Source: a virus. Taken from it: a stretch of DNA of 56,794 nucleotides. Within the stretch, counting starts at the first letter, position 1. The number at the start of each line of letters is the position of its first letter. The DNA lies in IMG/VR virus record IMGVR_UViG_3300032308_002493, positions 1 to 56,794 of that record. One strand, given 5' to 3'. The position numbers and the translations under genes were made by a program. The notes below the pieces were generated by a model that saw nothing but the letters and a program-made list of their open reading frames with translations, was not told the DNA's origin and made no database searches. Shown here one piece after another: positions 1 through 56,794 of this stretch.

Positions 1-186
1 GCTGATCGAGCTGCCTGGCCGGGCCCGGCACTCCTTCTGGAGGCTGATGCAAGTGCTGCCGCAGCCGTAGCCGGTCGAGCACTTTTTCCGGGCTGCATCA
101 ATACGGGCTTCCAGCTCGGTCAGCTGGTGGCGGCGATTCGTATAGGGGTAGATGGCTGGCGCTGCGGCATGGGCCAGTCTGAAGCC
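1..186 (-). CDS. Partial Cys-module effector cassette, cut by the window edge
   Basis: Reading leftward, the frame is open from a TAG at 187-189 to the window edge. It encodes a linker (LTELEARIDAARKKC) followed by the four-cysteine module seen five more times at the right end: C-x5-C-G-x2-C-I-x5-C, then RARPGSSIS. About 40 bases around the cysteines are nearly identical to the module at 52558. No ATG, GTG or TTG precedes the module in this frame; only CTG or ATT could start it. It may be a start-less orphan cassette, a gene using a rare start, or an assembly-edge artefact. The product beyond position 1 is unseen. Confidence 0.5.
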
Positions 187-198
187 CTAGGCCGCAGC

Positions 199-226
199 AA
201 AAAGCCCCCGCCGGGGAGCAGGGGCT
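199..226 (-). terminator. Intrinsic terminator on the minus strand
   Basis: On the minus strand AGCCCC (226-221) pairs with GGGGCT (208-203), and five T residues follow at 203-199. It lies about 95 bases downstream of the promoter at 324-352 and just before the Cys-module frame. It could end a short RNA or act as an attenuator for leftward transcription. Confidence 0.6.
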
Positions 227-317
227 GAGCTGGCAGCTGTTTATGTCGCCTCGGTATCTAGGCGAAATGGCCCTTGATGCCTTGTGCAATCAGCTATCCG
301 ATCGGGGCGGCCGTAGC
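199..317 (-). ncRNA. Candidate ~118-nt structured RNA
   Basis: A strong sigma70-type promoter (324-352) is followed by an intrinsic terminator (199-226) with no ATG-started ORF between them; only a TTG frame without a clear ribosome site is present. The transcript would run from about 317 to 199. It contains a 5-bp hairpin (CGCCT ... AGGCG, near 245-262) before the terminator stem. It could be a free small RNA or an attenuated leader of the leftward cassette. The arrangement recalls the lambda pR'-6S RNA-tR' unit, but no antitermination site was identified. Confidence 0.45.
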
Positions 318-323
318 CGTAAG

Positions 324-352
324 ACTGTAGCGCGTCCGTAACGATCTGGCAA
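324..352 (-). promoter_or_regulatory. Promoter family member 1
   Basis: Minus strand: TTGCCA (352-347), 17-base spacer, TACAGT (329-324). The 20 bases CGTTACGGACGCGCTACAGT are identical at 35084-35103 and 39788-39807. Identity this far into the spacer exceeds what a sigma70 promoter needs, so a second protein or a specialised sigma factor probably reads it. Confidence 0.75.
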
Positions 353-450
353 AGGCAACTGTCTGGAATTTCCACTGAGTTGCCCTTGCCCTGCCAGGGC
401 CCAGACAGGCCATTGCCTGGGCGCCACGAAAAAGGTCTGGCGGCCTATGG

Positions 451-681
451 CTAGAGCATCAGCAGCAGGTCGGCGCTTACCCCCAGCACCTGGCAGATGG
501 CCCGCAGTTGCTCCGGGGCGGCTGCAGCCTTGCCCCGTTCGAGTTTTGCAATCCATGGCTGCTGGCAGCCGATCGCTTCCGCCAGCTGGGCCTGGGTGAG
601 GTTGCGCTGGTGGCGCAGGTTGCGCATGCGGCCCCCGAGCACTCGGCGCACGTAAAAGCCAGGGGCAATAACTGATTGCAT
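451..681 (-). CDS. XRE-family helix-turn-helix repressor
   Basis: A 76-residue protein with one Cro/CI-type HTH at about residues 22-74: RNLTQAQLAEAIGCQQPWIAKLERG, read here as LTQAQLAEAIG for the first helices and QQPWIAKLERG for recognition, then EQLRAICQVLGVSADLLLML. It is probably a DNA-binding repressor acting as a dimer. The ATG at 681 is chosen because the longer in-frame start at 759 would overlap the divergent gene at 745. A dyad at 736-749 covers that divergent start and is a plausible operator. Sitting beside the head operon rather than the replication genes is unusual for a CI-like regulator, so it may control late genes or its own expression. Confidence 0.75.
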   Translation of the reverse strand: MQSVIAPGFYVRRVLGGRMRNLRHQRNLTQAQLAEAIGCQQPWIAKLERGKAAAAPEQLRAICQVLGVSADLLLML

Positions 682-735
682 TCCATGGCGGAATAATTCA
701 CACCAGGTTGGGCGGATTGCCTCAATCTGGCCACA

Positions 736-749
736 GGTACAGCTGTGCC
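736..749. promoter_or_regulatory. Possible operator dyad over the start of the head operon
   Basis: The sequence GGTACAGCTGTGCC is an imperfect palindrome centred on CAGCTG. It overlaps the GTG start at 745 and lies between the divergent repressor and protease genes. Wider half-sites (TGGC-ACAG and CTGTGCCA) flank it. That the XRE protein binds here is inference. Confidence 0.35.
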
Positions 750-2094
750 AGTGACGCATGAGTTGAGATTTGATCGGGGCTTGATTGCTCCGAATCGGAG
801 CTGGGAGAAAACCCCAGAGGGTTATATGCGGGTGCATGGCACTTTCGCCCGCACCGGCTGTCAGACCTACCGACGCCAGGACGGCAGCACCCAGGTGGAA
901 TATCGCCCAGAGGAGGAGGTGGCGCACCGCGATTCCATCCTCTCCCTGGGGGGGCTGCCGGTGACGCTGGAGCATCCGCCCACCCTGTTGACGCCCGCAA
1001 ACGCCCGCGAATACCAGCGGGGCAGCACCGGCTCAGAGGTGGTCTACGACTCGGGGTTTGTGAAGGGCACTGTCACCCTCACCGATGCGGCGATTATCAG
1101 CGCCGTCGAGCGGGGCGACGCGGTGGAGCTATCGCTTGGTTACCGGGTGGAAATTGACCACACCCCTGGCGTCGCCCCAGATGGCACCCGCTATGACGCG
1201 GTGCAACGCCACATTTCCGCAAACCACCTGGCGGTGACGCGCCAGGGGCGCTCCAACGGCGCCGGGGCTCCCGCCGGTGGCCGCCGGGTGGCCCTGCACC
1301 TGGATTCGGCTGAGATCACCGACTGGGCCGAGTCGGTGGACTGCCATCAATTTGATTCCCTATCTGCCCCGGAGGGCAACCACATGAGCACTGAATTTTC
1401 CAGTCGCAGCGATGGCCGCGGCCAAAAGCCCATGGCACCTGCCGCCATGGAAGAGGAGATGGAAGAGATGGAGGAGGTGATGGAAGAAGACCCCGATGCG
1501 GAGGGCATGGAAGAGGGGGAGATGGATCCTCCTGTGACCCCCAAGGCCAAGCGCCCCCCCGGTCGCCGCGACAGCTTCAGCAGCGACAGCGTTTCGCGTG
1601 CTGAATACGACCGGGTGCGCTCGGCCCTGACCGCCCGTATCTCACAACACGAAGCGGATCTAGGACGCCTCGATGCTTTATCCATCCGCCTGGATGAGCT
1701 GGAGAGCGAGATTGCTGATCAGCCAGGTGAGCGGCTTGATGCCGATCAATTCGATTCGCTGGTAAGCGAACGGGTGGAGCTGCTGGAGAAGGCCACCGCC
1801 ATGGCTGGTGAGCGAATTGATGCCGCCGGCAAAAGCGCCCGTGACATCCAGCTGGAGGCCCTGGATGCCATCGGCTACGACACCGATCGGCTGGATGGCC
1901 GAACCAACGAGTACGTGGCCGCCACCTTTGACGCCATGGCTGATCGGCCCGATGGCAGGCGGCTGGACAGCACCACAGCTCTGGCCCAGCTGTTGGGCCA
2001 GGCCGGCCGCCCCAGCGACAACGACGGACTGGCGGCCTACAAGGCGGCCACTGCCGCCGCTTCAACGCAGCCGCTGATGAATCACGCGGCCTGA
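745..2094 (+). CDS. Prohead protease fused to scaffold (DUF2213 family)
   Basis: A 449-residue fusion. The N-terminal ~190 residues match the DUF2213 prohead protease pattern: GYMRVHGTFARTG near the start, ELSLGYRVE with the likely nucleophile serine, and NHLAVTRQGRSNGAG with the likely catalytic histidine. An acidic Glu/Met-rich linker follows (about residues 230-260). A charged, helical C-terminal half then fits a scaffold that is cleaved during capsid maturation. The start is GTG at 745, with AGG seven bases upstream; an internal ATG at 826 would lose conserved sequence. It opens the head operon, immediately before the decoration and capsid genes. Confidence 0.8.
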   Translation: MPVTHELRFDRGLIAPNRSWEKTPEGYMRVHGTFARTGCQTYRRQDGSTQVEYRPEEEVAHRDSILSLGGLPVTLEHPPTLLTPANAREYQRGSTGSEVVYDSGFVKGTVTLTDAAIISAVERGDAVELSLGYRVEIDHTPGVAPDGTRYDAVQRHISANHLAVTRQGRSNGAGAPAGGRRVALHLDSAEITDWAESVDCHQFDSLSAPEGNHMSTEFSSRSDGRGQKPMAPAAMEEEMEEMEEVMEEDPDAEGMEEGEMDPPVTPKAKRPPGRRDSFSSDSVSRAEYDRVRSALTARISQHEADLGRLDALSIRLDELESEIADQPGERLDADQFDSLVSERVELLEKATAMAGERIDAAGKSARDIQLEALDAIGYDTDRLDGRTNEYVAATFDAMADRPDGRRLDSTTALAQLLGQAGRPSDNDGLAAYKAATAAASTQPLMNHAA

Positions 2095-2137
2095 TCGCTA
2101 CGCGATTGGCCCTTAGCAAATCCACCCTGGAGATCGC

Positions 2138-2719
2138 ATGTCCCCCCTTGTTTTTACCACCAACGCATCATCTATTGATGATGGCGCTCAAATCAGCTAC
2201 CCGGCCCAGGCAGATCGAGGCTTGCCGGGCCAAATTGCCACCAGCGCACTCACCACCATCCTCACCGGCGCCAATGAAACCGGCAGCCGGCTTCTCTACG
2301 GCGTGCCGCTGGCTGTCAATGGATCGGGCCAGCTGCCCAACTCTGTAACCACTCGCACCACTGCAGGGGCCATCCTGGGTATCTCCGCCCGTACTGCCGC
2401 ATTTGAGCGCACTGGCCCCGATAGCTCGCCCGCCTATGCCGACGGCATCCCTGATGGCCGGGCCGTGAACATTCTCACCCGTGGGGTGATCTATCTCGAT
2501 GCTTGGGAAGCCATCGCTATTGGCACCAATCCGGCCGCACCTATCCTGCGTTATTTCAAATCCGGCACCAATATTGGCCGTTGGGGTGTCACGGCTAGCG
2601 CCGGCAACAGCCTGCTGCTGGCGGCTGGTGGCTGGGCCATCCGCAAAGCCGCCGCCGCCGGTGGTGTGGTGATGGTGGAAATCAACACCCCTGCGGCGCT
2701 GACTTTCACCGCCGACTAA
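2138..2719 (+). CDS. Capsid decoration / structural cement-like protein
   Basis: A 193-residue protein rich in small residues and beta-prone, without cysteine or a membrane segment. Its place between the DUF2213 protease and the major capsid gene, and segments such as GVPLAVNGSGQLPNS and GRAVNILTRGVIYLDAW, fit the phage cement or head-decoration proteins that stabilise the shell. The assignment rests mainly on synteny and length. It could also be a minor capsid protein. Confidence 0.55.
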   Translation: MSPLVFTTNASSIDDGAQISYPAQADRGLPGQIATSALTTILTGANETGSRLLYGVPLAVNGSGQLPNSVTTRTTAGAILGISARTAAFERTGPDSSPAYADGIPDGRAVNILTRGVIYLDAWEAIAIGTNPAAPILRYFKSGTNIGRWGVTASAGNSLLLAAGGWAIRKAAAAGGVVMVEINTPAALTFTAD

Positions 2720-2763
2720 GAAACCGCCCGCATTCTTTTTTATTCAATCGCACTAATCCTCCA

Positions 2764-3705
2764 ATGGGCTACAGCCAAACCCGACAGGATGCCCAGGCCG
2801 CAGCCGGAGCGTTCCTTGAAAATGATCTGCGTCAGAAGCTCAGCAAGTCATTTGAGAAACTTTACCCGGAGTATCATTACGCCCGGATCGTCCCCGTAAG
2901 CTTTGAGTTGGACGAAGGCGCCGAAACCTATAAATATGATCTGTTTGATCGCGTAGGCGATTTTGATCTGGTGGCCGATGCTGCCGACGACCTGCCCCTT
3001 TCCGATGTGAAGCGCGGCGAGGTTGTCAACAGTATTCGCCAATTTGCTGGTGCAACAAAATACACCACCGATGAGGTGAGGAGGGCGCAATTCAGCGGAA
3101 TTCCGCTTCAGCAGCGCCGCATGGACGCAATGCGCATGGCCTATGAGGAGCGGATGCACCGCACCTGCCTGTTTGGCTATGCCGGCACCGGCCTCAAGGG
3201 CTTTTTCAATCACCCGGCCGTGGACCGCCTGGTGGTCACGGGCAGCGCCACTGACGGTTGGTTTGATGCGCCCAACATCACCCCAGATCAGATGAACTCC
3301 CTGCTCAATGAGGGGATTTCGTATCAGGGTAACTTGACAGGCATGGTGGAAAATCCGGATACGCTGCTTCTGCCCTATACCGATTGGCGCAGAGTCAGCT
3401 CTACCCCCAGAAGCAGCAACAGTGACACCACTGTGCTGGAGTTTTTTCTTAAAACCAACGGCACGATCAAGAACGTTGAACCAATCAACGAATTGGATCT
3501 CGGCAAGAGCTTTGGCAACCTGACCGCCAAGCGAATGATCTATTACAAGCGAGATCCGTCAAAGCTGGAATTTCATATTTCCATGCCGCTCAAGTTGCTG
3601 CCGGCGGAGCCCCGCAACCTGGCATTTATCGTAAATGGAGAATCAAAATCTGGGGGCTTTGCCCCCTACTACCCCAAATCGATCACCTACGTCGATAAGG
3701 GCTGA
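2764..3705 (+). CDS. Major capsid protein (DUF2184-like)
   Basis: A 313-residue protein downstream of the protease/scaffold, of the expected length for an HK97-fold capsid subunit. Its pattern resembles the DUF2184 capsid family: an N-terminal helical segment (AAAGAFLENDLRQKLSKSFE), a middle stretch on binding and folding (QFSGIPLQQRRMDAMRMAYEE), GLKGFFNHPAV, and a C-terminal beta-rich part ending KSITYVDKG. The ATG at 2764 follows a 44-base gap without a strong Shine-Dalgarno sequence. It should be the most abundant virion protein. Confidence 0.75.
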   Translation: MGYSQTRQDAQAAAGAFLENDLRQKLSKSFEKLYPEYHYARIVPVSFELDEGAETYKYDLFDRVGDFDLVADAADDLPLSDVKRGEVVNSIRQFAGATKYTTDEVRRAQFSGIPLQQRRMDAMRMAYEERMHRTCLFGYAGTGLKGFFNHPAVDRLVVTGSATDGWFDAPNITPDQMNSLLNEGISYQGNLTGMVENPDTLLLPYTDWRRVSSTPRSSNSDTTVLEFFLKTNGTIKNVEPINELDLGKSFGNLTAKRMIYYKRDPSKLEFHISMPLKLLPAEPRNLAFIVNGESKSGGFAPYYPKSITYVDKG

Positions 3706-3753
3706 TTTCCGCTAGCTCCCTGACCGGATCACACCACCACCACCCCATCGCCC

Positions 3754-4260
3754 ATGGCCGCTGCCACCTTGACCAGCCCAATCACTGATCCCGCCAAAAC
3801 TGCGGCCGCGCCGGCCGACCAGTCGGCGGCTACCGGCACCTTGGCAATTGCCTATACTCCTGAGGTGATTGATGCCGTTACCGCCAGCGTGCCGCCCGGA
3901 GCGTTTGCGATCAGCGTTATCAATTCGATCGGCGAATTTGAGCGGCTCAGCCTGGAGCCGGGCCTCAATTTTGGCATTGATGCCGATCTGTGGCAGCGCC
4001 TCCAGGCGCTGCCGGCCGTGCAGGAGTTGAACACCCTGCGGGCACTGGAGGTGATTCCGCTGGGGGGCAACAGCGTGAGTGACACCGCAGCCGCTGGCGT
4101 GACCGCCCTGAAGGGGGTGGAGGAAAAACAGGCCCTGCGGCTGGTGCTTGTCTGCCGCGATCTGAAACAGCTGCAGACCTGGCAGCCCATTGAAGAGCGC
4201 CATGCCGTGCGCCAGGCAATTCAGCGCAAAATCAACGCACTCAAGGCGGGCCAGGGCTGA
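3754..4260 (+). CDS. Head-module protein of unknown function
   Basis: A 168-residue protein with an Ala/Pro-rich N-terminus (to about residue 30) and a globular alpha/beta remainder with no motif I recognise. Its stop overlaps the next start by one base (TGATG), so the two are translationally coupled. Its position right after the capsid gene suggests a connector or minor head protein. Function unassigned. Confidence 0.6.
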   Translation: MAAATLTSPITDPAKTAAAPADQSAATGTLAIAYTPEVIDAVTASVPPGAFAISVINSIGEFERLSLEPGLNFGIDADLWQRLQALPAVQELNTLRALEVIPLGGNSVSDTAAAGVTALKGVEEKQALRLVLVCRDLKQLQTWQPIEERHAVRQAIQRKINALKAGQG

Positions 4261-4580
4261 TGGCCGCTCCCAGCCTGGAAATTTTCCTGGAGCGCTTCCC
4301 GGAGCTGGAAATTCATCCGGTGCCGGTGCTTGAGCATGCCCTGGAGATGGGGGCGATCATCTGCCCCGATCAGGTGTGGGGCGACCTTGCTGATGCCGGG
4401 GCTGGCTACTACGCCGCCCACCTGGTGGACATGCGCCACCGGGAGATTGGCGCCATGGTGGGCCAGCCGGTGACTGGCATCAGCGGCGGCAACAGCCAGG
4501 AGGGCAGCAGCGCCACCTTCTACGGCCAGCAGTACGAAGCGCTGCGCAAAACACTGCCCACAACTGGTTTTGTGTTCTGA
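4260..4580 (+). CDS. Head-tail adaptor (DUF4054-like)
   Basis: A 106-residue protein with the layout of DUF4054 head-completion proteins: FLERFPELEI near the start, a central helix (YYAAHLVDMRHREIG) and a C-terminal TFYGQQYEALRK block matching the conserved YG-x2-Y motif. Members form the ring below the portal. It is coupled to both neighbours by overlapping stop and start codons. Confidence 0.65.
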   Translation: MAAPSLEIFLERFPELEIHPVPVLEHALEMGAIICPDQVWGDLADAGAGYYAAHLVDMRHREIGAMVGQPVTGISGGNSQEGSSATFYGQQYEALRKTLPTTGFVF

Positions 4581-4984
4581 TGCACAGCCCCCTGGCCAGC
4601 ACCACCAACGGCAACCCCTGGGGCGCCTGGGGCAATGCCACGCTCACCTTTTTGGTGAGTGGCCTCACCACCGTGGACGACCCGGAAACGGGTAACCCGG
4701 TGCCGCGCCAGGACAAGTTGATTTATCAGGCAGCCCTGCGGCTGCGCAGCCCCAACCACACCAGTCAACCCGGGGCGGACATGACCGCCTATTCAGTGAC
4801 GGGCCAGCTGCTCAATCCAGCTCAGTTCGATTCGCGGATTGGCAATGGGGCGCAGGCAGAGGCCGTGATCAATGGTCACCAGGGGCGCCTGGAGCTCACC
4901 TTGGACCTGACTACTCCCGTGGCCATGAATCAATTCCTGCGCCAACCAGTGCAGGGCACATTCCGCCTGCTGGGGGGCAGCTGA
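4580..4984 (+). CDS. Neck / head-closure-like protein
   Basis: A 134-residue, beta-rich protein (RLELTLDLTTPVAM, GTFRLLGGS) between the adaptor and an HK97-gp10-like gene, the usual place for a head-closure or stopper protein. No catalytic motif is visible. Start and stop overlap its neighbours by one base each. The role comes from position and size only. Confidence 0.55.
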   Translation: MHSPLASTTNGNPWGAWGNATLTFLVSGLTTVDDPETGNPVPRQDKLIYQAALRLRSPNHTSQPGADMTAYSVTGQLLNPAQFDSRIGNGAQAEAVINGHQGRLELTLDLTTPVAMNQFLRQPVQGTFRLLGGS

Positions 4985-5394
4985 TGGCAATCCAACTGCA
5001 ACAGCTGGATGAGGCGCTGGAGGAAACCTTCAACGATCTGGCGGCATTCCTGGCCAAAAAATTCACCGACGAGATCCGGGCCGAGAAATGGACCTGGCCC
5101 AACCAACCATCCCCTCGGGACATTGTTGATACCGGCAACCTGGCCAAATCGCTGCGGGTGGAACCAGCCACCGTGGAAAGCGATGGCCGCATCCTGCTGG
5201 AATTTAAGTGGGCCACTGAATACGCTGCGGCGGTTCATGACGGGGCGGTGTTCAGGCGCCCGGATGCCCAGGGCAACCTGCGCACCATGCCGGCCCGCCC
5301 CTGGACCCGGCCGGTGCTTTATCAGCGGGAAAAAATCCAGGCCTATGTGCGCAAGCGGTTTGCCCTGGCCATGCGCCGGAGGCAGGGGCCATGA
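4984..5394 (+). CDS. HK97 gp10-like neck/tail-completion protein
   Basis: A 136-residue protein with a long N-terminal helix (LDEALEETFNDLAAFLAKKF), then VDTGNLAKSLRVEP and ATEYAAAVHDGAVF. This 'DTGxLxxS ... YAxxVHxG' order is typical of HK97 gp10-like proteins at the head-tail joint. The basic C-terminus ends RKRFALAMRRRQG. It overlaps the next gene by four bases. Confidence 0.65.
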   Translation: MAIQLQQLDEALEETFNDLAAFLAKKFTDEIRAEKWTWPNQPSPRDIVDTGNLAKSLRVEPATVESDGRILLEFKWATEYAAAVHDGAVFRRPDAQGNLRTMPARPWTRPVLYQREKIQAYVRKRFALAMRRRQGP

Positions 5395-5831
5395 GCAACA
5401 ACCAGCTGATTGAACGGGGCCCCACCCTCTTGCAGCTGCGAGATGAGCTGCTGGCGCTATTTGGTGATCAGCTGGGGGTTTATGTGCTCCCGGCGGGCGA
5501 CACCAAACCAGCGTTTTGGATCACCGGTGGCGGCAAGGGTCAAGACCGGACCCCCCCTGATTGGAAGATCGAGGGGATTGAGTGCATCCTCAACCGCCGG
5601 CCCGTGCGCCAGCAGCTGGGGGGCCTGGGCACCATCCATGCCCTGCGCCGCTGGACGCTGACCTTCACCAGTTACGACACAAGTCAAAGCCTGGACGCGA
5701 TCGATCTGCTGCTGTTCCGGGGCTACCCGGAGGCGCAGCGGCGGCCGCGGCCTTTGACCGATGACCTGTACGAGCAGCTCACTGTAGAGCTGCCCGATGC
5801 GGTGACCATCCAACCACTCCCTCTCACCTAG
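5391..5831 (+). CDS. Tail terminator-like protein
   Basis: A 146-residue alpha/beta protein directly before the tail tube gene, the usual slot for the tail-terminator hexamer that caps the tube. The segments GIECILNRRPVRQQLGG and RRWTLTFTSYDTSQS look like the mixed sheet of such proteins. No decisive motif; the call relies on synteny. Confidence 0.5.
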   Translation: MSNNQLIERGPTLLQLRDELLALFGDQLGVYVLPAGDTKPAFWITGGGKGQDRTPPDWKIEGIECILNRRPVRQQLGGLGTIHALRRWTLTFTSYDTSQSLDAIDLLLFRGYPEAQRRPRPLTDDLYEQLTVELPDAVTIQPLPLT

Positions 5832-5839
5832 GTATCCAA

Positions 5840-6859
5840 ATGGCTGATTTTGCAATTGGCGGCTCTTTTCATAAGGCCTCTCGCTCCCTGATCAGGGCCG
5901 TGGCCCTCACTCTCCCCAACCGCTACTACGCAACGCGAGATGCAGCCGGATTGATCACCCTGCCAACGCTGGCAGCAGGCGATAGCTACATCGAGATGCA
6001 GGGGATGACTAAGTTTTCGTTCAAAGTTGACATGAACGATCAGGAGTTCAGGCTGTTTGGCGATGACGGCTGGGCCGATTCGGTGACCACTGGCGGCAAG
6101 GTTACCGCTAGCTACGAAAGCTATTTCATGCGCAATATTGAACTGCCAAGCGGCGCCACTGTGCCAGAGTTCAGGGGCAGCTATTCAGAGGATTTTGCGC
6201 TAATCGAGCGCAGTCGCAGCGACTTTGATGCTGAGGTTTACATTGAGCTGCTCAAGGAGATGGGCCGAGCCAATGGCAGCACCGGCAATTTCATCTACGA
6301 TTTTGCTGGCTTCAATGGCGTGTTTCGTGGCTACAGCGATGGCGGCGAAAGCCAAGGTATCTCAACGATCAGCGGCGAATTTATGTCTCGGGGTCGCCCG
6401 GTGTTCGGCCGCTACGACGCCGGCAGCACCCCATTGAGCATCGGTGCGCTGCAGAGCAGCCAGCTGAGCACCGCCAACACCTCTGGCACGCGCCGCTGGG
6501 CTGTGGTGCCGCTGGATAACGCCTCGGCCGTGGTGGTGAGCTCTGCAATCACGATCACCTACACCACCGATGGCACCACGGCGCTCACCCAGCTATCGCT
6601 GCCCCCCGCGGGTGGCGGCGGTTTCCGCCTGGAAAATGCCAGCTCCGGTGTGCAAATCCCCGCCGGTGTGGCCCTTGGCGGCGGCAGCAGCAACGTGATC
6701 ACCATCACCCCCACCACCTCCCTGCCGGCCGCCACAATCCTGCGGTTGCGGGTGGCCGATGGCGCCATCAACCAAAGCCTCGATTCCAGCGGCAACCCAT
6801 CGGCCAGCGGCATCCGCCGGCCTTTGCAGGGCTTCTCCACCACCTTCCGCACCGCCTGA
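5840..6859 (+). CDS. Major tail tube protein with C-terminal Ig-like domain
   Basis: A 339-residue protein. The first ~200 residues fit a tail tube fold: MADFAIGGSFHKAS, then MTKFSFKVDMNDQEFRLFGD, with FMSRGRPVF at the end of this part. Residues ~205-339 form a separate Ser/Thr/Gly-rich beta domain (AITITYTTDGTTALTQLSLP, ATILRLRVADGA), probably an Ig-like decoration exposed on the tail. It follows the terminator-like gene and precedes the chaperones, as in lambda-like tails. Confidence 0.65.
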   Translation: MADFAIGGSFHKASRSLIRAVALTLPNRYYATRDAAGLITLPTLAAGDSYIEMQGMTKFSFKVDMNDQEFRLFGDDGWADSVTTGGKVTASYESYFMRNIELPSGATVPEFRGSYSEDFALIERSRSDFDAEVYIELLKEMGRANGSTGNFIYDFAGFNGVFRGYSDGGESQGISTISGEFMSRGRPVFGRYDAGSTPLSIGALQSSQLSTANTSGTRRWAVVPLDNASAVVVSSAITITYTTDGTTALTQLSLPPAGGGGFRLENASSGVQIPAGVALGGGSSNVITITPTTSLPAATILRLRVADGAINQSLDSSGNPSASGIRRPLQGFSTTFRTA

Positions 6860-6865
6860 TCCTGA

Positions 6866-7126
6866 GTGCAGGACCCAGGCTTCTACCCCCTTCTTGCTCA
6901 TGGCGAGGGGGGGGTGTTCTTAATTCACTGCGACGTGGCCAATGGCCGCATCCAGGCCGCATTGATGCTGGTGATGCCAGGGTTCCCCGAGGCCTGGGCA
7001 CAGCTCACCAGCGAAGCCGACTACCAAGGCGACCGCTGCGCTGTAATGCTGCCATCACGCTGTGTGAATGGTGGCAACCCGTCTAGGGTATATGCGGTGG
7101 ATTTGCCCTACCGTCCACTTTCCTGA
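6866..7126 (+). CDS. Small tail-region protein, unknown
   Basis: An 86-residue protein starting with GTG at 6866, six bases after the tube gene. It lies between the tube and the chaperone gene and runs without overlap. No recognised motif; two cysteines and a mixed composition are seen. It is kept because the interval is otherwise empty and the spacing fits the operon. Confidence 0.45.
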   Translation: MQDPGFYPLLAHGEGGVFLIHCDVANGRIQAALMLVMPGFPEAWAQLTSEADYQGDRCAVMLPSRCVNGGNPSRVYAVDLPYRPLS

Positions 7127-7134
7127 ATGCCTCT

Positions 7135-7719
7135 ATGACATCGGCCAGCGCCCTGGTTTTTGAGAGCTTCGCCAAGCACTTTGAGCAGTTCGGGGTAATC
7201 CGTTTGCGGCGCTATGACGACCTGCTGGGCGGCGAAATCGAGGAGTACGAGCGCCAGAACCGCGAAAGCGCCAATGCCCTGCTGGAGATGAACGAGATGG
7301 CCCGGGCCATCGGCGAGCATCCAGATAGCGGCCTCACGGCCGATGAGGCGATGGATTTGTTGACCAACCCCGCATTGGCCACACCCCCCAAGGTTGCCCT
7401 GCTGATGAAATACGGCGGCCCGGGTGGGCTCGCAGCGGTGGCGGCCGTGATGCCAGCCCAGGCCGAGCAGCAAACCCGCATGCTCACGGTGGTGCTCCAG
7501 TCCAGGGGATCGGTGCAAAACGAAGACGGCAACTGGCTGCCCCTGGACGGCGCCTGGAGCGATAGCAACAGCCGCCAACTGCCCGGCAAGATTCGAGAGG
7601 GTATTTTGGCCTTCATTGGCCGGGAGGCCAACGGCGGCAAACCGGGAAACGCGCCGGCGGCCAAGGGGAAAAGAACCAGCTCCCCAGCAGCCAACCCGCC
7701 AGCATCAGCGAGCGCATAG
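7135..7719 (+). CDS. Tail assembly chaperone (gpG-like)
   Basis: A 194-residue protein placed between tail tube and tape measure, the position of lambda G. It is helical and acidic in the middle (EIEEYERQNRESANALLEMNE), with an Ala/Pro-rich tail. The frame of the next gene stays open across its last ~100 bases, and a run GGGGAAAAG lies at 7665-7673, so a -1 frameshift making a G-T-like fusion is possible. The heptamer is not canonical: A-site AAA would have to re-pair with GAA. Confidence 0.6.
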   Translation: MTSASALVFESFAKHFEQFGVIRLRRYDDLLGGEIEEYERQNRESANALLEMNEMARAIGEHPDSGLTADEAMDLLTNPALATPPKVALLMKYGGPGGLAAVAAVMPAQAEQQTRMLTVVLQSRGSVQNEDGNWLPLDGAWSDSNSRQLPGKIREGILAFIGREANGGKPGNAPAAKGKRTSSPAANPPASASA

Positions 7720-7781
7720 CTGAACTGCGGCGTTACCTGGAGCAGCCGCCAGTTGATTGGAACCGCTACTACTGGCGGCTG

Positions 7782-8141
7782 GTGAGTTCGGATCTGCATG
7801 ATCCACGGTTCCATGCCGATCAATTTGGCCGTCAACCGGTGCGCCACATCCTGGCGGCCATTGAATGGCTTGATGAACAGGATCGGCGGCGGGCCAACCT
7901 GACCAGCCACACCACCGCCCAGCTGGCATCTTTGGTGCTGGCAATCGGCAGCGGCGGCAAGGCCCAAGGCGATTACACCCAATTTCTGCCGTTCCTGGTA
8001 GAAGGCGCCGATGGCCGGCCGCGGCTGCCATCAAAGGCATTGGCCACGCTCCATCAGCTGATCCGCCAGCGCCGCCTGCCGATGCCGGTGATCGCCCTGC
8101 TGGCAGACGATTTGGCGGGAACGCTGAAACCAGCAGACTGA
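7782..8141 (+). CDS. Second tail chaperone (gpT-like), possibly a frameshift product
   Basis: Starting at GTG 7782 it encodes 119 residues. However, the frame continues upstream without a stop past 7602 and through sensible sequence (ISERIAELRRYLEQPPVDW), which suggests it is normally reached by -1 frameshifting from the preceding gene. Helical segments (RHILAAIEWLDEQDRRRANL, ALATLHQLIRQRRLPMPV) fit a chaperone that binds the tape measure. The stop comes 17 bases before the tape measure ATG. Confidence 0.55.
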   Translation: MSSDLHDPRFHADQFGRQPVRHILAAIEWLDEQDRRRANLTSHTTAQLASLVLAIGSGGKAQGDYTQFLPFLVEGADGRPRLPSKALATLHQLIRQRRLPMPVIALLADDLAGTLKPAD

Positions 8142-8158
8142 CCCATAGGGTTTTGCTG

Positions 8159-11100
8159 ATGGCAGAAGGGGAGATCAGCTTGGGTTCAGCCGTGTTGCGG
8201 CTGTACGGCGATCGATCGGCGCTGGATAAAGAGTTGGCGGCAGCGATGCGCGACGCCAAGCGCTTTGAGCAGGAGGCGGTCAACGTAAAGCTCGGCGCAG
8301 ATACCAGCCAGGCCAATAACCAAATTGATGGTCTCAGGCGCCAGGTGGGCAGCCTGCGGGCAGATGTAGACCGGCTGAATGCAGCCATGGGCTCCATGCC
8401 CCGGGGGCCGGCGGGCGGTGGCGCGGGCTGGCAGCAATTTGGCAACACCATGGCCATTGTGGCCGCCAATGCCAGCACCGCTGCCAACGCTGTAATGGCC
8501 CTGGCGGCGGCAAAAAAGTCGCTGCTGGCCGTGCCTGTGGTGGTGCGCGACATGGGCGCTGGCAGCGGTGGCGGCGGCGGTAGACAGCCTCCCCCGCTGC
8601 CAGCGGCTGGAGAAAGTGGCGGCGGATCTGGTGGCCGCGGCGGCGGGCCCCCTCTGTTGCCGCCTGGTGCCAGCCAGGGCGGCGGCGGTGGCGGCCAGTG
8701 GTTTGCAAACATGAGCCAAGGCTTCGAGCGTTTCATGCCCGCCGCCAGCGGGGCGCTGGGGATTCTGCAACAGATCGGCGTGGCGGCATTGGGAGCCCAG
8801 GCCATTTTTTATGGACTAGGGACGGCTATCAATGCCGTCATTGGTCCACTGGAAGCGCTGGCTGGTGCTGCAGGCAAATTCAACGAACAGGTAGCAGAAG
8901 CGAGCATCTTCACCGCGCAATCGTTTGCTGTGTTTGGCCCCGATGGGCAGGTGATAGAAGGCACAGCAAATCAAATGCGAGCCCTACGGGGGCGAGTAAT
9001 CAAAGAATTTAAGGAGATCCAAAAAGAAGTTGCCGTAATCAGCGGCGCCACGTCATCGCAAATCTACGAAGCATTTAACATCATCCTGCAAAACAACTCA
9101 GGGTTGGGCGCTGCAGGCGAGAATATTTCTAATATCACAAAACTCAGCACACGCATTGCTGCGGCAATGAATACGCTAAACCTCCCCGGCCAGCAGCTGC
9201 GCACGGAGGTGCAGAGTTTGCTGTCTGGCGACATCCAGATGTATGACCAGCTAGCACAAAAGCTCTACGGCAAAGGCGCTGGCGAGCAGGTGCGGCGGCT
9301 GCAGGCAGAAGGTAAATACTACGACGATTTGATGCAAAAGCTAGAGAAACTGTACGACGGCCAAAAGGTGTTGGCCCTGTCAATGACCAACGTAAAAAGC
9401 AATTTTGCGGATGTATATGAATCAATCAGCACCGGCGGCGGCCAGGCCCTGGAGCGCGGACTGGCCGGCATGCTGCAAACCATCCTGAAGCCCTTCAATG
9501 CTCTGAAAAATAGTTTCATGGGCGTATTCAGGGGCCTAGGGGAAGCCTTGGAGCCAATATTTGGGCAGTTGGGCCAGATGGTTGCCGGCGTGACAGCTGT
9601 GGCATCAGTTTTCTCATCTCTGCTGCAAATACTGTTTGATTTTATGGCATTATTTGGTAGCGCTTTTGGATCGCTAATACAGCCGGCCACGCAATGGCTG
9701 ATAGAGGCCCTTACCAGCATTGCCAAAATGTTTGAGTTGGTGGCCAGCCTGGTGAGCGCGGTGCTGCGGCCTCTGTCTACGTTTTTTCGCATCATCAATC
9801 AACAGGGTCGAGAGGGCGCAGGAGCTGGATTTGACAAGTTCAATGAGCAACTTGACGGCTTGATTGCAAATTGCGAAAAACTTTCAATTGCTATTACCAA
9901 GCCTTTCATCGAGGCGGCCAAGGCCGCAGCTTGGCTGGGGGGCAAGGCCAGGGGCCTAACCGATACGGAAATACGCAATAGGCAAAAAGATATACAAGCG
10001 GAATTTGATAAATCAATTGGCGATCAGAGTGAGGTGACGCTGCGCAGTATTGGCCTTAGCCCCCTTGCTAACAGGCAGCAGCAGGAAGCCAACAAGCGCT
10101 ATGAAAGCACAATCCCAGAGGAAAAGCAATATAAAATATCCAAGGAAATCGCAGAGCTAAAAGAAAAGCAGTACAAAAATGAGATCACGGCATTGGAGCA
10201 GGGGCTTAAACTGCTCAATGCCCAAAAATCTGTGCAACAGGCCCTCAATGAATTAGCCGAAGGACGCCGGGGACTGGACCGCAAGCGGGCCGATTTCAAT
10301 GTGTCCCTGGCTTCCTCCCCTGAGGCCAAACAGTTGGCAGAAGACCGTCGCAACGAGCTTGCTGGCCGTCAGGAGCAGCAGCGCATCAATGAGCGCAAAG
10401 ACGCACTGCAGAGCGAGCGCAGTATCCAGCAGCAGCAGCTACAAATCAGCCTGCGCCAAGCCGCCATCCAACAGGAGCAGCTGAAAATTCAACAGGCCGA
10501 ACTGCAAGTGCAAAAGCTAAAGACCGACTTAACCGCCACCGAGATATACCTTAAAGCCCGCAATACCGCCGCCGGCAGCGTAGAGCGCAAAACATTGATG
10601 GATGCCTACAGAGTGCATCAAAATATTGGCCAGATCATTGGCCGGCAGCTGGCCGCGGCTCAGGCAGCCACCAGCCTGGCATTTGAAAGCGCCACCCAAT
10701 TGCGCCGCACCAACGGTCTGGAGCAGCAGCGGCTCGATATTCAGCAGCAGGGGCTAGACATCCAAGGCCAGTCGGCCCAGCTGACGCTGGAGCAGCAGCG
10801 CCAGCTCAGCGTGCTCAACCAGAAGGAACAGGCGATCAAAAATCGCCAGGCAGATGATAACTTAACACAGAGAAAACTGGCGGAAAACCAAACCCGAACG
10901 GTGGAGCAGCAGCAGCAGCAACTTGACAACATGACCAAATTGGCTGAGGTGGAAAACCGCCGGGCTCAGTTGAGCAAGGCGGTTGCCGATGCCAACGTGA
11001 AGTCGGCCGAGCGGCTGGTGGGATTGGCGGAGGCCCAGGCCAATGCTCAGCGCAATCCCCGCAGCGTCGAGGCTGTGATCGGGGCCCAGATAGAAGCCCT

Positions 11101-13087
11101 GGCCCTGGGCCGCACCGGCTTTGTCAATGCCGCAGAAGCCACCAAGGCCCTGTGGGATGCGAAGGAGAAACAACTCAAGGCGGAACAGGCCGCCGCCAAT
11201 CGCCAGCTGCAAATCCAGCAGTGGCGCGAGGAATCAGAGGAGCGGATCGCCATGCTGCAACTTGAAATTCAACGAGGCGGCATGGCCGCGCAGCTGCTGC
11301 AGCTGAAGGCCACCAAGGAACTGCTGGGGCTCAGTCGCACCAGGGATGGCCTTAGCGGTGCCCCGGCGGGGGCGGCCGGCGGCCGGGCAGGAATGGTGCA
11401 GCCGGCGGCCGGCAACATGTTTGGCATCAGCCCAGAACGGCGGGCGCTGCTAAACACGATTCGTTATGCAGAGGGCACCTGGGGCAATGGCAGCGACAAG
11501 GGCTACCGCACCATGCTTGGCGGCGGCCTGATGAACAACCTGGATCGCCATCCAGACCAGGTGAACAAGGCTGGCGGCTTTGCCAGCACTGCCGCCGGTG
11601 CCTACCAGTTTTTGACCACCACCTGGCGCTCCGTAGCCCAGGCGATGGGCCTGAAGCAATTTGGCCCGGAGGTTCAAGATCAGGGCGCCATGCAGCTGAT
11701 CAAGGGGCGTGGCGCCCTGGGCCTGGCCGATCAGGGCCGCTTCACGCCGGAGCTGGCCAACAAATTGGCGCCTGAATGGGCAAGTTTTCCCACCATGGCT
11801 GGCAAAAGCTATTACGGCCAGCCGGTGAAGGGCTTTGCTGATCTCAAGCGCTTCTATGACAGCCAACTGGCGCAGCTAAGGGGTGCCACGCCCCAGGCCG
11901 CGGCTGGCATGCCCGCCGCGCCAATCCTGCCCCCGTCCGCCGGACTGGCGGGCACAAGCCTGGACAACAGCGTCAACGAAAACATCTATTCAATGGAGCG
12001 CCTTGAGCAGAGCTTTGCAGATCTAACCAGCCGAATCAACACATTGCGCGACACCCTGATGCCAGAAGCGGTGCAGGGGCGGCAGGCGCAACGCGATGCC
12101 ATGGCTGTAGGCGATGCGGCTGCTCAAGCCCAGTTTGATTTTGAGCGCCGCAAAGCAGAGGCAAAAGACCAGGTGTTGCAAACACCTCGCGGTCAACTCG
12201 CCGCCGGCACCACCGAAAGCCTGGTGGGTGGGTTGAGCCAGGCCATCCGCGGCAGCTTCACGGCGGCGATGAAGGGCGGCGACATTCGCGCAGCTGTGGC
12301 AGAAGCCATTGGCGGCGCTTTTGATCGAGTGGCCGCCACGGTGCTGGATACCATCCTGCGGCCGATTGAAACAATGCTGACCCAGAGCCTGTTTGAATTG
12401 CTGTCTGGCATGAATAACAAGCTGATCACCGAACAGCTTGGTGCAGCGCTCACAAACACCAGCGCCGCCAGCGTCCAGGCCGCGGCGGCCAATGTCAATT
12501 TGCAGGCCGCCACCATGAAAGCCAGCGGCGGCGGCGGCTCTTGGCTTGCCGGCTTGGTGAAAAGTGTGGCGGGTGCGGCCCTGGCCCCCGGCGGGGGCGG
12601 CGGCGGCTTTCCTTCCATGGAAGAGAGTTTTTTGGGCAGCTTTGACCTGTCGGGCCTGATCAATGGGCGCACGGCCCGCAACGGCGGCATCCTCAGCCCC
12701 TATGGCATGCACACCCTGCGCAGCTACCGGGTGGGCGGCATCTCTAACGGCCCCAACAGCGGCTATCTGGCGGAGCTGCATGGCCAGGAGGCGGTAATCC
12801 CAATGCCCAATGGCAAAGCCATTGATGTGGCCCTCAAGGGGCCCCTGGGCATGAAGAGCTGGGGGGCCAGCGGCCCAGACGGCTCAGAGCTGCTGGCAGC
12901 TCCAGCCATGCAGCCAATTGAGTACCGGCGGGTGGGCAGCGGCGATTTGCCCTTCGTGACTGAGGCAGAAATGATGGCCCGCATCGAGGAAGCCGCTGCC
13001 CAGGTACATAGCTCGGCGGTGCGCCAGGCCAGTGCCAATTGGCGCCGTGATTTACGCAACCAAACTCGCATCCCAGGAATTAGGTAA
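8159..13087 (+). CDS. Tape measure protein with embedded lysozyme domain
   Basis: A 1642-residue protein that sets tail length and leads DNA entry. The N-terminus is helical, followed by a Gly/Pro-rich linker (about residues 135-185). Hydrophobic segments lie near 200-245 and 470-510. A long Gln-rich coiled coil spans about 650-1060. At about 1096-1240 there is a lambda R-like muramidase (GH104-type): YAEGTWG with the catalytic glutamate, ASTAAGAYQFLTTTW and QDQGAMQLIKGRGAL. A C-terminal Ala/Gly-rich part follows. ATG 8159 is preferred over the TTG at 8153. The lysozyme would open peptidoglycan locally during entry. Confidence 0.85.
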   Translation: MAEGEISLGSAVLRLYGDRSALDKELAAAMRDAKRFEQEAVNVKLGADTSQANNQIDGLRRQVGSLRADVDRLNAAMGSMPRGPAGGGAGWQQFGNTMAIVAANASTAANAVMALAAAKKSLLAVPVVVRDMGAGSGGGGGRQPPPLPAAGESGGGSGGRGGGPPLLPPGASQGGGGGGQWFANMSQGFERFMPAASGALGILQQIGVAALGAQAIFYGLGTAINAVIGPLEALAGAAGKFNEQVAEASIFTAQSFAVFGPDGQVIEGTANQMRALRGRVIKEFKEIQKEVAVISGATSSQIYEAFNIILQNNSGLGAAGENISNITKLSTRIAAAMNTLNLPGQQLRTEVQSLLSGDIQMYDQLAQKLYGKGAGEQVRRLQAEGKYYDDLMQKLEKLYDGQKVLALSMTNVKSNFADVYESISTGGGQALERGLAGMLQTILKPFNALKNSFMGVFRGLGEALEPIFGQLGQMVAGVTAVASVFSSLLQILFDFMALFGSAFGSLIQPATQWLIEALTSIAKMFELVASLVSAVLRPLSTFFRIINQQGREGAGAGFDKFNEQLDGLIANCEKLSIAITKPFIEAAKAAAWLGGKARGLTDTEIRNRQKDIQAEFDKSIGDQSEVTLRSIGLSPLANRQQQEANKRYESTIPEEKQYKISKEIAELKEKQYKNEITALEQGLKLLNAQKSVQQALNELAEGRRGLDRKRADFNVSLASSPEAKQLAEDRRNELAGRQEQQRINERKDALQSERSIQQQQLQISLRQAAIQQEQLKIQQAELQVQKLKTDLTATEIYLKARNTAAGSVERKTLMDAYRVHQNIGQIIGRQLAAAQAATSLAFESATQLRRTNGLEQQRLDIQQQGLDIQGQSAQLTLEQQRQLSVLNQKEQAIKNRQADDNLTQRKLAENQTRTVEQQQQQLDNMTKLAEVENRRAQLSKAVADANVKSAERLVGLAEAQANAQRNPRSVEAVIGAQIEALALGRTGFVNAAEATKALWDAKEKQLKAEQAAANRQLQIQQWREESEERIAMLQLEIQRGGMAAQLLQLKATKELLGLSRTRDGLSGAPAGAAGGRAGMVQPAAGNMFGISPERRALLNTIRYAEGTWGNGSDKGYRTMLGGGLMNNLDRHPDQVNKAGGFASTAAGAYQFLTTTWRSVAQAMGLKQFGPEVQDQGAMQLIKGRGALGLADQGRFTPELANKLAPEWASFPTMAGKSYYGQPVKGFADLKRFYDSQLAQLRGATPQAAAGMPAAPILPPSAGLAGTSLDNSVNENIYSMERLEQSFADLTSRINTLRDTLMPEAVQGRQAQRDAMAVGDAAAQAQFDFERRKAEAKDQVLQTPRGQLAAGTTESLVGGLSQAIRGSFTAAMKGGDIRAAVAEAIGGAFDRVAATVLDTILRPIETMLTQSLFELLSGMNNKLITEQLGAALTNTSAASVQAAAANVNLQAATMKASGGGGSWLAGLVKSVAGAALAPGGGGGGFPSMEESFLGSFDLSGLINGRTARNGGILSPYGMHTLRSYRVGGISNGPNSGYLAELHGQEAVIPMPNGKAIDVALKGPLGMKSWGASGPDGSELLAAPAMQPIEYRRVGSGDLPFVTEAEMMARIEEAAAQVHSSAVRQASANWRRDLRNQTRIPGIR

Positions 13088-13557
13088 TGAAACTACAGCC
13101 GCTCGGCTCTTTTTTTAAGTTGCTCTATCCAAACGGCCAGCAGACCGGTTATCGGTTTCAAAATTTTGCAGCTGGCCGCGAGCTTAAAAAAAACAAAGAA
13201 ATTTACACACATGCCGGCATTGGCTACTCTGGCGGGATGACGGATTCAACCGCGTCAGCAGTAAGCGGCACGTTGGTGATGGCAATAAATGACCTTACTC
13301 TCAACATTTTCGGCACGGCGGTCAAGGACCGCTGGCTTGTCGAAATTACGACCACCTGGCTGGCGTTGGGCTCGCTGACACCTCAGGACGATTTTACAAA
13401 AGATACATTTGAGCTGCTGTCAATTGGCCATGAAGGTCTCAGGGTTTCCGTAAGCCTTGGCAGTCCCATTGGTGCTGCTGGCAGTGAATTGCCTCGGCTA
13501 CGATTGACTCAGCGCATGGTGGGCAACTTGCCGCCCACCGGCAACGTGCCTCTTTAA
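13087..13557 (+). CDS. Minor tail protein, unknown
   Basis: A 156-residue protein coupled to the tape measure gene (the stop ends at 13087, where the new ATG begins). It is beta-rich with no catalytic motif. Its location between tape measure and tip protein matches lambda M/L-type or DUF1833-like minor tail genes. The specific role is not readable. Confidence 0.55.
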   Translation: MKLQPLGSFFKLLYPNGQQTGYRFQNFAAGRELKKNKEIYTHAGIGYSGGMTDSTASAVSGTLVMAINDLTLNIFGTAVKDRWLVEITTTWLALGSLTPQDDFTKDTFELLSIGHEGLRVSVSLGSPIGAAGSELPRLRLTQRMVGNLPPTGNVPL

Positions 13558-13562
13558 CGGCA

Positions 13563-16500
13563 ATGCTCTCTCCCCGTCTATCCGATGATGATTCCGGCCA
13601 GTTGCTGCCGGAGGAGCGTGAGCTGCTGGAGTTGACCGGGCTCACGGAAGAACAATATTTCTGGTTTTTAAACCAACAGCGGGAAGCTGTTGTCCAATTA
13701 GCAGAAAGCGATGAACCTACAGCTTTTTTAGTGGTGCCATTTTTAATTTCCCTGGTGGTGGGGGCGGCACTTAACTACGCGCTAAGTGTCCTGCTGGCAC
13801 CCCAGCAGGCATCATCCAAGCCCTTCCGGGTGGAAAGCACCACGGTTGAGGGGCAGTCAATTGTTAATAACGCCAAGTTTGCGCCTAGCAGTGGATTTGA
13901 TTCACCGCAAAACGTTGTGGAGATCGGCAGCCTTGTGCCAGTCGTTTTTGCAAAACGCGAAACAATAGATGGCGTCACCTATGGTGGAGTTCGCGTAAAC
14001 ACAAATCTGCTTTGGAGTCAACTTTACTCGTTGGGTGACAGCCAGCTTTACAAGGGCTTGTTCATGGTGGGTGTGGCCGGCATTGGAGCTATTGACCCAA
14101 CGCAGGTAGCCATTGGTGACAACGTGCTTACCTCCTACGACCTGGCTCCAGCCGGCAATACTACTTCCAGGGCCTCAATCTATTACCAAAATGCCGGCCG
14201 CCGCTTGCGGGCCAGTGATTTTATTGCTGGCCGCATTCCGGCTAGTGATATTGCCAACTCAGAAAATGCAGGCGCCGCCGACCTGTTTCAAATTCGCGGG
14301 CCCAATGGCCTTTGGAGCAATTCTTTTTGCTACGCAAGCGCACCTAGCAATCAAACCGTATTTGGCCTATACGCGCCTATTGGCAATGAGCTGGGAATCA
14401 AGGTCAACCCCCGAGTTGAGCCTATGTATCGGGGCCAAACGCAAGCTGCAGGGCAAAAATTTGATCGCACTTATTTTGTATGCAAAATAGACCCCCAAGC
14501 TTACCTCAGACGAATCAAGCAGAATCAAGTCTATAGCAGCCGTAGCGGCTTTGTTGGGGTCTACGACAATCAGGGGGGCCTGGCTTCCACGGTTTCGGGT
14601 GAAGTGCGCACGGTGCTAAAAGACCAGTCAATACTGTTTTACATGTCCGCTCAGGCTGATAACACTTCGGCGTGGTCCTACGACAGCGGTGATCAGACAA
14701 GCACCGCTGACGCTGTTGACATAGCCCAGAGTATTGCGGGCCGTCAGCGCAGTTGGGACGAATCCTTAACTTTGGGCAGTCTATACAAATGCGGTAGCGT
14801 TGTGCTAGTGCTGGTGGGCCGCAGTCCGGCAACGGCTCCATTTAGTAGCCGCATGGACCAATCGCCTCCAGGCGGCGGCACTGACGTTTACTACACGTTC
14901 AAGGCCATAAAAGCCGGCGTGATGATGTTTAGCGAAACGGCTAAGATCAATCGCAGCGCCTTGAGCAGTGCGGCGCCTTACCGCAATGGCACAAACGGCA
15001 GCCACCTGTATCGCTTGGCGGTGGCAACGTTTGCGATGGCAAGGCCAGGGCAGGTAATCGAAATTGGCTACAAGGTGAGTGCATCATTGCGCTATGGGGG
15101 CTTGTGCAATTTTGCCGCGTCGGAAACGACGACTTTTGCAGACAACAACGGATGCCTCTATTACAACAACATCGAATTAACAAGGTCCGGGCGGACAATC
15201 CAGACATCGCAATACACTTCTGGCACTATTCAGGCGCCTGGTGTTCGTTACGTGGTTTCGCGGTTATCGTTCAGGGTGATGGGCGCTGCTGAATGGGTTG
15301 AATTTCCCCACTTATTGGTATTCAAAGGAGCCGGCGGCAGCGAAAACCGCGATTACATCCGTTTACAGCTACCAAGCTCAGAGCTCTATGAGTTCAGCCA
15401 AATGCCGGTAGACGGATGGGAGGTGCGCAACGGTTACGCTCAGGGGCAGCTGTGCCTAATTGACGCAAGCCAAGCCAGCCTGCAGGTGGCCTACGGTGCC
15501 GGGGCCACGATTGAATTTAACGGTAGCTTCCTTGGCCGCAATCAAGCTACATTTTGCTTGCCTCCCACCCAAACCAACAAAGATCTAGGCATTGCCAACT
15601 ACGAGCTAGGGGACAATGGTATCTTCTCGTATGTTGACGCCTGGGGCTGCATTGCCAACATCTTTGGGCACGAAGAAATAAGTATTTCCAACAGTTCTCC
15701 AGAGTGCCAAATTGCCTATGTCAACACTATCGAGCCAAACCTCGTAGCGCCTAGCTACGCTGGTCTCACTACCATGGGGCTAACGCTTCGCAGCTCTACC
15801 GAGTTTCAATCTGCACAGCAAGTAAGTGTTTACATAAATCAGGGATTTGCCAACACTCATTTAATTGGCTCAGTGCTGAGGATCCTAGCCACCAATTCCG
15901 AGTTCGGCCTCGGAGAGCGAATAAGCCCTACCGCTATTACTGCGTCTTTTGACGAAGCGGACGAATGGACCTACGCTAACCGTTATTTTTTTGATGGGGC
16001 AATATCGGAGCCGGCTAATTTCAGAGTAAAAGGGGCCGAGCTGGCTAATTACTTTCTGCTCGAATTACTGGCCAAGGGCTCTCAGTTCTATCTGCAGCCA
16101 ATCGCCGATCCGGCGGTGCGCTACGAGCCAATGGCTATGTATACCAGTGGCAATGTCTTTAAAATTAATTTTGCTGTTTTTGAGCCGGAGCAGCGCACAC
16201 CACCCATCGTGCACGTTCAGTGGCGCCAAGAACGTCAAAGCTCTACGCCTGGCAACTTGGGCTTATTTCCGGTGATCCGGCAAATCGCTGTTCGAGAGGC
16301 AAGCACGCCAGAAACTGCGCCAATAATAACAATTGACGCGACTGCAAAATTTATGACATCAGAAAGGCATGCAATAGATTTGGCCAAAATGGAATGCCGC
16401 AAACGCCGCATTATTACCTGCGGCGCTCAGCTAACCACTCGGCCGGATGCTGCCTATTTTGAGCCGGGGCGTATTGTAAAACTGGCTGTGCAGTTGTTGC

Positions 16501-18665
16501 AGGCAACGCCACGCAGTGGCCTGATTGCCAGTGATGGCACGATAATCCTAATTCCAGCGGCGTCGACTGGGAGCCACCTGGCTGATGGCAGCTATCCGAT
16601 GCTGTTGTGGGATGGAATTGCCAGTACAATCAGCGCTCAAACAATAGCCGTTACAAACGGCAAAGCAGCCAATAATTTTGGCTGCGTCTTTACGATTGCC
16701 GACGCGACTCCAAGCACTCCAACTTTTAAGATACAGAAAGTTACCTTTGACGATGATGGTAATGTAGAGGCCGACTTAACCGAATATCCTCTTGATCAAA
16801 ACGGATATTCCCTGCTAACAGCCGGCTGGGATGTGGCCAGCAACTGGGTGATCGATGGCCAGTTGTCCACCAACTCCACGATTGTGCTGGAGCAGGCTTT
16901 TTCTGGCGTGACCATCCTGGGCAACAGCTCCAGCCCCCTCAACGGCAGCAGCAACTTCACCGCTCAGGTATCTGGCCCGAGCGGTAGTTACACCTACGCC
17001 TGGTCGGGCTCGGGGATAACCATCGCCAACCCCAACCAGGCCGCCACCAGCATCTCATTCCCAAATGACGGGATTCGCACCATCAGCCTGACGGTGACGT
17101 TTGGTGGCGTCTCGCGGGTGGCAACTAAACCCGTTCAGGTGGGGTCATTGACCGGCTTTGAGTCCGTGGGGGCGGTGACCGTAACCGGGCCAGCTGTGGC
17201 CAATGCCGGCGGAGCTAGCGTCTCCTATTCAGCCACCACCACCAACGCCCTGGCCGGCACCAGCTGGGAGTGGACTGTGTTACCACCTGACGGTGCCACC
17301 CTGACCGCTAACGGGGCCACAGCCACGGTGGTGTTCGCTGCCGGAGGCGGTGGCTCGTACACAATCCAGGCCCGCGTCAACAACATGGCAGCGCTGGACA
17401 ACCTGACCCTGGGGGCCAAATCGGTGCTGGTGGCGCCCAGCAATGCGATCGGCACCGCCAGCATTACCGGCCCTACCGCTCCAGCCGAAAATGTAGCGGC
17501 GACTTATTCCGTTAGTCAAACCGGCACAATCGCTGGAACAGTTTGGGCCTGGTCAGTTTCACCGGCGGGCACCACAATCTCGGGGGTTACAGGTAGCGGC
17601 ACTACCGCTAGCATTGCATTTCCCAATGCAGATATTAGCTACACAGTGACGGCCACGGCCACCAATGGCAATGCCACAGACAGCCCTCAGTTTGCCACGC
17701 TGGCGGTCAAGCCAACGCCTTCTATTGGGGCGCTCAACATATACGGCTCGGCGGTCGTGAGGTCGGGACAGGGTGGCGTAAGGCTGACTGCAGTGCAAAC
17801 TGGTCGTTCACCGGGCACTACCTGGTCGTGGAGCGTATCGCCATCTGCTGGGGTGACAATTCAGCCCGCATGGGGCAGCAGCGGCTTAAACAACTTTGAA
17901 CCAGGCTTTGGGTCAAGCTGTTCAATAAACTTCCCGTCAACCGTTGGCGTAAATTACGAAATTACCGTAGTAGCAACTAACGCAAACGCCACGGACGCAA
18001 CTAGGGTAGCAACAAAGATTGTCGCAGTAGCGGCATACAACGCTAGCCCTTTCACAGGTGGCCCAGATGTAGCTTGGCCTGGTACACTAAACGCGCAAAA
18101 CTCATTTGTACTGGCGGTGGCCCCAGGCGTCCCGGCGCCATTTTCTGCATCTGCCATTGGCAACGCTGAATTTGGAACGCCTAATTACCCCTACAACACT
18201 GCAGACGTGTCCTGGTCCGTTACCCCGTCAGCCGGGGTTGTTATCACCAACGGCGGGACAGGGCAATATGTAAATATAACACTGCCAGACCCCAGCATAG
18301 ATTACGTAATTAGTTGTTTTGCTAACAAAACCGTAAACGGAGTTGCAGCGCTTAATAACGGATCAGTGATTTCAACCAGAATCCGACCGTCATACGTGTT
18401 GTCAATACCAACAGTAAGCGGTCCCACGGCGCCGCAGGTCAATGTCCCCAGTACGTACACGGCCTCGCAGTTTGGCATGCAGGCCGGCACCTCCTATACC
18501 TGGAGCGTGACGCCATCTGGAGCAACGATTACCGGAAGCGGCACCAGTGTATCAATATCGTTCCCCTCTGCAGGCACTCAATATCAGATACAATTGATTG
18601 CGGCCAACGCTGATGCCACAAATAGCCCCAAAGGAAACTCTTTGTATGTAACACCCACAACCTAA
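13563..18665 (+). CDS. J-like tail tip / host-specificity protein with PKD-like repeats
   Basis: A 1700-residue protein, likely the central tip that recognises the host. Residues ~57-85 are strongly hydrophobic (FLVVPFLISLVVGAALNYAL), resembling the lambda I-type segment that comes before tip proteins. A large body follows, with a beta-rich hub. From about residue 1110 to the end there are about six Ig/PKD-like repeats, recognisable by recurring patterns such as WSVSPAGTTI, YTVTATATNGNATDSP and ITGPTAP. The repeats likely lengthen the spike or bind surface glycans. The variable repeat number and the size twice that of lambda J are notable. Confidence 0.7.
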   Translation: MLSPRLSDDDSGQLLPEERELLELTGLTEEQYFWFLNQQREAVVQLAESDEPTAFLVVPFLISLVVGAALNYALSVLLAPQQASSKPFRVESTTVEGQSIVNNAKFAPSSGFDSPQNVVEIGSLVPVVFAKRETIDGVTYGGVRVNTNLLWSQLYSLGDSQLYKGLFMVGVAGIGAIDPTQVAIGDNVLTSYDLAPAGNTTSRASIYYQNAGRRLRASDFIAGRIPASDIANSENAGAADLFQIRGPNGLWSNSFCYASAPSNQTVFGLYAPIGNELGIKVNPRVEPMYRGQTQAAGQKFDRTYFVCKIDPQAYLRRIKQNQVYSSRSGFVGVYDNQGGLASTVSGEVRTVLKDQSILFYMSAQADNTSAWSYDSGDQTSTADAVDIAQSIAGRQRSWDESLTLGSLYKCGSVVLVLVGRSPATAPFSSRMDQSPPGGGTDVYYTFKAIKAGVMMFSETAKINRSALSSAAPYRNGTNGSHLYRLAVATFAMARPGQVIEIGYKVSASLRYGGLCNFAASETTTFADNNGCLYYNNIELTRSGRTIQTSQYTSGTIQAPGVRYVVSRLSFRVMGAAEWVEFPHLLVFKGAGGSENRDYIRLQLPSSELYEFSQMPVDGWEVRNGYAQGQLCLIDASQASLQVAYGAGATIEFNGSFLGRNQATFCLPPTQTNKDLGIANYELGDNGIFSYVDAWGCIANIFGHEEISISNSSPECQIAYVNTIEPNLVAPSYAGLTTMGLTLRSSTEFQSAQQVSVYINQGFANTHLIGSVLRILATNSEFGLGERISPTAITASFDEADEWTYANRYFFDGAISEPANFRVKGAELANYFLLELLAKGSQFYLQPIADPAVRYEPMAMYTSGNVFKINFAVFEPEQRTPPIVHVQWRQERQSSTPGNLGLFPVIRQIAVREASTPETAPIITIDATAKFMTSERHAIDLAKMECRKRRIITCGAQLTTRPDAAYFEPGRIVKLAVQLLQATPRSGLIASDGTIILIPAASTGSHLADGSYPMLLWDGIASTISAQTIAVTNGKAANNFGCVFTIADATPSTPTFKIQKVTFDDDGNVEADLTEYPLDQNGYSLLTAGWDVASNWVIDGQLSTNSTIVLEQAFSGVTILGNSSSPLNGSSNFTAQVSGPSGSYTYAWSGSGITIANPNQAATSISFPNDGIRTISLTVTFGGVSRVATKPVQVGSLTGFESVGAVTVTGPAVANAGGASVSYSATTTNALAGTSWEWTVLPPDGATLTANGATATVVFAAGGGGSYTIQARVNNMAALDNLTLGAKSVLVAPSNAIGTASITGPTAPAENVAATYSVSQTGTIAGTVWAWSVSPAGTTISGVTGSGTTASIAFPNADISYTVTATATNGNATDSPQFATLAVKPTPSIGALNIYGSAVVRSGQGGVRLTAVQTGRSPGTTWSWSVSPSAGVTIQPAWGSSGLNNFEPGFGSSCSINFPSTVGVNYEITVVATNANATDATRVATKIVAVAAYNASPFTGGPDVAWPGTLNAQNSFVLAVAPGVPAPFSASAIGNAEFGTPNYPYNTADVSWSVTPSAGVVITNGGTGQYVNITLPDPSIDYVISCFANKTVNGVAALNNGSVISTRIRPSYVLSIPTVSGPTAPQVNVPSTYTASQFGMQAGTSYTWSVTPSGATITGSGTSVSISFPSAGTQYQIQLIAANADATNSPKGNSLYVTPTT

Positions 18666-18669
18666 GATT

Positions 18670-19134
18670 ATGTCAGCAATCTCTTTCCCACTTTTGACGG
18701 TCCCCATGACCCGAGAGCTTGTGGTCGGATCACACCCGGTGAAAGTCTTCAAAGCACTCAACGGTGCAGAATACCCTGTGCTCCAGGGCGATCGAATGAC
18801 TGACGCCCGGATCGATGCCGGCTGGCCGTCCCTGGCGGATGAGGAAGCATGGATGGCGAATTATGCATGGGAGCAGAGTTACTCAGGCGTGTTGAACGTG
18901 CAGTTGCCCCCAGGCCTGTTGCAAGGCATTGAGCTGGATGGCCAGGTGTTCCCTGGCTATTTGCATTGGACTATTGCCGAGATGCCAAAAATCAAAAGCA
19001 CCTACCCAGGCCGCAGCAGCCTGGCTTTGACAATGCGAGGTCGGTTGCTCGGGGTAACGGTGGATGATGCCACCAGCGATCTAATGGCCATTGGGCTGGT
19101 GGCCGGACTGGCCCAGACCCTTGGCCGTCGCTAA
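18670..19134 (+). CDS. Tail protein, unknown
   Basis: A 154-residue protein starting five bases after the tip gene. Patterned like a mostly-beta minor tail component (SYSGVLNVQLPPGLLQGIEL, SSLALTMRGRLLGV). It ends with a helical stretch (DLMAIGLVAGLAQTLGRR). No recognised motif; virion role inferred from position. Confidence 0.55.
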   Translation: MSAISFPLLTVPMTRELVVGSHPVKVFKALNGAEYPVLQGDRMTDARIDAGWPSLADEEAWMANYAWEQSYSGVLNVQLPPGLLQGIELDGQVFPGYLHWTIAEMPKIKSTYPGRSSLALTMRGRLLGVTVDDATSDLMAIGLVAGLAQTLGRR

Positions 19135-19197
19135 GGCTGGCGATCGCGTTGGAGACCGCTGCGTAATGCCTAGCATGGCGCAGCGGTGGCGCAGGCA

Positions 19198-19593
19198 ATG
19201 GCAATTATCCAAGGCTTTGATGGTGGCCTGAAATTAAACAACGTCACTGTGGCAACAGCCATTGATTGGATCGTCAACATTGCTAGAGATAAAATAGAAA
19301 CAACACCTGCAAACGCCTACGACAAAGAGTATTCTCAGCAGCATCGCAGCGCCACAGGGGCCGCAACAATTCTTTATAACCCAAGCAACGCTATTACTGC
19401 GCAGCTATTTAGCCGCATACTAGACAACAACCCCTTGCCTGACAGGTTTAATTTTGTGCTACACAGTGCCACCGGACACTCATACGTGGCCGATTGCTTT
19501 ATTGATTCAATTGCCGTTCCTAGGGCCGCAAAAGATTTGATGGCCGTTTCAATTGGTTTTACCGTTCAGGGCCGCATGGCATTGGTGAATTGA
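19198..19593 (+). CDS. Tail-tube-like protein, unknown
   Basis: A 131-residue protein; an in-frame GTG at 19186 would add four residues. It is beta-rich, with IIQGFDGGLKLNNVTVATAI at the start and ISIGFTVQGR-like sequence at the end (AVSIGFTVQGRMALVN), reminiscent of small tail tube or baseplate-tube proteins. It may be a second tube-like or tip component. Confidence in function is low. Confidence 0.5.
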   Translation: MAIIQGFDGGLKLNNVTVATAIDWIVNIARDKIETTPANAYDKEYSQQHRSATGAATILYNPSNAITAQLFSRILDNNPLPDRFNFVLHSATGHSYVADCFIDSIAVPRAAKDLMAVSIGFTVQGRMALVN

Positions 19594-19630
19594 TTGCAGT
19601 TCTATTAGCCTGGTTTGATTGGTAGCTGCC

Positions 19631-19903
19631 ATGCTGGGTAACCGTTCCCATAGCCCCCCCGTCGGCGCAACCGCCCCGTGGCCAAAAACGTTGCTGCTGG
19701 CGATCGTGGCGCCAGCAGTCCTTGCCATGGGCGGCTGGGTGATACAGGTGCAGGTTGACTATGCTCGCGTTGACGCCAAAACCACCCAGATGCAAGCCGC
19801 GATTGGGGAAATCAAGCAGGAAATCAAGGACAGGGCAATGAGCGCTGATGTTCAATCCCAGGCACTGGAGACCCGGGTGCGGCAGCTGGAGCAGCGGCCA
19901 TGA
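19631..19903 (+). CDS. Membrane-anchored coiled-coil protein (spanin or holin-associated candidate)
   Basis: A 90-residue protein (an upstream TTG at 19619 is possible) with one membrane segment (LLLAIVAPAVLAMGGWVIQV) followed by a helical, charged tail with heptad-like spacing (IGEIKQEIKDRAMSADVQSQALETRVRQLEQ). That topology fits an inner-membrane spanin subunit or a holin partner. It overlaps the next, also membrane, gene by four bases, which supports a lysis pair. No outer-membrane lipoprotein partner was found. Confidence 0.5.
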   Translation: MLGNRSHSPPVGATAPWPKTLLLAIVAPAVLAMGGWVIQVQVDYARVDAKTTQMQAAIGEIKQEIKDRAMSADVQSQALETRVRQLEQRP

Positions 19904-20154
19904 TCCAACAGATCCTTGGCGGCATCACAGTTGGCCAGCTGGCCGCGGCGGTATTTGGCTTGACACTGATTGCCCGCTGTGAGTTAGGCCCTCAGCCGCC
20001 TGGGGGCTGGATTGTTTGCTGGCTAGCGGGTGGGTTGGTAGCTAAGGTGCCGGGCCTGGCGCAAGCTGCGCAGCAGATTGGCTACCTAAAAGGCTACAAT
20101 ACCTACAATCCAAGCCTAAAGGAACCGCAGACAACCGACCGCCCCGTGAGCTAG
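19900..20154 (+). CDS. Small membrane protein, holin candidate
   Basis: An 84-residue protein with two hydrophobic stretches (TVGQLAAAVFGLTLIARC and WIVCWLAGGLVAKVPGLA) and a polar C-terminal tail. Length and topology are compatible with a class II holin, coupled to the coiled-coil membrane gene before it. The endolysin candidate lies at 23990-24865 on the other strand, so linkage to lysis is not direct. Confidence 0.5.
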   Translation: MIQQILGGITVGQLAAAVFGLTLIARCELGPQPPGGWIVCWLAGGLVAKVPGLAQAAQQIGYLKGYNTYNPSLKEPQTTDRPVS

Positions 20155-20157
20155 GCC

Positions 20158-20502
20158 GTGAGCAGCATTACCGCGTTCCGATACGATTTTCGGCCAATCA
20201 AGAAGGGGTTTGATTTTGGCTGGGAGTTTTACTGGTATGACAGCGAAGGATCATCGCTAAACCTTGCCGGGTCCATTATCAGCTGCGTAGTGTGGGACCG
20301 AAAAAAAACAAACGTTTTAGCTACGCTGGCAACGCAATACATTAGCCAGATGCCGGGCCACACCAGCCACGGACTAACAAATGAGCAAACCTCCATACTG
20401 GATGGAGCATTGCCCTACGAGTTGCGGTTGCAGGAGCCTGACGGCGCATTGCATTGCTACATGGATGGCCTAATGCCGTTTGTCGATTTTTCACCTCCAT
20501 GA
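20158..20502 (+). CDS. Baseplate/fibre-adaptor-like protein
   Basis: A 114-residue protein starting with GTG 20158. The pattern FDFGWEFYWYDSEGSSLNLA, later PYELRLQEPDG, resembles a small beta protein common ahead of tail fibre genes in phages (beginning 'D-x-G-x2-F-x-W'). It overlaps the next gene by four bases. Role as an adaptor for the fibre is inferred. Confidence 0.5.
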   Translation: MSSITAFRYDFRPIKKGFDFGWEFYWYDSEGSSLNLAGSIISCVVWDRKKTNVLATLATQYISQMPGHTSHGLTNEQTSILDGALPYELRLQEPDGALHCYMDGLMPFVDFSPP

Positions 20503-20654
20503 TTGGCCCTGTTGTCCCCACTGCTGTACAGGTGATCGAGGCATCAACGACGCCACTGGTGCTGAATTTGATTGTTCCAGGTAAGCAGGGGCCGCCAGGC
20601 ATGGGGAATATAGCCCTCACCGTAGGCCTCATCGTTGCCCTGGGCCGCCGCTAA
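20499..20654 (+). CDS. Small fibre-adaptor protein with collagen-like turn
   Basis: A 51-residue protein starting at ATG 20499, overlapping the previous stop as ATGA. It contains VPGKQGPPGMGN, a short collagen-like Gly-x-x turn, then a hydrophobic stretch (IALTVGLIVALGRR). Too short for a firm function. Its place between adaptor and fibre suggests a tail-fibre connector. Confidence 0.5.
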   Translation: MIGPVVPTAVQVIEASTTPLVLNLIVPGKQGPPGMGNIALTVGLIVALGRR

Positions 20655-20662
20655 TTTCTAAC

Positions 20663-22351
20663 ATGATTATCACTTCAACTGGCTACACGTTCAACCCAGC
20701 CAACAAAACGGTTACATTCAACACAAGCACGGGGCAGCCTCTGCCGCCTTCGCTGGAGTCTATTCTTACGATTGCAAATTGCAGCAGTTCAAACAGCAAA
20801 GGCGAGCGGCTGTTGTATCAGCCGCAGGCCGGGGATGATCTCAGCGGCAGCTGGAATAGTGCCACATCTACGCTTACCCTGGCGGTCAATTGCGCAGGGA
20901 TGCAAAGCAGCGATCGGCTGCAAATCCTGTTTGAAGACCAAGCAGCCTTGAAGGTTAATGTAGTTGCTGCAAGCGCTGGGATTGGCGGTTCTGCCACGTC
21001 TACCAGCGAGTTGCAAGCGGCGGGCAACCAATTACTGACGTCAATTGATAGCCGAGTAGGCACCACCGGCAGCGGAGCTCCTGCTTTGCCGACTGACGCC
21101 AGCGGTTTGACAGGGCTGGTGCAGGTGTTTTATCAGGCGCTGTTGGATAGGCTGCCGGCGACACTGAGCGGCGGCCGGCTGCAGGTGGCGCCGTCTTTGG
21201 CGGCTGATGCCGCCACGGCCACCAATCAGAATATTATTAACAATTGCCTGGGCACCACTAATAGTTTGCTTTCTGAGGTAAGTAGTGATCTCTCAGACTT
21301 AAATAACTTTGTTAGTAACCCGGTAGAATGTGGCTCTAGTGAGGGACTTTTAATGCCTGAAGGGTCTAGTCCGGACCCACTTAACCCTTATGGAGCTGCG
21401 CTACAAACTACCCTGCGGGATCCAATCCAGCTTGATCAATCTGTACCAGCTGTGATTGGCGGTATAGATCCCACTGGAGCAGCACAACGCGCCCGAGTAG
21501 GACGTGACGGTGGTTTACAGCTCACGGACGGACCTACGTTCACCGGTACTACTGCTGTTGCAAACAGCAGCCCAACGGGTTGGATTGATACGACAGGGTA
21601 TCAATCTATAGTTGTGACATTTAATGCTAGTTTTTCAGGTGGTTCAGGTGTTCTAAGGTTTCACACTACTAATGATATTAGCGCTTCAACTAACACTTTA
21701 ACTAACGCTAGCGGTTGGCCTACTACGGGAGCTCCAACGCCTGCTGCCAGCTTGTCTGGTGCATCTGCAGGTACGACTTGGGTATTTCCTGTAACAGCTA
21801 AATGGTTCAGGCTTGCAATCGGAACGCTCACGTCAGGATCTGTATCTGTAACTGTAACCTTGCGTGCCGCTCCTGCTGTATTTATACCTCTTGCGTTAGC
21901 CGTTGGTGGTGTTGATTTTAGTGCAACAAACCGCACGCTAATAACCGACACTGTTGGCTATCAAGCCATGGTTGGGGCACTACCTGTAGGTTTTCAGGTA
22001 GGGACGTTCAACGTCAACTACGGCAGGTTCACCCAAGCCTTAACCTCACAAACCGCAGCCCAGTCCAACCCTGCGCCATTGATGATAGGAGGCATCGACA
22101 GCGCAAACGTGGCACGGGCTGCGCTGACTGATAGCCAAGGTGCTATGATGGTAACGCCATCATCTTCTACGCAAGCAGCTCAATCACAAGATGAGCTGTT
22201 GTATCAGATCCTTGCTACACTAAGAACGCAATGTCACTATCTGTACGAAATAATGACAGATAGTACAGGAAGGTCTGCTAGTGATGAACCCGATACACTA
22301 ATTGGGGAATACATGAACCAGGCCAACCAGTTTAAAAATTTCACCAATTAA
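20663..22351 (+). CDS. Tail fibre / receptor-binding protein candidate
   Basis: A 562-residue Ser/Thr/Gly-rich protein, low in charge and beta-prone, in the fibre position. An N-terminal domain (residues ~1-100) is probably the attachment part. The middle has a helical region with NQNIINNCLGTTNSLLSEVS, and the C-terminal part contains paired-sheet sequence (WFRLAIGTLTSGSVSVTVTL). It ends with a helix (DELLYQILATLRTQCHYLYEI). From about 21240 the base composition turns more AT-rich, with many T-ending codons, unlike the upstream tail genes, suggesting acquisition from another phage. Confidence 0.55.
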   Translation: MIITSTGYTFNPANKTVTFNTSTGQPLPPSLESILTIANCSSSNSKGERLLYQPQAGDDLSGSWNSATSTLTLAVNCAGMQSSDRLQILFEDQAALKVNVVAASAGIGGSATSTSELQAAGNQLLTSIDSRVGTTGSGAPALPTDASGLTGLVQVFYQALLDRLPATLSGGRLQVAPSLAADAATATNQNIINNCLGTTNSLLSEVSSDLSDLNNFVSNPVECGSSEGLLMPEGSSPDPLNPYGAALQTTLRDPIQLDQSVPAVIGGIDPTGAAQRARVGRDGGLQLTDGPTFTGTTAVANSSPTGWIDTTGYQSIVVTFNASFSGGSGVLRFHTTNDISASTNTLTNASGWPTTGAPTPAASLSGASAGTTWVFPVTAKWFRLAIGTLTSGSVSVTVTLRAAPAVFIPLALAVGGVDFSATNRTLITDTVGYQAMVGALPVGFQVGTFNVNYGRFTQALTSQTAAQSNPAPLMIGGIDSANVARAALTDSQGAMMVTPSSSTQAAQSQDELLYQILATLRTQCHYLYEIMTDSTGRSASDEPDTLIGEYMNQANQFKNFTN

Positions 22352-22366
22352 TTTAGGAGTTTTTCA

Positions 22367-23008
22367 ATGATTATTCAAGGTCAAGCTGGTGCTTTGCCAT
22401 CATCTCGTCAGTCCGCAGGAACACCGAACGCTCCGGCTGGAACGTTTGGTGAAATCCTCGACTCCAGACTCAATCCCAACTACTACCAGCTAGTCAAAAG
22501 CGGGCGTGTGTTTCAGGTTGGCGCTGCAGCCGCCAACCCCACCGCTTTTTCAGGGGGGGCTGCAGGTACTCCGCTGATTGGATTGTATAATCCAGTCAGT
22601 AGTGGTGTTGATTTAGTTATGCTTCAAGCTCGTTTGGGTATCAGGACTACTGGTACTGCGGCAGCTAACCTGGACTTCGCCTTTTTTGGTGTAAACCAAG
22701 GTGGTGTTGTTGTTACCGGTACACAAACTGCTTCCCGTAACCTTTACTCACTAGCTGCAACGGGCGGTGCAGGTTATGCAATGGTCAACGTTGCAAACAC
22801 TGCGGCGTTGGCTTCTGCTCTTCTTGCCCCTGTATTCACACTAGGTGCCGTAGGTGCTACAGCTGCGCCTATTGGCGGTGTGTTTGTAGATGACATTCAA
22901 GGTTCTGTTATCGTGCCTCCGGGTGCTTACCTTGCGTTAGGTGCTACGGCTGCTTTGACTGGTGGCTCCCTTGATGTTTCACTGATGTGGGCTGAAATAC
23001 CTGCATGA
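22367..23008 (+). CDS. Fibre-associated or surface protein, unknown
   Basis: A 213-residue Ala/Gly-rich protein without charge clusters, last in the structural operon, with a good ribosome site (AGGAG) upstream of ATG 22367. Sequence such as PASRNLYSLAATGGAGYAM is replaced here by TASRNLYSLAATGGAGYAM, and SVIVPPGAYLALGATAAL follows, patterned like capsid or fibre decoration proteins of marine phages. The AT-leaning composition matches the end of the preceding gene, so the two probably arrived together. Confidence 0.5.
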   Translation: MIIQGQAGALPSSRQSAGTPNAPAGTFGEILDSRLNPNYYQLVKSGRVFQVGAAAANPTAFSGGAAGTPLIGLYNPVSSGVDLVMLQARLGIRTTGTAAANLDFAFFGVNQGGVVVTGTQTASRNLYSLAATGGAGYAMVNVANTAALASALLAPVFTLGAVGATAAPIGGVFVDDIQGSVIVPPGAYLALGATAALTGGSLDVSLMWAEIPA

Positions 23009-23035
23009 TTTAGGTACTTAACACTTCAGTCGGGA

Positions 23036-23065
23036 AGCCTTAGGGTTGCTAACCTAGGGCTTTTT
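23036..23065 (+). terminator. Terminator of the structural operon
   Basis: AGCCTTAGG (23036-23044), an 8-base loop and CCTAGGGCT (23053-23061) form a 9-bp stem with one G-T pair, followed by five T residues. It closes the operon that starts at 745. Confidence 0.85.
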
Positions 23066-23104
23066 GCTTAAAGCACAGTCAAGCCTCGTCAAAGGTACAG
23101 TATC

Positions 23105-23425
23105 ATGAGCGCAATTCAACAACTAACTTCTGCTAGCCAGAACAAACAAGCTGCCCTCACAGTTTTGTCAATGGTTGGTAGTCAGCACGCAGCGTTGCTG
23201 AAGGCATGGCAGGATGCTATGGATGTGATTTGGGATTCGCCTGATCCAGCAGGTATTATTGCTGAATTGGGTAATCGTGCGGCAGCGTTGTTTGAGATTT
23301 CGGCTCAAACTTGTGTATTTTTAGAGTCAATCGAACCAGGTTGCAATTTGGACCGGCGTTTAAAAATATGGCCTCATACTATTCACTCAGACGGCTCAAT
23401 TACTGTGGTACCTCCTCCACGCTGA
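23105..23425 (+). CDS. Small helical protein, unknown; paralogue decays downstream
   Basis: A 106-residue, mostly helical protein (NKQAALTVLSMVGSQHAALL) ending with a short beta/proline tail (SITVVPPPR). A second, broken copy lies at 23587-23948, so a related pair once existed. It follows the operon terminator, so it probably has its own promoter. Possibly fibre-associated; function not recognised. Confidence 0.5.
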   Translation: MSAIQQLTSASQNKQAALTVLSMVGSQHAALLKAWQDAMDVIWDSPDPAGIIAELGNRAAALFEISAQTCVFLESIEPGCNLDRRLKIWPHTIHSDGSITVVPPPR

Positions 23426-23471
23426 TTGGTTTATCAAAGTGCTACTATAAACCAAGGGTTAGCCTTATTTT

Positions 23472-23585
23472 ATGCTTAGCGTTACCGTTCCCAATGCTAG
23501 CACCCATGCTATTCAGGGAATTGTGATCACCGCTGGGACTGGCGGCACTACAAGCCTGAATTATGTACTTCTGAAAGGTTTTTAA
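23472..23585 (+). CDS. 37-residue small protein, unknown
   Basis: ATG 23472 to TAA 23585. The peptide (MLSVTVPNASTHAIQGIVIT and onward, ending LNYVLLKGF) is hydrophobic and Thr/Gly-rich. It lies between the intact and broken copies of the small helical gene, with stop and next ATG one base apart, which suggests an operon. Too short to classify. Confidence 0.3.
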   Translation: MLSVTVPNASTHAIQGIVITAGTGGTTSLNYVLLKGF

Positions 23586-23586
23586 C

Positions 23587-23948
23587 ATGAACACGATCCA
23601 ACGCCTGGCCATCAATGCCCACGCAAGAAACATGGCACTAGAAGTGCAGAACATAGCACTTACTTCGCTGGGTTCCATGTTAAGTGCATGGCAAACGGGA
23701 ATGGATAAGATTTGACGTAGCGGCGACCCTGCAGCAACGGTTGCGGAGTTAGGAAATACAGCGGCGGAAATGTTTGCGCTGTCAAATGACTTATGTATTT
23801 TGCTGGAAAATACAGTCCAGGTTGTACTTCTGAACGAATGCAGCTGATGGCCCCTTGGCAGGTCGAGTTACATTTTGATGGCACGGCCACTATTGTTCAA
23901 TTGCCTGAACCGGAGCCTGATCCAGGCAACGGTGAGCCAGCGGGCTGA
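23587..23948 (+). pseudogene. Decayed paralogue of the 23105-23425 gene
   Basis: The reading frame from ATG 23587 resembles the intact neighbour over its whole length: GSMLSAWQTGMDKI matches AALLKAWQDAMDVI, AELGNTAAEMFALS matches AELGNRAAALFEIS, and SPGCTSERMQ matches EPGCNLDRRL. It carries an in-frame TGA where the neighbour has Trp (the codon after DKI) and a one-base frame change near 23805-23815. After that change the protein ends in a Pro/Glu-rich tail (LPEPEPDPGNGEPAG). Two independent lesions argue for a pseudogene rather than recoding. Confidence 0.6.
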
Positions 23949-23989
23949 CAATCAAGCAGCAAAAAAGTCTGCAGTAGCTTTTGCTGGCA

Positions 23990-24865
23990 TCAATAATCCC
24001 AGACAGCCGCAGGCTGGCGGCCAGCACCAGGCACAAAACCGCCGCCGCCTCGGGTGTCAAGGTGAATGAATCCCTTGTTACGGCCATCGCCAAGGCCGCC
24101 AGTCCACCGCCCATAGATCCAGCTGTAAAATTCGTCCAGCGATCGATCAATGGGGTAAACGTCCATTGCGCAGCCGGCCCGCACCAGGGCCTCGGCGGCG
24201 GCGGCGCAGTCGGCCACCTGGCGGTTGATCGGCTCAGGGCGGTAGAAGCTGGTAACCCCCAACGGGCCGCCCCAGGCCCTGCGCACCGCATCAAACTGGC
24301 GGGCCGTATTCAGCAGCCGGCCAATGTCCCCACTGTTGGCCGGGGGGCGACGGCGCAGATCAAACTGCAGCACCTCCCCCACCGTCAGGTAGAAACCCAC
24401 CAGGGCGCTGAAATCGCTCCAATCAATTGGCCAGCCAAGAACCCCAAGCCCCTGCGGCGCTGAAAACGCTCCAGGTGATGCCGTTGGCAGCTTCTGAAAC
24501 CCCTGCCAATGGGGCTGCCAGATGATCCAGGTGCCAGCACCGGCAGCCAGCTCCACCTCCACATGGGCGGTGTGAGGCAGCTCAGTGACGGCCACCACGC
24601 CAAAACGCTGCCCGCTGGCCACGGCCAACTTCTGCCCGGTTGGCAGCTCATCGGCGGGGGCCGCAAGTTTCTTGAGCCAGGTATCAGCCGTGGCTGTGAT
24701 GGTCAAGAACGGCTTAGCCGCCCCTGAAGCCAGGGCCGGGGCCAGTCCCTGGCTCTCGCCCTGATTCACAGCCGGCTCATTGGTACTGTGTCCGGCCTGG
24801 GTCTGGTCTTCCGCCGCGCTGGGGCGCGGTGCCTGGGGGGCATTGGCCGGGGGGCGTTTGCTCAT
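23990..24865 (-). CDS. Endolysin: M15-family peptidase with SH3-like domain
   Basis: A 291-residue protein. A disordered Pro/Ala/Gln-rich N-terminus (residues 1-50) is followed by an SH3-like wall-binding domain (about 52-115) and a C-terminal M15_3-type peptidase domain: TSFYRPEPINRQV, GCAMDVYPI, RWTGGLGDGRNKGFIHLDTR. It should cut peptidoglycan cross-bridges. The aspartate in AMD and the histidine in IHLD are present, but the first zinc-binding histidine (SxHxxG position) appears replaced (EALVRAG). Divergent from the structural operon; downstream of the minus cluster from 28098. Confidence 0.7.
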   Translation of the reverse strand: MSKRPPANAPQAPRPSAAEDQTQAGHSTNEPAVNQGESQGLAPALASGAAKPFLTITATADTWLKKLAAPADELPTGQKLAVASGQRFGVVAVTELPHTAHVEVELAAGAGTWIIWQPHWQGFQKLPTASPGAFSAPQGLGVLGWPIDWSDFSALVGFYLTVGEVLQFDLRRRPPANSGDIGRLLNTARQFDAVRRAWGGPLGVTSFYRPEPINRQVADCAAAAEALVRAGCAMDVYPIDRSLDEFYSWIYGRWTGGLGDGRNKGFIHLDTRGGGGFVPGAGRQPAAVWDY

Positions 24866-24913
24866 GAATGCGGGCTGCAGCGATCAGCCAGTCTGGAGAC
24901 AACGCCCCGCGAA

Positions 24914-24933
24914 AGTCCCGCACTTAGGACACT
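24914..24933. promoter_or_regulatory. Conserved dyad motif, copy 1
   Basis: AGTCCCGCACTTAGGACACT, an imperfect inverted repeat between the minus genes at 24969 and 24865. Eighteen bases (TCCCGCACTTrGGACACT) recur at 44864-44881, again just after a minus-strand stop. Its outer bases share AGTGTCC/GGACACT with the replication iterons. Confidence 0.45.
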
Positions 24934-24968
24934 GGCGGTGGCTGCATGGGGCCTGGACGGTCGCGGCT

Positions 24969-25760
24969 TCAATCCTCAAACTCGAACGCCGTGGTGACCA
25001 TCTCGCCATCAGGTCGGCTGGTGAACTCCTCTGCATAAAAAATTGCCCCCGTTTGGTCCCTGTAAACAATTGAGGTGATTTGATTTAGCTTGGTTGGGTC
25101 CTTATAAAAGAAATAGCGCTTATGCCACCTGCGCTGCCTGCCGCCAGGCGTTACCACCTTCGCGCTGGCTATTCGGTCATGGATAGGAGGCCCAGCGTAA
25201 TCCCCGGCGTTGAATATCGGGTGCGTCAAGACCAGGTTTGGCCCTTGGCCGCGCCATTTGGCTTGCAGCTGCCCCAATTGGGTAAGCACTTCTGTATTTG
25301 CCGGTGGCGGGGTCTGGTCAATCGGCCGCTGATCGCAAAGACGCAGGGACCCCACCGGCAGTTGCAGCGTCACCAGGGCCTCTCCATCGGTTCCCTGAAC
25401 CAGCTCTGGCCTGGCCAGCTCCAGGTAGCAGCAGCGTTGCAGCTGCCCCAGCGAGACGGGGTGGACGGGCATTCCCTCATCAGTCAACATAACGCCAAAG
25501 ATCACCTTGGCATTGGCTGGTAAAACGATCTGGATGGTTGTAGTATTAAACGAATCCCAGACCTGAAACTCTTGGCCATATCTGCGGATATGAATACCTG
25601 AGTAAAGGGCCTCAGAAAATAAATGCGGGGGCAGCTCTACATCTCCTCTGTCAAATGGCGGTTCGTCAAGCCGGTCAGCATTTTTGGATGCCGCAAGGCG
25701 ACCTCTCACGGTCAGCTGCAGGGGCCTAGCCACAAATTCATCAATCCAGGAGCGATTCAT
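24969..25760 (-). CDS. Unknown protein of the minus-strand cluster
   Basis: A 263-residue mixed alpha/beta protein with no motif I recognise. It has a hydrophobic core stretch (TIQIVLPANAKVIFGVMLTD) and a beta/charged C-terminus (NQITSIVYRDQTGAIFYAEE). It is coupled to the upstream nuclease gene by a four-base overlap at 25757-25760. Being between an endolysin and a nuclease gives no clear functional hint. Confidence 0.55.
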   Translation of the reverse strand: MNRSWIDEFVARPLQLTVRGRLAASKNADRLDEPPFDRGDVELPPHLFSEALYSGIHIRRYGQEFQVWDSFNTTTIQIVLPANAKVIFGVMLTDEGMPVHPVSLGQLQRCCYLELARPELVQGTDGEALVTLQLPVGSLRLCDQRPIDQTPPPANTEVLTQLGQLQAKWRGQGPNLVLTHPIFNAGDYAGPPIHDRIASAKVVTPGGRQRRWHKRYFFYKDPTKLNQITSIVYRDQTGAIFYAEEFTSRPDGEMVTTAFEFED

Positions 25761-26194
25761 TGGGAGCGATCCAAAATCAGTTGGCGAAGCTTGGGAAGCC
25801 AGATGCGCTCACCGTTGCCGTGCAGCAGCATTCCAGCGGTAATAGCAAGACAAGCCCAACCCGATAGCTGAGCTGTGAAATTTTTGATGGCATCACGCTC
25901 AATGCCAGGGCCGGTGCTATGGCCACCAACCACAAAAGTGGCGCCCTGGATTTCAACGCAGACCCGGGCCGCCGGCCATGCAAAATCCCCCCGGAAGGGT
26001 ACGGCCCTGGTGACCAGCCCCAGGGCCTTCTTTTCGCGAGCCCAGTCCTGCCAGCCAGGCACCACGTAATTCCGCTCGAAGGGCAAATCGGCGCAATCAC
26101 GCAGCCATTTGCCGACAAAGGCGTTTTCCAGCGGGCTGCTCTGCGTTGGCCGATTGGCCGCAACCGGTTTGCGGCGATAAATGCGGGTGCTCAT
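25757..26194 (-). CDS. PD-(D/E)XK-type nuclease candidate
   Basis: A 145-residue protein starting at ATG 26194 (TAATG overlap with the upstream gene). It shows a DUF559/VSR-like order: RGDFAWPAARVCVEIQG with the likely aspartate and glutamate, then GGHSTGPGIERDAIKN and FTAQLSGWACLAITAGML. Such small PD-(D/E)XK proteins act as nicking or resolving nucleases. Next to an ERF-like annealing protein upstream in the same cluster, a role in recombination is reasonable. Metal ligands are inferred from pattern only. Confidence 0.5.
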   Translation of the reverse strand: MSTRIYRRKPVAANRPTQSSPLENAFVGKWLRDCADLPFERNYVVPGWQDWAREKKALGLVTRAVPFRGDFAWPAARVCVEIQGATFVVGGHSTGPGIERDAIKNFTAQLSGWACLAITAGMLLHGNGERIWLPKLRQLILDRSQ

Positions 26195-26661
26195 TAATGA
26201 GTCCGGCTTTCTTCCGGTAGCTCCAGGCTGAGCAGCAGCTGGTGAGTGGCGGCCAGCTGCTGCTCCAGCGCTTGCACTCGCTCCAGGGCTTCCCGCAACG
26301 GTGCACCATGTACCTGGCTGGCCAAGGCCCATATCTGGCATGCGATCCACAGGTTCTCCATGTCCAGGGTGTGGCGTGGCAGCAAAAACAAGTCCTCTGC
26401 GGCTTCCACCACCTCTACGGCCTGGTCAAGGTTGAACGCCTGACCATTGATCTCTACCCATTCCCCGTAGGCCCCATTGGGCCATTCCGCAGGGCGCTGC
26501 AGCCTCACCAAGGTGCCATCGGCCCGCAGGCCCATTGATCCGCAACGGGCAATCAACAGCAGCGGCGCATGGCCGGCTTCCGCATCGGCGGCATCGGGCA
26601 GGAGGCAGCCGGCGGCATCGTGGAAAAAGGCCGCGGCCCTGTTGTCAAGTTGCACTTCCAT
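26194..26661 (-). CDS. Unknown protein of the recombination cluster
   Basis: A 155-residue protein with a folded N-terminal part and a leucine-rich helical C-terminus (LREALERVQALEQQLAATHQ), probably a coiled coil. The start overlaps the upstream gene by 17 bases. No recognised motif. Confidence 0.5.
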   Translation of the reverse strand: MEVQLDNRAAAFFHDAAGCLLPDAADAEAGHAPLLLIARCGSMGLRADGTLVRLQRPAEWPNGAYGEWVEINGQAFNLDQAVEVVEAAEDLFLLPRHTLDMENLWIACQIWALASQVHGAPLREALERVQALEQQLAATHQLLLSLELPEESRTH

Positions 26662-26941
26662 GGGATGGATTCAGGTAACGGAGTTGAACATTGAGGCCAA
26701 AATCCCTGACCAGAGTTGAATGCAGCTCTTGCCAGTCATGATCGCCAGGGGCAAAAAAGAGCTGCCAGCAATGGCCATCCAACGACCAGGACAGCCGCAG
26801 GGCGGCATTGCCTGCGAGGTATGGGGTGGTCATGGCCATCTGGATTAGGAATGAACCGCCAAACCAAGGCTGGCCTAGCAAATGGTTGGGTCTTACGACC
26901 GGTGCGCAGGTGTTGCCTTGCAGCCGCCCCTCAAGCCCCAC
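26645..26941 (-). CDS. Small protein of the recombination cluster, unknown
   Basis: A 98-residue protein with aromatic-rich sequence (LSWSLDGHCWQLFFAPGDHD). It is separated from the ERF-like gene by 183 bases in which I see no gene. No family assigned. Confidence 0.45.
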   Translation of the reverse strand: MGLEGRLQGNTCAPVVRPNHLLGQPWFGGSFLIQMAMTTPYLAGNAALRLSWSLDGHCWQLFFAPGDHDWQELHSTLVRDFGLNVQLRYLNPSHGSAT

Positions 26942-27123
26942 GCAGGGTTGGCGTCAACGGCTGTCCTCGCTGGGACCGCCCAAGCATGAGTCAGAGGCTT
27001 GGCTCACCCAGAGGCCCTGCCGTAGATTCCCTCGCTGGGTTTGACGGCGGCCACCACCTAAGCCGGGCAGTGGAGAGCATGGGGACGGAGGTTCACCTGG
27101 AGTTTTGCCGGTCTGCCCAGGTG

Positions 27124-28098
27124 TCAGGCGTAGGCCCTGGCTGCTGCGGGCGGGACTGCTGAATCGCGGGCGGCAGGTTGCGGCGCACTGGCCGGTGCCG
27201 TGCCGCCAGGGGCTCCAGCAGGGCGAGCGCCAGCACCTATCCGGCGGATATTTTTGGCCGGCAACGGCGGCGGCTTGGGCAGATCACCCCCACCTGGTGG
27301 ACGGCCACCGTTTTGGCGACCACCACCACCACCTGTGGGGTTGCCATCGTCATCGGCATCCGCAGGAAGAATCCCCATAACCGACAAAATGCCCATTCGC
27401 TTGGCGGCAGTGCAAGCCGCAGACCACTTCTGCATGGGGCTCCACAGCTTGTTTTCCTTTTGCAGTAGCGGTACATCGCACCAAATAAACCCACCGGCAC
27501 TATGCACTAAATAAGTGCGGATCACAGAGTAATCAGCCATTACCACCTCTCGGTGGAAATGGCTGATTCCTTGGGAACCAGCGGTGCGGGCCAACGCGCT
27601 CACATCGCCAGGGGTGGCAAAATCGTAGCTGGTTTTTTTGCCGTCAAGAGTTTCAATTTTTGCCGTACCAGCTTTGCCTAGACCCGGGGCCGCGGCCTGC
27701 CATTCAGCCAGCGCGGTGAACAGCTGAGCAAGCTGCTCGGGCGAAGGGCGATAGCCCATCACCTCATCCGGTGCATCGTGAGGCCTGGCCGCGGCTGGCG
27801 GCAACTCTTGATCACTGCAATCCGTAGAGTGATTCAAGGCAGCAATCTGTTCTGCCAAGAGGCCTGTAACGCTGTCGAGGCTGCCAAAGCCTGCCTCTAT
27901 CTTTTTGAGCTGCGCCTTGACCGTTTCGGCCCAGACTCTCATCCCGTTAAGCCGGGCATCGGTGGCGGCCTGCTGTTCGGTCAACTCCAAGACCGATGTG
28001 ACCAAAGCCTGAGCCCTGGTTTTCGGAGCTGCTGGCTCTTCGGCCGCTTGGCAAAGCGGCGGCGGATCGGACGCCAATACACGCACTGGTTCATTCAT
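27124..28098 (-). CDS. ERF-like single-strand annealing protein
   Basis: A 324-residue protein. Residues ~120-245 follow the ERF pattern: a helix (QLAQLFTALAEWQAAAPGLG), a conserved lysine segment (KKTSYDFATPGDVSALARTAG), a beta part (VIRTYLVHSAGGFIWCDVPL), then SAACTAAKRMGILSVMGILP and the acidic DADDDG. ERF proteins anneal complementary strands in phage recombination. The C-terminal ~80 residues are Gly/Pro/Ala-rich, like the flexible tail of SSB-type partners. First gene of the leftward cluster that includes a small nuclease. Confidence 0.6.
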   Translation of the reverse strand: MNEPVRVLASDPPPLCQAAEEPAAPKTRAQALVTSVLELTEQQAATDARLNGMRVWAETVKAQLKKIEAGFGSLDSVTGLLAEQIAALNHSTDCSDQELPPAAARPHDAPDEVMGYRPSPEQLAQLFTALAEWQAAAPGLGKAGTAKIETLDGKKTSYDFATPGDVSALARTAGSQGISHFHREVVMADYSVIRTYLVHSAGGFIWCDVPLLQKENKLWSPMQKWSAACTAAKRMGILSVMGILPADADDDGNPTGGGGGRQNGGRPPGGGDLPKPPPLPAKNIRRIGAGARPAGAPGGTAPASAPQPAARDSAVPPAAARAYA

Positions 28099-28147
28099 GA
28101 GCCGGTATGGTGGGGGGGGCGAGCTCCTATCTTCTCACGGATTCAGA

Positions 28148-28393
28148 ATGGTGGCTGTTTTTCCGGTGCCGGGCGACGTGAATTTGCAGTTGATCGGCGA
28201 CACGCTGGAGTGCTCCACGCACTCGGCTGAAACCGCAGACGCCATCTGGCGACAGCGCAACAACTGGCTGCAGCTCTGGCCCGCCGCCCAACAGCTGCTG
28301 CTCCGCTGGCGCTGCCCCAACAGCTCAGCCGAAATGGAGATCACCCACGAACGGGAACACGAACAGCGCCGGCTGGCGCCAAGCCAGCGCTAA
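28148..28393 (+). CDS. Small protein, unknown
   Basis: An 81-residue protein read from ATG 28148, divergent from the ERF-like gene; an in-frame ATG at 28097 would overlap that gene's start. Trp/Arg-rich helical segment (AIWRQRNNWLQLWPAAQQLL) and a charged C-terminus. Three bases separate it from the next gene. No family recognised. Confidence 0.5.
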   Translation: MVAVFPVPGDVNLQLIGDTLECSTHSAETADAIWRQRNNWLQLWPAAQQLLLRWRCPNSSAEMEITHEREHEQRRLAPSQR

Positions 28394-28395
28394 CC

Positions 28396-28731
28396 ATGAT
28401 TCCCGATCCCCTCGCTTGGTTTGCCTTCGGCGCCACCTTTGGCATAGTGCTATGCGGCTGGCCATGGCGCCAGCAATTCAGCCGCCATGAGCGATGCATA
28501 GGCAATTATAGGCTGCGTCAATGGTCGCCTATTCCGGCAAGCCAGGAGTTTTACGACGGCCCCACTCATGAAGGGCCAATCGTCAAAGGCGCTCCTCTGT
28601 GCTGCCCAAGCCGAAAAATCATTGCCGAATGTGGGGGCCCATGCCGCGAAGGTTTTAGACATTGCGACTGCAACCTGATACGGCAACTGAATCCTCGCCT
28701 CCGCCTGCCACCAAGCCGCAGCATTTCCTAG
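28396..28731 (+). CDS. Cys-containing small protein, unknown
   Basis: A 111-residue protein with a hydrophobic N-terminus (WFAFGATFGIVLCGWPW), possibly a membrane anchor, and seven further cysteines grouped as CCPS, CGGPC and HCDC, which suggests metal binding or disulfides. Coupled to the preceding gene. No function assigned. Confidence 0.5.
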   Translation: MIPDPLAWFAFGATFGIVLCGWPWRQQFSRHERCIGNYRLRQWSPIPASQEFYDGPTHEGPIVKGAPLCCPSRKIIAECGGPCREGFRHCDCNLIRQLNPRLRLPPSRSIS

Positions 28732-28748
28732 TAGGATGAACAGATCCA

Positions 28749-28786
28749 GCCCCCTTGGGGGCGGTGCCAGGGGCTATAACCCCTGG
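28749..28786. repeat. Two adjacent perfect palindromes
   Basis: GCCCCC-TT-GGGGGC at 28749-28762 and CCAGGGG-CTATAA-CCCCTGG at 28767-28786, in the intergenic space after 28731. Neither has a T-run, so they look like protein-binding or RNA-structure sites rather than terminators. Confidence 0.5.
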
Positions 28787-28886
28787 GGTTTCAGCTAGAA
28801 TTATGCGAGTGCTTCTGGATTGAGAAAACCAGCCACTGCATTGGCCGCCTAAAACTTCTGCAGTGATTGGATTGATTGATCGAGAG

Positions 28887-28909
28887 AGCGGCCTAATGGC
28901 CGCTTTTTT
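28887..28909 (+). terminator. Terminator between convergent genes
   Basis: AGCGGCC-TAAT-GGCCGCT (28887-28904) followed by six T residues on the plus strand. It ends rightward transcription from 28148-28731 before the convergent gene that stops at 28922. Confidence 0.85.
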
Positions 28910-28921
28910 GTTGGCCGGTGC

Positions 28922-29842
28922 TCAGCCTTGGGGCGGCTCCCCTTCCAGCGAGTGGATGGGCAGTTGCTCCAGCTTCAACGCTTTGGCGCCTTGCCGCTGC
29001 GCCAATCGAGCCAGTCCAATTTTTACGGCCGCGGCCTCATCCATAACCGCATCCACTGGCCAGGTGCTTTTGCCCATGGTCACCTCCTGGATCCGAGCCA
29101 ACCGATCAGGGTCAGTGGATGGGTAGCACTGAATCCAAGCGCCCCAGTCATCCACCAGGTCGAGGCCTGCCTCTTTGATGCCGTTGCGAATGTCGCGGGC
29201 CACCTGGGCGCTGAGCTCAGCCGCGGCTTGATCGTCGAGATCTGGCCGCAGGATGGGCGGCTTGGTATAGCCCATGAAAACACTAAAAAACTCTTCGGCA
29301 CCGTAAGGCCCTTGGGCATCGGCAATCACGATGCCTTCGAGAGCATGGCGCCGCAACCGCGCATCGGTGGGCGGCTTCAGGGTGCCGGCATTGATCGCCG
29401 CCAGGTATTCGTTTAAACGCCCAAGAGTGTCAAACGTTATGCAGGTGGCCAGTCGCAACAACTGCCGCTGCAGATTGTTCAGCTGGCTGGCAAATACCCG
29501 CCGCACAGAGGCAACAGCCTCCCAATCCGGGCTCGGTTCTTTTTCCCGCAGCCTAGGCAGTTCCTGCACTAATACCGAATGGCGGGCCTTCCACACATGG
29601 CCATTGGCCAGCAGCAACTGGCCAGCCCGGTAACGGCTGCCAACCGCCATTTCGGGGATTGTCGGCGCCTCCAGCGCGATCACCGCAGTTTCCGCCAGGT
29701 CTGCCATGGCCGCATAGCTCCAACCCGAACGGGCCATCCAGCAGCGCAACAGCTCCGCAAATACTGCCTGCCCTTCGGCATGCCGCAACAGGGCTTTAGG
29801 CAGTTGGTGCGTCAATTGGTCCCGGCAGCGAGCTATGGCCAT
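28922..29842 (-). CDS. Unknown 306-residue protein
   Basis: A helical protein with a patterned N-terminus (GWSYAAMADLAETAVIALEA) that could be a helix-turn-helix but is not convincing, a central helix pair (ASQLNNLQRQLLRLATCITF) and an acidic C-terminus. It is divergent from the replication initiator, and its upstream region carries a promoter followed at once by a terminator (29965-30047), hinting at attenuated expression. I cannot name a family. Confidence 0.55.
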   Translation of the reverse strand: MAIARCRDQLTHQLPKALLRHAEGQAVFAELLRCWMARSGWSYAAMADLAETAVIALEAPTIPEMAVGSRYRAGQLLLANGHVWKARHSVLVQELPRLREKEPSPDWEAVASVRRVFASQLNNLQRQLLRLATCITFDTLGRLNEYLAAINAGTLKPPTDARLRRHALEGIVIADAQGPYGAEEFFSVFMGYTKPPILRPDLDDQAAAELSAQVARDIRNGIKEAGLDLVDDWGAWIQCYPSTDPDRLARIQEVTMGKSTWPVDAVMDEAAAVKIGLARLAQRQGAKALKLEQLPIHSLEGEPPQG

Positions 29843-29964
29843 TCTGCCTCTGCCAAAGCGCCCTGCTAGGTGGATACCCCATCCTTGCGGCGGGATGCAG
29901 CGCGGGCAGGTTGACGGCGAAGCGGTTGCGCTTCATTCTGGATCCTGTTCGCCCTCGGCGGCAT

Positions 29965-29999
29965 AAAAAAGAGGGCGGGGCACCGCTGCCACCGCCCTC
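29965..29999 (-). terminator. Intrinsic terminator upstream of the 29842 gene
   Basis: On the minus strand GAGGGCGG (29999-29992) pairs with CCGCCCTC (29978-29971), followed by six T residues (29970-29965). It begins about 13 bases after the predicted start of transcription from the promoter at 30019-30047, and 120 bases before the ATG at 29842. Confidence 0.7.
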
Positions 30000-30018
30000 A
30001 AGGCCTTACACCGCAGTC

Positions 30019-30047
30019 ATTCTATGGCATGTTTTGCTCTTTGTCAT
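30019..30047 (-). promoter_or_regulatory. Sigma70-type promoter facing the terminator
   Basis: Minus strand ATGACA (30047-30042), 17-base spacer, TAGAAT (30024-30019). Each hexamer matches consensus at five or four positions. It points at the terminator 29965-29999. Confidence 0.5.
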
Positions 30048-30094
30048 TTTCGGGTGCCCATTCTTGATGCCGCCACTGCCAGGGGGGCATCCTG

Positions 30095-31390
30095 ATGTCT
30101 AAATCCCCTCCGGCCTGTGGCCAGTTTGCGATGGTGCCGGTTGAGCTGCTAGAGGCCTGCGCCGAATCCAAGGCGCGGCTGTTCATCTACCTCTGGCTCT
30201 GGCACTACGCCGGCAAAAACGATCAGGCGTTCCCCTCCCTGTCCCGGCTGAGTGCCGATTGCCGGATGCGCCGCAACGACCTGGTAGCCGGTCTGGCCTG
30301 GTTGGAGGCCGCAGGCTGGATTGCCGTGGAGCGCCGCGCCCAGCAATCCAACACCTATCGGGTGCGGCGGATTGCCGTTGAACGCAGCCCCAAACCAGGG
30401 GGCAAAAAGCGGTCCACTAGTGTCCAAAAAGCTACTAGTGTCCAAAAAGCTACTAGTGTCCAAAAAGCTACTAGTGGCCAAAAAGCTACTAGTGGCCAAA
30501 CGGACACTAGTGTCCAAAAAGCTCAGGAGGTAGTGTCCGAATCGCTACTGGAACAAGAAGCATTAACAAGAAAAGAAAAAATCCAAGAGAGGAACCCCCT
30601 TACCCCCATTGATCCGGCGGGGCCGTTGGCAACGGTTGGGCCCGATCCGGAGCCAACGCCAACAGCCTCAAAGGCACCAACCGCCCCGCAGCCACCAGCG
30701 GCGCCAGAACCCGCCGCAAAGCAGCCAGTGGCCATTGCCCAACCCCTGGAGCCGCAGGCCGCGGCCATCGAGCCCCAGGCGCTTGCAGCGCCATGCCCAA
30801 AGCCCGTGGCGGCACCCGCCTCCTCGTTGGCGTTGAGCAACCCCCTGGCAGGGCCCCAGGAGGCCTCCGGCCCCATGGCCGGCCCGATGGACCCGCAGCC
30901 CCCCTGCAGCCCCCCTGCAGCCGCCAATCCGGCCCGCAAAGGCCGCAAGCCAGCCGGGCCTGTGCCGCTGCCCCCCGATGCTCCGCCGTTGGAGCCAGCT
31001 GAGCTGGAGCTGCTCACAGCCTGGTGGCAGCTGCGCTGCGACAAACATTCCAGGGCCAACCGCACGAAGCTGGGCACCGGCAACCTGGCGGCCCTCGCCG
31101 AAGCAGCGCAGCGCGGCGTGCTGCTGGCCTACCTGCACAAGGCCGAAATGGCCGGTTGGCAGAGCCTGGACCACAACGGCAGATCAGAAGCGATCGAGCG
31201 CTTGGCCGCGGCGCACCAGCTGGCCACCAACCCCCGAGCCGATTTTCCCGGTGGGGGCCTTCATCCCGAAAACAGGATGTATGATTCGCGCAGACCGAAC
31301 CCCGGTCAACCCAGCCGCCGCCAGCAAACCATGGCTCGGCTCAACAACCTGTTCAAACCCGAGGATGGAGGCCCCGATGATCACCCATGA
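30095..31390 (+). CDS. Replication initiator, lambda O-like, with iterons in its gene
   Basis: A 431-residue protein. Residues ~8-95 form a winged-helix DNA-binding domain of the Rep/O type (VPVELLEACAESKARLFIYL, FPSLSRLSADCRMRRNDLVA, WLEAAGWIAVERR). Then a low-complexity linker of repeated hexapeptides (TSVQKA or TSGQKA, about residues 108-142) is encoded by 18-bp DNA iterons. A long Pro/Ala-rich linker follows (about 165-295), then a C-terminal helical domain (WWQLRCDKHSRANRTKLGTG) likely to recruit the helicase loader. As in lambda O, the origin probably sits inside the gene. It overlaps the next gene by 14 bases. Confidence 0.7.
   Translation: MSKSPPACGQFAMVPVELLEACAESKARLFIYLWLWHYAGKNDQAFPSLSRLSADCRMRRNDLVAGLAWLEAAGWIAVERRAQQSNTYRVRRIAVERSPKPGGKKRSTSVQKATSVQKATSVQKATSGQKATSGQTDTSVQKAQEVVSESLLEQEALTRKEKIQERNPLTPIDPAGPLATVGPDPEPTPTASKAPTAPQPPAAPEPAAKQPVAIAQPLEPQAAAIEPQALAAPCPKPVAAPASSLALSNPLAGPQEASGPMAGPMDPQPPCSPPAAANPARKGRKPAGPVPLPPDAPPLEPAELELLTAWWQLRCDKHSRANRTKLGTGNLAALAEAAQRGVLLAYLHKAEMAGWQSLDHNGRSEAIERLAAAHQLATNPRADFPGGGLHPENRMYDSRRPNPGQPSRRQQTMARLNNLFKPEDGGPDDHP
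30415..30522 (+). repeat. Six 18-bp iterons, probable replication origin
   Basis: Six head-to-tail units of ACTAGTGTCCAAAAAGCT start at 30415, 30433, 30451, 30469, 30487 and 30505, in perfect 18-bp register. Units 4 and 5 have GG for GT, and unit 5 ends CGGAC. The junction makes the perfect palindrome GGACACTAGTGTCC (30501-30514). A partial seventh unit follows (near 30530). Each unit is a hexapeptide codon block, so both DNA and protein are repetitive. Confidence 0.85.
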
Positions 31391-31895
31391 CGATCTAGCC
31401 AACGTGCTGTTGGGCCTCCAAACACTGCACCGCTTCGCCAAGCGGTTGGAGCCAGAGGATCTGCAGTTCGCCTATCTGACCCTGCCGCCCTGTGCTCGGC
31501 AGGAGCTCACGCCCGAGCTGTTGGTTTTTGCCAGCCAGCAGCTGCTGCTGGATCCAGAGCCGGCCGCGGCCATGGCCCCCCACCTGGCTCTGTTGCGTTA
31601 CCTCTACCCCTGCAGCACTGGTCGCGACCCAGACACCAAATGTGTGGTCGTCAAAACCCCGGAGCCCGCCAACGGGCTGCGCTCCGATTTGGCCCAGCGG
31701 CTGCGCAACCCAGACAAGTTCCACCCTCTCTGGGTGCCGTTTGAACAGCGTCAGCCGGCCCTGCCCCCAGCGCCGGTGCGTCCGACGCCGCAACCCAGCC
31801 AGGCCCAGCGCATCGCCCGCCTCGAACGGCTGGCCGCGGCCACCGGTGTCATCAACCCCCGCTTACCTGCCCAACAAGAATTGGCCGCCGCATGA
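31377..31895 (+). CDS. Replication-region protein, unknown
   Basis: A 172-residue, mainly helical protein starting at ATG 31377, within the end of the initiator gene. Motif-poor; Leu-rich N-terminal half and a Pro-rich linker (about residues 124-140) before a final helix. Following an O-like gene, a helicase-loader role (lambda P) is possible, but no ATPase or loader motif is visible. Confidence 0.5.
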   Translation: MITHDDLANVLLGLQTLHRFAKRLEPEDLQFAYLTLPPCARQELTPELLVFASQQLLLDPEPAAAMAPHLALLRYLYPCSTGRDPDTKCVVVKTPEPANGLRSDLAQRLRNPDKFHPLWVPFEQRQPALPPAPVRPTPQPSQAQRIARLERLAAATGVINPRLPAQQELAAA

Positions 31896-32212
31896 ACATG
31901 ATTCAGGAGCTGCACGAACTCACATCCAGTGGCCGGGCTGCCGATCAAGCCGCACGCCTCACCCGGGCGGTGGCAGCCCAGGCATCCGCCGGCCGGCTGT
32001 TGGCTCGGGGGGTGCTCAAAGGCCACTGGCCACTCGAAGCATTTGATGAGCCATCAGGCTCGGAGATAGAAGCCAGGGCCTGGCGGGCTGCCCATGGCCT
32101 GCCAGAGATCCCCCATCGCAATTCAGCTCGCGAGTGGATTGCATCCCACTCTGAGGAATGGGACGCCATGTTGCGCCAGGAAATGGCGGCAGAGCTTGAG
32201 GCCGCGGCATGA
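31892..32212 (+). CDS. Small helical protein, unknown
   Basis: A 106-residue, Ala/Glu-rich helical protein coupled by a four-base overlap at both ends. Trp-containing segment (WIASHSEEWDAMLRQEM) near the C-terminus. Family not recognised. Confidence 0.5.
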   Translation: MNMIQELHELTSSGRAADQAARLTRAVAAQASAGRLLARGVLKGHWPLEAFDEPSGSEIEARAWRAAHGLPEIPHRNSAREWIASHSEEWDAMLRQEMAAELEAAA

Positions 32213-32481
32213 AGGGCTTGCCCATTGGCACCATCGTGCGCCGCCCCTGGGGCCAAGCCAATCAAGCTGCAGCTCAAGGCAAAATCCTTGACACTGTTAT
32301 TTGGCTTGATAGCCGTAACCGGCGGCTGCCCTATTACAAAATTCAGCTTCAAGGGCCAAAGGGCCCAACGGTGGATCACTGGCCTGCATCTCATTGCCAG
32401 CCAATAGATCTGGGCAATGTAGTAGGGCGAGAAAAATCCGGCCGCGGCCCGTGCTCTGCATTCTCCGAGGCTGGGCCATGA
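32209..32481 (+). CDS. Small protein, unknown
   Basis: A 90-residue basic, beta-prone protein (GTIVRRPWGQANQAAAQGKI, PYYKIQLQGPKG). Overlaps its neighbours by four bases each. Could be a small SH3-like nucleic-acid binding protein; the next gene has a similar opening, so they may be distant relatives. Confidence 0.45.
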   Translation: MKGLPIGTIVRRPWGQANQAAAQGKILDTVIWLDSRNRRLPYYKIQLQGPKGPTVDHWPASHCQPIDLGNVVGREKSGRGPCSAFSEAGP

Positions 32482-32753
32482 TCTGGCCCCCATCCCCCGG
32501 CATGGCAGCCACCATCGCCGCTCTGGCCTTGCCTCGCTACGGCTGGGGCGTGATCACCACCAAAGGTGAATTTGCAGTGGTGCCCGTGACGGACTGGAGC
32601 GCGGCCCTGCGCACCATGCCCTATCGATGGCTGAACACTCACCACTTGCAGCCGGCTCCGCCAAATGAAACCCTGCCACTGGTGGAAAAAACCTGGCAGC
32701 TGATATTGAAGCGGCGCAGAGAGGCAAACATTGGGCTGCGAAGGTTTGCGTAA
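32478..32753 (+). CDS. Small protein, unknown
   Basis: A 91-residue protein from ATG 32478 (ATGA overlap). Short beta motif (GWGVITTKGEFAVVPVTDW) then a basic C-terminal helix (WQLILKRRREANIGLRRF). Its stop overlaps the following ATG (TAATG). Confidence 0.45.
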   Translation: MIWPPSPGMAATIAALALPRYGWGVITTKGEFAVVPVTDWSAALRTMPYRWLNTHHLQPAPPNETLPLVEKTWQLILKRRREANIGLRRFA

Positions 32754-32932
32754 TGCCATACAAACGACCTGAATTTAGAAACGCGCCTCAAATTGTCACC
32801 GTGCAACGGGCGTTGTATTTAATTGCTGAGCAAGAATTGGCAAGGCAACAGCAAGCCGAGCTGGCGCTAGCTGGGCAGCAGTCGCAATTTGATCTGGAAC
32901 GAATTGGGGCCGCCTTGGTACAAAATCTCTGA
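32753..32932 (+). CDS. 59-residue helical protein, unknown
   Basis: Starts at ATG 32753, overlapping the preceding TAA, and ends at TGA 32932. Gln/Ala-rich helix (ALYLIAEQELARQQQAELAL). The last 66 bases overlap, on the other strand, the end of the integrase gene. Coupling to the operon supports it being translated. Confidence 0.45.
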   Translation: MPYKRPEFRNAPQIVTVQRALYLIAEQELARQQQAELALAGQQSQFDLERIGAALVQNL

Positions 32933-34222
32933 TACAAAATGCAAAAACACTGGCCGCAGCAATTCATCAGGTGCGTGGCTTAGCGCCTCTGGTGAGCGGA
33001 ACAGTTCTTCGTAGAGACCTGGCCAGGTCTCTGCTGGTAGCGCTTGCATCGTGATGATTTGATCCCTGAGCCGAACGATCGAGGTTCCTAGCCCCGTCAC
33101 CCCCTGATCCTGCAGCTGCTCCAATTGCGCCAACTGCTCGCGGTACGTCAGCAGCTCGGGGCATTCCACATCCGGTGGTTCGGCCCCTTCAATCGCCAAC
33201 CGGGCCAGGCGCGGCGCTGCGCGGCGCACCAGCACATCAATTACTGCCGATCGCAGCGTGTCTTCTCGCACCCCTTTCCCCACGTAACAGCAGCCGGGCC
33301 GTTTGCAGGCATATCGCGCCACGCCAGGGCCGTGGACATTTGGTTTCTGGTGCCATTGCAGATTTTTGCCGCACCCCTCGCAGCGAATCAGGCCGCTAAA
33401 TAGATGCCTAACACTGGCGGCTCGTTGCATTGGGCCCTGGCTGCGGGTTTCCAGCTGCCGCCTAATCAGCGTCCATTCAGCCGGTGAGATCAGCGGAGTG
33501 GTGCGACCCCATTCAATTTCTGTGTAGTCCTGCGTGCCGCTGGGGGCTCCCCGGCCAAGCCCGCCGCGCAAGATCGGATTATGCAGCCAACCGGTTAAAC
33601 CCTGAGATGAGTATTGCCTTGGAAAATCAGCAGGCAAGGCCGTCAGTGTTGCGTAGATATTGCATTCGTGCTGAATGATCAACTCAACCAACTGCCTGGC
33701 TGCAGTCCAGGTAACAGGTGATGGCACAACCTGCCCGTCAACGTGGGCATAGCCAAACGGCACAGGCCCCCTGCCTGCATAACCTGCCTCCCGCCGCCGC
33801 CGGATGCCATCGCGCACCTTGATGCTGATCATGCGGGAGGTCACGCGATTCATCACGCTCATCACCCCGGTAAGAGCGAGCCCACCCACCGTTTGGTTCT
33901 CCAGCACCATCCCCTGCAGATCAGCGACCGTGCAGCCGGCGCAATGGCATTCCTCTAGAAAATCCTGATCAGATCCGTCTCGCGCCAATCGCGACAGGTC
34001 TACCACCAGTACCTTGGCCACCAGCCCCTTGGCCACCAGGGCCCTTAATTCTTCCCACCCCGGCCGCCGCTGGCCTGAGTAAGCGCTCCCGCGTTCCACA
34101 ATCACGCGATCGCAGCCAGCCTGCTGCATGTCCCATTGCTGCCCCTCTACGGAGGTGTCTTGCGCCTCCTTGCCGGTGCTAACGCGCACATATCCAATGA
34201 CTAAGCGGCCTGGACGGTCCAT
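32867..34222 (-). CDS. Large serine integrase
   Basis: A 451-residue serine recombinase that would integrate and excise the phage. N-terminal resolvase domain: YVRVSTGKE with catalytic Ser15, then VVDLSRLARDGSD and arginine-rich VTSRMISIKVRDGIRRRREA. A 'recombinase' domain follows (about residues 140-260: GLTGWLHNPILRGGL). Then a zinc ribbon (GLIRCEGCGKN near residue 280, with a second pair RPGCC) and a C-terminal coiled coil. Length suits a phiC31/Bxb1-type enzyme. A 50-bp dyad immediately upstream (34229-34278) is a candidate attP. Transcribed against the replication operon. Confidence 0.9.
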   Translation of the reverse strand: MDRPGRLVIGYVRVSTGKEAQDTSVEGQQWDMQQAGCDRVIVERGSAYSGQRRPGWEELRALVAKGLVAKVLVVDLSRLARDGSDQDFLEECHCAGCTVADLQGMVLENQTVGGLALTGVMSVMNRVTSRMISIKVRDGIRRRREAGYAGRGPVPFGYAHVDGQVVPSPVTWTAARQLVELIIQHECNIYATLTALPADFPRQYSSQGLTGWLHNPILRGGLGRGAPSGTQDYTEIEWGRTTPLISPAEWTLIRRQLETRSQGPMQRAASVRHLFSGLIRCEGCGKNLQWHQKPNVHGPGVARYACKRPGCCYVGKGVREDTLRSAVIDVLVRRAAPRLARLAIEGAEPPDVECPELLTYREQLAQLEQLQDQGVTGLGTSIVRLRDQIITMQALPAETWPGLYEELFRSPEALSHAPDELLRPVFLHFVSEILYQGGPNSFQIKLRLLPS

Positions 34223-34228
34223 TTGTGC

Positions 34229-34278
34229 CTGGGTCGAAAACGGCAGTCAAGCAAGCTTGAGGTGCGTTTTCGACCCAG
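34229..34278. other. Candidate attP: 50-bp nested palindrome beside the integrase
   Basis: Outer arms of 14 bases are perfectly inverted: CTGGGTCGAAAACG (34229-34242) and CGTTTTCGACCCAG (34265-34278). Inside, TCAAGC (34247-34252) and GCTTGA (34255-34260) are also inverted. The central dinucleotide is AA (34253-34254), which is asymmetric. This fits a serine integrase attP (about 50 bp, dyad, non-palindromic core) lying seven bases upstream of the integrase ATG. It might instead be an operator or transcript structure. Confidence 0.6.
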
Positions 34279-34285
34279 ATTCCAG

Positions 34286-35032
34286 ATGGCACCCAGGAGC
34301 CGCGCATCGTCTGCAGTCTCGGCGGCGATCGTGCCCACTGTGCCTCCTGCCGAGGGCGCAGCCGCAAATCCCAGGCCGGCTTTGGTGCCCATTGGCAACC
34401 TGGTGCTCGATGCCCGCAACGCCAGGCGCCGCACGCCCCGATCTGCAGACATGTTGGCGCACTCAATGGCGGAGTTTGGCGCTGCCCGTTCGATTGTGGT
34501 CGATGAAAACGGCCGGGTGTTGGCGGGCAACGGCACGGCGGAAGCGGCCAAAAATGCCGGCATAGACAGGGTTTTGTTCATTCCCAGCGATGGGAACACC
34601 CTGATCGCTGTGCAGCGGCTGGATCTGAGCGAGACCGAAAAAACCAGCCTGGCCTTGGCGGACAACCGCACCAGCGACACATCTGAATTTGACGGGGCCA
34701 TGCTCGCCCAGCTGGTGGAGGAGGATGCCCAGCTGGACATCTCCCCCTGGTTTTCCGAAGAGGAATTTGCCGCGCTGCTGGCCGGCGATCAGGTGGATGA
34801 GGAGGAGGAACCAGCACCCCCCAGCAAGCCCGATTCAGGGCTTGAGATCAAGCTGCAGTTCGCCAGCCAGGAGGAGTTCGATCGGTTTGGCTCCTTGTTG
34901 GTGCATCTGGCCGCCGCCCTGCCCGAGCCGGCGGAGCTGACCGGCCGGCTGGCCCTGGCAATCGAGGCCTACCTCGACCGGGGTGAGCGCCAGCGGCAGC
35001 GGCAGCGGCAGCGCCGGCAGCCCAGGGCATAG
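34286..35032 (+). CDS. ParB/Srx-like nuclease-domain protein
   Basis: A 248-residue protein from ATG 34286; a TTG at 34223 would extend the frame across the palindrome and is rejected. The N-terminal ParB-like domain shows VPIGNLVLDARNARRR, MAEFGAARSIVVDENGRVLA, GNGTAEAA and the C-terminal part LSLAD-type DNR (ALADNRTSD). Proteins of this class in phages often sit beside terminase or methylase genes and may nick or bind DNA. Acidic linker near residue 175, Arg/Gln-rich C-terminal tail. Divergent from the integrase. Confidence 0.65.
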   Translation: MAPRSRASSAVSAAIVPTVPPAEGAAANPRPALVPIGNLVLDARNARRRTPRSADMLAHSMAEFGAARSIVVDENGRVLAGNGTAEAAKNAGIDRVLFIPSDGNTLIAVQRLDLSETEKTSLALADNRTSDTSEFDGAMLAQLVEEDAQLDISPWFSEEEFAALLAGDQVDEEEEPAPPSKPDSGLEIKLQFASQEEFDRFGSLLVHLAAALPEPAELTGRLALAIEAYLDRGERQRQRQRQRRQPRA

Positions 35033-35074
35033 GCCGCAGCCAGCGGGGGCGGTGGCCGCGGCGCCCCTTTGCCC

Positions 35075-35103
35075 TTGCCAGATCGTTACGGACGCGCTAC
35101 AGT
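35075..35103 (+). promoter_or_regulatory. Promoter family member 2
   Basis: TTGCCA (35075-35080), 17-base spacer, TACAGT (35098-35103). It matches member 1 over about 30 bases, including the upstream TTGCCn. Downstream GGACCGGAGCCGAGGGGCCCC is shared with member 3. It drives the gene at 35147. Confidence 0.75.
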
Positions 35104-35146
35104 ATGGGGACCGGAGCCGAGGGGCCCCACCACCCAACAGGCAGCC

Positions 35147-35392
35147 ATGACCAACTACCTCGTCTCTACAAACGACCGTCAACAGTCTCGATCTATTGCG
35201 GCTGAAAGCCCTGGTGATGCCATGCAGCTATTTCTAAGCCAGCGCTTTGCAAGTTTTGCGCTGGCCCACTGGACAGCCAATGGCCGCGAATGGTTTTACG
35301 ACGTGTGCGTCAAAGTTGGCGACGGCCCGTACCGCATGGGCCGCGATGCCGTTGCTTCTATCCGTGGCCACGTTCAGGCTGTTGATGCTTGA
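35147..35392 (+). CDS. Small protein under the conserved promoter, unknown
   Basis: An 81-residue protein from ATG 35147, 44 bases after the -10 box. Pattern: SRSIAAESPGDAMQLFLSQR, then FALAHWTANGREWFYDV. Mixed alpha/beta with no recognised motif. Its strong dedicated promoter hints that it is made in quantity, possibly early or as a regulator. Confidence 0.55.
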   Translation: MTNYLVSTNDRQQSRSIAAESPGDAMQLFLSQRFASFALAHWTANGREWFYDVCVKVGDGPYRMGRDAVASIRGHVQAVDA

Positions 35393-35475
35393 TTGCCGCA
35401 ACCTGCCGGGCGCCTATCCCGGCAACCCACTCACCAACAGTTAAACCATGGCATCAAACAATCTTTTTCAAAGTG

Positions 35476-35733
35476 GTGACCATTGATCCCACGGCCGCGG
35501 CCAGGATGCAGCGGTGGCGCGATCGGCAAAAGGGGCTGGAGCCGCAGAGGCCCACCTGCCAGGGCTGCGGCAAACTGCACAACGGGGCCAAAGCCCCTTT
35601 TTGCCGCATCTGCTGGCAAAGCCAAACGCCAGAGGGCAGGGCCGATCGCGCCGCCCGGGTTGCCAAGGCCAAGGCCAAGGCCAAGCAGCGGGCAGCCAGC
35701 TCAGCCTCTGGCAAGCTGCAAACTGGGGCATAG
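35476..35733 (+). CDS. Small zinc-ribbon protein
   Basis: An 85-residue basic protein, start uncertain (GTG 35473 or 35476, or TTG 35389). It contains a zinc-ribbon pattern CQGCGKLHNGAKAPFCRICW, two CxxC pairs 12-16 residues apart. The tail is Lys/Ala-rich (RVAKAKAKAKQR), consistent with nucleic acid binding. It overlaps nothing and lies between the promoter-driven gene and terminase. Confidence 0.5.
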   Translation: MTIDPTAAARMQRWRDRQKGLEPQRPTCQGCGKLHNGAKAPFCRICWQSQTPEGRADRAARVAKAKAKAKQRAASSASGKLQTGA

Positions 35734-35744
35734 CGGCCTGAGCC

Positions 35745-35948
35745 ATGCCCATAGCCCCTGGCAACAGCCGCAACTCAGAAAACCCCCAGCCCAAGGCCGC
35801 GGCACATCCCCCGGCGATCGACTGGGCCAACGTGGCCAGCGAGGTGAGGATCATGCGCCAGCTGGATAAGGTCCCTGGCCAGCACCACCAGGGCCAAGAA
35901 AGCCAAGGACCCACCGGCAGCCGCTCTCCTGCAGCTGTGATGCATTGA
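35745..35948 (+). CDS. Possible small protein before terminase
   Basis: A 67-residue frame with plausible start ATG 35745 but low-complexity, Pro/Gln/Ser-rich composition and no motif. It fills the gap between the zinc-ribbon gene and terminase small subunit. It may be spurious. Confidence 0.25.
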   Translation: MPIAPGNSRNSENPQPKAAAHPPAIDWANVASEVRIMRQLDKVPGQHHQGQESQGPTGSRSPAAVMH

Positions 35949-35985
35949 TGCCGAGTTGACTATCTTGGTGAATCGCCATTGATTT

Positions 35986-36438
35986 GTGAGCAGGCCCCCC
36001 ACGCCAAAACCTGCAGGGGGTGATAGCCCAAAAAAGCCGAGCAAGAAGAATCAGCCAACGAAGCTTGAGAAGATATACAGAATGCGCGAGCTGCAGACAC
36101 TCTGCAGAAATGGCTATAGCCCACTGGAGTTGCGGGATCATTGCGAGCAGCAATGGGAGATGCCGCGCCGCACTGCCAATAACTACGTTAAGGAGCTGTA
36201 TGAATCGCTGGAAGAGGCGCTAACCAGTATCAACAAGCGGCGCATTGCGCTAATTGTCTATTACCGTTTAGAAAACAGTTACAAAATTGCCAGGGCAGCA
36301 AAAAACCCCAGCGCCATGATTCAGGCCTGTGTGGCCCAGGCTAACCTGTTTATTGAGCGGGCTCCGGATGATGCGGTGGCGGCCCACCAGCAGAGCCGTG
36401 AGGCGGCTGTTATCGATCCCGCCGAGGATTTTGATTAG
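35986..36438 (+). CDS. Terminase small subunit
   Basis: A 150-residue protein starting with GTG 35986. Basic Lys/Pro-rich N-terminus, then an HTH-like helical domain (MRELQTLCRNGYSPLELRDH, PRRTANNYVKELYESLEEAL) and a helical oligomerisation part (QACVAQANLFIERAPDDA). It recognises packaging DNA and hands it to the large subunit, whose gene starts three bases downstream. Confidence 0.7.
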   Translation: MSRPPTPKPAGGDSPKKPSKKNQPTKLEKIYRMRELQTLCRNGYSPLELRDHCEQQWEMPRRTANNYVKELYESLEEALTSINKRRIALIVYYRLENSYKIARAAKNPSAMIQACVAQANLFIERAPDDAVAAHQQSREAAVIDPAEDFD

Positions 36439-36440
36439 CG

Positions 36441-37904
36441 ATGGTATCGCTGATTGTTCGGCCGCCCAGCATCGTTGATTGGTATTCACCGGATCCGCTG
36501 ATTGGTGGCCCGGCCAAGGCCCAGCCCTGGGAGTCGCTGCCTGGGAAGTGGCCAGATTTTGCGGCGCAAACCCAGATCGCGTCGGGTGGCCGGCACATTC
36601 CGTTTATACCCTTTGCCGCTCAGCGGGAGCTGATAAAAATACACCGCAAGGTGCAAAACGTCTATGTACTGAAGAGCCGGCAGATTGGCATTTCCGAAGT
36701 GATAATCAATTACAAGCTTTGTCAAGCCTGCCGCCGGCCGGCCTGGACCGGTGTGGTGTTCTCCAAAACGGGCGATGACGCCAGCGAGCTGGCAGCCCGC
36801 ATCAAAGGGCAAGCCGCCTCGCTCCGCGATCGGTGCCCCAAATTCGCCAAAGATTCAGCCAGAAAGCTAGTTTTTGAAGGCTTCGGCTCGCTCCACTTCC
36901 TGCCCCCCACCGAGCGGGCCGCCAGGGGTATCCCCTCTGCTGCCTCGATCCTGTTTGACGAAGCGGCGTTCATCTCCAAGCTTGCCGGTATTGAGCAGGG
37001 CGCCCTGCCCTCCACTTCGCTGCTGGGCGACTTTGCCCGCCACCTGTGGGTCACAACCCCCAACGGCCGCAGCGGCACCTTCTCCGACCACTGGCACGCA
37101 GACCACGGGGAAGTGGTGGTGGACCCCACCCCCATGGGGGTTAATGGCATCCCCAGATTGCGCATCTCTCCCGACAATCAATACGCCAAGGTTTGTATTC
37201 ACTATTCCCAGCATCCGGTTTACGGCGTGGATCCGGATTGGGCAGAAAAGTTTCGCCGCAAGCGTCAGCTCAGCCAGCAGCAATGGCGCAGTGAATTTGA
37301 ACTGGATTTCACCGCTTCTGACTACGAGATATTTGCCCACGATCTGATTGAAGCCGCAGAGGCGGCCGGGGGCTGGGATGCCCCCACCTGGGGCCACAGC
37401 TATGTGCTGGGCATCGATCCCAATGGCGGTGGCGGCGATGCCTTCTGCGGCCTGGTGCTCGATGTAACCGAGAGCCCTTGGCGGGTGGTGGCCGGGTTCA
37501 ATGAATCTGGCTGCAGCCGCGACTACGGCCTGCAGCGCTGCGCCAGGCTGATTGATGAATACGGCCCCACGCTGGTGGCCGTGGAAAAAAACGGCGTCGG
37601 GGCGGCAGTGGCGGAGGCCCTGTGTCTACTGCGGCCCGGCACTGAGCTGGAGGAGATCTACACACTTGGCCCCAACAAAATCACAATGACCGATCGGCTG
37701 GTGTTGCTGCTGGAGCAGGGCGAGCTCACCATCCCACCCAACAGCTATGTGGGCAGCGAGATGCGCAATTTCCGCCAAACAGAAAAGGGCGACCGCAAAG
37801 CCGCCCCAGGTCACCATGATGATGCGGTAATGGCCCTGGCCATGGCCGGGCAAGCCGGCGCCAGGATCAGGCCCCTAACTAACAGCTGGATTTCAATGAT
37901 TTAG
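36441..37904 (+). CDS. Terminase large subunit
   Basis: A 487-residue packaging motor. The ATPase domain has a Walker A-like KSRQIGIS (residues ~78-85) and Walker B ILFDEAAF (Asp173, Glu174). Coupling motif VTTPNG is near 198. The RNase H-like nuclease domain has GIDPNGGG (Asp326), VAVEKNG and HHDDAVMA (Asp460/461). Both active sites appear intact. Adjacent small subunit and downstream portal (41189) make up the packaging module. Confidence 0.9.
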   Translation: MVSLIVRPPSIVDWYSPDPLIGGPAKAQPWESLPGKWPDFAAQTQIASGGRHIPFIPFAAQRELIKIHRKVQNVYVLKSRQIGISEVIINYKLCQACRRPAWTGVVFSKTGDDASELAARIKGQAASLRDRCPKFAKDSARKLVFEGFGSLHFLPPTERAARGIPSAASILFDEAAFISKLAGIEQGALPSTSLLGDFARHLWVTTPNGRSGTFSDHWHADHGEVVVDPTPMGVNGIPRLRISPDNQYAKVCIHYSQHPVYGVDPDWAEKFRRKRQLSQQQWRSEFELDFTASDYEIFAHDLIEAAEAAGGWDAPTWGHSYVLGIDPNGGGGDAFCGLVLDVTESPWRVVAGFNESGCSRDYGLQRCARLIDEYGPTLVAVEKNGVGAAVAEALCLLRPGTELEEIYTLGPNKITMTDRLVLLLEQGELTIPPNSYVGSEMRNFRQTEKGDRKAAPGHHDDAVMALAMAGQAGARIRPLTNSWISMI

Positions 37905-37997
37905 CTGTTAGTGCGTGCACTACGCCGCAAAAAATAAAATCCTTAGCTTGCTGCTCTTGTGGTAATTGATCAAAGGGCACAAGACAAGGATGCTGCT

Positions 37998-38180
37998 TCA
38001 ATTGACTTCGCGCGCCACTCGGGCAATTTGTTCTAAAGCTTGGCAATAAGCACGATTGACTTCGTGCGCCACTCGGGCAATTTCAATCAGATCGTGGGCA
38101 AATTGTTCTGAAGCTTGGCAATAAGCACGATTGACTTCGTGCGCCACTCGGGCAATTTGTTCTGGAGTCATTTCAGTCAT
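37998..38180 (-). CDS. RyR-domain-like helix repeated three times
   Basis: A 60-residue protein made almost wholly of three copies of IARVAHEVNRAYCQA, the sequence that opens the RyR-type domain found in phage and bacterial proteins (where it is followed by a GD/Trp part). The rest of the domain is missing. DNA copies begin at 38001, 38055 and 38130. Its start overlaps the methyltransferase stop by eight bases, so it is downstream in the same transcript. Truncated or shuffled domain; function unknown. Confidence 0.5.
   Translation of the reverse strand: MTEMTPEQIARVAHEVNRAYCQASEQFAHDLIEIARVAHEVNRAYCQALEQIARVAREVN
38001..38172. repeat. Three in-frame direct repeats of about 54 bases
   Basis: The unit ATTGACTTCG-(C/T)-GCGCCACTCG (21 bases shown in parts) followed by GGCAATTTG recurs at 38001, 38055 and 38130. 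The intervals of 54 and 75 bases differ by a 21-base insertion (AATCAGATCGTGGGCAAA region near 38085-38103), both multiples of three. Confidence 0.7.
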
Positions 38181-39130
38181 TGGGTGGGGTGGGTTGTTGT
38201 GCAGGATGTGGGGCCCCTGAGCTGGGGGCTGGGTGGGCGTGATGTAGCTCTAAAACTCTTGCCAGTGGCACCATTGCCACCTGGGGAACCACGGCATTGC
38301 CCAGGGCCTTTAGGCGGTCCACCCTACCGGAAAACCCATCATCTCCTCGACAAATAACGGGTTTAGATAGGTAGCTGCGCCAGTTGGGATCAAGTCTGGC
38401 AATCGCTGCGGGCCATTGCGGCCGCGGGCTTCCCAGTTGGTGCGACCCTTCCAATCGTTGGCTGTAGGAGTGAGCAGCATCTGCCCCATCGCCGTCTCCA
38501 GGTTCCGGTGTTGCCGAGTCGCCTCCTTGTGCAGCTCGCAGGTCATTGCAACATTGGCTCGGGGAGTGGGAAGCAAATCCCGAAGCCTGGTCGCCAGCTC
38601 GCGGCTCTTGGTATCGGGCCTGGCCCGGGCTTTGTCTCGCCCACGCTCCCCATCGCTCGCTTTGGGGGTAGGCAACGCACCACCAGCGATCTCGTTGATG
38701 GCAGGCTCCCACAGCCGCTGCTGGTATGCACGCCCATTCCGTGTCATACCCTGCCGTGGCCAGGGATCCAAGAATGTCTCCCAACCCATTAGCAGTGATT
38801 GCTGCCACGTTCTCCAAGACGACGTAGCGGGGTTCCACCAAACAAATGACCCTAAGCAATTCGTAAAAGAGCCCCGATCGTTCACCAACCAGGCCGGCTT
38901 TCTTTCCCGCCTGGCTGATGTCTTGGCAGGGGAATCCGCCGCAAATAATGTCAGCTGATCCCAGGGGGGGTAAAGGTGCATATGTCATCGTGAATTCGAA
39001 CATTGGGCCAGTGCTTAGCAAGAATGCGCTGGCAAAACGGCTCACGTTCTACAAACTGAATTGTTTCAATGCCACCGAGCCAGCGAGCTGCCAGGCTGAA
39101 GCCGCCAATGCCGCTGAAGGTGTCAATCAT
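38173..39130 (-). CDS. C5 cytosine methyltransferase split by a frameshift
   Basis: The combined sequence contains the Dcm-type motifs: I (FSGIGGFSLAAR), IV with the catalytic cysteine (GGFPCQDIS), VI (VVLENVAAI), VIII (QRDRWW) and X (KALGNAVVPQVA). Motif I is in one frame (ATG 39130, alternative 39154, stop at 38951). The rest is in another, with an overlap starting near 38991. The switch occurs at a run of seven C on the minus strand (38970-38964). It may be inactive, phase-variable, or a sequencing error. Target specificity is not readable. Phage methylases usually protect DNA from host restriction. Confidence 0.65.
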
Positions 39131-39168
39131 GCGGAGGGGCGCAGCTGAAGCCATTGATCTGTGGTGTT

Positions 39169-39190
39169 GGGGCCCCAATTCAGGGGCCCC
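39169..39190. terminator. Strong hairpin between the two minus genes
   Basis: GGGGCCCC (39169-39176), six-base loop, GGGGCCCC (39183-39190). The stem is perfect and each arm is itself palindromic. There is no long T-run, so factor-independent termination is uncertain. It separates the membrane gene from the methyltransferase. Confidence 0.4.
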
Positions 39191-39235
39191 TTAAGGATTA
39201 GGCCGCCATGCCCTGGGGATGCGGGCGGCGGGGCA

Positions 39236-39742
39236 TCAGGGCAGCGACGGCTTCGTCATCCCAGCCATCGGCCTGGAGCCAGCCGGCCAGGGAGACACGG
39301 CGGCGGGGGAGACACGGCGGCGGGGGGCAGGGGCCAACACCGGCACATGGGGGGCTGCTGGGGCTGTGGGCGCCACCGGTGCGGCTGGCTGTTGCTCGGC
39401 TGGCTGCTCAGCCCCTGGCTGCTCAGCCCTTGGCTGTTCAGCCTTTTGTTGGTGCTGGGTGGGATCGGCCAGATCCCCGGCGATGGCGGCCAGCCAGTTG
39501 TTAAGGGCCTCCACCGCCAGACGGGTGGCGCGGCCTGCCTGCCAGGTGCCCCGCACCAGGGCACCGGCGAGCTCGACGGCCAGCCAGATGGCGGCGATCA
39601 CTGGCAGGGTGCGCTGGGCCGCGGCATGCAGGTGCTGGCCCCAATCGGCGCGGGCAATTGCCTGGATGTGGGGTGCGGCAGTCCTGGCTGCTGTTTCGGC
39701 TGCGGCTGCAGCGGTTTCAACTGTGGCGAGAAAGCTTTTCAT
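39236..39742 (-). CDS. Membrane protein with Ala/Pro-rich tail
   Basis: A 168-residue protein. The first 45 residues are an Ala-rich helix, then a hydrophobic segment (TLPVIAAIWLAVELAGALV, about 44-64), followed by a Glu/Gln/Pro/Ala-rich disordered part with repeated AEQP units and a basic end. Expressed from promoter member 3, 46 bases upstream of its ATG. Could be a superinfection-exclusion or lysis-control protein; no family recognised. Confidence 0.5.
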   Translation of the reverse strand: MKSFLATVETAAAAAETAARTAAPHIQAIARADWGQHLHAAAQRTLPVIAAIWLAVELAGALVRGTWQAGRATRLAVEALNNWLAAIAGDLADPTQHQQKAEQPRAEQPGAEQPAEQQPAAPVAPTAPAAPHVPVLAPAPRRRVSPAAVSPWPAGSRPMAGMTKPSLP

Positions 39743-39787
39743 TTTTTTTTTTGCTGGGTGGCGGGGCCCCTCGGCCCCGGTCCTTGC

Positions 39788-39816
39788 ACTGTAGCGCGTC
39801 CGTAACGGAGTTGCAA
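39788..39816 (-). promoter_or_regulatory. Promoter family member 3
   Basis: Minus strand TTGCAA (39816-39811), 17-base spacer, TACAGT (39793-39788). The 20 bases at 39788-39807 are identical in members 1 and 2. The downstream leader shares GGACCGGnGCCGAGGGGCCCC with member 2. A run of 11 A residues precedes the ATG of the membrane gene. Confidence 0.75.
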
Positions 39817-39989
39817 GATGCTGAGCAATGCGGATTCATATTCCGCAACGGGGAAGCCAAGCACCAGCGGTTATGAATGCCAGCCGGCTGGTGTTCAGGA
39901 TTTGATCTGGGCTAGCAAACCGGGCATTGGCTGCGTTTGTAGCCTGGCCCCATCAATGCGGGCATCAGGTGCAGCTCACCCTGGGGATC

Positions 39990-40151
39990 ATGCTGTTGTA
40001 TGTGCTGTATTCACTTGGTTGCGTATGGCGCTGGCATCGCGCCCCTCGCCTGTCGCTGCGGCGTCAAGCCAAGGCCTTAGCGATGGGCGCAGGATTTGCT
40101 GTTGGCAGCCGGCGGCACCGCAGTCGCCACCGGACTGGAGTGCTGGGTTAA
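39990..40151 (+). CDS. Possible small membrane protein
   Basis: A 53-residue frame from ATG 39990: a hydrophobic N-terminus (MLLYVLYSLGCVW) then a very basic tail (HRAPRLSLRRQAKA). Its stop overlaps the sigma factor gene by four bases. No supporting operon; could be spurious. Confidence 0.25.
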   Translation: MLLYVLYSLGCVWRWHRAPRLSLRRQAKALAMGAGFAVGSRRHRSRHRTGVLG

Positions 40152-41068
40152 ACCAGAAGCAGCTGTTCGCTGGACAGCGCCGGCAGTCCGGCCTCGACCC
40201 GCTCCCACATTGTTTTGAGATGGGCCTCACCGCGCCTGGTCAGCACGCCGACCTGGCTGGTCGAGAAAGTTTTTGGTGCATGCCAATCAGCCATCAAATT
40301 GGCGGTCTCCTGTTGCGAAAGCTCATGGATCAGCCGCAATTGCATCGCGCTGGATTCCTCGGCCGGCAACAGTGCCAGCAGCCGCCACAACTGCTCCTGC
40401 TGTTCCTCCTGCTCCAGTTTTTCGTATTGCTGCTGCTTGCCCTGGGTGGCGCAGGGAAGAATGTCCTCCAGCGAGTGGCCGCTCTCCAGCCGTACTGATG
40501 TGCTGCCGCAGCCCTGAGCCTTCATTGCAGCCTGCACCCGCTCAAGGCCCTCAATTGTTTTGAGCCCTGCCATCTCCACCAGCTGCGCTTTGCTGAGCTG
40601 TTCAGTGGCAGTGGAAAGCACTTTTTTTACCCGATGAACATCATCGGTGGTGTTCACCGGTACGCGAATTAAACTGCTTCTATCGTTTACCGCTCTTTTG
40701 ATTCCTTGCTTTATCCACCAAAATGCGTAGGTGGAAAAAAGCCAACCCCGACAGGGGTCAAACATCTCGGCGGCGTGTTGAAGGCTGATTGCGCCCTCCT
40801 GAATCAACTCCTCCATCGGGGCCCGATGCTGATAGGGGCGGGCACATTTAATCACCAAACCCATGTTGCCCAGCACCATTCGATCCCGAGCCCGCCGGCC
40901 CCGACCGACCACCTTCTTGGGTGCTTGGTCGGGCCCCGTGGGCCAGTCCATCCAGGCGCGGATGTCGCGGCCATAGGCGATCTGCTGATTTGGCGTGGGG
41001 ATTGGATGCTTGCCAATAACGTTGTCCAAAATGCTGTCCACCACAGTGGGCAACCGCCGCTCTCCCAT
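40148..41068 (-). CDS. Phage-encoded sigma70-family factor
   Basis: A 306-residue protein with region 2 clearly present: RMVLGNMGLVIKCARPYQ, EELIQEGAISLQHAAEMFD, FSTYAFWWIKQGIKRAV and SSLIRVPV, matching RpoD-type DNA-melting and -10 recognition. Region 3 follows, and a weaker region 4 (HELSQQETANLMADWHA, VGVLTRRGEAHLKTM). It resembles group-2 alternative sigma factors. It could redirect host polymerase to phage promoters, and the three conserved promoters in this window are natural targets to test. Transcribed leftward beside promoter member 3. Confidence 0.8.
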   Translation of the reverse strand: MGERRLPTVVDSILDNVIGKHPIPTPNQQIAYGRDIRAWMDWPTGPDQAPKKVVGRGRRARDRMVLGNMGLVIKCARPYQHRAPMEELIQEGAISLQHAAEMFDPCRGWLFSTYAFWWIKQGIKRAVNDRSSLIRVPVNTTDDVHRVKKVLSTATEQLSKAQLVEMAGLKTIEGLERVQAAMKAQGCGSTSVRLESGHSLEDILPCATQGKQQQYEKLEQEEQQEQLWRLLALLPAEESSAMQLRLIHELSQQETANLMADWHAPKTFSTSQVGVLTRRGEAHLKTMWERVEAGLPALSSEQLLLV

Positions 41069-41188
41069 GGCCTGCTTTAACGCAACGCACCATGAATATA
41101 TTGCGGCTGCATCCCGGCTGCAGGATAAAGCGACGGCGGCGTGGTTTTATCCGCCCCGCTGCCTAGCCTGGCCCAGGCGCCATTCCCC

Positions 41189-43219
41189 ATGTCCGGTCAA
41201 TCCCCTCCATTGCTAGAGGAGCGCAACGATGGCGTGTTGATCAATGCGCTGACGCGCATGGGCACCAGCCGTGACCGCTCCAGCTACACGGCCATAGCTC
41301 CAGTTCGCTTGCTGCAAGAGGAAGAGCTGGACAACCTCTACGTGAGCAGTTGGCTTTGCCGTCGGGTGGTGGACCTGGTTGCCAGTGAAGCCACCAGGTC
41401 CGGCTGGGGTATCGCCGTGGGAGGCGATGTGAATGAGGCCCAAAAAAAGCGCCTCGACAAACTGGTATCGGCCGGGGAAAGCCTGGGCATTCGAGATCAT
41501 GTGCGCGAGGCCTTGCGCATGGCACGCCACCATGGCGGGGCGGTGATTGTGCTGTTGCTCGACGACGGGCTACCAATCAGCAAGCCCGTGGATCCCAAAC
41601 GGCTGCGCTCGATTCGGGGCCTGTACGCGATGGATCGCTGGCGCATCTGGCCTGCCCCTGGTTGGTCTGGGGTGGGCGCACCGGATCGTTATCAATTTGT
41701 TGTATATCAAGACGACGATTTGAAGCGAGCGGGAATGGATGAGCAGGAAATAGGGGTGCCAATTCATAGTTCCCGTTTGCTGCGCTTTGACGGCGACCCC
41801 CTGCCCCCCAGGCTTAAAGGCCAGAACAACTGGTGGGGCGTGTCTGTGCTGCAGAGCCTCTGGGAGGTGTTTAAACGATATGAAACCGGACAGAAAAGCG
41901 GATCGGCCATCCTCGACGATTTCAGCCTTTTTGTGCAAAAAATAAAGGGTTTAGGCCAGATGGTGGCCAATGGGAAGGAGGCGGCAATTCAGGCCCGGCT
42001 GGAACTAAACGGCCTATGCCGGTCTGTGTTGGGAGGCATTGCCATCGATGCCGACGGCGAGGACGTTGCCTGGATCACCCGATCCCTGGGGGGCATCGAT
42101 ACGGTGATCGGCAAGCTGGAAACGGAAGTGCAGGGGGCCTCCAGGATCCCCCACACCAAGCTCTGGGGCGCGTCCCCCAGCGGTCTGGGGGCCAATGGCC
42201 GATCAGAGGATGCCGCGTTCGCAATGGAGGTGGGCCAGCAGCAGCAGGATCATTTGGATCGGCCCCTGCGCCGCTTTTACGAGCTGCTGGCTGCCTGTTC
42301 CCGCGGGCCCGCAGCCATGGAGCTGCCAGAAGACTGGAAAATCGATTTCCACGACACCTTTGTGCTTTCGGATTCAGAGGAAGCCGAGCTGCGCTCCAAA
42401 CAAGCAACCACAGATACCGCCTATATCAGGGAGCAGGTGATCACACCTACGGAGGTGGCGCTGGCTCGATTCAGCGGCGCCAAATTCTCCATGGAGACCG
42501 TGCTGCTCAACCGGGAAGCGGATGGCTCCATCCCCCAGCCCGATGAGGGCCCCGGCCCCGATTTTGGTGGTGACCTGGAATCGGCAGACACCACCGGCGG
42601 CGACCCAGCCAGCGGTGATACCCCCGATGAGCCCACCGCTCCAGCCGCATCAGCGGCGGCCGGCACCGCCGAGCTCACGCCAGAGGAGCAGGCCGCCGCG
42701 GCCAGGGGTGACGGCCTGGCAGGCGCCAGCGATCCCCGAGAGGATGGCTGTTGCTCCGCCTGCGATGAAGAGGTTGCGCAGCAGCAAAAAGACACCTCCG
42801 CACCGGAGGAAGAGCCCATCCCGGATGACGGCCAGGCCCTGGCTGCGGCCATCGCCCAGCGGATTGCCAAGCCCGGCAGCGCTCGGCGCCGCGGCAGGCG
42901 GGCTGGTGTGCGGGCCGATGGGGCTCGAATCACCGGCCGGCGGGTGGTGGCGGGCGTGCCGCTGGAGGTGCGGGCCGATGGTTCCGCCGCCCTGGTGGGC
43001 CCCTACGGCCAGCCAATTGCGAGGCTGAATGCAGCGGTAGGTTTTGACAGCGAGGGGCTGTGGGAGGTGCTGGGAGCTGGCGGCCAGTGGTGCGCTGTGG
43101 TGGGAGTGAACGATGCCGAGCTGGTGAGCACCGCGGCAGGGGCCAGCGCCCGGGTGAGGCGGCTGGATGGACTCGATTTGATCGCCATGGGTGTGAGGTG
43201 CGACAGCTATGGGAATTGA
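41189..43219 (+). CDS. Portal protein (DUF1073-type)
   Basis: A 676-residue protein from ATG 41189 (an alternative ATG at 41141 adds 16). The first ~430 residues match DUF1073/HI1409-like portals: NLYVSSWLCRRVVDLVASEA, SRLLRFDGDPLPPR, WGVSVLQSLWEVFKRYE and FHDTFVLSDSEEAELRS. The ring is the gate for DNA. The C-terminal ~230 residues are extra: an acidic Ala/Pro/Gly-rich linker with DGCCSACDEE, a basic patch (GSARRRGRRAGVR) and a beta domain. It overlaps MuF by 11 bases. Confidence 0.75.
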   Translation: MSGQSPPLLEERNDGVLINALTRMGTSRDRSSYTAIAPVRLLQEEELDNLYVSSWLCRRVVDLVASEATRSGWGIAVGGDVNEAQKKRLDKLVSAGESLGIRDHVREALRMARHHGGAVIVLLLDDGLPISKPVDPKRLRSIRGLYAMDRWRIWPAPGWSGVGAPDRYQFVVYQDDDLKRAGMDEQEIGVPIHSSRLLRFDGDPLPPRLKGQNNWWGVSVLQSLWEVFKRYETGQKSGSAILDDFSLFVQKIKGLGQMVANGKEAAIQARLELNGLCRSVLGGIAIDADGEDVAWITRSLGGIDTVIGKLETEVQGASRIPHTKLWGASPSGLGANGRSEDAAFAMEVGQQQQDHLDRPLRRFYELLAACSRGPAAMELPEDWKIDFHDTFVLSDSEEAELRSKQATTDTAYIREQVITPTEVALARFSGAKFSMETVLLNREADGSIPQPDEGPGPDFGGDLESADTTGGDPASGDTPDEPTAPAASAAAGTAELTPEEQAAAARGDGLAGASDPREDGCCSACDEEVAQQQKDTSAPEEEPIPDDGQALAAAIAQRIAKPGSARRRGRRAGVRADGARITGRRVVAGVPLEVRADGSAALVGPYGQPIARLNAAVGFDSEGLWEVLGAGGQWCAVVGVNDAELVSTAAGASARVRRLDGLDLIAMGVRCDSYGN

Positions 43220-44738
43220 TCGCCGCGAACAGCTGGCCGAACAGCTCAGCGAGGCTTTGCGGGGCCTGGAAGACCCAGCAATCCAGCGCATCGGCCGCAT
43301 TTTTGAAGCAGCGCTGAGGGATACCGTGGCGCGGGTGTTTGAGCTGCTGGAGACGAATGCCGATCAGCCCGACTACAACCCCGCCAACAGCCCCGGTGCC
43401 TTTCTGGGCAGCACCCCAGATGGGCCGGTTCCCATTGAGCCGCTGCAAAAAAACCAGGCAGGGCTGCTGCTGCAGGCCCAGCTGATTCAAGATTTGCGGG
43501 TGGTGCTCAATGCGGTGCCGCTTAGCCCCGAGCGGCTGGAGCGATTGAACGGGGAGCTGCGCCAGCTGTTCGATCGGGCCCAGGACCTGGGCACCAATTA
43601 CGGACTGCAGCTGATTCAGGCAGATCTGGCCCCGGCCATGGTCCAGCTCGATCCCGATGGCACCATTCGCCAACTGCCAGGCCAGGAGGCAGCGCCGGCG
43701 GCGCCAGCATCGCCAGCGCTGCCCGGCACTGCCCCCCAGTCTCCAGCGGGGCCTCTGATTGGTGGTGGCCCCAGCCCCACCGGCGGACGGCCCACCGCCT
43801 CAGCCCCGGCCACCGGACCCGCCGGCCCCTTGGCAAGCGGCGGCCCTGGCCTCGGCCCCGATCGGCAGTATCAGGGCGGCCAGCGGCTGACGCGCTTGTT
43901 TGATCTTTCCGGGGCGGTGGTGGCCGCCGAGCGGGATTTCAAGGGCCTATCGGAAAACTACCGCCGCGAACGGGATTTAGCGACCGATCAACACGTGGCC
44001 GCGGCGAAGCACTATTACTCCAAATGGTGGGGCGAGTGGGGGGAAAGCGTGTCGTTTGAGACCTCGCGCCAGATGGCCCAGGGGCCGGACCCCAAAACCC
44101 TGGCGCGGAATTTGCGGGAGCGGATTCCCACGATCAACGAGGCGTTTCAAAATCGGGCGGAAACCATCGCCCGCACCGAAACCCTGATGGCCTCCGGCGA
44201 AGCCCAGGAGCGCTGCTGGCGCAAATTGCGCGTGGGTTTTGTGCAATACATGGCCACGCTGGACGAACGCACCTGTGAGTTCTGCGCCCCCCGCTCTGGC
44301 TGCATTTACTACATCGGCTCAGTAAAGAGCCCGATTCACCCCAACTGCCGCTGCCAGGAAACACCGGTGAGCCTGGAATCGCTGGCGATTGAAAACGACC
44401 TGGCGGATAAACCAGCCGAGCGGTGGGAGGCCCAGGCCAAGCGCCATCACAAAAACACCCTGGGCCATTTCTTCCGGGCCAATGGCAAGGGGGCCAAATT
44501 GCGGCCGGTGGGTGGTGCGGGTGATGAGCGCTTCACACCACGCGATTACCCGTTGATGGAGCGCAAGCAGCTGCCCCAATCCGTGCCCCGCCAGGGGCTG
44601 GGGGGGGAAGATCCGCTGAACCTGGCCGCCAGGCCCTGGCCCACAGGCGATCCGGTGTGGTGCCCCAGGCGCGGCTGGCTGGATCCAGCAGCCCAAGCCG
44701 CCTACGACGCGATCGTGCGCGAGGTGGCCGAGCTCTGA
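43209..44738 (+). CDS. MuF-like head morphogenesis protein
   Basis: A 509-residue protein. Helical N-terminal half and a Pro/Gly/Ala linker (about residues 160-215). The MuF domain follows at about 315-400: RAETIARTETLMASGEAQER, MATLDERTCEFCAPRSGC and HPNCRCQ, with the conserved cysteines and histidine. MuF proteins are minor head components, and genes directly downstream often encode proteins injected with DNA. Here the effector array begins about 5 kb downstream, after an accessory cluster. Confidence 0.8.
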   Translation: MGIDRREQLAEQLSEALRGLEDPAIQRIGRIFEAALRDTVARVFELLETNADQPDYNPANSPGAFLGSTPDGPVPIEPLQKNQAGLLLQAQLIQDLRVVLNAVPLSPERLERLNGELRQLFDRAQDLGTNYGLQLIQADLAPAMVQLDPDGTIRQLPGQEAAPAAPASPALPGTAPQSPAGPLIGGGPSPTGGRPTASAPATGPAGPLASGGPGLGPDRQYQGGQRLTRLFDLSGAVVAAERDFKGLSENYRRERDLATDQHVAAAKHYYSKWWGEWGESVSFETSRQMAQGPDPKTLARNLRERIPTINEAFQNRAETIARTETLMASGEAQERCWRKLRVGFVQYMATLDERTCEFCAPRSGCIYYIGSVKSPIHPNCRCQETPVSLESLAIENDLADKPAERWEAQAKRHHKNTLGHFFRANGKGAKLRPVGGAGDERFTPRDYPLMERKQLPQSVPRQGLGGEDPLNLAARPWPTGDPVWCPRRGWLDPAAQAAYDAIVREVAEL

Positions 44739-44858
44739 CCTGGGGGCTGAATGGCTGCGGCTGGTCAGGCGGCAAGCGCCCAGGCAGTCGCCTAAGTAAA
44801 GAGTTGGTCCCATTGCCCAGGCCTGCTAGCACCATGCTAAATCCTGAATGGATCTGCT

Positions 44859-44882
44859 GAGTGTCCCGCACTTGGGACACTC
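44859..44882. promoter_or_regulatory. Conserved dyad motif, copy 2
   Basis: GAGTGTCCC (44859-44867), loop GCACTT, GGGACACTC (44874-44882): a perfect 9-bp inverted repeat at the end of the minus gene 44881-45117. Shares 18 bases with the motif at 24914-24933. Confidence 0.5.
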
Positions 44883-45117
44883 AAGGGGTTGACTGTTCTG
44901 TTCCCTGGTTTGGTGATGGCTCTTGCATGCCCTGCAGCGTTGCCAGGCGCATCTCCGAGGCTTGCATGCTCTGCAGCGCTGCCAAGCGCCTGTTTAGCCG
45001 CTGCTGCCGGCTGCGATCCTCCATGCAGCGCCAATCACATTCCCCGCCCCACCAGCAGGGTGGCGGGGGGCTGGCGCCGCCCGCTTTGTCGGCGATGGCC
45101 CTGATCTGTTCTTCCAT
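44881..45117 (-). CDS. Small Cys/Gln-rich helical protein, unknown
   Basis: A 78-residue protein. It has a Pro/Cys segment (PPPPCWWGGECDWRCMED), perhaps metal binding, followed by a basic helix with repeats (RLAALQSMQASEMRLATLQ). Ends at the dyad motif. No family recognised. Confidence 0.4.
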   Translation of the reverse strand: MEEQIRAIADKAGGASPPPPCWWGGECDWRCMEDRSRQQRLNRRLAALQSMQASEMRLATLQGMQEPSPNQGTEQSTP

Positions 45118-45189
45118 GCCGCCTTCAAGCTGCGCCAGTCTGGCTAGGGCCGATCAGCCGGTTTAGCCTGGCGCAGCCGATCGCAGCGC

Positions 45190-45525
45190 ATGCGGGCCCA
45201 GATCGTCGAGACGGAGCTGGTCACAAGGCGCAGCTGGCATGGCAGCATCCGCGCAGCCTGGGGCGGGCAATGCGCCTACTGCGGCGCCACCGCTCAATCA
45301 CTCGATCACGTGATCCCCCGCAGCCGGGGCGGCCCCACCGTTCGTGAAAACTGCGTACCGGCCTGCCTGGCATGCAACGGAAGCAAGGGCAGCCGGGAGG
45401 TGCTGAGCTGGTGGCGGCTCCGGCCCGGCTGGTCGGCCCTCAGGGAGCAGCGGCTGCTGGAGTGGCTGGCGGGCAATAACAATGGCGGCAATGAGAAAGG
45501 GGCCCCGAAAGGCCCCTTTCCATAA
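45190..45525 (+). CDS. HNH endonuclease
   Basis: A 111-residue protein with an HNH domain: [16 protein letters not shown] (the metal-bound His), then [13 protein letters not shown] with the second CxxC. Small HNH proteins near portal and terminase help DNA packaging or act as homing nucleases. Here it lies 450 bases after MuF, facing a minus-strand cluster. Hairpin at its 3' end. Confidence 0.75.
45496..45519. terminator. Hairpin at the end of the HNH gene
   Basis: AAAGGGGCC (45496-45504), loop CCGAAA, GGCCCCTTT (45511-45519). The symmetric A/T flanks allow termination in either direction between convergent genes. Confidence 0.5.
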
Positions 45526-45611
45526 AGGGACAACTGGGGCCAACCTCGGAGGATTGGCGCCGACCAGCCGTGGGCCATCGCACTGGACTAAACGTAGCAG
45601 ATGAGCGGCGG

Positions 45612-46091
45612 TCATGGCTGCACCTCTTCATCCAAACTTTTTAAATATTGGTAGGCCTGCATTGCGGGCGTCGCGCCAAGGAGCGGATAGGGCATCCGAC
45701 GGTTAAGAGCATCAAATAATGCCTGGGCAACAGCCTTCCACTCGGCTGCTTTCTTCTCAGCCTTCACCCGCAGCGCGTGCGGCCTCTCGCCGTGGAGCCG
45801 CTGGACATGCACCAGGATCCGCCCCTGGCGCCGGGTGTGAAACTCCAGCTCCAGGTAGTTGGGAGCGGCGGCCCCATCCTTTTCCAGCAGGCCCTCAAAC
45901 ATGCCCGCCAGGAGCTCTGGGCCGCTCCCTCGGCAGCCCACTTCGATGCCTGTATCTCGGCCTATCTGCAGCCCGGCCAGATAGGGGTTAGCGATGATCC
46001 CCTCCAGCCGTTTTACTTCGCGCTCCAGCTGGCGAATGGTGCGCCACGGGGTCAAGAGGCGGGCGATGGCCTGCGTGATGCGGCTAATCAT
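45612..46091 (-). CDS. Unknown protein with N-terminal coiled coil
   Basis: A 159-residue protein from ATG 46091: a helical N-terminus (TPWRTIRQLEREVKRLEGII) likely a short coiled coil, then a basic helical stretch (RVKAEKKAAEWKAVAQALFD). Overlaps the upstream gene by four bases. No family recognised. Confidence 0.5.
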   Translation of the reverse strand: MISRITQAIARLLTPWRTIRQLEREVKRLEGIIANPYLAGLQIGRDTGIEVGCRGSGPELLAGMFEGLLEKDGAAAPNYLELEFHTRRQGRILVHVQRLHGERPHALRVKAEKKAAEWKAVAQALFDALNRRMPYPLLGATPAMQAYQYLKSLDEEVQP

Positions 46092-46582
46092 GGCTGCACC
46101 TCTGCAGGGATAGTGGGATCGGCGGGGCACACCAACGGCGTCCAGTGGGTGTAGTACCCGTCCCAGTCAGTATCGAGCGGGCACCCTGTATACGGAGGCT
46201 CTTCAATCGGGAACCGCCAACACATAACAGGCCCATCGTCTTCGTGCCATTCCTCAAAAGGCCTGGCGACGGGCGCCGGTGCCAGGTTGTTGGCGGCGGT
46301 GGCGGTGGCGGCGGTGGCGGCCCAGGCGGTGGCGGCGGCGGTGGCGGCGGCGGCGGCCTCAGACAGCTGAGCTGTCACGTCGTCCCCCGCAAGGCGCCGC
46401 TCCAGCAGCCCGCACATGATGGCCGGATGGGGGCTGCTAGTTTTCGCCTCCAGCCGCCGCAGCAGGGGCACCAGAAACCGATCGTGGCACCGATCCCAGT
46501 CAATTACCGCGCTATCGGGCACCATCACAGGGGTGCTCAGGTAGCGTTGTAGAAATAAAAACCAGTCTGGCTGTTCAGTCAT
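46088..46582 (-). CDS. Unknown protein with Ala/Thr repeat
   Basis: A 164-residue protein. The middle (about residues 74-101) is a low-complexity Ala/Thr run encoded by GCC/GCG-type triplets, probably prone to length change. N- and C-terminal parts are Trp/Pro-rich (FEEWHEDDGPVMCWRFPIEE, DTDWDGYYTHWTPLV). No function assigned. Confidence 0.5.
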   Translation of the reverse strand: MTEQPDWFLFLQRYLSTPVMVPDSAVIDWDRCHDRFLVPLLRRLEAKTSSPHPAIMCGLLERRLAGDDVTAQLSEAAAAATAAATAWAATAATATAANNLAPAPVARPFEEWHEDDGPVMCWRFPIEEPPYTGCPLDTDWDGYYTHWTPLVCPADPTIPAEVQP

Positions 46583-46617
46583 TGCAAAGCAATTGAGTGG
46601 GGATTAGTGATCTGTAG

Positions 46618-47352
46618 CTAAGGCGCTAGCCGTGCCTTAGCCCAGCGGTGCTGGTGATACCAGGCGGCGATTTCAGGGGCCCAACTTTGCAGGTGGGGCC
46701 ACATCAAATCGCAGAGCTGGCGAATTTCATCCTGGGCATCGAGCTTGGCCCGCAGGTCTAGGAAGTGCAGGAAGGCCCGCAGGCTGAAGCTCACCACAAA
46801 GTGTTGGCGAACGTCGAATGGAATTAACCCCCTGGCCTGCTCAAATGGCTCGCCAAGACAAACACTGAAGCGGTAGGAAAGGGCGGCTTCGTGGCAGCGC
46901 TTAACATCAAGGGCGCGCTTTTGGGTTGTGTATTCATAAGCCTTGCCGGAGTCTGGGTCTCTGTAAGTCCCCGCCGGCCTAATGTAAAACACATCTTCAA
47001 GGTCCAGCTCGCCTGTGGCAGCATCGCAGATGCGCACCCCCGTATAGCGTAGACTCTGCACATCGAACGAAACCCCGACCCGATGTGTGCGGGCCTGCTG
47101 CATCACGGAATGGGGAAACCAGCCCACGTTGAGTACGATCTGGCCGTGCTCCAGGGGCCCGTAGTGGCCGCGGTCGCCGGCCAATAGGCGCTTGACGCAG
47201 ATCTCGCCAGCCTTGGTTTCGTCAGGCCAACTGGCACGGCTATCGAATACAAAACCTTCGCTGTAGTCCTGGTGCATCGCCGCGTAGACGCACTGCTGGG
47301 GGTGGGGGGTGGCGGCGATCAGGTCAACTCTGAAGCGGGAATCCATGGTCAT
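46618..47352 (-). CDS. thyX: Flavin-dependent thymidylate synthase
   Basis: A 244-residue ThyX-like protein that makes dTMP from dUMP using FAD and methylene-tetrahydrofolate. The signature region (residues ~85-100) reads RTHRVGVSFDVQSLRYTG, a degenerate RHRx7S motif of the type seen in picocyanobacteria and their phages. GLIPFDVRQHFVVSFSLRAF and FLDLRAKLDAQDEIRQL match the conserved C-terminal region (RxxLPxxxxx and LxLR). It supports phage DNA synthesis. Overlaps the next minus gene by four bases. Confidence 0.85.
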   Translation of the reverse strand: MTMDSRFRVDLIAATPHPQQCVYAAMHQDYSEGFVFDSRASWPDETKAGEICVKRLLAGDRGHYGPLEHGQIVLNVGWFPHSVMQQARTHRVGVSFDVQSLRYTGVRICDAATGELDLEDVFYIRPAGTYRDPDSGKAYEYTTQKRALDVKRCHEAALSYRFSVCLGEPFEQARGLIPFDVRQHFVVSFSLRAFLHFLDLRAKLDAQDEIRQLCDLMWPHLQSWAPEIAAWYHQHRWAKARLAP

Positions 47353-47525
47353 TGTGCCACCTCCGAGCGATTACTAATGGCCTGAATACTGGGCGCAATC
47401 ACCACCGAAGCAAAGCCATATACGACCCAAACAAAAATTGACGCAAGAAGAAAAAGCTTAACAAGATGCCAAAGAATAGAGGAGAGCATTTGCCTAATCC
47501 ATGTGGGTGAGGTGGAATGCGCCAT
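47349..47525 (-). CDS. Small single-pass membrane protein
   Basis: About 58 residues from ATG 47525; an internal ATG at 47489, just after the upstream stop (47494), would give 46. One hydrophobic segment (LFLLASIFVWVVYGFASVVI) and a polar end. Stop overlaps the thyX ATG. Function unknown. Confidence 0.5.
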   Translation of the reverse strand: MAHSTSPTWIRQMLSSILWHLVKLFLLASIFVWVVYGFASVVIAPSIQAISNRSEVAQ

Positions 47526-48213
47526 GGGCAAGAAGGAGGCTGCTGCTGCGGCCTGATTGCAGCCAGTCGAGATAGCTTTGCGCCGGTGGCGTGAGCCGCA
47601 GCGATCGGCGGGCGTTGGGTTGCCAGTTCACCAAGCCGTTGTTGCGCAGCAATACCAGATCGCGGCAAGGGCACGAGTGGTTGCGATAGCCCAGAGCGTT
47701 GCTGAGATCATGCAGCGACGGAGCTTGTCCGATTTCGGCAAACCAAGCGAGCGTTTGCAGCAATCGGACTTGGCGCCTGTTGATTGGCGGTATGTAAGCC
47801 TGATTTGCATCAACTGGTGGCATGGGGGCCACCGTTCTGCCGTCGCCGTTAGGGTCTAAGCGGGCTTGCCTTAGGCGTTTTTGCAGAACATTGTCTGCTG
47901 TTTTTTGCCGCTCCTGGGGGTTGTAGGCGGTGGCCCCTTGCAAGGCAAACCAGTCGCGGCACTGAGGGGTAAGGCGCAGGGATCGCGGCAAGTGCGATTT
48001 CCATTCAATCCAGCCTTTGCTACGCAAGGCTTTCAGTTCGCGATTGGGGGCGGCTGTGGTGCGATAACCCAGCTGCAATGCCAGCTCCGCTCTGGTGGGC
48101 GGTTGGCCAGGGGCCAGCTGTTCATGCGCCCGTAGTGCCGCAAGCACTTGCTGCTCTGCCTTGGTAAGCGGCTGCAACGCCGTAGCGGACGTTGCGATCA
48201 GGGCAGTGCTCAC
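47494..48213 (-). CDS. DNA-binding protein with two winged-helix domains
   Basis: A 239-residue protein from GTG 48213, which overlaps the upstream stop (GTGA). Two LexA-N-terminal-like winged helices: first TRAELALQLGYRTTAAPNRE with LKALRSKGWIEWKSHLPRSL, second SLHDLSNALGYRNHSCPCRD with LVLLRNNGLVNWQPNARRSL; both end RSLRLTP. They are clear tandem paralogues, joined by a basic linker (QKRLRQARLDPNGDGR). It is likely a transcription regulator that could bind one dyad as a monomer; its target is unknown. Confidence 0.6.
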   Translation of the reverse strand: MSTALIATSATALQPLTKAEQQVLAALRAHEQLAPGQPPTRAELALQLGYRTTAAPNRELKALRSKGWIEWKSHLPRSLRLTPQCRDWFALQGATAYNPQERQKTADNVLQKRLRQARLDPNGDGRTVAPMPPVDANQAYIPPINRRQVRLLQTLAWFAEIGQAPSLHDLSNALGYRNHSCPCRDLVLLRNNGLVNWQPNARRSLRLTPPAQSYLDWLQSGRSSSLLLAHGAFHLTHMD

Positions 48214-48797
48214 CGCTTGAGCGCCTCCATCAACAGCTGGGCCTGCGATTGAAGCCAACGGGCCTCATCGCGCAATGCCTCTTCCTCTTTGGGGAACTTC
48301 ATGGCCATGGCGCCTCGGCCTTGGCCTGATGCCCGTTGCATCAGGCTTGCGCTTAACTCAAACCCTCCTTGGCTATTGATGCGGCCCACAAACTCCCATG
48401 GATGCTGGGCGGTATTGAGGGGCATGAACCTGGTATCGCGGCGCAACTCCACCACGGCACCGGCCAGAAAAGTGCTAGTTCCATCGCAGCGCTCGGCAAT
48501 GGGCGGCCTCTGAATGCGGATCTGCTCATTGCTAAAAGGGCGATCCAGCAGCCAGGCCCAGGGGCCAGACGTGGTGGTGCGCAACTGGCCGCTGATTTCG
48601 AGCGCCAGATATTTCAGCCAGCCGGATTGAGCCGGTGAAAGGCCGGCACGCTGGGTAGCCAGCTTGATTGCAAAATCTCCCACCTGCTGATGGGCGGCAT
48701 GGGCCTGAAGCACGATTCGCCGGGCGTCTGCATCGGTGAGATCGCAGTTGAATCTCACCGTTACGCCGGAGCGTCTTTCCAATTCAATGATGGGCAT
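48210..48797 (-). CDS. Unknown protein
   Basis: A 195-residue protein with helical N-terminus (LTDADARRIVLQAHAAHQQV), a beta-rich centre and a charged helical C-terminus (EEEALRDEARWLQSQAQLLM). Coupled to the winged-helix regulator by an overlapping GTGA. No family recognised. Confidence 0.5.
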   Translation of the reverse strand: MPIIELERRSGVTVRFNCDLTDADARRIVLQAHAAHQQVGDFAIKLATQRAGLSPAQSGWLKYLALEISGQLRTTTSGPWAWLLDRPFSNEQIRIQRPPIAERCDGTSTFLAGAVVELRRDTRFMPLNTAQHPWEFVGRINSQGGFELSASLMQRASGQGRGAMAMKFPKEEEALRDEARWLQSQAQLLMEALKR

Positions 48798-48886
48798 GGT
48801 GGGTGTTGGGGGGTAGGCGACAGCCGGACCTCTCCAGCTGCCGCCCGGGCAGGCCAGCGCACTGGCACTTATGCAGTGTACTGGAT

Positions 48887-49111
48887 TTAGGATGCTGCGA
48901 CCAGCACCGGAGCTGGAGCAATATGGCGGCGCACCAGCGACTGAACTTCAATCGCTTCTCGTCGCGACACGGGTTCTGGACGCACATCCGTCAATAACCA
49001 CATGGCGGGATTGTTCCGATCGCGGATGAAATACCAGCGGTCATCAGGTGCGGGCCATTGCACCCAGAACAGAGCCTGTGTCGGAGTGGTGGCCAGATTG
49101 GCTGCGCTCAT
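48887..49111 (-). CDS. Small protein, unknown
   Basis: A 74-residue protein from ATG 49111 (ATGA overlap with the upstream gene). Contains WVQWPAPDDRWYFIRDRNNP and a valine-rich C-terminus. No family recognised. Confidence 0.45.
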   Translation of the reverse strand: MSAANLATTPTQALFWVQWPAPDDRWYFIRDRNNPAMWLLTDVRPEPVSRREAIEVQSLVRRHIAPAPVLVAAS

Positions 49112-49299
49112 TTGCGGGCCTCCAGCGGCTGCGGAGACCTGGCACCAAGGCCAGGGCGAATGATGTAGTGCATATCGCGGTGGATCGACCAACCCACCAG
49201 GGCCAGCACCAACGCCAACACCGGGAGAGTTATCAGCCAAACCTCCTGCCACGACCCCACTGGCGGCGTTCCGGTGGAGGGCGGAGAAGCATGCGCCAT
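49108..49299 (-). CDS. Small membrane protein, unknown
   Basis: A 63-residue protein with a membrane helix (VWLITLPVLALVLALVGW) preceded by a Pro/Ser/Thr-rich N-terminus and followed by a basic tail. Coupled to the next minus gene. First gene of the leftward cluster; its promoter must lie in 49300-49405. Confidence 0.45.
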   Translation of the reverse strand: MAHASPPSTGTPPVGSWQEVWLITLPVLALVLALVGWSIHRDMHYIIRPGLGARSPQPLEARK

Positions 49300-49405
49300 A
49301 ACAATTCAGAAACGAACCGCCGCACTATACAGCATTCAGGATGCAAATGAAGCGCGTTTTGCATCCTGGCCAGTCCTAACCTGGCGCAACCGCTCCGCAC
49401 CGCCC

Positions 49406-49744
49406 ATGGCCGATCAGCTCCCCGACAGCCTTAGCCCTGATCTGGCCTATGCACTTCGGCGGCTGGCCGCTGACTGGCTTCCCTCCCATGGCCTGGTGGA
49501 GGTGCGTCACGCCCTGGCCCTGGCTGCCCAACTGGCGCCTGCCTCGAAAAGCTCTCAGGATCTGACCGATCAATTGTTGGCCATCGCCAGCGGCAAAAGA
49601 TCGCTCGCCCCCGAGCCCAGCCCTGAACCCGAGGCCGGAGCCAGCAGCGAGCCAGCCCCAGATTCACCCCCTGGGCCCACCACGGCCCCGGCGCCAAAGA
49701 CCCAGGACCAGCCCCCAAGCCGCGCAAAATCTGCAGCGGCCTAA
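49406..49744 (+). CDS. Small protein with disordered Pro/Ala tail
   Basis: A 112-residue protein from ATG 49406. A helical N-terminal half (LSPDLAYALRRLAADWLPSH, EVRHALALAAQLAPASKS), then a Pro/Glu/Ser/Ala-rich tail (about residues 66-112). First gene of the rightward effector region, so may be a small partner or adaptor. No family recognised. Confidence 0.45.
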   Translation: MADQLPDSLSPDLAYALRRLAADWLPSHGLVEVRHALALAAQLAPASKSSQDLTDQLLAIASGKRSLAPEPSPEPEAGASSEPAPDSPPGPTTAPAPKTQDQPPSRAKSAAA

Positions 49745-49779
49745 CCAGACAGAATGGTGCAGTTGCGGCGGCTCAGCCC

Positions 49780-49977
49780 ATGGATGCCAAGCAAGAAATG
49801 GCGTCAATCGTTAAAGATCTCATTGAAGAGCTGCTAAGTGCGCCCATCACGATCACAACTCTCAATAGCAATCGAGCGACAGGCGTCGTAGATGGCCGGT
49901 TCCGCTCAGGCGCACTAGTCTACGACTACAGGATCAAGGGCGACGACGTGAGCTACAAGCCAATCACTAATCGCTAG
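49780..49977 (+). CDS. Standalone copy of the effector N-terminal module
   Basis: A 65-residue protein. Its second half (ATGVVDGRFRSGALVYDYRI, then GDDVSYKPI) resembles the N-terminal part of the giant protein downstream (GLVAGQMAADGLVFQFRCDA, NQISYRPA). The shared pattern is G-x-V-x-G-x(8-9)-V-(Y/F)-x-(Y/F)-R with SY(K/R)P, so this looks like a shared beta module split off as its own gene. Its stop is three bases before the J-domain gene. Confidence 0.5.
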   Translation: MDAKQEMASIVKDLIEELLSAPITITTLNSNRATGVVDGRFRSGALVYDYRIKGDDVSYKPITNR

Positions 49978-49979
49978 CC

Positions 49980-50759
49980 GTGCCATCCGCCACTGAATTT
50001 GACCGTCAACACCTGGCGGCATCACGCAGCTACCTGAAGGCCTTCTACGGCTGGAGCGGTGCCCGGCTGGATGGGTTTCTGGCTGTGGAGCAAGGCCTGG
50101 TGCGCTTTGATGCACCCAAAAGATGCACCAAGGGACTCGCCTGCGGCAACACTTGCATCGCGCAGGGCCGCACCTGCAGGGCCAAGGGCAACCCGCAGAA
50201 AACCGCCCGGCTCAAGCAACTGCTGGCCTTGCCTGCTGCTGGCCAGAGCAGTGCGGGAGCCATGGCCAAGGGCAGTGGGGGCAATCAGGCAAGCACTCCG
50301 GCCAAGGCTGCAGGCAAGCCCGCCAAGCGCGAAACCATTGCTCAATTACAAAAACCCGTCCTTGATTACTTCAAGGTGAAAACCGTTCAAGAACTAAAGA
50401 CAAACAAAGATTTCCTGATGGCAATTGGAGACGCTGACTCCAGGCAGGCAACCGGCAAAGGTGTAAAGATTGACTTTAAAAAGCGAGAGACATGGGCCAA
50501 GCTGCACCGTGAATTTGCCGGGGTGCCAGCCTCTGAGCGGAACCTGAAAGATGGCGGCAGCGTAATCAGAGGCGTTGACGTAATGAAGAACTTCCGCCCC
50601 TGGCACACCTTCAACCTAGACCCTAAAAAAGCCACGCCACAAGACATCAAGCGGGCTTTTAATCAGCTGGCCAAGACCTACCACCCAGACCAGGGCGGTG
50701 ACCGCAAAGTGTTTGAGCGGCTGATAAAAATGCGCGATTCGTTGTTGGCGCTTCGCTGA
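49980..50759 (+). CDS. Cys-module protein with a C-terminal J-domain
   Basis: A 259-residue protein starting with GTG 49980. Residues ~1-45: helical lead with YLKAFYGWSGARLDGFLA. Cys module at ~47-70 (KRCTKGLACGNTCIAQGRTC). Lys/Ala-rich linker (about 75-115), an unknown helical middle domain (KTVQELKTNKDFLMAIGDAD), and a C-terminal DnaJ-like J-domain at ~210-259: FNQLAKTYHPDQGGD with the HPD motif at 235-237. J-domains recruit and stimulate Hsp70, so an injected protein could commandeer host DnaK. No zinc-finger or substrate-binding domain of DnaJ is present. Confidence 0.65.
   Translation: MPSATEFDRQHLAASRSYLKAFYGWSGARLDGFLAVEQGLVRFDAPKRCTKGLACGNTCIAQGRTCRAKGNPQKTARLKQLLALPAAGQSSAGAMAKGSGGNQASTPAKAAGKPAKRETIAQLQKPVLDYFKVKTVQELKTNKDFLMAIGDADSRQATGKGVKIDFKKRETWAKLHREFAGVPASERNLKDGGSVIRGVDVMKNFRPWHTFNLDPKKATPQDIKRAFNQLAKTYHPDQGGDRKVFERLIKMRDSLLALR
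50118..50190 (+). repeat. Cys module, copy in the J-domain gene
   Basis: Encodes C-x5-C-G-x2-C-I-x5-C-R with residues TKGLA, NT and AQGRT in the gaps. The spacing is identical to all other copies but the sequence is the most divergent. Confidence 0.75.
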
Positions 50760-50838
50760 GCCCGCTCTTGTCCCCCCTTCTGATCGATGGCCACCACCTA
50801 CCGCGCAGATCGCCGCAGACTGGCGCAGCGCTAAAGCC

Positions 50839-53800
50839 TTGCCATTGTTGACCCTCGCCCAGCTGGAAGTGCGACTGGCGCGGCTGGATGCCGCCAGCTC
50901 CAGGGCGGCGCCCCTGGCACCGGTGGCTGCGGCCGTTGCGCAATCGGCGGATACGGTGGCGCAGCTGCTGACCCAGGCGCTGGGGGAGCTGTTGCCGGGG
51001 GCTGCGGTGTTGAGCTGGGATCGGCGCCGGCCGGGCCTGGTGGCGGGGCAGATGGCAGCCGATGGGCTGGTGTTCCAGTTCCGCTGTGACGCCAATCAAA
51101 TTTCATATCGTCCCGCCTGGGATGGGCTGAGCCAGGGGCGATGGGAGGCCCGCAGCGCTGGCTTCCTGGCGGCCCGATCGCCAGGGCTGCGGCTCGATGC
51201 TCCAGGGGCTGGCGGCAAAAAGCGCTGCAGCAGGGGCTACGGCTGCGGCAACAGCTGCATCTCTCTGAAGAATGAATGCCGGCTAAAGGTGAGCTCGGCC
51301 GCCAGCAAAACGCGGCTGCAGCGGTTGCAGGCCCTCGCCAATGCCGGTGATGCCGCCGCCGGCACCCTGGCCGGGCAGGAACAGGCCAAGCGGAACTCCC
51401 AGGCCGCGGCCATCAAGGGCCAGCGCCAACAGGAGCGGGCTGCCAGGGCGCCCAAAACGCCCCCCAGCCTGGCGGGCCAGGTGCGGGTGGTGGCACCGGC
51501 CAGCATTGAGGTGGATCCCGAGCGGTTTCAGTTCAAGCTGGGCCATGGCGCCCAGGGAGAGGTGGGCTCCCTGCGAGGGGTGCGCAAGTGGGATGAGAAT
51601 TTGGCTGGGGTGGTGTCGGTTTGGCAGGACCCGGCGGATGGCAAAACCTATGTGGTGAATGGCCATAACCGGCTGGGGTTGGCCAAGCGCCACGGGGCGG
51701 AGGGGCTCACCGTGCGTTACCTCAAGGCTGCCTCGGCTGCAGAGGCGCGGGCGATCGGGGCGCTGCAAAACATTGCGGAAGGGGCCGGCACACCGGTGGA
51801 TGCCGCCAAGTTTTTTCGAGATAGCAATATCCGCAGCCAGACGGATGTGGAGAAGTTGGGTTTGCCGCTCAGCAGTGGCCGGGCGGCCCAGGGGCTGGGG
51901 TTGGCACGGCTGCCTGCAGAAATGTTCCGCTCGGTGGTGGACGGGGATCTGAGCGCCAGCCGTGGGGCAATCATCGGCAACTCAGGCCTTGATGGCCCAA
52001 AGATGAGCGAGATCGGCAAGTTGTTGCGGCAGCGCAAAAACATATCTGACGGCACATTGGCGGAGTTTGTGGAGGCCCTGGCCGTGAGCGAGCGGCAAAG
52101 CCAGCAAACATTTGATCTATTTGGCGCTAACGAAACGCTGGTGGATAACGGTCTGGCACGGGCTGAATTAACCAACGCAATTGCCAAAAAGATCAGCAAG
52201 GAGAAGCGACTATTTAAGATGGTGAGCAACTCCCAGGCGGCGGCCACCCTGGCGGAGAAGGCGGGCAATGTGATCAACAAGGGCGAGAGCGCCGAAGTGG
52301 CCAGTGCCGCCGATCAGCTGGGGCGCACCTTCAAGGCGCTCAAAAATGTGTCTGGCCCCATGGCCACCGCCATCAATGCCGCTGCCCAGCAGGTGAGCGA
52401 AGGAGCCAACAAAACAACGGTGCAACGCAAACTGTACGCGGAGGTGGTGGCCGCAATGGAGCTTGAATTCAAGGGCAAGCGCCGCGATGGCTGGGGCCAA
52501 AGCACCATTGATCGCTTTGCAGAGCTGGAAGCCCGCATTGATGCGGCCAAGAAGAAGTGCTCGACCGGCTACGGCTGCGGCAGCACCTGCATCAGCCTGC
52601 GCAAAGAATGCCGGGCCAGGCCGAGTAGCAGCATCGGAAAAGAGCGGCTGAAGCGGCTGTTGGCCTTGGCCGGCGGTGGAGTTTCTGACCAGCGGGGGAT
52701 CGCCCCGGTGCGGGCCGCCGAGGCCACGGCCCTGGCCGGAGCGCTTGAGCAGCGCCGGGAGGAGAAGGCCCAGCAACTGAAGGGCACCCGTCAAAAGGCC
52801 ACAGCGGATGATCTCGCTAAACGACTGATCAAGGCAGAAGCAAACCTGGCCGCAAAGAGCAAGATGCCTGCACCACCACCAGGCAATGGAAAGCCTGGTG
52901 TGAAGGTGGAGATCCAACGGGCCAAGCCAGGAGGTGAGTACGGGCCCGATGGCCACTGGTATCCAGGCGGCGCATGGATGAGCCAGGGCCAGTTTGTGGG
53001 AGGCAAAGAGCAGGCCCTTGGCAGTGGTGAGCAGCCGGCGTCAGCAACTGGCAAGGAAAACAGCGGCGCCAGCCAGCGGGTGATCAGGAACAAGGAAAAG
53101 CCCAGGAGGGAGCAACCAACCGAGCCCAAGGGGAAGGGACTGGATCAGCCTGTCGGGCTGAAGAAGACAGCGGCCAAGAACGATGAGGACTTCTTCAACG
53201 ACAGGGGCTTTGTTCTCTATCCCCGTCCAAAAGGCGCTGCAGGCCTGAATGGGCTTCTGTTCGACGCTGCAGTCATTCAGCGGATGTCGACAGAAGAGCT
53301 GGGCTGGGCAACGGATCAGATCCTGACCATGGGGAACGTCAAGCGGAGCGATCTGGGCGTTGTAAATGATCTGGAGAATGCCGCCACAAGGTTTGGCAGC
53401 GAAAAGGACTATCTCAACTACCAGAGGTCTTTTACCCGAAACCAGCTCATCGGCGTGGATGACAAAAGGTTCAAGGCCGGCCTGATCTTCATGGACGCCA
53501 GCCGCAACCTGGGCCACACCAGTCCAGCGCAGCAGCGCCTCCGCACCAGGCGCAAGACAACGGAAAACCCACCGGAGAGGAAGGGCGAGCAGGGGGACTG
53601 GGTCTGGGGCCTGAACAACGTGTTCCGCGCCGTGCAGCTTCGCCGGGATCGCATGGCAGCCCCCTCGGTGCTCACCAACCCCGGCCGCCAGGATCCCGGC
53701 CTGGCCTCCAAGGCCAAGCAGCCAGGCCTCAACGCCCAGGACGTGACCACCAGCACGCAACAAGCCGCCTTTGCTCGCCAGCAGCAGCAGGCGGCCAAGG

Positions 53801-55560
53801 CCGCCGGGGATCAATCCGGGGCACAGGCCTGGCGCAAAGAGGAGCGGACCGTGGAGCGCAACCGGCTGGCCACCGCCATCGGCCGCAACAAGCAGAGCCA
53901 GAGCTCGCTGTTTGGAGTGACCGAATACGACGAGACCATGCCGCTGTTCAAGAAGCGGGGCGACGGCCGCCGGCTGGATGCCGACATCCTCGAAGCCAGG
54001 ATCGATGCACTGCGTCGGAAGTGCCAGACCGGTTACAACTGCGGCAGTACCTGCATCAGCCTGCGGAAGGAATGCCGCAGCAGGCCAGGCAGCTCAATCA
54101 GCAAGGAGCGGCTCAAGCGGCTCCAGCAACTGGCCCGGGGCGAGGTGGCCCCCAGGGGGCTGGGGGTGCCCAGGGGCGCGGCAGCCACCGCCCTGGCCAC
54201 GGACATTCAGGGGCGGCGCAATGCCAGGGCGGCAGAGCTCACGGGGCAGCGGGCACAAGCCGGGCTTATCCCCACAGCGCTGCCGTTTAGCGATCAGATG
54301 GCCGCCCGGATCCGGAAGGGCATTGAGGAGCGCACCGCTACCACCGGCACCGTCAACTACGACGGCAAGGATTTGGCAGCGGCGATGATCAAGGCGGCCC
54401 AGTCGCCTCAGGTAGGCGAAAACATGCGCAAGGCCCTGGCCTTCATGGAAGAGGCCGGAATTATGACAAATATTGCCGCGAACAGCAATGAAGAGATTAA
54501 GCGGATAACTGGAAAGCCTGCCAGCGAACTGCCGTGGCAGCGGCCATTGGAACTTGCCAAGTTCGTACGTGATGCGGGGCTGGTGTCGGATGAAAGACTG
54601 GAATGGCTGAAGAAAGACCAGACTCAGGCCGGTCAGGCGGTGGTCCGGCGTGCAGAGATTGTTCGCAACCCACCAAAGCCCAGCAACGAAGAAAAGCAAG
54701 CAAAAGCCAACTACGAAAAATCAAAGGCTTACATAAAAGAGCAAGAGCAAGCATTTGATAGAAGCGTGCGCCAGGGCTGGAGATTTCCCGAGGACAAAAA
54801 AAGCTTTATGCAGGCCACCAAAAACATGACAGGCTTGGAGAACGATCGCAATCGCTATTTTGCGTATAGAGACGGCAGGTTGAATCAGATCAAGTGGGCA
54901 GTGCTAGAATTTGCCTGTGGCAAAGGGTTAGCAGGGCTTACGTCAAGCGAGAATGGTGGCTACTACTCTTTCGGGCAAAAAAAGTATGTGGCAGTCGCCG
55001 GCAATACGGACAAAAGCTGGGCTGGCGTTTACAAGGTTGACGAAAACAACACAGACCCAAGGAATATGCGAAGGCACTACGCCGAGCACATGGCAAAGCA
55101 CCTCCCGGACAGGCTCGCCGGGCTGTCTCAGACATCCGACAACTTCGACGTGCTCCACCAGCCTCTAGGGTTTAGCGGGAGGCAAACACACGCCGAAAAA
55201 ACCCTTAGCATCCATATCCATGAGCTGGGCCATGTCGTGGATAACTTTGCTGATGTGCGGGTCAGGGAGATCCCCGCAACCGCCGCTGGACCAAAACAAA
55301 TGGTGCTCTCCCATAATTTTCTTGAGCGAGTAGAGAAAAGGCCCGAGGCTGTTAAAAAAGCGCTTAGGGAGAAACGGGCGCCATCAAACTATGCTTTAAC
55401 CAACGCCGAAGAGCTGTTTGCCGAATCGTTTGCGGCTTGGGTGTTTGCCCCACGTGCATTGAAGCGGCATCACCCAGAACTGCATGCCTGGGTAGAGGAC
55501 CGATTTACAAGGGCACGTACTACCATGGCGAAGCATGGGCACCTAAGGTTTGAGGAGTAG
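50839..55560 (+). CDS. Giant modular effector: ParB-like, unknown and zinc-peptidase domains
   Basis: A 1573-residue polyvalent protein. Start is unclear: only TTG codons (50839 onward) are available; a 15-codon ORF from ATG 50787 lies just upstream. Order: N-terminal beta module (to ~105), Cys module at ~127-150, ParB-like domain around the GHNRLG motif (~275) with a helical extension to ~560, Cys module (Cys574), a GPDGHWYPGGAWM element (~705), an unknown domain (~780-980), Cys module (Cys1062), then a helical part and a C-terminal zincin with HELGH (1461-1465) and NAEELFAESFAAW (Glu1524/1529) as the likely third ligand. It should act in the newly infected cell if injected. Similar composites downstream of MuF are known as polyvalent proteins. 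Confidence 0.75.
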   Translation: MPLLTLAQLEVRLARLDAASSRAAPLAPVAAAVAQSADTVAQLLTQALGELLPGAAVLSWDRRRPGLVAGQMAADGLVFQFRCDANQISYRPAWDGLSQGRWEARSAGFLAARSPGLRLDAPGAGGKKRCSRGYGCGNSCISLKNECRLKVSSAASKTRLQRLQALANAGDAAAGTLAGQEQAKRNSQAAAIKGQRQQERAARAPKTPPSLAGQVRVVAPASIEVDPERFQFKLGHGAQGEVGSLRGVRKWDENLAGVVSVWQDPADGKTYVVNGHNRLGLAKRHGAEGLTVRYLKAASAAEARAIGALQNIAEGAGTPVDAAKFFRDSNIRSQTDVEKLGLPLSSGRAAQGLGLARLPAEMFRSVVDGDLSASRGAIIGNSGLDGPKMSEIGKLLRQRKNISDGTLAEFVEALAVSERQSQQTFDLFGANETLVDNGLARAELTNAIAKKISKEKRLFKMVSNSQAAATLAEKAGNVINKGESAEVASAADQLGRTFKALKNVSGPMATAINAAAQQVSEGANKTTVQRKLYAEVVAAMELEFKGKRRDGWGQSTIDRFAELEARIDAAKKKCSTGYGCGSTCISLRKECRARPSSSIGKERLKRLLALAGGGVSDQRGIAPVRAAEATALAGALEQRREEKAQQLKGTRQKATADDLAKRLIKAEANLAAKSKMPAPPPGNGKPGVKVEIQRAKPGGEYGPDGHWYPGGAWMSQGQFVGGKEQALGSGEQPASATGKENSGASQRVIRNKEKPRREQPTEPKGKGLDQPVGLKKTAAKNDEDFFNDRGFVLYPRPKGAAGLNGLLFDAAVIQRMSTEELGWATDQILTMGNVKRSDLGVVNDLENAATRFGSEKDYLNYQRSFTRNQLIGVDDKRFKAGLIFMDASRNLGHTSPAQQRLRTRRKTTENPPERKGEQGDWVWGLNNVFRAVQLRRDRMAAPSVLTNPGRQDPGLASKAKQPGLNAQDVTTSTQQAAFARQQQQAAKAAGDQSGAQAWRKEERTVERNRLATAIGRNKQSQSSLFGVTEYDETMPLFKKRGDGRRLDADILEARIDALRRKCQTGYNCGSTCISLRKECRSRPGSSISKERLKRLQQLARGEVAPRGLGVPRGAAATALATDIQGRRNARAAELTGQRAQAGLIPTALPFSDQMAARIRKGIEERTATTGTVNYDGKDLAAAMIKAAQSPQVGENMRKALAFMEEAGIMTNIAANSNEEIKRITGKPASELPWQRPLELAKFVRDAGLVSDERLEWLKKDQTQAGQAVVRRAEIVRNPPKPSNEEKQAKANYEKSKAYIKEQEQAFDRSVRQGWRFPEDKKSFMQATKNMTGLENDRNRYFAYRDGRLNQIKWAVLEFACGKGLAGLTSSENGGYYSFGQKKYVAVAGNTDKSWAGVYKVDENNTDPRNMRRHYAEHMAKHLPDRLAGLSQTSDNFDVLHQPLGFSGRQTHAEKTLSIHIHELGHVVDNFADVRVREIPATAAGPKQMVLSHNFLERVEKRPEAVKKALREKRAPSNYALTNAEELFAESFAAWVFAPRALKRHHPELHAWVEDRFTRARTTMAKHGHLRFEE
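51217..51288 (+). repeat. Cys module 1 of the giant protein
   Basis: KKRCSRGYGCGNSCISLKNE then CR. Followed by a basic helix (TRLQRLQALANAG) that replaces the usual KERLKRL element. Confidence 0.75.
52521..52656 (+). repeat. Cys module 2 of the giant protein with linker
   Basis: ELEARIDAAKKKC leader, four-cysteine core and KERLKRLLALA helix. Nearly identical in DNA to the minus-strand copy at the left edge over about 40 bases of the core. Confidence 0.8.
53989..54172 (+). repeat. Cys module 3 of the giant protein with full tail
   Basis: LEARIDALRRKC leader, core, SISKERLKRLQQLARGE helix and a PRGLGVP tail. Thirty bases (ending in CCCCCAGGGGG) are identical with the copy at 55978-56175. Confidence 0.8.
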
Positions 55561-55567
55561 CGCTGAG

Positions 55568-55912
55568 ATGGCCGGCGACATAAAGGATGCCCAGGCATTG
55601 ATAACAGGCATGAACGGAAAGTTAGATCGTTCTGCTGTTGTTCGTTGGGCTGCAATCAAAAACAAAGCTACAGGCCGGGAGCGAGAGGCAATTTCCTGGA
55701 TGGCTGAAGCCTTTGGCCCCATGACAAAAACAGAGGAAGACCGCCGCTGGCTGTCAAGTTTCCTTAGTGGGATCCCTGAATCAGCGCCAAAAAAGAGCAC
55801 CCGCGGCGATGGTGTTGGCCACCAAAGCCCAGGCGATCGACTTGCCGAGCTGGAGACGCGAATTGATGCTGTCAGTAAGGCCAACGGCTCCAGGCCGCCG
55901 CTGCAGCAGTGA
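55568..55912 (+). CDS. Small protein ending in an orphan module leader; possible partner of the peptidase
   Basis: A 114-residue protein from ATG 55568, eight bases after the peptidase stop. Helical N-terminal half (DAQALITGMNGKLDRSAVVR, ISWMAEAFGPMTKTEEDRRW). Its C-terminus reads DRLAELETRIDAVSKANG, the usual leader of the Cys module, but stops where the cysteines should begin. It may be an immunity or regulatory protein for the preceding peptidase, or a cassette that lost its module by recombination. Confidence 0.5.
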   Translation: MAGDIKDAQALITGMNGKLDRSAVVRWAAIKNKATGREREAISWMAEAFGPMTKTEEDRRWLSSFLSGIPESAPKKSTRGDGVGHQSPGDRLAELETRIDAVSKANGSRPPLQQ

Positions 55913-55953
55913 AGCCCACCCCCCGCCGCCGGCAACTGCCCAAGGGCTGATCC

Positions 55954-56794
55954 ATGGCGGTGAGCACTGACATCAATGCCCGGTTTGCAGCCCTCGGGGC
56001 CCGCATCGATGCGGCGCGGAAGCGCTGCGGCACCGGTTACAGCTGCGGCAACAGCTGCATCAGCCTTCAGAAGGAATGCAGGGCCAGGCCTGGCAGCGCG
56101 ATCAGCAAGGAGCGGATTCAGCGGCTTCAGCAGCTGGCCCGGGGCGAGGTGGCCCCCAGGGGGTTAGGTGTGCCTGGGCAGACGGCCGCGGCGGCCATGG
56201 CTGCCAGCCTTCACGGCCAGCGCAGCCAAAGGGCCGTTGAACTGCAGGCCAAGCGGCAAGCGAGGGCTCGCCAGTCCGCTCCAGTGGCGGCGATCACGGC
56301 GGCCGAGATAAAGCGGGCCTTCCCGCTGCCCACCGCCCAACAGCGCCAGCAGCGCGATCAGCTGCAAAACGCCACCAACCTGGCCGCAGCCGAACGCCAG
56401 GCGGTTTTCGATTACAGCGCCACCACCAGAGGGCCTCGGGCGGCATCAGCGCTCAACCGCTGCCTGCGACAACCGGCCAGCTGCCGCCAGAAAAAGGCCA
56501 CCGCCGCCATGGCAACAGATTTTGATGCCGCATTGCAAAAATTACCCAAGAACATAGAAGGTGCCCCTTTTTATCGGGGCATAGCAGTAAAAGACAGCAA
56601 TATGCAACGCCTGTATCAACAATTGCTCAAGGCTCGGCCTGGTGAGCGGTTTGCGGATCAGGGTTACGGCTCCTACTCCGACGACCGGCGAGTGGCGGCC
56701 ATCTATGCGGAGGCCAATGGCCCCGCCCCAGCGATCGTGTTGGTGAGCCGCAGCCAGGCCATCACCGGCATCAGTGCCATCTCCGGCTACCGCA
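55954..56794 (+). CDS. Cys-module ADP-ribosyltransferase, truncated by the window end
   Basis: From ATG 55954 the frame is open to the window end (280 residues seen). Leader and Cys module (residues ~8-50), helix ISKERIQRLQQLARGE and PRGLGVP tail, Gln/Arg-rich linker, then an ART-like domain from about residue 190: GAPFYRGIAV with the NAD-binding arginine, ERFADQGYGSYSDDRRVA resembling the STS strand, and PAIVLVSRS. The catalytic E-x-E lies beyond the end. RSE-class ARTs modify host proteins. It is the third different catalytic domain behind the same module. Confidence 0.65.
   Translation, partial: MAVSTDINARFAALGARIDAARKRCGTGYSCGNSCISLQKECRARPGSAISKERIQRLQQLARGEVAPRGLGVPGQTAAAAMAASLHGQRSQRAVELQAKRQARARQSAPVAAITAAEIKRAFPLPTAQQRQQRDQLQNATNLAAAERQAVFDYSATTRGPRAASALNRCLRQPASCRQKKATAAMATDFDAALQKLPKNIEGAPFYRGIAVKDSNMQRLYQQLLKARPGERFADQGYGSYSDDRRVAAIYAEANGPAPAIVLVSRSQAITGISAISGYR
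55978..56175 (+). repeat. Cys module of the ADP-ribosyltransferase
   Basis: ARIDAARKRC leader, core with GTGYS, NS and SLQKE gaps, then the same helix and PRGLGVP tail as the copy at 53989-54172. High DNA identity suggests recent duplication or gene conversion. Confidence 0.8.

Follow-up and report, generated by a model that had tools for sequence, protein, structure and literature searches.

INTRODUCTION

Morons are accessory genes that have their own promoter and a hairpin or terminator, lie between conserved genes and vary among related phages. Anti-CRISPR promoters regulated by Aca proteins have a small helix-turn-helix (HTH) gene near the cassette and an operator that overlaps the promoter. 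The middle promoters of phage T4 pair a MotA box with an extended –10 element. In cluster K mycobacteriophages, unrelated genes are preceded by repeated SigA-like promoters in which a repeat (ESAS) is embedded, and by a start-associated sequence (SAS) (PMC3203893, PMC11373665). In archaeal viruses such as SIRV2, anti-defence genes that are unrelated to one another have early promoters set in one conserved sequence, and the winged-helix protein Aca8 has been proposed as their repressor (PMC11065993).

Here we analyze a stretch of viral DNA of 56,794 nucleotides from IMG/VR (the window), in which one promoter-like sequence occurs three times. We consider it probable that these sites are promoters heading small, mostly exchangeable accessory-gene cassettes, that they are transcribed by a sigma70-type polymerase, and that a repressor operator lies in the spacer.

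RESULTS

The phage and its relatives

The terminase, the sigma factor and other window genes point to cyanobacterial siphoviruses, for which PMC6157547 served as the comparison paper. Judged from its genes, the lineage probably infects cyanobacteria, and it is probably temperate, since genes for a serine recombinase and for a regulator of Cro/CI type are present in the window. Related IMG/VR contigs were gathered through searches with the sigma factor and the terminase. Terminase identity to the window is 90–97% for G001 (L005), G002 (L013) and G003 (L014), about 74% for G004–G009 and about 68% for G010–G012. One of these, G008, has 101-bp end repeats and a single site, and is probably complete. 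Among phage isolates, terminase identity reaches at most about 32%, and a search with the copy 3 promoter region gave no match. A terminase profile search of genome contigs, made to trace the host, gave no prophage.

Three copies of a promoter-like sequence

The original prediction of three identical 20-mers holds. The sequence CGTTACGGACGCGCTACAGT occurs exactly three times in the window, at 343–324 (minus), 35084–35103 (plus) and 39807–39788 (minus), as had been reported, with no other match within three mismatches; the number expected by chance is 0 (0 in 100 shuffles). All three sites also have the TTGCnA box that had been noted (Table 1). The 17 bp of spacing, which had been assigned to the 20-mer, separates this box from TACAGT, the –10 hexamer, and the first base of the 20-mer comes 3 bp past the box. 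The 8-mer CGTTACGG, part of the spacer, is found in the window at the three sites only. Sigma70-type promoters in general have hexamers 16–18 bp apart or an extended –10 element, and the 17 bp of the window sites fall in this range. Copy 3 escaped a simple consensus promoter scan. The motif precedes just three small transcription units, and the structural operons of the window are free of it.

Table 1. Positions of features in the window
Feature	Position	Strand	Description
Copy 1 promoter	324..352	minus	–35 TTGCCA 352–347; spacer core and –10 TACAGT 343–324
Copy 2 promoter	35075..35103	plus	–35 TTGCCA 35075–35080; 17 bp; –10 TACAGT
Copy 3 promoter	39788..39816	minus	–35 TTGCAA 39816–39811; 17 bp; –10 TACAGT
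Copy 2 5′ leader	35110..35146	plus	from predicted +1 to start codon; stem 35113–35128
Copy 3 5′ leader	39743..39781	minus	from predicted +1; hairpin GGGGCCGAGGGGCCCC at 39763–39778
Intrinsic-terminator-like hairpin with T run	203..226	minus	predicted fold; about 100 nt past predicted copy 1 start
GC-rich hairpin GGGGCGGTGGCCGCGGCGCCCC	35046..35067	plus	just upstream of copy 2; short T run
Copy 2 cargo ORF	35147..35392	plus	81 aa
Hairpin GCCGGGCGCCTATCCCGGC	35405..35423	plus	3′ of copy 2 cargo
Copy 3 gene	39236..39742	minus	168 aa; hydrophobic segment; Pro/Gln/Glu-rich tail
Phage sigma70-family factor	40148..41068	minus	cyanobacterial RpoD-like region 2; degenerate region 4 with insertion
Protein with two LexA-type winged-helix domains	47494..48258	minus	disfavoured as reader
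Cro/CI-type HTH (XRE) regulator	451..681	minus	76 aa; directly upstream of copy 1

What the copies have in common beyond the 20-mer depends on the pair. Between copies 1 and 2, identity is 97% over 35 nt, from upstream through the site; between copies 2 and 3, it is 83% over 66 nt, through the site and downstream. Copies 1 and 3 share the 20-mer only. Because the common flanks differ by copy pair, a single, simple triplication was rejected as the origin of the identity. The sequence upstream of copies 1 and 2 had been overlooked in the original prediction, as had the leader hairpin of copies 2 and 3 described below.

A near-invariant spacer element

A profile scan yielded 14 sites in seven genomes: three in the window and 11 in six related contigs (two each in G001 and G002, four in G003, and one each in G004, G005 and G008). 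The site of the distant lineage, here called d, occupies the slot of copy 2, between a ParB-like gene and the homologue of the gene at 35473. Across the 14 sites, 10 of the 11 positions of the spacer core, CGTTACGG(A/G)CG at –26 to –16, are invariant. The bases flanking this core are near random between lineages: identity is 96% at –26 to –16, 36% at –29 to –27, 33% at –6 to –1 and 24% in coding sequence. The conserved spacer had been taken to imply a dedicated reader, and to this extent the sites give strong support: the element is under a constraint of its own and is probably read by something.

One possible reader is polymerase alone, with the sequence kept as an intrinsically strong promoter. 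The hexamers and their spacing do fit a sigma70-type promoter. But sigma70 polymerase is not known to need a near-invariant spacer sequence, and so many fixed positions amid unrelated flanks exceed its known needs; we regard this explanation as quite improbable.

The remaining promoter elements vary in a complementary manner. At nine of the 14 sites, TTGCCA, TTGCAA or TTGTCA serves as –35 box. The five sites that lack TTG at –35 (slot 3 of G002, slot 3 of G003 and three of the distant lineage) all carry the TG of an extended –10 element. Conversely, TTG is present at –35 in all five sites without this TG. Such a trade-off is what sigma70-type promoters need, as read from sites that are few and related by descent.

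The spacer also contains the elements of a predicted operator, namely a pair of similar half-sites that are spaced by one helical turn and overlap the promoter. In all ten genomes, the pattern GTTAC-N6-G(C/T)TAC occurs at promoter sites only. The half-sites GTTAC and GYTAC, 11 bp apart, would be bound by a dimeric HTH repressor, probably encoded by the phage, and the second of them overlaps the –10 box. Its partial coincidence with this box means that the repeat character may be fortuitous. Reading the whole core as a palindrome was dropped, as its variable positions do not show the covariation that a palindrome needs. NtcA, LexA and Pho boxes were considered and do not fit in spacing or letters. 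The degenerate pattern turned up in eleven more viral contigs, but there it has no leader and appears to be a chance match or an unrelated site; the match in L103 is a chance one within a long open reading frame.

A hairpin at the 5′ end of the leader

Conservation picks up again 7 nt past the –10 box, where the transcript is expected to start. The conserved sequence here is ACCGGGGCCGAGGGGCCCC, or GTAGGGGAGGGATCCCCT in the distant lineage. Each of the two types folds as a hairpin (6-bp stem, 4-nt loop) that is set two or three bases in from the 5′ end. The stem keeps a constant distance from the –10 box, and the start codon lies 35–43 nt from the inferred +1. Stem pairs were compared by eye, MAFFT being prone to misalign the stem of the distant group. 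Between lineages, three of the six stem pairs are altered on both sides, i.e. by compensatory changes. In the slot 3 leader of G003, a C–G pair is replaced by U–A; the copy 2 stem has one A–C mismatch. Because single-sequence folds of some leaders are not much better than those of shuffled sequences, support for the hairpin is comparative. A search of Rfam gave no match.

In the window, copy 1 has no leader and no evident cargo inside the contig. A terminator-like hairpin follows it (Table 1), and copy 1 may yield only a short RNA. That slot 1 can bear a full leader is seen in G003, where promoter, hairpin leader and cargo gene are all found beside the XRE gene.

Exchangeable cargo behind a constant block

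Slots 1, 2 and d contain nine cargo ORFs of 60–133 aa, each present in one genome only. These are mutually unlike, apart from two that begin alike (MTNYL(V/L)ST, 9 N-terminal residues). The cargo of copy 2 in the window has no family match, and the records of relatives that were examined yielded no convincing homologue. One cargo of G003 belongs to the STIV B116/AcrIII-1 family (PF08960, E = 1e-22; PDB 2j6b, E = 4e-17), viral members of which degrade cA4 and thereby defeat type III CRISPR (PMC7293037). It is the one ORF of the nine in which a counter-defence family was recognized. One cargo ORF of G001 weakly resembles single-strand binding protein (E = 0.003), and the other swapped ORFs gave no informative match. 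The AcrIII-1-type protein points to a counter-defence role for some of the cargo at least. Slot 3 is not swapped: it holds one conserved protein of 168–179 aa, with 81–84% identity between the window and G001, G002 and G003.

Hairpins lie on both sides of the cassettes, with a putative role as terminators. The GC-rich hairpin GGGGCGGTGGCCGCGGCGCCCC, which possibly terminates the gene upstream of copy 2, also precedes the slot 2 sites of G001, G002 and G003, and an altered form precedes site c2a of G003. This last genome has two tandem cassettes with different cargo and a GC-rich hairpin upstream of each. At the 3′ side, the hairpin GCCGGGnGCCTATCCCGGC trails unrelated cargo in slot 2 of the window, slot 2 of G001 and slot 1 of G003. 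What is directly established is a conserved block, from –35 box to leader hairpin, before small ORFs that are swapped in slots 1, 2 and d. At slots 1 and 2, as in morons, the gene varies among close relatives and the flanks are constant. By sequence, this anatomy is that of exchangeable cassettes.

Swapping behind common flanks could also mean that the block is retained chiefly as a handle for the recombination that exchanges cassettes, or that the copies are recent duplications. The tandem duplication in G003 and the recurrence of one 3′ hairpin after unrelated cargo would fit. Yet conservation is patterned, with a fixed spacer and six near-random bases between –10 and +1, a pattern for which a recombination handle has no need, and we consider this explanation very improbable. 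A role as recombination handle may be a secondary one.

The phage sigma factor as candidate reader

The original prediction proposed the phage's own sigma70-family factor as the dedicated reader. Its gene is real (Sigma70_r2, E = 2e-10), and the best NCBIfam model is that of the cyanobacterial RpoD/SigA subfamily. Were this factor to read the whole block, it would redirect host core polymerase to the cassette genes. A sigma gene is present in the records of 11 of 12 relatives; that of G003, the remaining one, stops next to the slot 3 site. In the window, slot 3 adjoins the gene, with 341 bp between the end of the gene and copy 3 downstream. The extended –10 region, moreover, varies with sigma type, being CGCTAC in the window and G001 and TG(C/T)TAC in the others.

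Three types of sigma are found: that of the window and G001, that of G002 (45% identical to the window's) and that of G004–G009 (39%). They differ in residues of region 2.4 and region 4, and the window type has a 7-residue insertion. Yet the promoter sequence does not track these types. All three accompany one constant core, and only the extended –10 region differs; in slot 2, core and –35 box are the same in the window and G002 despite the divergence of their sigmas. Nor do sigma and site co-occur throughout the relatives, as G006, G007 and G009 carry the former without the latter. Finally, the motif appears nowhere else in the window. We judge it unlikely that the phage sigma reads the block. 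In favour of the phage sigma, its replacement could also be tolerated by a sigma that reads the –10 box only. The common sequence has the look of a switch that controls slots for accessory genes, not of a general signal of the phage sigma.

LexA-like, XRE and host-encoded candidates

A double winged-helix protein encoded at 47494 had also been put forward. Two LexA-type winged-helix stretches are indeed present. Against a role as reader, unrelated ORFs occupy the place of this gene in G002, which carries two sites and so, it would seem, does not require the protein. The comparison rests on G002, itself a contig fragment and the only one of G001, G002 and G003 that covers the region. A single-query search with this protein gave no relative, and family searches found LexA domains in the distant lineage only.

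The XRE regulator is present wherever its region is covered. Its recognition helix is nearly unchanged, with the segment QPWIAKLE kept as far as the distant lineage. G006, G007 and G009 retain XRE and have no site. Because the region upstream of the XRE gene contains no copy of the site, XRE would not be autoregulated through it. We favour XRE, without claiming it, as the leading candidate for the operator-binding repressor.

No phage regulator tracks the sites perfectly, which leaves room for a host-encoded factor, or for an activator in place of a repressor, at the spacer element. The degenerate 20-mer, however, has 12 matches in a collection of genomes from 84,980 species, none of them cyanobacterial, which argues against a host factor. 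As to an activator, overlap of the second half-site with the –10 box makes repression the better fit. Neither variant seems likely to us.

DISCUSSION

Our preferred reading is that of repressible promoters for accessory cassettes, and it would work as follows. Polymerase with a sigma70-type factor, most likely the housekeeping sigma of the host, would initiate 7 nt past the –10 box, and transcription of the cassettes would start soon after DNA entry. The 5′ hairpin would stabilize the mRNA or set its translation. Later in infection or in lysogeny, the repressor, perhaps the XRE protein beside slot 1, would turn the cassettes off. Several observations speak against this reading: the XRE gene has no copy of the site upstream, three relatives keep XRE without a site, the gene of slot 3 is unswapped, copy 1 of the window lacks a leader and evident cargo, a single counter-defence cargo has been recognized, and the exchange of sigma types could be tolerated by a phage sigma that reads the –10 box only.

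If the reading is true, the 20-base pattern and leader hairpin together can be used to search for accessory genes, probably of counter-defence, in integrase-bearing cyanosiphoviruses, a group that has received little study. The system would also offer a compact repressor–operator pair. And a bacterial-virus case would join the cluster K ESAS and the archaeal anti-defence promoters, in which unrelated genes stand under one control sequence.

Like the morons of temperate phages, the cassettes are accessory genes that lie between conserved genes and vary between relatives, here with a promoter-like block and hairpins on either side; unlike in morons, promoter, operator-like spacer and leader are common to all cassettes of the lineage. 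As at Aca-regulated promoters, a small HTH gene lies near a cassette, with XRE as candidate binder, and the predicted operator overlaps the promoter. In T4 middle promoters, too, an extended –10 box is preceded by a conserved element. The MotA element lies near –30, whereas the element here is centred near –22 and –35 boxes are usually kept; no MotA or AsiA homologue was seen.

With the archaeal anti-defence promoters, the sites have in common a single conserved promoter-surrounding sequence before unrelated small accessory genes, among them anti-CRISPR genes there and one AcrIII-1-type gene here. The archaeal promoters are of TATA/BRE type, and those here of sigma70 type. The archaeal motif stands at 11 of 13 early genes; here there are one to four sites per genome, and early timing is inferred. 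AcrIII-1 is seldom found behind the archaeal motif, and here it is behind the motif in one phage. We put forward as a tentative possibility that bacterial phages have here an equivalent of the early anti-defence regulon of archaeal viruses, with one phage-encoded HTH repressor, a 16-bp operator between the promoter boxes of each cassette and a motif that would mark counter-defence genes of cyanophages, many from unknown families.

The cluster K arrangement is similar in several respects. There, too, SigA-like promoters (hexamers 17–18 bp apart) with an embedded conserved element stand just before the start codons of small genes of diverse, non-structural kinds in temperate siphoviruses, and the reader is unknown. 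A second conserved element is present in both; in cluster K it is at the start codon. ESAS is an imperfect inverted repeat, whereas the element here has direct-repeat character with an 11-bp period, and SAS is a 13-bp Shine–Dalgarno-like sequence, in place of which there is here a 16-nt leader hairpin. Host phylum and sequence differ as well. Neither the 17-bp inverted repeat of ESAS nor the 13-bp GGGATAGGAGCCC is found in the aligned sites, and the resemblance is architectural only. The present case would work like ESAS and the archaeal promoters and, by sequence, is a member of neither: the system is known in kind and new in detail.

Additional features of the window and its relatives

An intrinsic-terminator-like hairpin lies ∼100 nt 3′ of the copy 1 promoter (324-352, minus strand), and the pair may yield a short RNA or be the remnant of a deleted cassette. 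Five repeats of a Cys-rich motif (about 63–156 nt) span 50.1–56.1 kb, and an extra, inverted copy, with no evident start codon, occupies the contig start. These copies could represent an invertible or repeat-broken module.

Coordinates of the features described
Feature	Sequence	Positions
Cys-rich motif, inverted	window	1-114
Copy 1 promoter with terminator-like hairpin	window	203-343
Replication-initiator-like gene	window	30095-31390
18-bp tandem repeats	window	30398-30541
24-bp repeats	G003	38245-38382
Serine recombinase	window	32867-34222
Sigma gene	window	40148-41068
Sigma gene	G002 (L054)	13551-14516
ThyX-type thymidylate synthase gene	window	46618-47352
Five Cys-rich repeats	window	50118-56126
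AcrIII-1 gene	L057	3744-4145

L057, from a cyanophage relative, encodes an AcrIII-1 (STIV B116-like) protein in the second of a tandem cassette pair. The top NCBIfam model for the serine recombinase, scoring below its curated cut-off, is XisF, the cyanobacterial recombinase that excises the fdxN-element. Identity of this protein is 96–98% in close relatives G001 and G003, dropping to about 36% for the distant lineage.

Between the window and close relative G002, identity is about 90% for portal and terminase but 45% for sigma. The sigma gene has thus undergone either replacement or strong divergence between the two phages.

The replication-initiator-like gene contains 18-bp tandem repeats (ACTAGTGTCCAAAAAGCT); in close relative G003, different, 24-bp repeats occupy the corresponding place. 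The repeats look like initiator-binding iterons of an intragenic replication origin. Such an arrangement would resemble that of lambda O, where origin iterons lie within the initiator gene.

Follow-up and report, generated by a model that had tools for sequence, protein, structure and literature searches.

Most attachment sites of serine integrases need 35–55 bp, and in the Listeria phage A118 the minimal attP, an imperfect palindrome of 50 bp, undergoes exchange at its central 2 bp (PMC3556126). In the structure of the LI integrase of L. innocua, 25 bp are contacted per attP half-site and the zinc-ribbon motif is located at positions 16–24 (PMC3783163). For unicellular cyanobacteria, lysogeny itself has been described as rare (PMC6157547). 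The DNA analyzed here, a viral contig of 56,794 nucleotides (IMG/VR record IMGVR_UViG_3300032308_002493; hereafter the window), contains a dyad beside the start of a serine integrase gene, which is very probably the attP of this integrase, as its size (about 50 bp), its symmetry (an imperfect palindrome), its central dinucleotide and its position match those of serine-integrase attP sites (compared with PMC3556126; Table 1).

Table 1. Location of the candidate attachment site, its predicted parts and the neighboring genes in the window.
Feature	Position	Strand	Basis
Candidate attP dyad	34229..34278	.	Repeat search and dyad scan; conservation in L003 and L004; junction of a related element at the same place
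Predicted crossover dinucleotide AA, dyad centre	34253..34254	+	Sequence; kept in L004; function predicted from A118 (PMC3556126)
Outer arm, integrase-proximal half-site; predicted contact of zinc-ribbon domain and linker	34229..34242	+	Sequence; predicted by comparison with the LI integrase-attP structure (PMC3783163)
Outer arm, distal half-site; perfect inverted copy of 34229–34242	34265..34278	-	Sequence
Inner arms TCAAGC-AA-GCTTGA; predicted recombinase-domain contact	34247..34260	.	Sequence; contact predicted
Large serine integrase P0001, 451 aa	32867..34222	-	Pfam PF00239 and PF13408; phrog_95 integrase; PDB fold matches
ParB-like gene, divergent from the integrase gene	34286..35032	+	phrog_620 and others; tblastn match to Planktothrix phage PaV-LD
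Terminase large subunit, far side of the dyad	36441..37904	+	Profile matches; phage gene at this place, hence an unsplit site

The dyad is built from two 24-nt arms (34229–34252 and 34255–34278; 83% complementary) with AA between them, and its layout is CTGGGTCGAAAACG-GCAG-TCAAGC-AA-GCTTGA-GGTG-CGTTTTCGACCCAG. The nesting is exact, with perfect outer arms of 14 bp (CTGGGTCGAAAACG) being followed by four mismatched positions and then by perfect inner arms of 6 bp (TCAAGC/GCTTGA). This confirms the first-pass annotation, which had described a nested 50-bp palindrome with AA at its exact centre beside the integrase start. In a dyad scan the site was the top dyad of the window at this size, with 20 of the 24 arm positions being paired, whereas the best dyad in each of four Markov-simulated windows reached 17 of 24. 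None of 200,000 shuffled versions of the 50-mer reached 20 paired positions. If the half-site numbering of the LI integrase is applied, the inner arms correspond to positions 2–7 and the perfect outer arms to positions 12–25; the latter span the entire zinc-ribbon motif along with a portion of the linker. The dyad ranking second in the window (27525–27575; 19/24) is located inside an ORF (27124–28098) and forms a strong predicted RNA hairpin.

The integrase P0001 exhibits an N-terminal Resolvase catalytic domain (PF00239; residues 8–147; E 2.4e-22) with the serine motif RVS at residues 13–15, as well as a recombinase domain and a C-terminal zinc ribbon (PF13408; E 3.7e-7). Helices at residues 320–392, which likely form a coiled-coil insertion, were predicted by a structure model of medium confidence (pLDDT 64.5). 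These are the features of a large serine recombinase, and the PDB fold matches were dominated by the phiC31, LI and related serine integrases. By sequence and modeled fold, P0001 is thus a large serine recombinase of the phage integrase type. Only 6 bases separate its start codon from the dyad, which has its centre 31 bp upstream of this start and takes up 50 bp of the 63-bp stretch that separates the start of the integrase gene from that of the divergent ParB-like gene (ATG at 34286). The ParB side also carries genes for the portal and a Mu F-like head protein, and the start of the contig holds genes for the head maturation protease, the major capsid protein and presumed tail proteins. As the relatives of terminase and portal include cyanophages (best portal match: Synechococcus phage S-CBS4, 39%), the host of the phage is probably a picocyanobacterium. 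Between the head genes, a protein with a LexA-type DNA-binding domain (47494–48258), which may act as a lysogeny repressor, and the thymidylate synthase ThyX (46618–47352) are both encoded on the minus strand. A further ORF (50839–55560) encodes 1573 aa; its C-terminus matches peptidase M90, and an ATLF metallopeptidase domain scored below the curated cut-off.

Two close relatives of the window phage were recognized by their integrases, which are 99% (L003) and 96% (L004) identical to P0001. The dyad is fully conserved in L003 and conserved at 48 of 50 positions (96%) in L004, in which one internal change adjoins the core and AA is kept. In the latter contig, the identity drops to 62% in the 50 bp that follow toward the ParB-like gene and to 86% in the first 50 bp of the integrase gene. 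As the non-coding site is better conserved than its coding neighbors, the dyad is probably under selection. The site is uninterrupted in three related phage contigs. IMG/VR classes the virus record of the window as linear. In G002, the record to which L004 belongs, a match to the end of the window (55890–56794) is joined to a match to its start (from position 327), with approximately 1.8 kb between the two. The window ends thus lie next to each other in this relative, and the contig was not opened at the dyad. Both observations support the earlier suggestion of a free or circular phage and would suit a phage genome that is free or circularly permuted, although they are no proof of the state in which the DNA was present in the sample. 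Near the ends of the contig (1–75 and about 56032–56106) imperfect inverted repeats are located (85% over 75 bp), and comparisons with G002 unveiled related stretches at 51–54 kb. These inverted repeats may explain the break point of the assembly.

Further support for the attP assignment comes from a more distant relative. A family search centred on a Cyanobium genome yielded a full-length integrase with 42% identity to P0001 in genome G231, which belongs to the same genus as the named Cyanobium genomes in the set. Its gene starts just upstream of htpG and is part of an element of approximately 9.1 kb (L244, 564–9675), which has integrated between a ferredoxin gene and htpG, at the 5′ end of the latter. 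Across the genus, the start of htpG could be matched in 42 genomes, and 30 of these were read in sequence. In relatives with an empty site the two genes are adjacent; there, the ferredoxin gene is followed by ATGACGGTGCTGGAACAGGGCCAGATTCAGATCC and the core region reads ATGACGGTGCTGGAACAGGGCCAGATTCAG. The junctions of the element are ATGACGGTGCTGGAG-CAGGGCCAGAT-GTAGGTGATGGGGGGCACTGT on the ferredoxin side and ACAGTGCTCCAGACGATA-CAGGGCCAGAT-TCAGATCC on the integrase side. Both ends thus have the 11 bp CAGGGCCAGAT in common, 35–45 bp upstream of the integrase start, and the junction sequences place the crossover within this overlap. As this is where the window has its dyad, the relative supports the attP assignment. 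The first-pass annotation, which had proposed the dyad as a candidate attP and had named attachment junctions lying elsewhere in related prophages as counter-evidence, is supported by the position of the junction in this 42% identical relative and by the dyad of the window having the length and symmetry of a published minimal attP. When rejoined, the phage-side halves of the element read ACAGTGCTCCAGACGATACAGGGCCAGATGTAGGTGATGGGGGGCACTGT, i.e., 50 bp between the arms ACAGTGC and GCACTGT with the overlap across the centre. The symmetry of this dyad is weak (13/24; p about 0.14 over all registers, with the register having been picked after the junctions were seen), and therefore the position of the junction, and not a palindrome, is the evidence.

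The element of G231 encodes, besides the serine integrase, a Prim-Pol/D5-type primase, an excisionase-like regulator, a small terminase and a capsid-protease fusion. Neither a portal nor a tail gene was seen within its 9.1 kb, and it is possibly a capsid-forming phage satellite. The htpG gene stays in frame with a new start supplied by the phage. A wholly host-derived 5′ end of htpG was considered, since some genomes (e.g., L265) have longer natural N-termini, and was rejected as the ferredoxin-side junction is also present.

The course of the reaction, from integrase binding and cleavage at AA to the host partner, is inferred. The two 25-bp half-sites of the dyad would be occupied by an integrase dimer, whose recombinase domains would contact the inner TCAAGC arms and whose linkers and zinc-ribbon domains would contact the outer arms of 14 bp. 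The attP would then pair with the attB of the host, and cuts on either side of the central AA would be followed by rotation within the tetramer and rejoining. In the resulting prophage, the integrase gene and the ParB/terminase side would occupy opposite ends. AA is likely the crossover dinucleotide. A crossover at another place within the attP, e.g., two bases away in the 8-bp palindrome CAAGCTTG (34252–34259) which overlaps the dyad centre, would agree with the element of G231, as this narrows the crossover to the 11-bp overlap and no further. Such a crossover appears unlikely, however, since all arms are centred exactly on AA, and L004 retains AA but has a broken CAAGCTTG.

The dyad might also be an operator at which a dimeric regulator (the integrase, the ParB-like protein or a repressor) acts on divergent int and parB promoters, with the attP being located elsewhere. 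With only 63 bp between the divergent start codons any promoter must overlap the dyad, and perfect inverted repeats are common among operators. Yet operators tend to be shorter than 50 bp, a site of this length with a 2-bp centre fits the footprint of an integrase, further copies of the arm do not exceed chance in the window, no sigma-70-like promoter was found, and the junctions in G231 fall at the same place, all of which makes an operator quite improbable. A role of the dyad as an RNA hairpin, for termination or processing in the divergent gene pair, is highly improbable despite the strong predicted fold on either strand (z -5.7 and -6.5), as good RNA folding is to be expected of every long DNA dyad, the dyad lies between gene starts and not behind gene ends, and a terminator-like T run is absent. 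With the dyad regarded as attP, its unusually perfect arms could serve a dual purpose, with the integrase bound at attP also repressing the divergent int and parB promoters, although this appears doubtful. If true, integration would not only insert the phage but, by separating the half-sites, also change how both genes are controlled.

The search of cyanobacterial genomes for prophage ends, which the first-pass annotation had suggested, yielded junctions for a relative. A split of the site into attL and attR was seen for the relative in G231 alone, and no lysogen of the window phage or of a close relative, with attL/attR or attB, was found in family and order searches, which sampled approximately 400 genomes of the larger groups and in which absence is weak evidence. 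When genome contigs were first scanned with peptides of the integrase, no relative was obtained; plasmids yielded no integrase match, and phages yielded a single weak and partial one. The core pattern of the window, when scanned against 42 genomes of the Cyanobium group, gave matches little above the reversed-pattern control and no convincing common attB. Among viral contigs, long half-site patterns matched just the two close relatives already known, the 14-bp arm alone being too short as a search pattern. htpG was considered as attB of the window phage but not adopted, as the dyad centre does not match CAGGGCCAGAT. A tRNA gene as attB was rejected, since neither the window nor the junctions of the relatives contain one.

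Additional relatives of the integrase were found in another genus and in phage contigs. Genome G057 carries a decayed integrase relative (47% identity over 98 residues) which also abuts htpG, together with the 14-bp integrase-side arm of G231, GACAGTGCTCCAGA. A second junction was searched for in this genome and not found; the ferredoxin homolog is located on another contig. The phage contigs L280 and L281, whose integrases are 40% and 43% identical to P0001, have AGCTGTAA in common, 29 bp upstream of the integrase start codons, with otherwise differing flanks. Upstream of these integrase genes there are weak dyads and no strong one, which counts against the attP reading of the window dyad. 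The shared AGCTGTAA fits with an attachment core at the same place, which is not a proof.

The mechanism of serine integrases itself is well known, and what is added here is a further example, probably from a cyanobacterial phage. Phage integration in picocyanobacteria is little documented in the open-access literature. A serine integrase with a defined candidate attP, together with a related element for which both junctions in htpG are available, constitutes a directly testable picocyanobacterial integration system, which could become a genetic tool and a marker for finding lysogens.

The documented freshwater example, the Synechococcus siphovirus S-LBS1, infects picocyanobacteria, the probable hosts of the window phage, and likewise carries an integrase together with proposed attachment sites; its integrase, however, is a lambda-like tyrosine recombinase, unlike the large serine recombinase described here (PMC6157547). 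The htpG element of G231 shares with the window the related integrase and a junction immediately upstream of its gene, whereas it differs in its small size, its gene content and its attP sequence, and probably also in its host site. The integrases of the phiC31 type from Streptomyces phages belong to the same enzyme class, and the best fold match of P0001 is the phiC31 integrase bound to attL, but the similarity is at the level of the fold only (16% identity), and phage and host are unrelated. For A118 and LI, the integrase has the same Resolvase, recombinase and zinc-ribbon domains as P0001, and no recognisable similarity between the sequences of the sites was noted. The attP of A118 and LI is, like the dyad in the window, a 50-bp imperfect palindrome, and its 25-bp half-sites and central 2-bp crossover correspond to those predicted for the dyad, whereas the outer arms of the window dyad form a perfect 14-bp repeat and the phage that carries them is probably a cyanophage.

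Follow-up and report, generated by a model that had tools for sequence, protein, structure and literature searches.

The virus record IMGVR_UViG_3300032308_002493 (56,794 nt, analysed over its whole length and referred to below as the window) encodes a set of phage head genes together with six copies of a short cysteine module (Table 1). Assignment of the DUF2213 protein as a protease is based on family annotation. As the initial annotation had claimed, the copies share one cysteine spacing, and all six cores, five on the forward strand and one on the reverse strand, fit C-x5-C-G-x2-C-I-x5-C-R exactly. A search with a one-copy protein query recovered all six window copies (E = 3e-8 to 5e-28), which excludes a chance origin. 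Copy 6 alone was seen on the reverse strand, and there is no colinearity with the closest relatives over bases 1-326. A leader (ELEARIDAxxKKC) and a tail (KERLxRLxxLARGE, PRGLGVP) had been proposed to travel with the core. Within the leader, R-x-D-A is invariant in the window and lies 3-8 residues before Cys1 (further in some relatives), and ELEARIDA as a fixed leader was not upheld. Copies 3-5 clearly carry the KERLxRLxxLA tail, and copies 1-2 keep a loose version of it; PRGLGVP, present in two window copies only (copies 4 and 5), was rejected as a part of the module.

Table 1 Head genes, module copies and module-associated open reading frames in the window
Feature	Position	Strand	Details
Large terminase subunit	36441..37904	+	Terminase_6C E 6e-6; without R-x-D-[AS]
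Portal protein	41141..43219	+	PF06381 E 1.4e-64
MuF-domain minor head protein	43209..44738	+	PF04233 E 1.8e-9; without R-x-D-[AS]; 5.2 kb upstream of modules
DUF2213 head-maturation protease/scaffold	745..2094	+	PF09979 E 1.5e-38
Cement/decoration protein	2138..2719	+	PF22758 E 1.8e-17
Major capsid protein (MCP)	2764..3705	+	PF09950 E 4.4e-48; R-Q-D-A at residues 7-10 (2782-2793)
J-domain effector protein, 259 aa	49980..50759	+	HPD motif (HPDQGGD); Pfam DnaJ E 1.1e-5
Module copy 1	50103..50231	+	RFDA 50103-50114; core CTKGLACGNTCIAQGRTCR from Cys1 at 50124; in J-domain protein ORF 49980-50759
Polyvalent protein, 1573 aa	50839..55560	+	Module 2, ParB-like (residues 196-527), module 3, unassigned segment, module 4, HELGH zincin (residues 1450-1553)
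Module copy 2	51172..51357	+	RLDA 51190-51201; core CSRGYGCGNSCISLKNECR from Cys1 at 51226; precedes ParB-like segment
Module copy 3	52501..52689	+	RIDA 52534-52545; core CSTGYGCGSTCISLRKECR from Cys1 at 52558; next segment without assigned function
Module copy 4	53971..54153	+	RLDA 53971-53982, RIDA 53998-54009; core CQTGYNCGSTCISLRKECR from Cys1 at 54022; precedes HELGH zincin region
120-aa ORF	55550..55912	+	Ends ELETRIDAVSKANGSRPPLQQ: C-terminal R-x-D-A tag without cysteines
Module 5 + ADP-ribosyltransferase ORF	55954..56793	+	Incomplete at contig end
Module copy 5	55969..56157	+	RIDA 56002-56013; core CGTGYSCGNSCISLQKECR from Cys1 at 56026; precedes ADP-ribosyltransferase domain, which contig end cuts
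Module copy 6	4..108	-	RIDA and core CSTGYGCGSTCISLQKECR, Cys1 at 81; truncated at contig start

Three of the forward-strand copies lie in ORF 50839-55560, and one each in ORFs 49980-50759 and 55954-56793. The claim that the module is attached to differing effector domains was borne out by the DnaJ, ParB-like (phrog_21, E 3e-49) and M90/ATLF-like zincin (HELGH region, E 3e-6) matches in the window, and by the ADP-ribosyltransferase (ART), for which a relative in contig L053 matches ADPrib_exo_Tox (E 9e-6). Overall, the domains joined to the module were J-domain, ParB-like, zincin, ART, Zeta-toxin, kinase-like, alpha/beta-hydrolase and LPD1, with J-domain plus Zeta toxin, LPD1 plus J-domain, ART and kinase-like arrangements seen in relatives.

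Approximately 110 distinct module cores were found, spread over approximately 70 virus contigs and two cultured cyanophages, PaV-LD (ORF061, ORF065, ORF078-081 and ORF085) and CL131 (gp044, gp045, gp047 and gp048), outside which no module proteins were found in the phage collection; the module-bearing viruses are a family infecting cyanobacteria. Among 84,980 species genomes of bacteria and archaea, none gave a close relative of the module. A single-sequence scan of these genomes gave no match, and an alignment scan gave one spurious match and two weak look-alikes in small bacterial proteins that appear to carry signal peptides, possibly reflecting convergence (the broad alignment A1 was too diverse as a scan query). 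A host-protein origin of the module was rejected, and the profile and genome searches clearly contradict a module occurring mostly in non-phage proteins away from MuF. In relatives the order portal, module genes, MuF, module genes, DUF2213, cement and MCP recurs in a single orientation; nearly all module copies fall within the portal–MuF–protease–capsid gene block, and same-record neighbours of the module include the portal in 37/50 contigs and DUF2213 in 22/50. Occurrence, gene order and domain variety support the proposed linkage of the module to phage head genes and interchangeable effectors. The window MuF itself carries no module and so is not a toxin-on-MuF fusion; phrog_16619 matches MuF and the module at different profile positions, which hints that MuF-module fusions may exist outside the window. 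In the PaV-LD deposit, ORF081 is called 'virion structural protein' and ORF085 'minor virion protein', names that only suggest presence in virions; for CL131 a list of 23 virion proteins identified by LC-MS/MS has been published (PMC6293099).

Judged from sequence, the new element is the R-x-D-[A/S] motif ahead of the module, which is strongly enriched in the DUF2213 protease/scaffold, in portal C-terminal linkers and at the extreme N-terminus of the MCP. Of 110 unique cores, 100 have R-x-D-[AS] no more than 30 aa upstream; in 67 of these the motif stands exactly 4 residues ahead of Cys1, and most of the cores without R-x-D-[AS] have R-x-D followed by another residue. Pooled over three phages, the observed and shuffling-expected numbers of R-x-D-[AS] were 19 and 1.6 for the protease, 4 and 0.4 for the MCP, 22 and 4.6 for module proteins, 7 and 2.1 for the portal, 11 and 5.6 for tail proteins (a mild twofold excess), 1 and 1.3 for the terminase, and 0 and 4.0 for non-structural proteins; the corresponding numbers of [RK]-x-D-[AS] in IMG/VR relatives were 106 and 12.2 for the protease, 51 and 17 for the portal, 1 and 11.8 for MuF, and 0 and 6.9 for the terminase, these counts not being independent because the sequences are related, and the shuffling ignoring local composition. 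Terminase, MuF, cement and non-structural proteins have few copies of the motif or none. The window DUF2213 protein has seven R-x-D-[AS] sites versus 0.7 expected, and the window portal has one, near the shuffle expectation. In the portal, most sites fall in P/E-rich linkers of the C-terminal part, and among 12 aligned MCPs the R and D near the N-terminus are invariant among variable residues. Motif density in module proteins is 1.47 per 100 aa near tags versus 0.16 elsewhere, and 34 of the 51 sites away from tags are within 60 aa of an ORF end.

This distribution would be best explained by R-x-D being a head-protease site or a capsid-docking motif. Of the packaging, membrane-passage or processing tag originally suggested, packaging with processing fits best, R-x-D-[A/S] being common to the capsid protein, portal and protease/scaffold; membrane passage was rejected, as nothing found bears on it. 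We give a little better than an even chance to the module being the cargo tag of a head-loading system, in which R-x-D is cut by the head protease, the basic Cys knuckle is kept on the packaged effectors, and swaps occur at the tag. The effector segments of the polyvalent proteins are laid out as R-x-D-[A/S], a short basic linker, a four-cysteine knuckle and a basic helix. We infer packaging, cleavage, disulfide formation and ejection as follows. Module proteins would be made late along with the head genes and then drawn into the prohead, aided by attraction between the basic modules (mean charge +7.1 versus +1.9 for random windows) and the acidic C-terminal scaffold part of DUF2213 (-26 to -47; -30 for the window protein). 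The head protease would cut after R-x-D in its own scaffold domain, in the C-terminal portal linkers, at the MCP N-terminus and in the module proteins, destroying the scaffold and freeing the effectors as separate proteins with an N-terminal Cys knuckle. The knuckle, probably with Cys1-Cys3 and Cys2-Cys4 disulfides, would keep the cargo attached to DNA or to the inside of the capsid wall, from which it would leave with the genome at ejection. Since the tag is self-contained, recombination at it could exchange effectors.

The motif may instead be a docking motif that is not cut, binding one hub (shell, scaffold or portal) and so gathering MCP, portal, protease and cargo, with the knuckle as a small structural cap, which we regard as unlikely but the best of the alternatives. 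MCP sites come within a few residues of the start, and many C-terminal sites, such as LQARLDALRAR in effectors, lie 5-20 residues before the stop, so near the termini that cleavage at them would take little away, and a docking motif would show much the same distribution. In addition, the AF2 module model (modest confidence, pLDDT 70), in which two short strands stand between two helices, places the motif inside a helix. However, the portal copies occupy linkers of a different character, the approximately 4-6 or more copies in the scaffold domain are as expected for a domain to be shredded, and the depletion of the motif in MuF, terminase and cement is more easily understood as avoidance of cutting than as missing docking. 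In Pam3, 300 of 310 residues of MCP chain 8hdt are modelled, which is compatible with a lost MCP N-terminus and does not demonstrate its loss; a fold search from an MCP AF2 model with a pLDDT of 34 was not taken as evidence.

A further, less probable reading is a four-cysteine zinc knuckle tethering cargo to packaged DNA with no processing role, consistent with four conserved cysteines, strong positive charge (+7) and synthesis in the reducing cytoplasm. Cys1 and Cys3 nevertheless co-vary (73 cores with all four cysteines, 18 with Cys2 and Cys4 only, no intermediates), unlike the loss of a four-ligand site, and this pattern favours two Cys pairs. The disulfide argument is weakened because the frequent two-cysteine variant, a query with which gave no match in the phage collection, has flanks unlike the four-Cys module and may not be homologous. 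Also against zinc, the look-alike knuckles are found in bacterial proteins that apparently carry a signal peptide, and a zinc site would leave the common R-x-D unexplained. No zinc fold was found in PDB sequence and fold searches: the module profile had no match in PDB, Foldseek of the AF2 model gave none in PDB and weak matches only in BFVD, and Pfam gave no match on the module itself.

Exchange of effectors is visible in one clear swap series, in which three natural relatives (L012, L021 and L026) differ by whole effectors exchanged at the tag, in agreement with the earlier proposal that the module makes effectors interchangeable. It is very improbable that the repeats are mainly a recombination device or duplication relics whose shared DNA lets effectors shuffle, with no dedicated function for the peptide: this series, the tandem L037 genes that have a common tag and then diverge, and the 60-80% DNA identity among window copies would suit it, but the distant phages PaV-LD and CL131 retain R, D and the four Cys, even in low-identity copies, which indicates selection on the peptide, and the excess of break-points inside modules on both molecules (6/30 across all pairs, modules being 10% of length) is weak.

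The proposed cargo tag, cut by the head protease, would have parallels in known systems. In T4, a short capsid-targeting sequence with a head-protease site brings unrelated internal proteins and the packaged Alt into the prohead, the site being of L/I-x-E type at one N-terminus. An ART as cargo (Alt in T4) and a motif common to cargo and structural proteins are shared, with R-x-D as the putative protease site; here, however, R-x-D recurs within long chains with a Cys knuckle after it, in place of a single N-terminal (L/I)-x-E. T1-like phages (Drexlerviridae) have the same MCP family, and their protease and the N-terminal region of their MCP contain [RK]-x-D-[AS], but no Cys module proteins were found in them within the phage collection. 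The prohead protease gp245 of giant phage SPN3US cuts after A-x-E, likewise a P3-x-P1 acidic motif present several times per propeptide in portal and internal ejection proteins (PMC10052503), but in another capsid lineage and mainly in N-terminal propeptides, whereas here R-x-D forms internal repeats. In phage P1, according to the accessible text of PMC12810830, the head protease cuts DarA and the MCP N-terminus, and DarA is needed to package the polyvalent DdrB and DarB; packaging there differs in going via DarA/Hdf, and a common Cys tag on cargo is not described in that text.

Polyvalent proteins of phages and conjugative elements carry several conflict domains (ParB-like, metallopeptidase, ART, LPD1) per polypeptide, are encoded with portal/MuF packaging genes and are predicted to be packaged (Iyer et al. 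2017, PMC5512222). The module proteins resemble them in having several effector domains in one chain (ParB-like and zincin in ORF 50839-55560) and in their conserved position with the portal-terminase packaging system, and differ in the repeats that stand between domains; neither a Cys tag nor a shared R-x-D was found in the accessible text of Iyer et al., in which the term 'cysteine' is absent. The module proteins appear, by likeness, to be a variant of virion-packaged polyvalent proteins, already known as a kind. A wider proposal, which we advance tentatively and think somewhat more probably wrong than right, is a general addressed-cargo system of the DUF2213 capsid lineage, in which R-x-D is the protease code and the tag makes the following domain a released, packaged and injected effector, a changing set being produced from one precursor with exchange at the tag.

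The route of polyvalent proteins to the virion and the release of their domains are largely open in the field, and a motif common to capsid, portal and scaffold is a concrete, testable rule, with the cultured phages PaV-LD and CL131 at hand. In the laboratory, the tag could be used for packing foreign proteins into phage heads. If the proposal is true, R-x-D sites would predict head-protease substrates over a large capsid lineage including T1-like phages, and the tag would flag injected cyanophage effectors that have no other annotation.

In a six-frame scan of the window, a linear viral record of 56.8 kb, the cysteine core C-x5-C-G-x2-C-I-x5-C-R occurred exactly six times, five on the plus strand and one on the minus strand, and a one-copy protein query recovered all six (E between 3e-8 and 5e-28), confirming the six-copy core with fixed spacing described in the initial annotation. 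Copy 1 is carried by a 259-aa J-domain protein, copies 2-4 share one 1573-aa ORF, and copy 5 stands at the head of an ADP-ribosyltransferase ORF that runs off the contig end. Copy 6, truncated at the contig start, is alone among all copies seen in lying on the reverse strand; it was given no weight because its surroundings (bases 1-326) lack colinearity with the nearest relatives, loci L053 and L117, possibly reflecting an assembly edge or a rearrangement.

Module copies, cores and head genes (window positions unless a related locus is named)
Feature	Position	Strand
DUF2213 protease/scaffold	745-2094	
Cement protein	2138-2719	
Major capsid protein (MCP)	2764-3705	
Serine recombinase	32867-34222	-
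Terminase	36441-37904	
Portal	41141-43219	
MuF	43209-44738	
HNH endonuclease	45190-45525	+
ThyX-like gene	46618-47352	-
Cys1, copies 1-5	50124, 51226, 52558, 54022, 56026	+
Cys1, copy 6	81	-
1573-aa ORF	50839-55560	+
ORF with motif tail	55550-55912	
CL131 gp048	L044:12706-18141	
Three tandem genes	L037:4474-7562	
Look-alikes	L110:9758-10090; L111:9809-10084	

In relatives these genes share a single strand and run from portal through module genes, MuF and further module genes to DUF2213, cement protein and MCP, with a few small module ORFs 3′ of MCP (e.g. L010, L109), so the window looks like a permuted genome piece with its module genes between MuF and DUF2213. Leftward genes break the head block between MuF and the module genes, where a ThyX-like gene (identified by eye) and an HNH endonuclease are found. 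The serine recombinase (Resolvase and Zn_ribbon_recom domains) suggests a temperate phage or integrated element.

Viral contigs were scanned twice, yielding 36 loci and 70 loci, a profile search gave about 110 unique cores, and all 50 virus records searched whole carried module copies (maximum 11). The only annotated phages found with the module were Planktothrix phage PaV-LD (ORFs 061, 065, 078-081 and 085) and Aphanizomenon phage CL131 (gp044, gp045, gp047 and gp048, the last with four copies). A search of the bacterial and archaeal genome collection found nothing closely similar; its sole yield was two weak look-alikes, small proteins of Pararhodobacter (L110) and Celeribacter (L111) with apparent signal peptides and the knuckle CxxGYxCGxxCIxxxxxC. 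Domains joined to the module beyond those of the window were Zeta toxin, kinase-like APH/RIO and LPD1 (large polyvalent protein-associated domain 1), along with ART, DnaJ and M90/ATLF-like zincins, 'ATLF' standing for similarity to a zincin family profile and no more. In gp048 (1811 aa), several alpha/beta-hydrolase-like segments are set apart by the four modules and one two-cysteine form. LPD1 and the packaging context put the module proteins among the polyvalent proteins of Iyer et al. (PMC5512222), a paper in which a text search did not find the word 'cysteine'.

In three related loci one leader is fused to differing effectors at the tag: after the joint, L026 matches the last segment of L012 (99.5% identity) and L021 the segment preceding it (99.0%), with joints at R-L-D-A and Cys1 or a few bases off. 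Three tandem genes of L037 begin with tagged N-terminal regions that are nearly identical and then diverge in their C-terminal remainders. Overall, 6 of 30 similarity break-points fell in modules, which make up 10% of the length, a weak excess.

Across 19 divergent aligned copies, only R, D and C-C-G-C-C were invariant. The module proteins also contain a second form, C-G-x2-[WH]-I-x5-C, without Cys1 and Cys3; among unique cores with R-x-D upstream, 73 had four cysteines, 18 had Cys2 and Cys4 only and none was intermediate, which speaks for pairing of Cys1 with Cys3 and of Cys2 with Cys4 rather than for a metal site with four ligands, on condition that both forms, whose flanks differ, are homologous. 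No fold match was found for the module. Of 110 unique cores, 100 had R-x-D-[A/S] at most 30 aa ahead of them, the remainder having mostly R-x-D and another residue, and because its spacing to Cys1 varies (mostly 3 to 15 residues, longer in some) R-x-D looks like a separate linear motif.

Observed R-x-D-[A/S] counts were compared with those expected from shuffling, with the window, PaV-LD and CL131 pooled. The motif was found 19 times in the protease/scaffold (1.6 expected), 4 in MCP (0.4), 22 in module proteins (4.6), 7 in portals (2.1), 11 in tail proteins (5.6), once in terminases (1.3) and never in 23 non-structural proteins (4.0). For the looser [RK]-x-D-[AS] in IMG/VR relatives, observed/expected values were 106/12.2 for DUF2213, 51/17 for portals, 1/11.8 for MuF and 0/6.9 for terminase. 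R and D are fixed at the extreme N-terminus of 12 aligned MCPs with variable neighbours (residue 9 in PaV-LD and CL131), and portal sites cluster in C-terminal P/E-rich linkers. In 57 representative module proteins, motif density was 1.47 per 100 aa around tags vs 0.16 elsewhere; 34 of 51 other sites lay within 60 aa of an ORF end, many in C-terminal tails such as LQARLDALRAR, and one window ORF carries such a tail without cysteines.

A head-protease site would be expected to show this distribution, with enrichment in the scaffold, at the N-terminus of MCP, in portal linkers and in the cargo, and avoidance in MuF and terminase, making R-x-D a putative cleavage site; the strongest rival is that R-x-D serves for docking and not for cutting. 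With a fixed P3, free P2 and acidic P1, the form of R-x-D parallels the T4 L/I-x-E site. SPN3US has a site of parallel form, A-x-E (PMC10052503). T4 internal proteins and Alt are precedents for the cutting or packaging of cargo of this kind. Another is DarA of P1, a substrate of the head protease that is required for DdrB packaging (PMC12810830). DUF2213 would be protease plus scaffold, judging by family annotation and by Pa193, where a putative scaffold gene occupies the same place ahead of the genes for decoration and capsid proteins (PMC11042391). Modules are strongly basic, with a charge of +7.1 in 44 aa and of +4 or more in 99% of them, and DUF2213 has a strongly acidic C-terminal part (-26 to -47), which suggests that module proteins would be recruited to it by charge. 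The earlier proposal of a packaging, membrane-passage or processing tag making effectors interchangeable is partly supported and sharpened, with virion presence, cutting at R-x-D and the role of the cysteines as predictions.

MCPs of two T1-like phages have K-x-D-A at residues 24 and 30. In the Drexlerviridae loci L120 and L124, [RK]-x-D-[AS] is found close to the N-terminus of MCP and is repeated in the head protease, so it may be the code used by the protease in a far larger capsid lineage.
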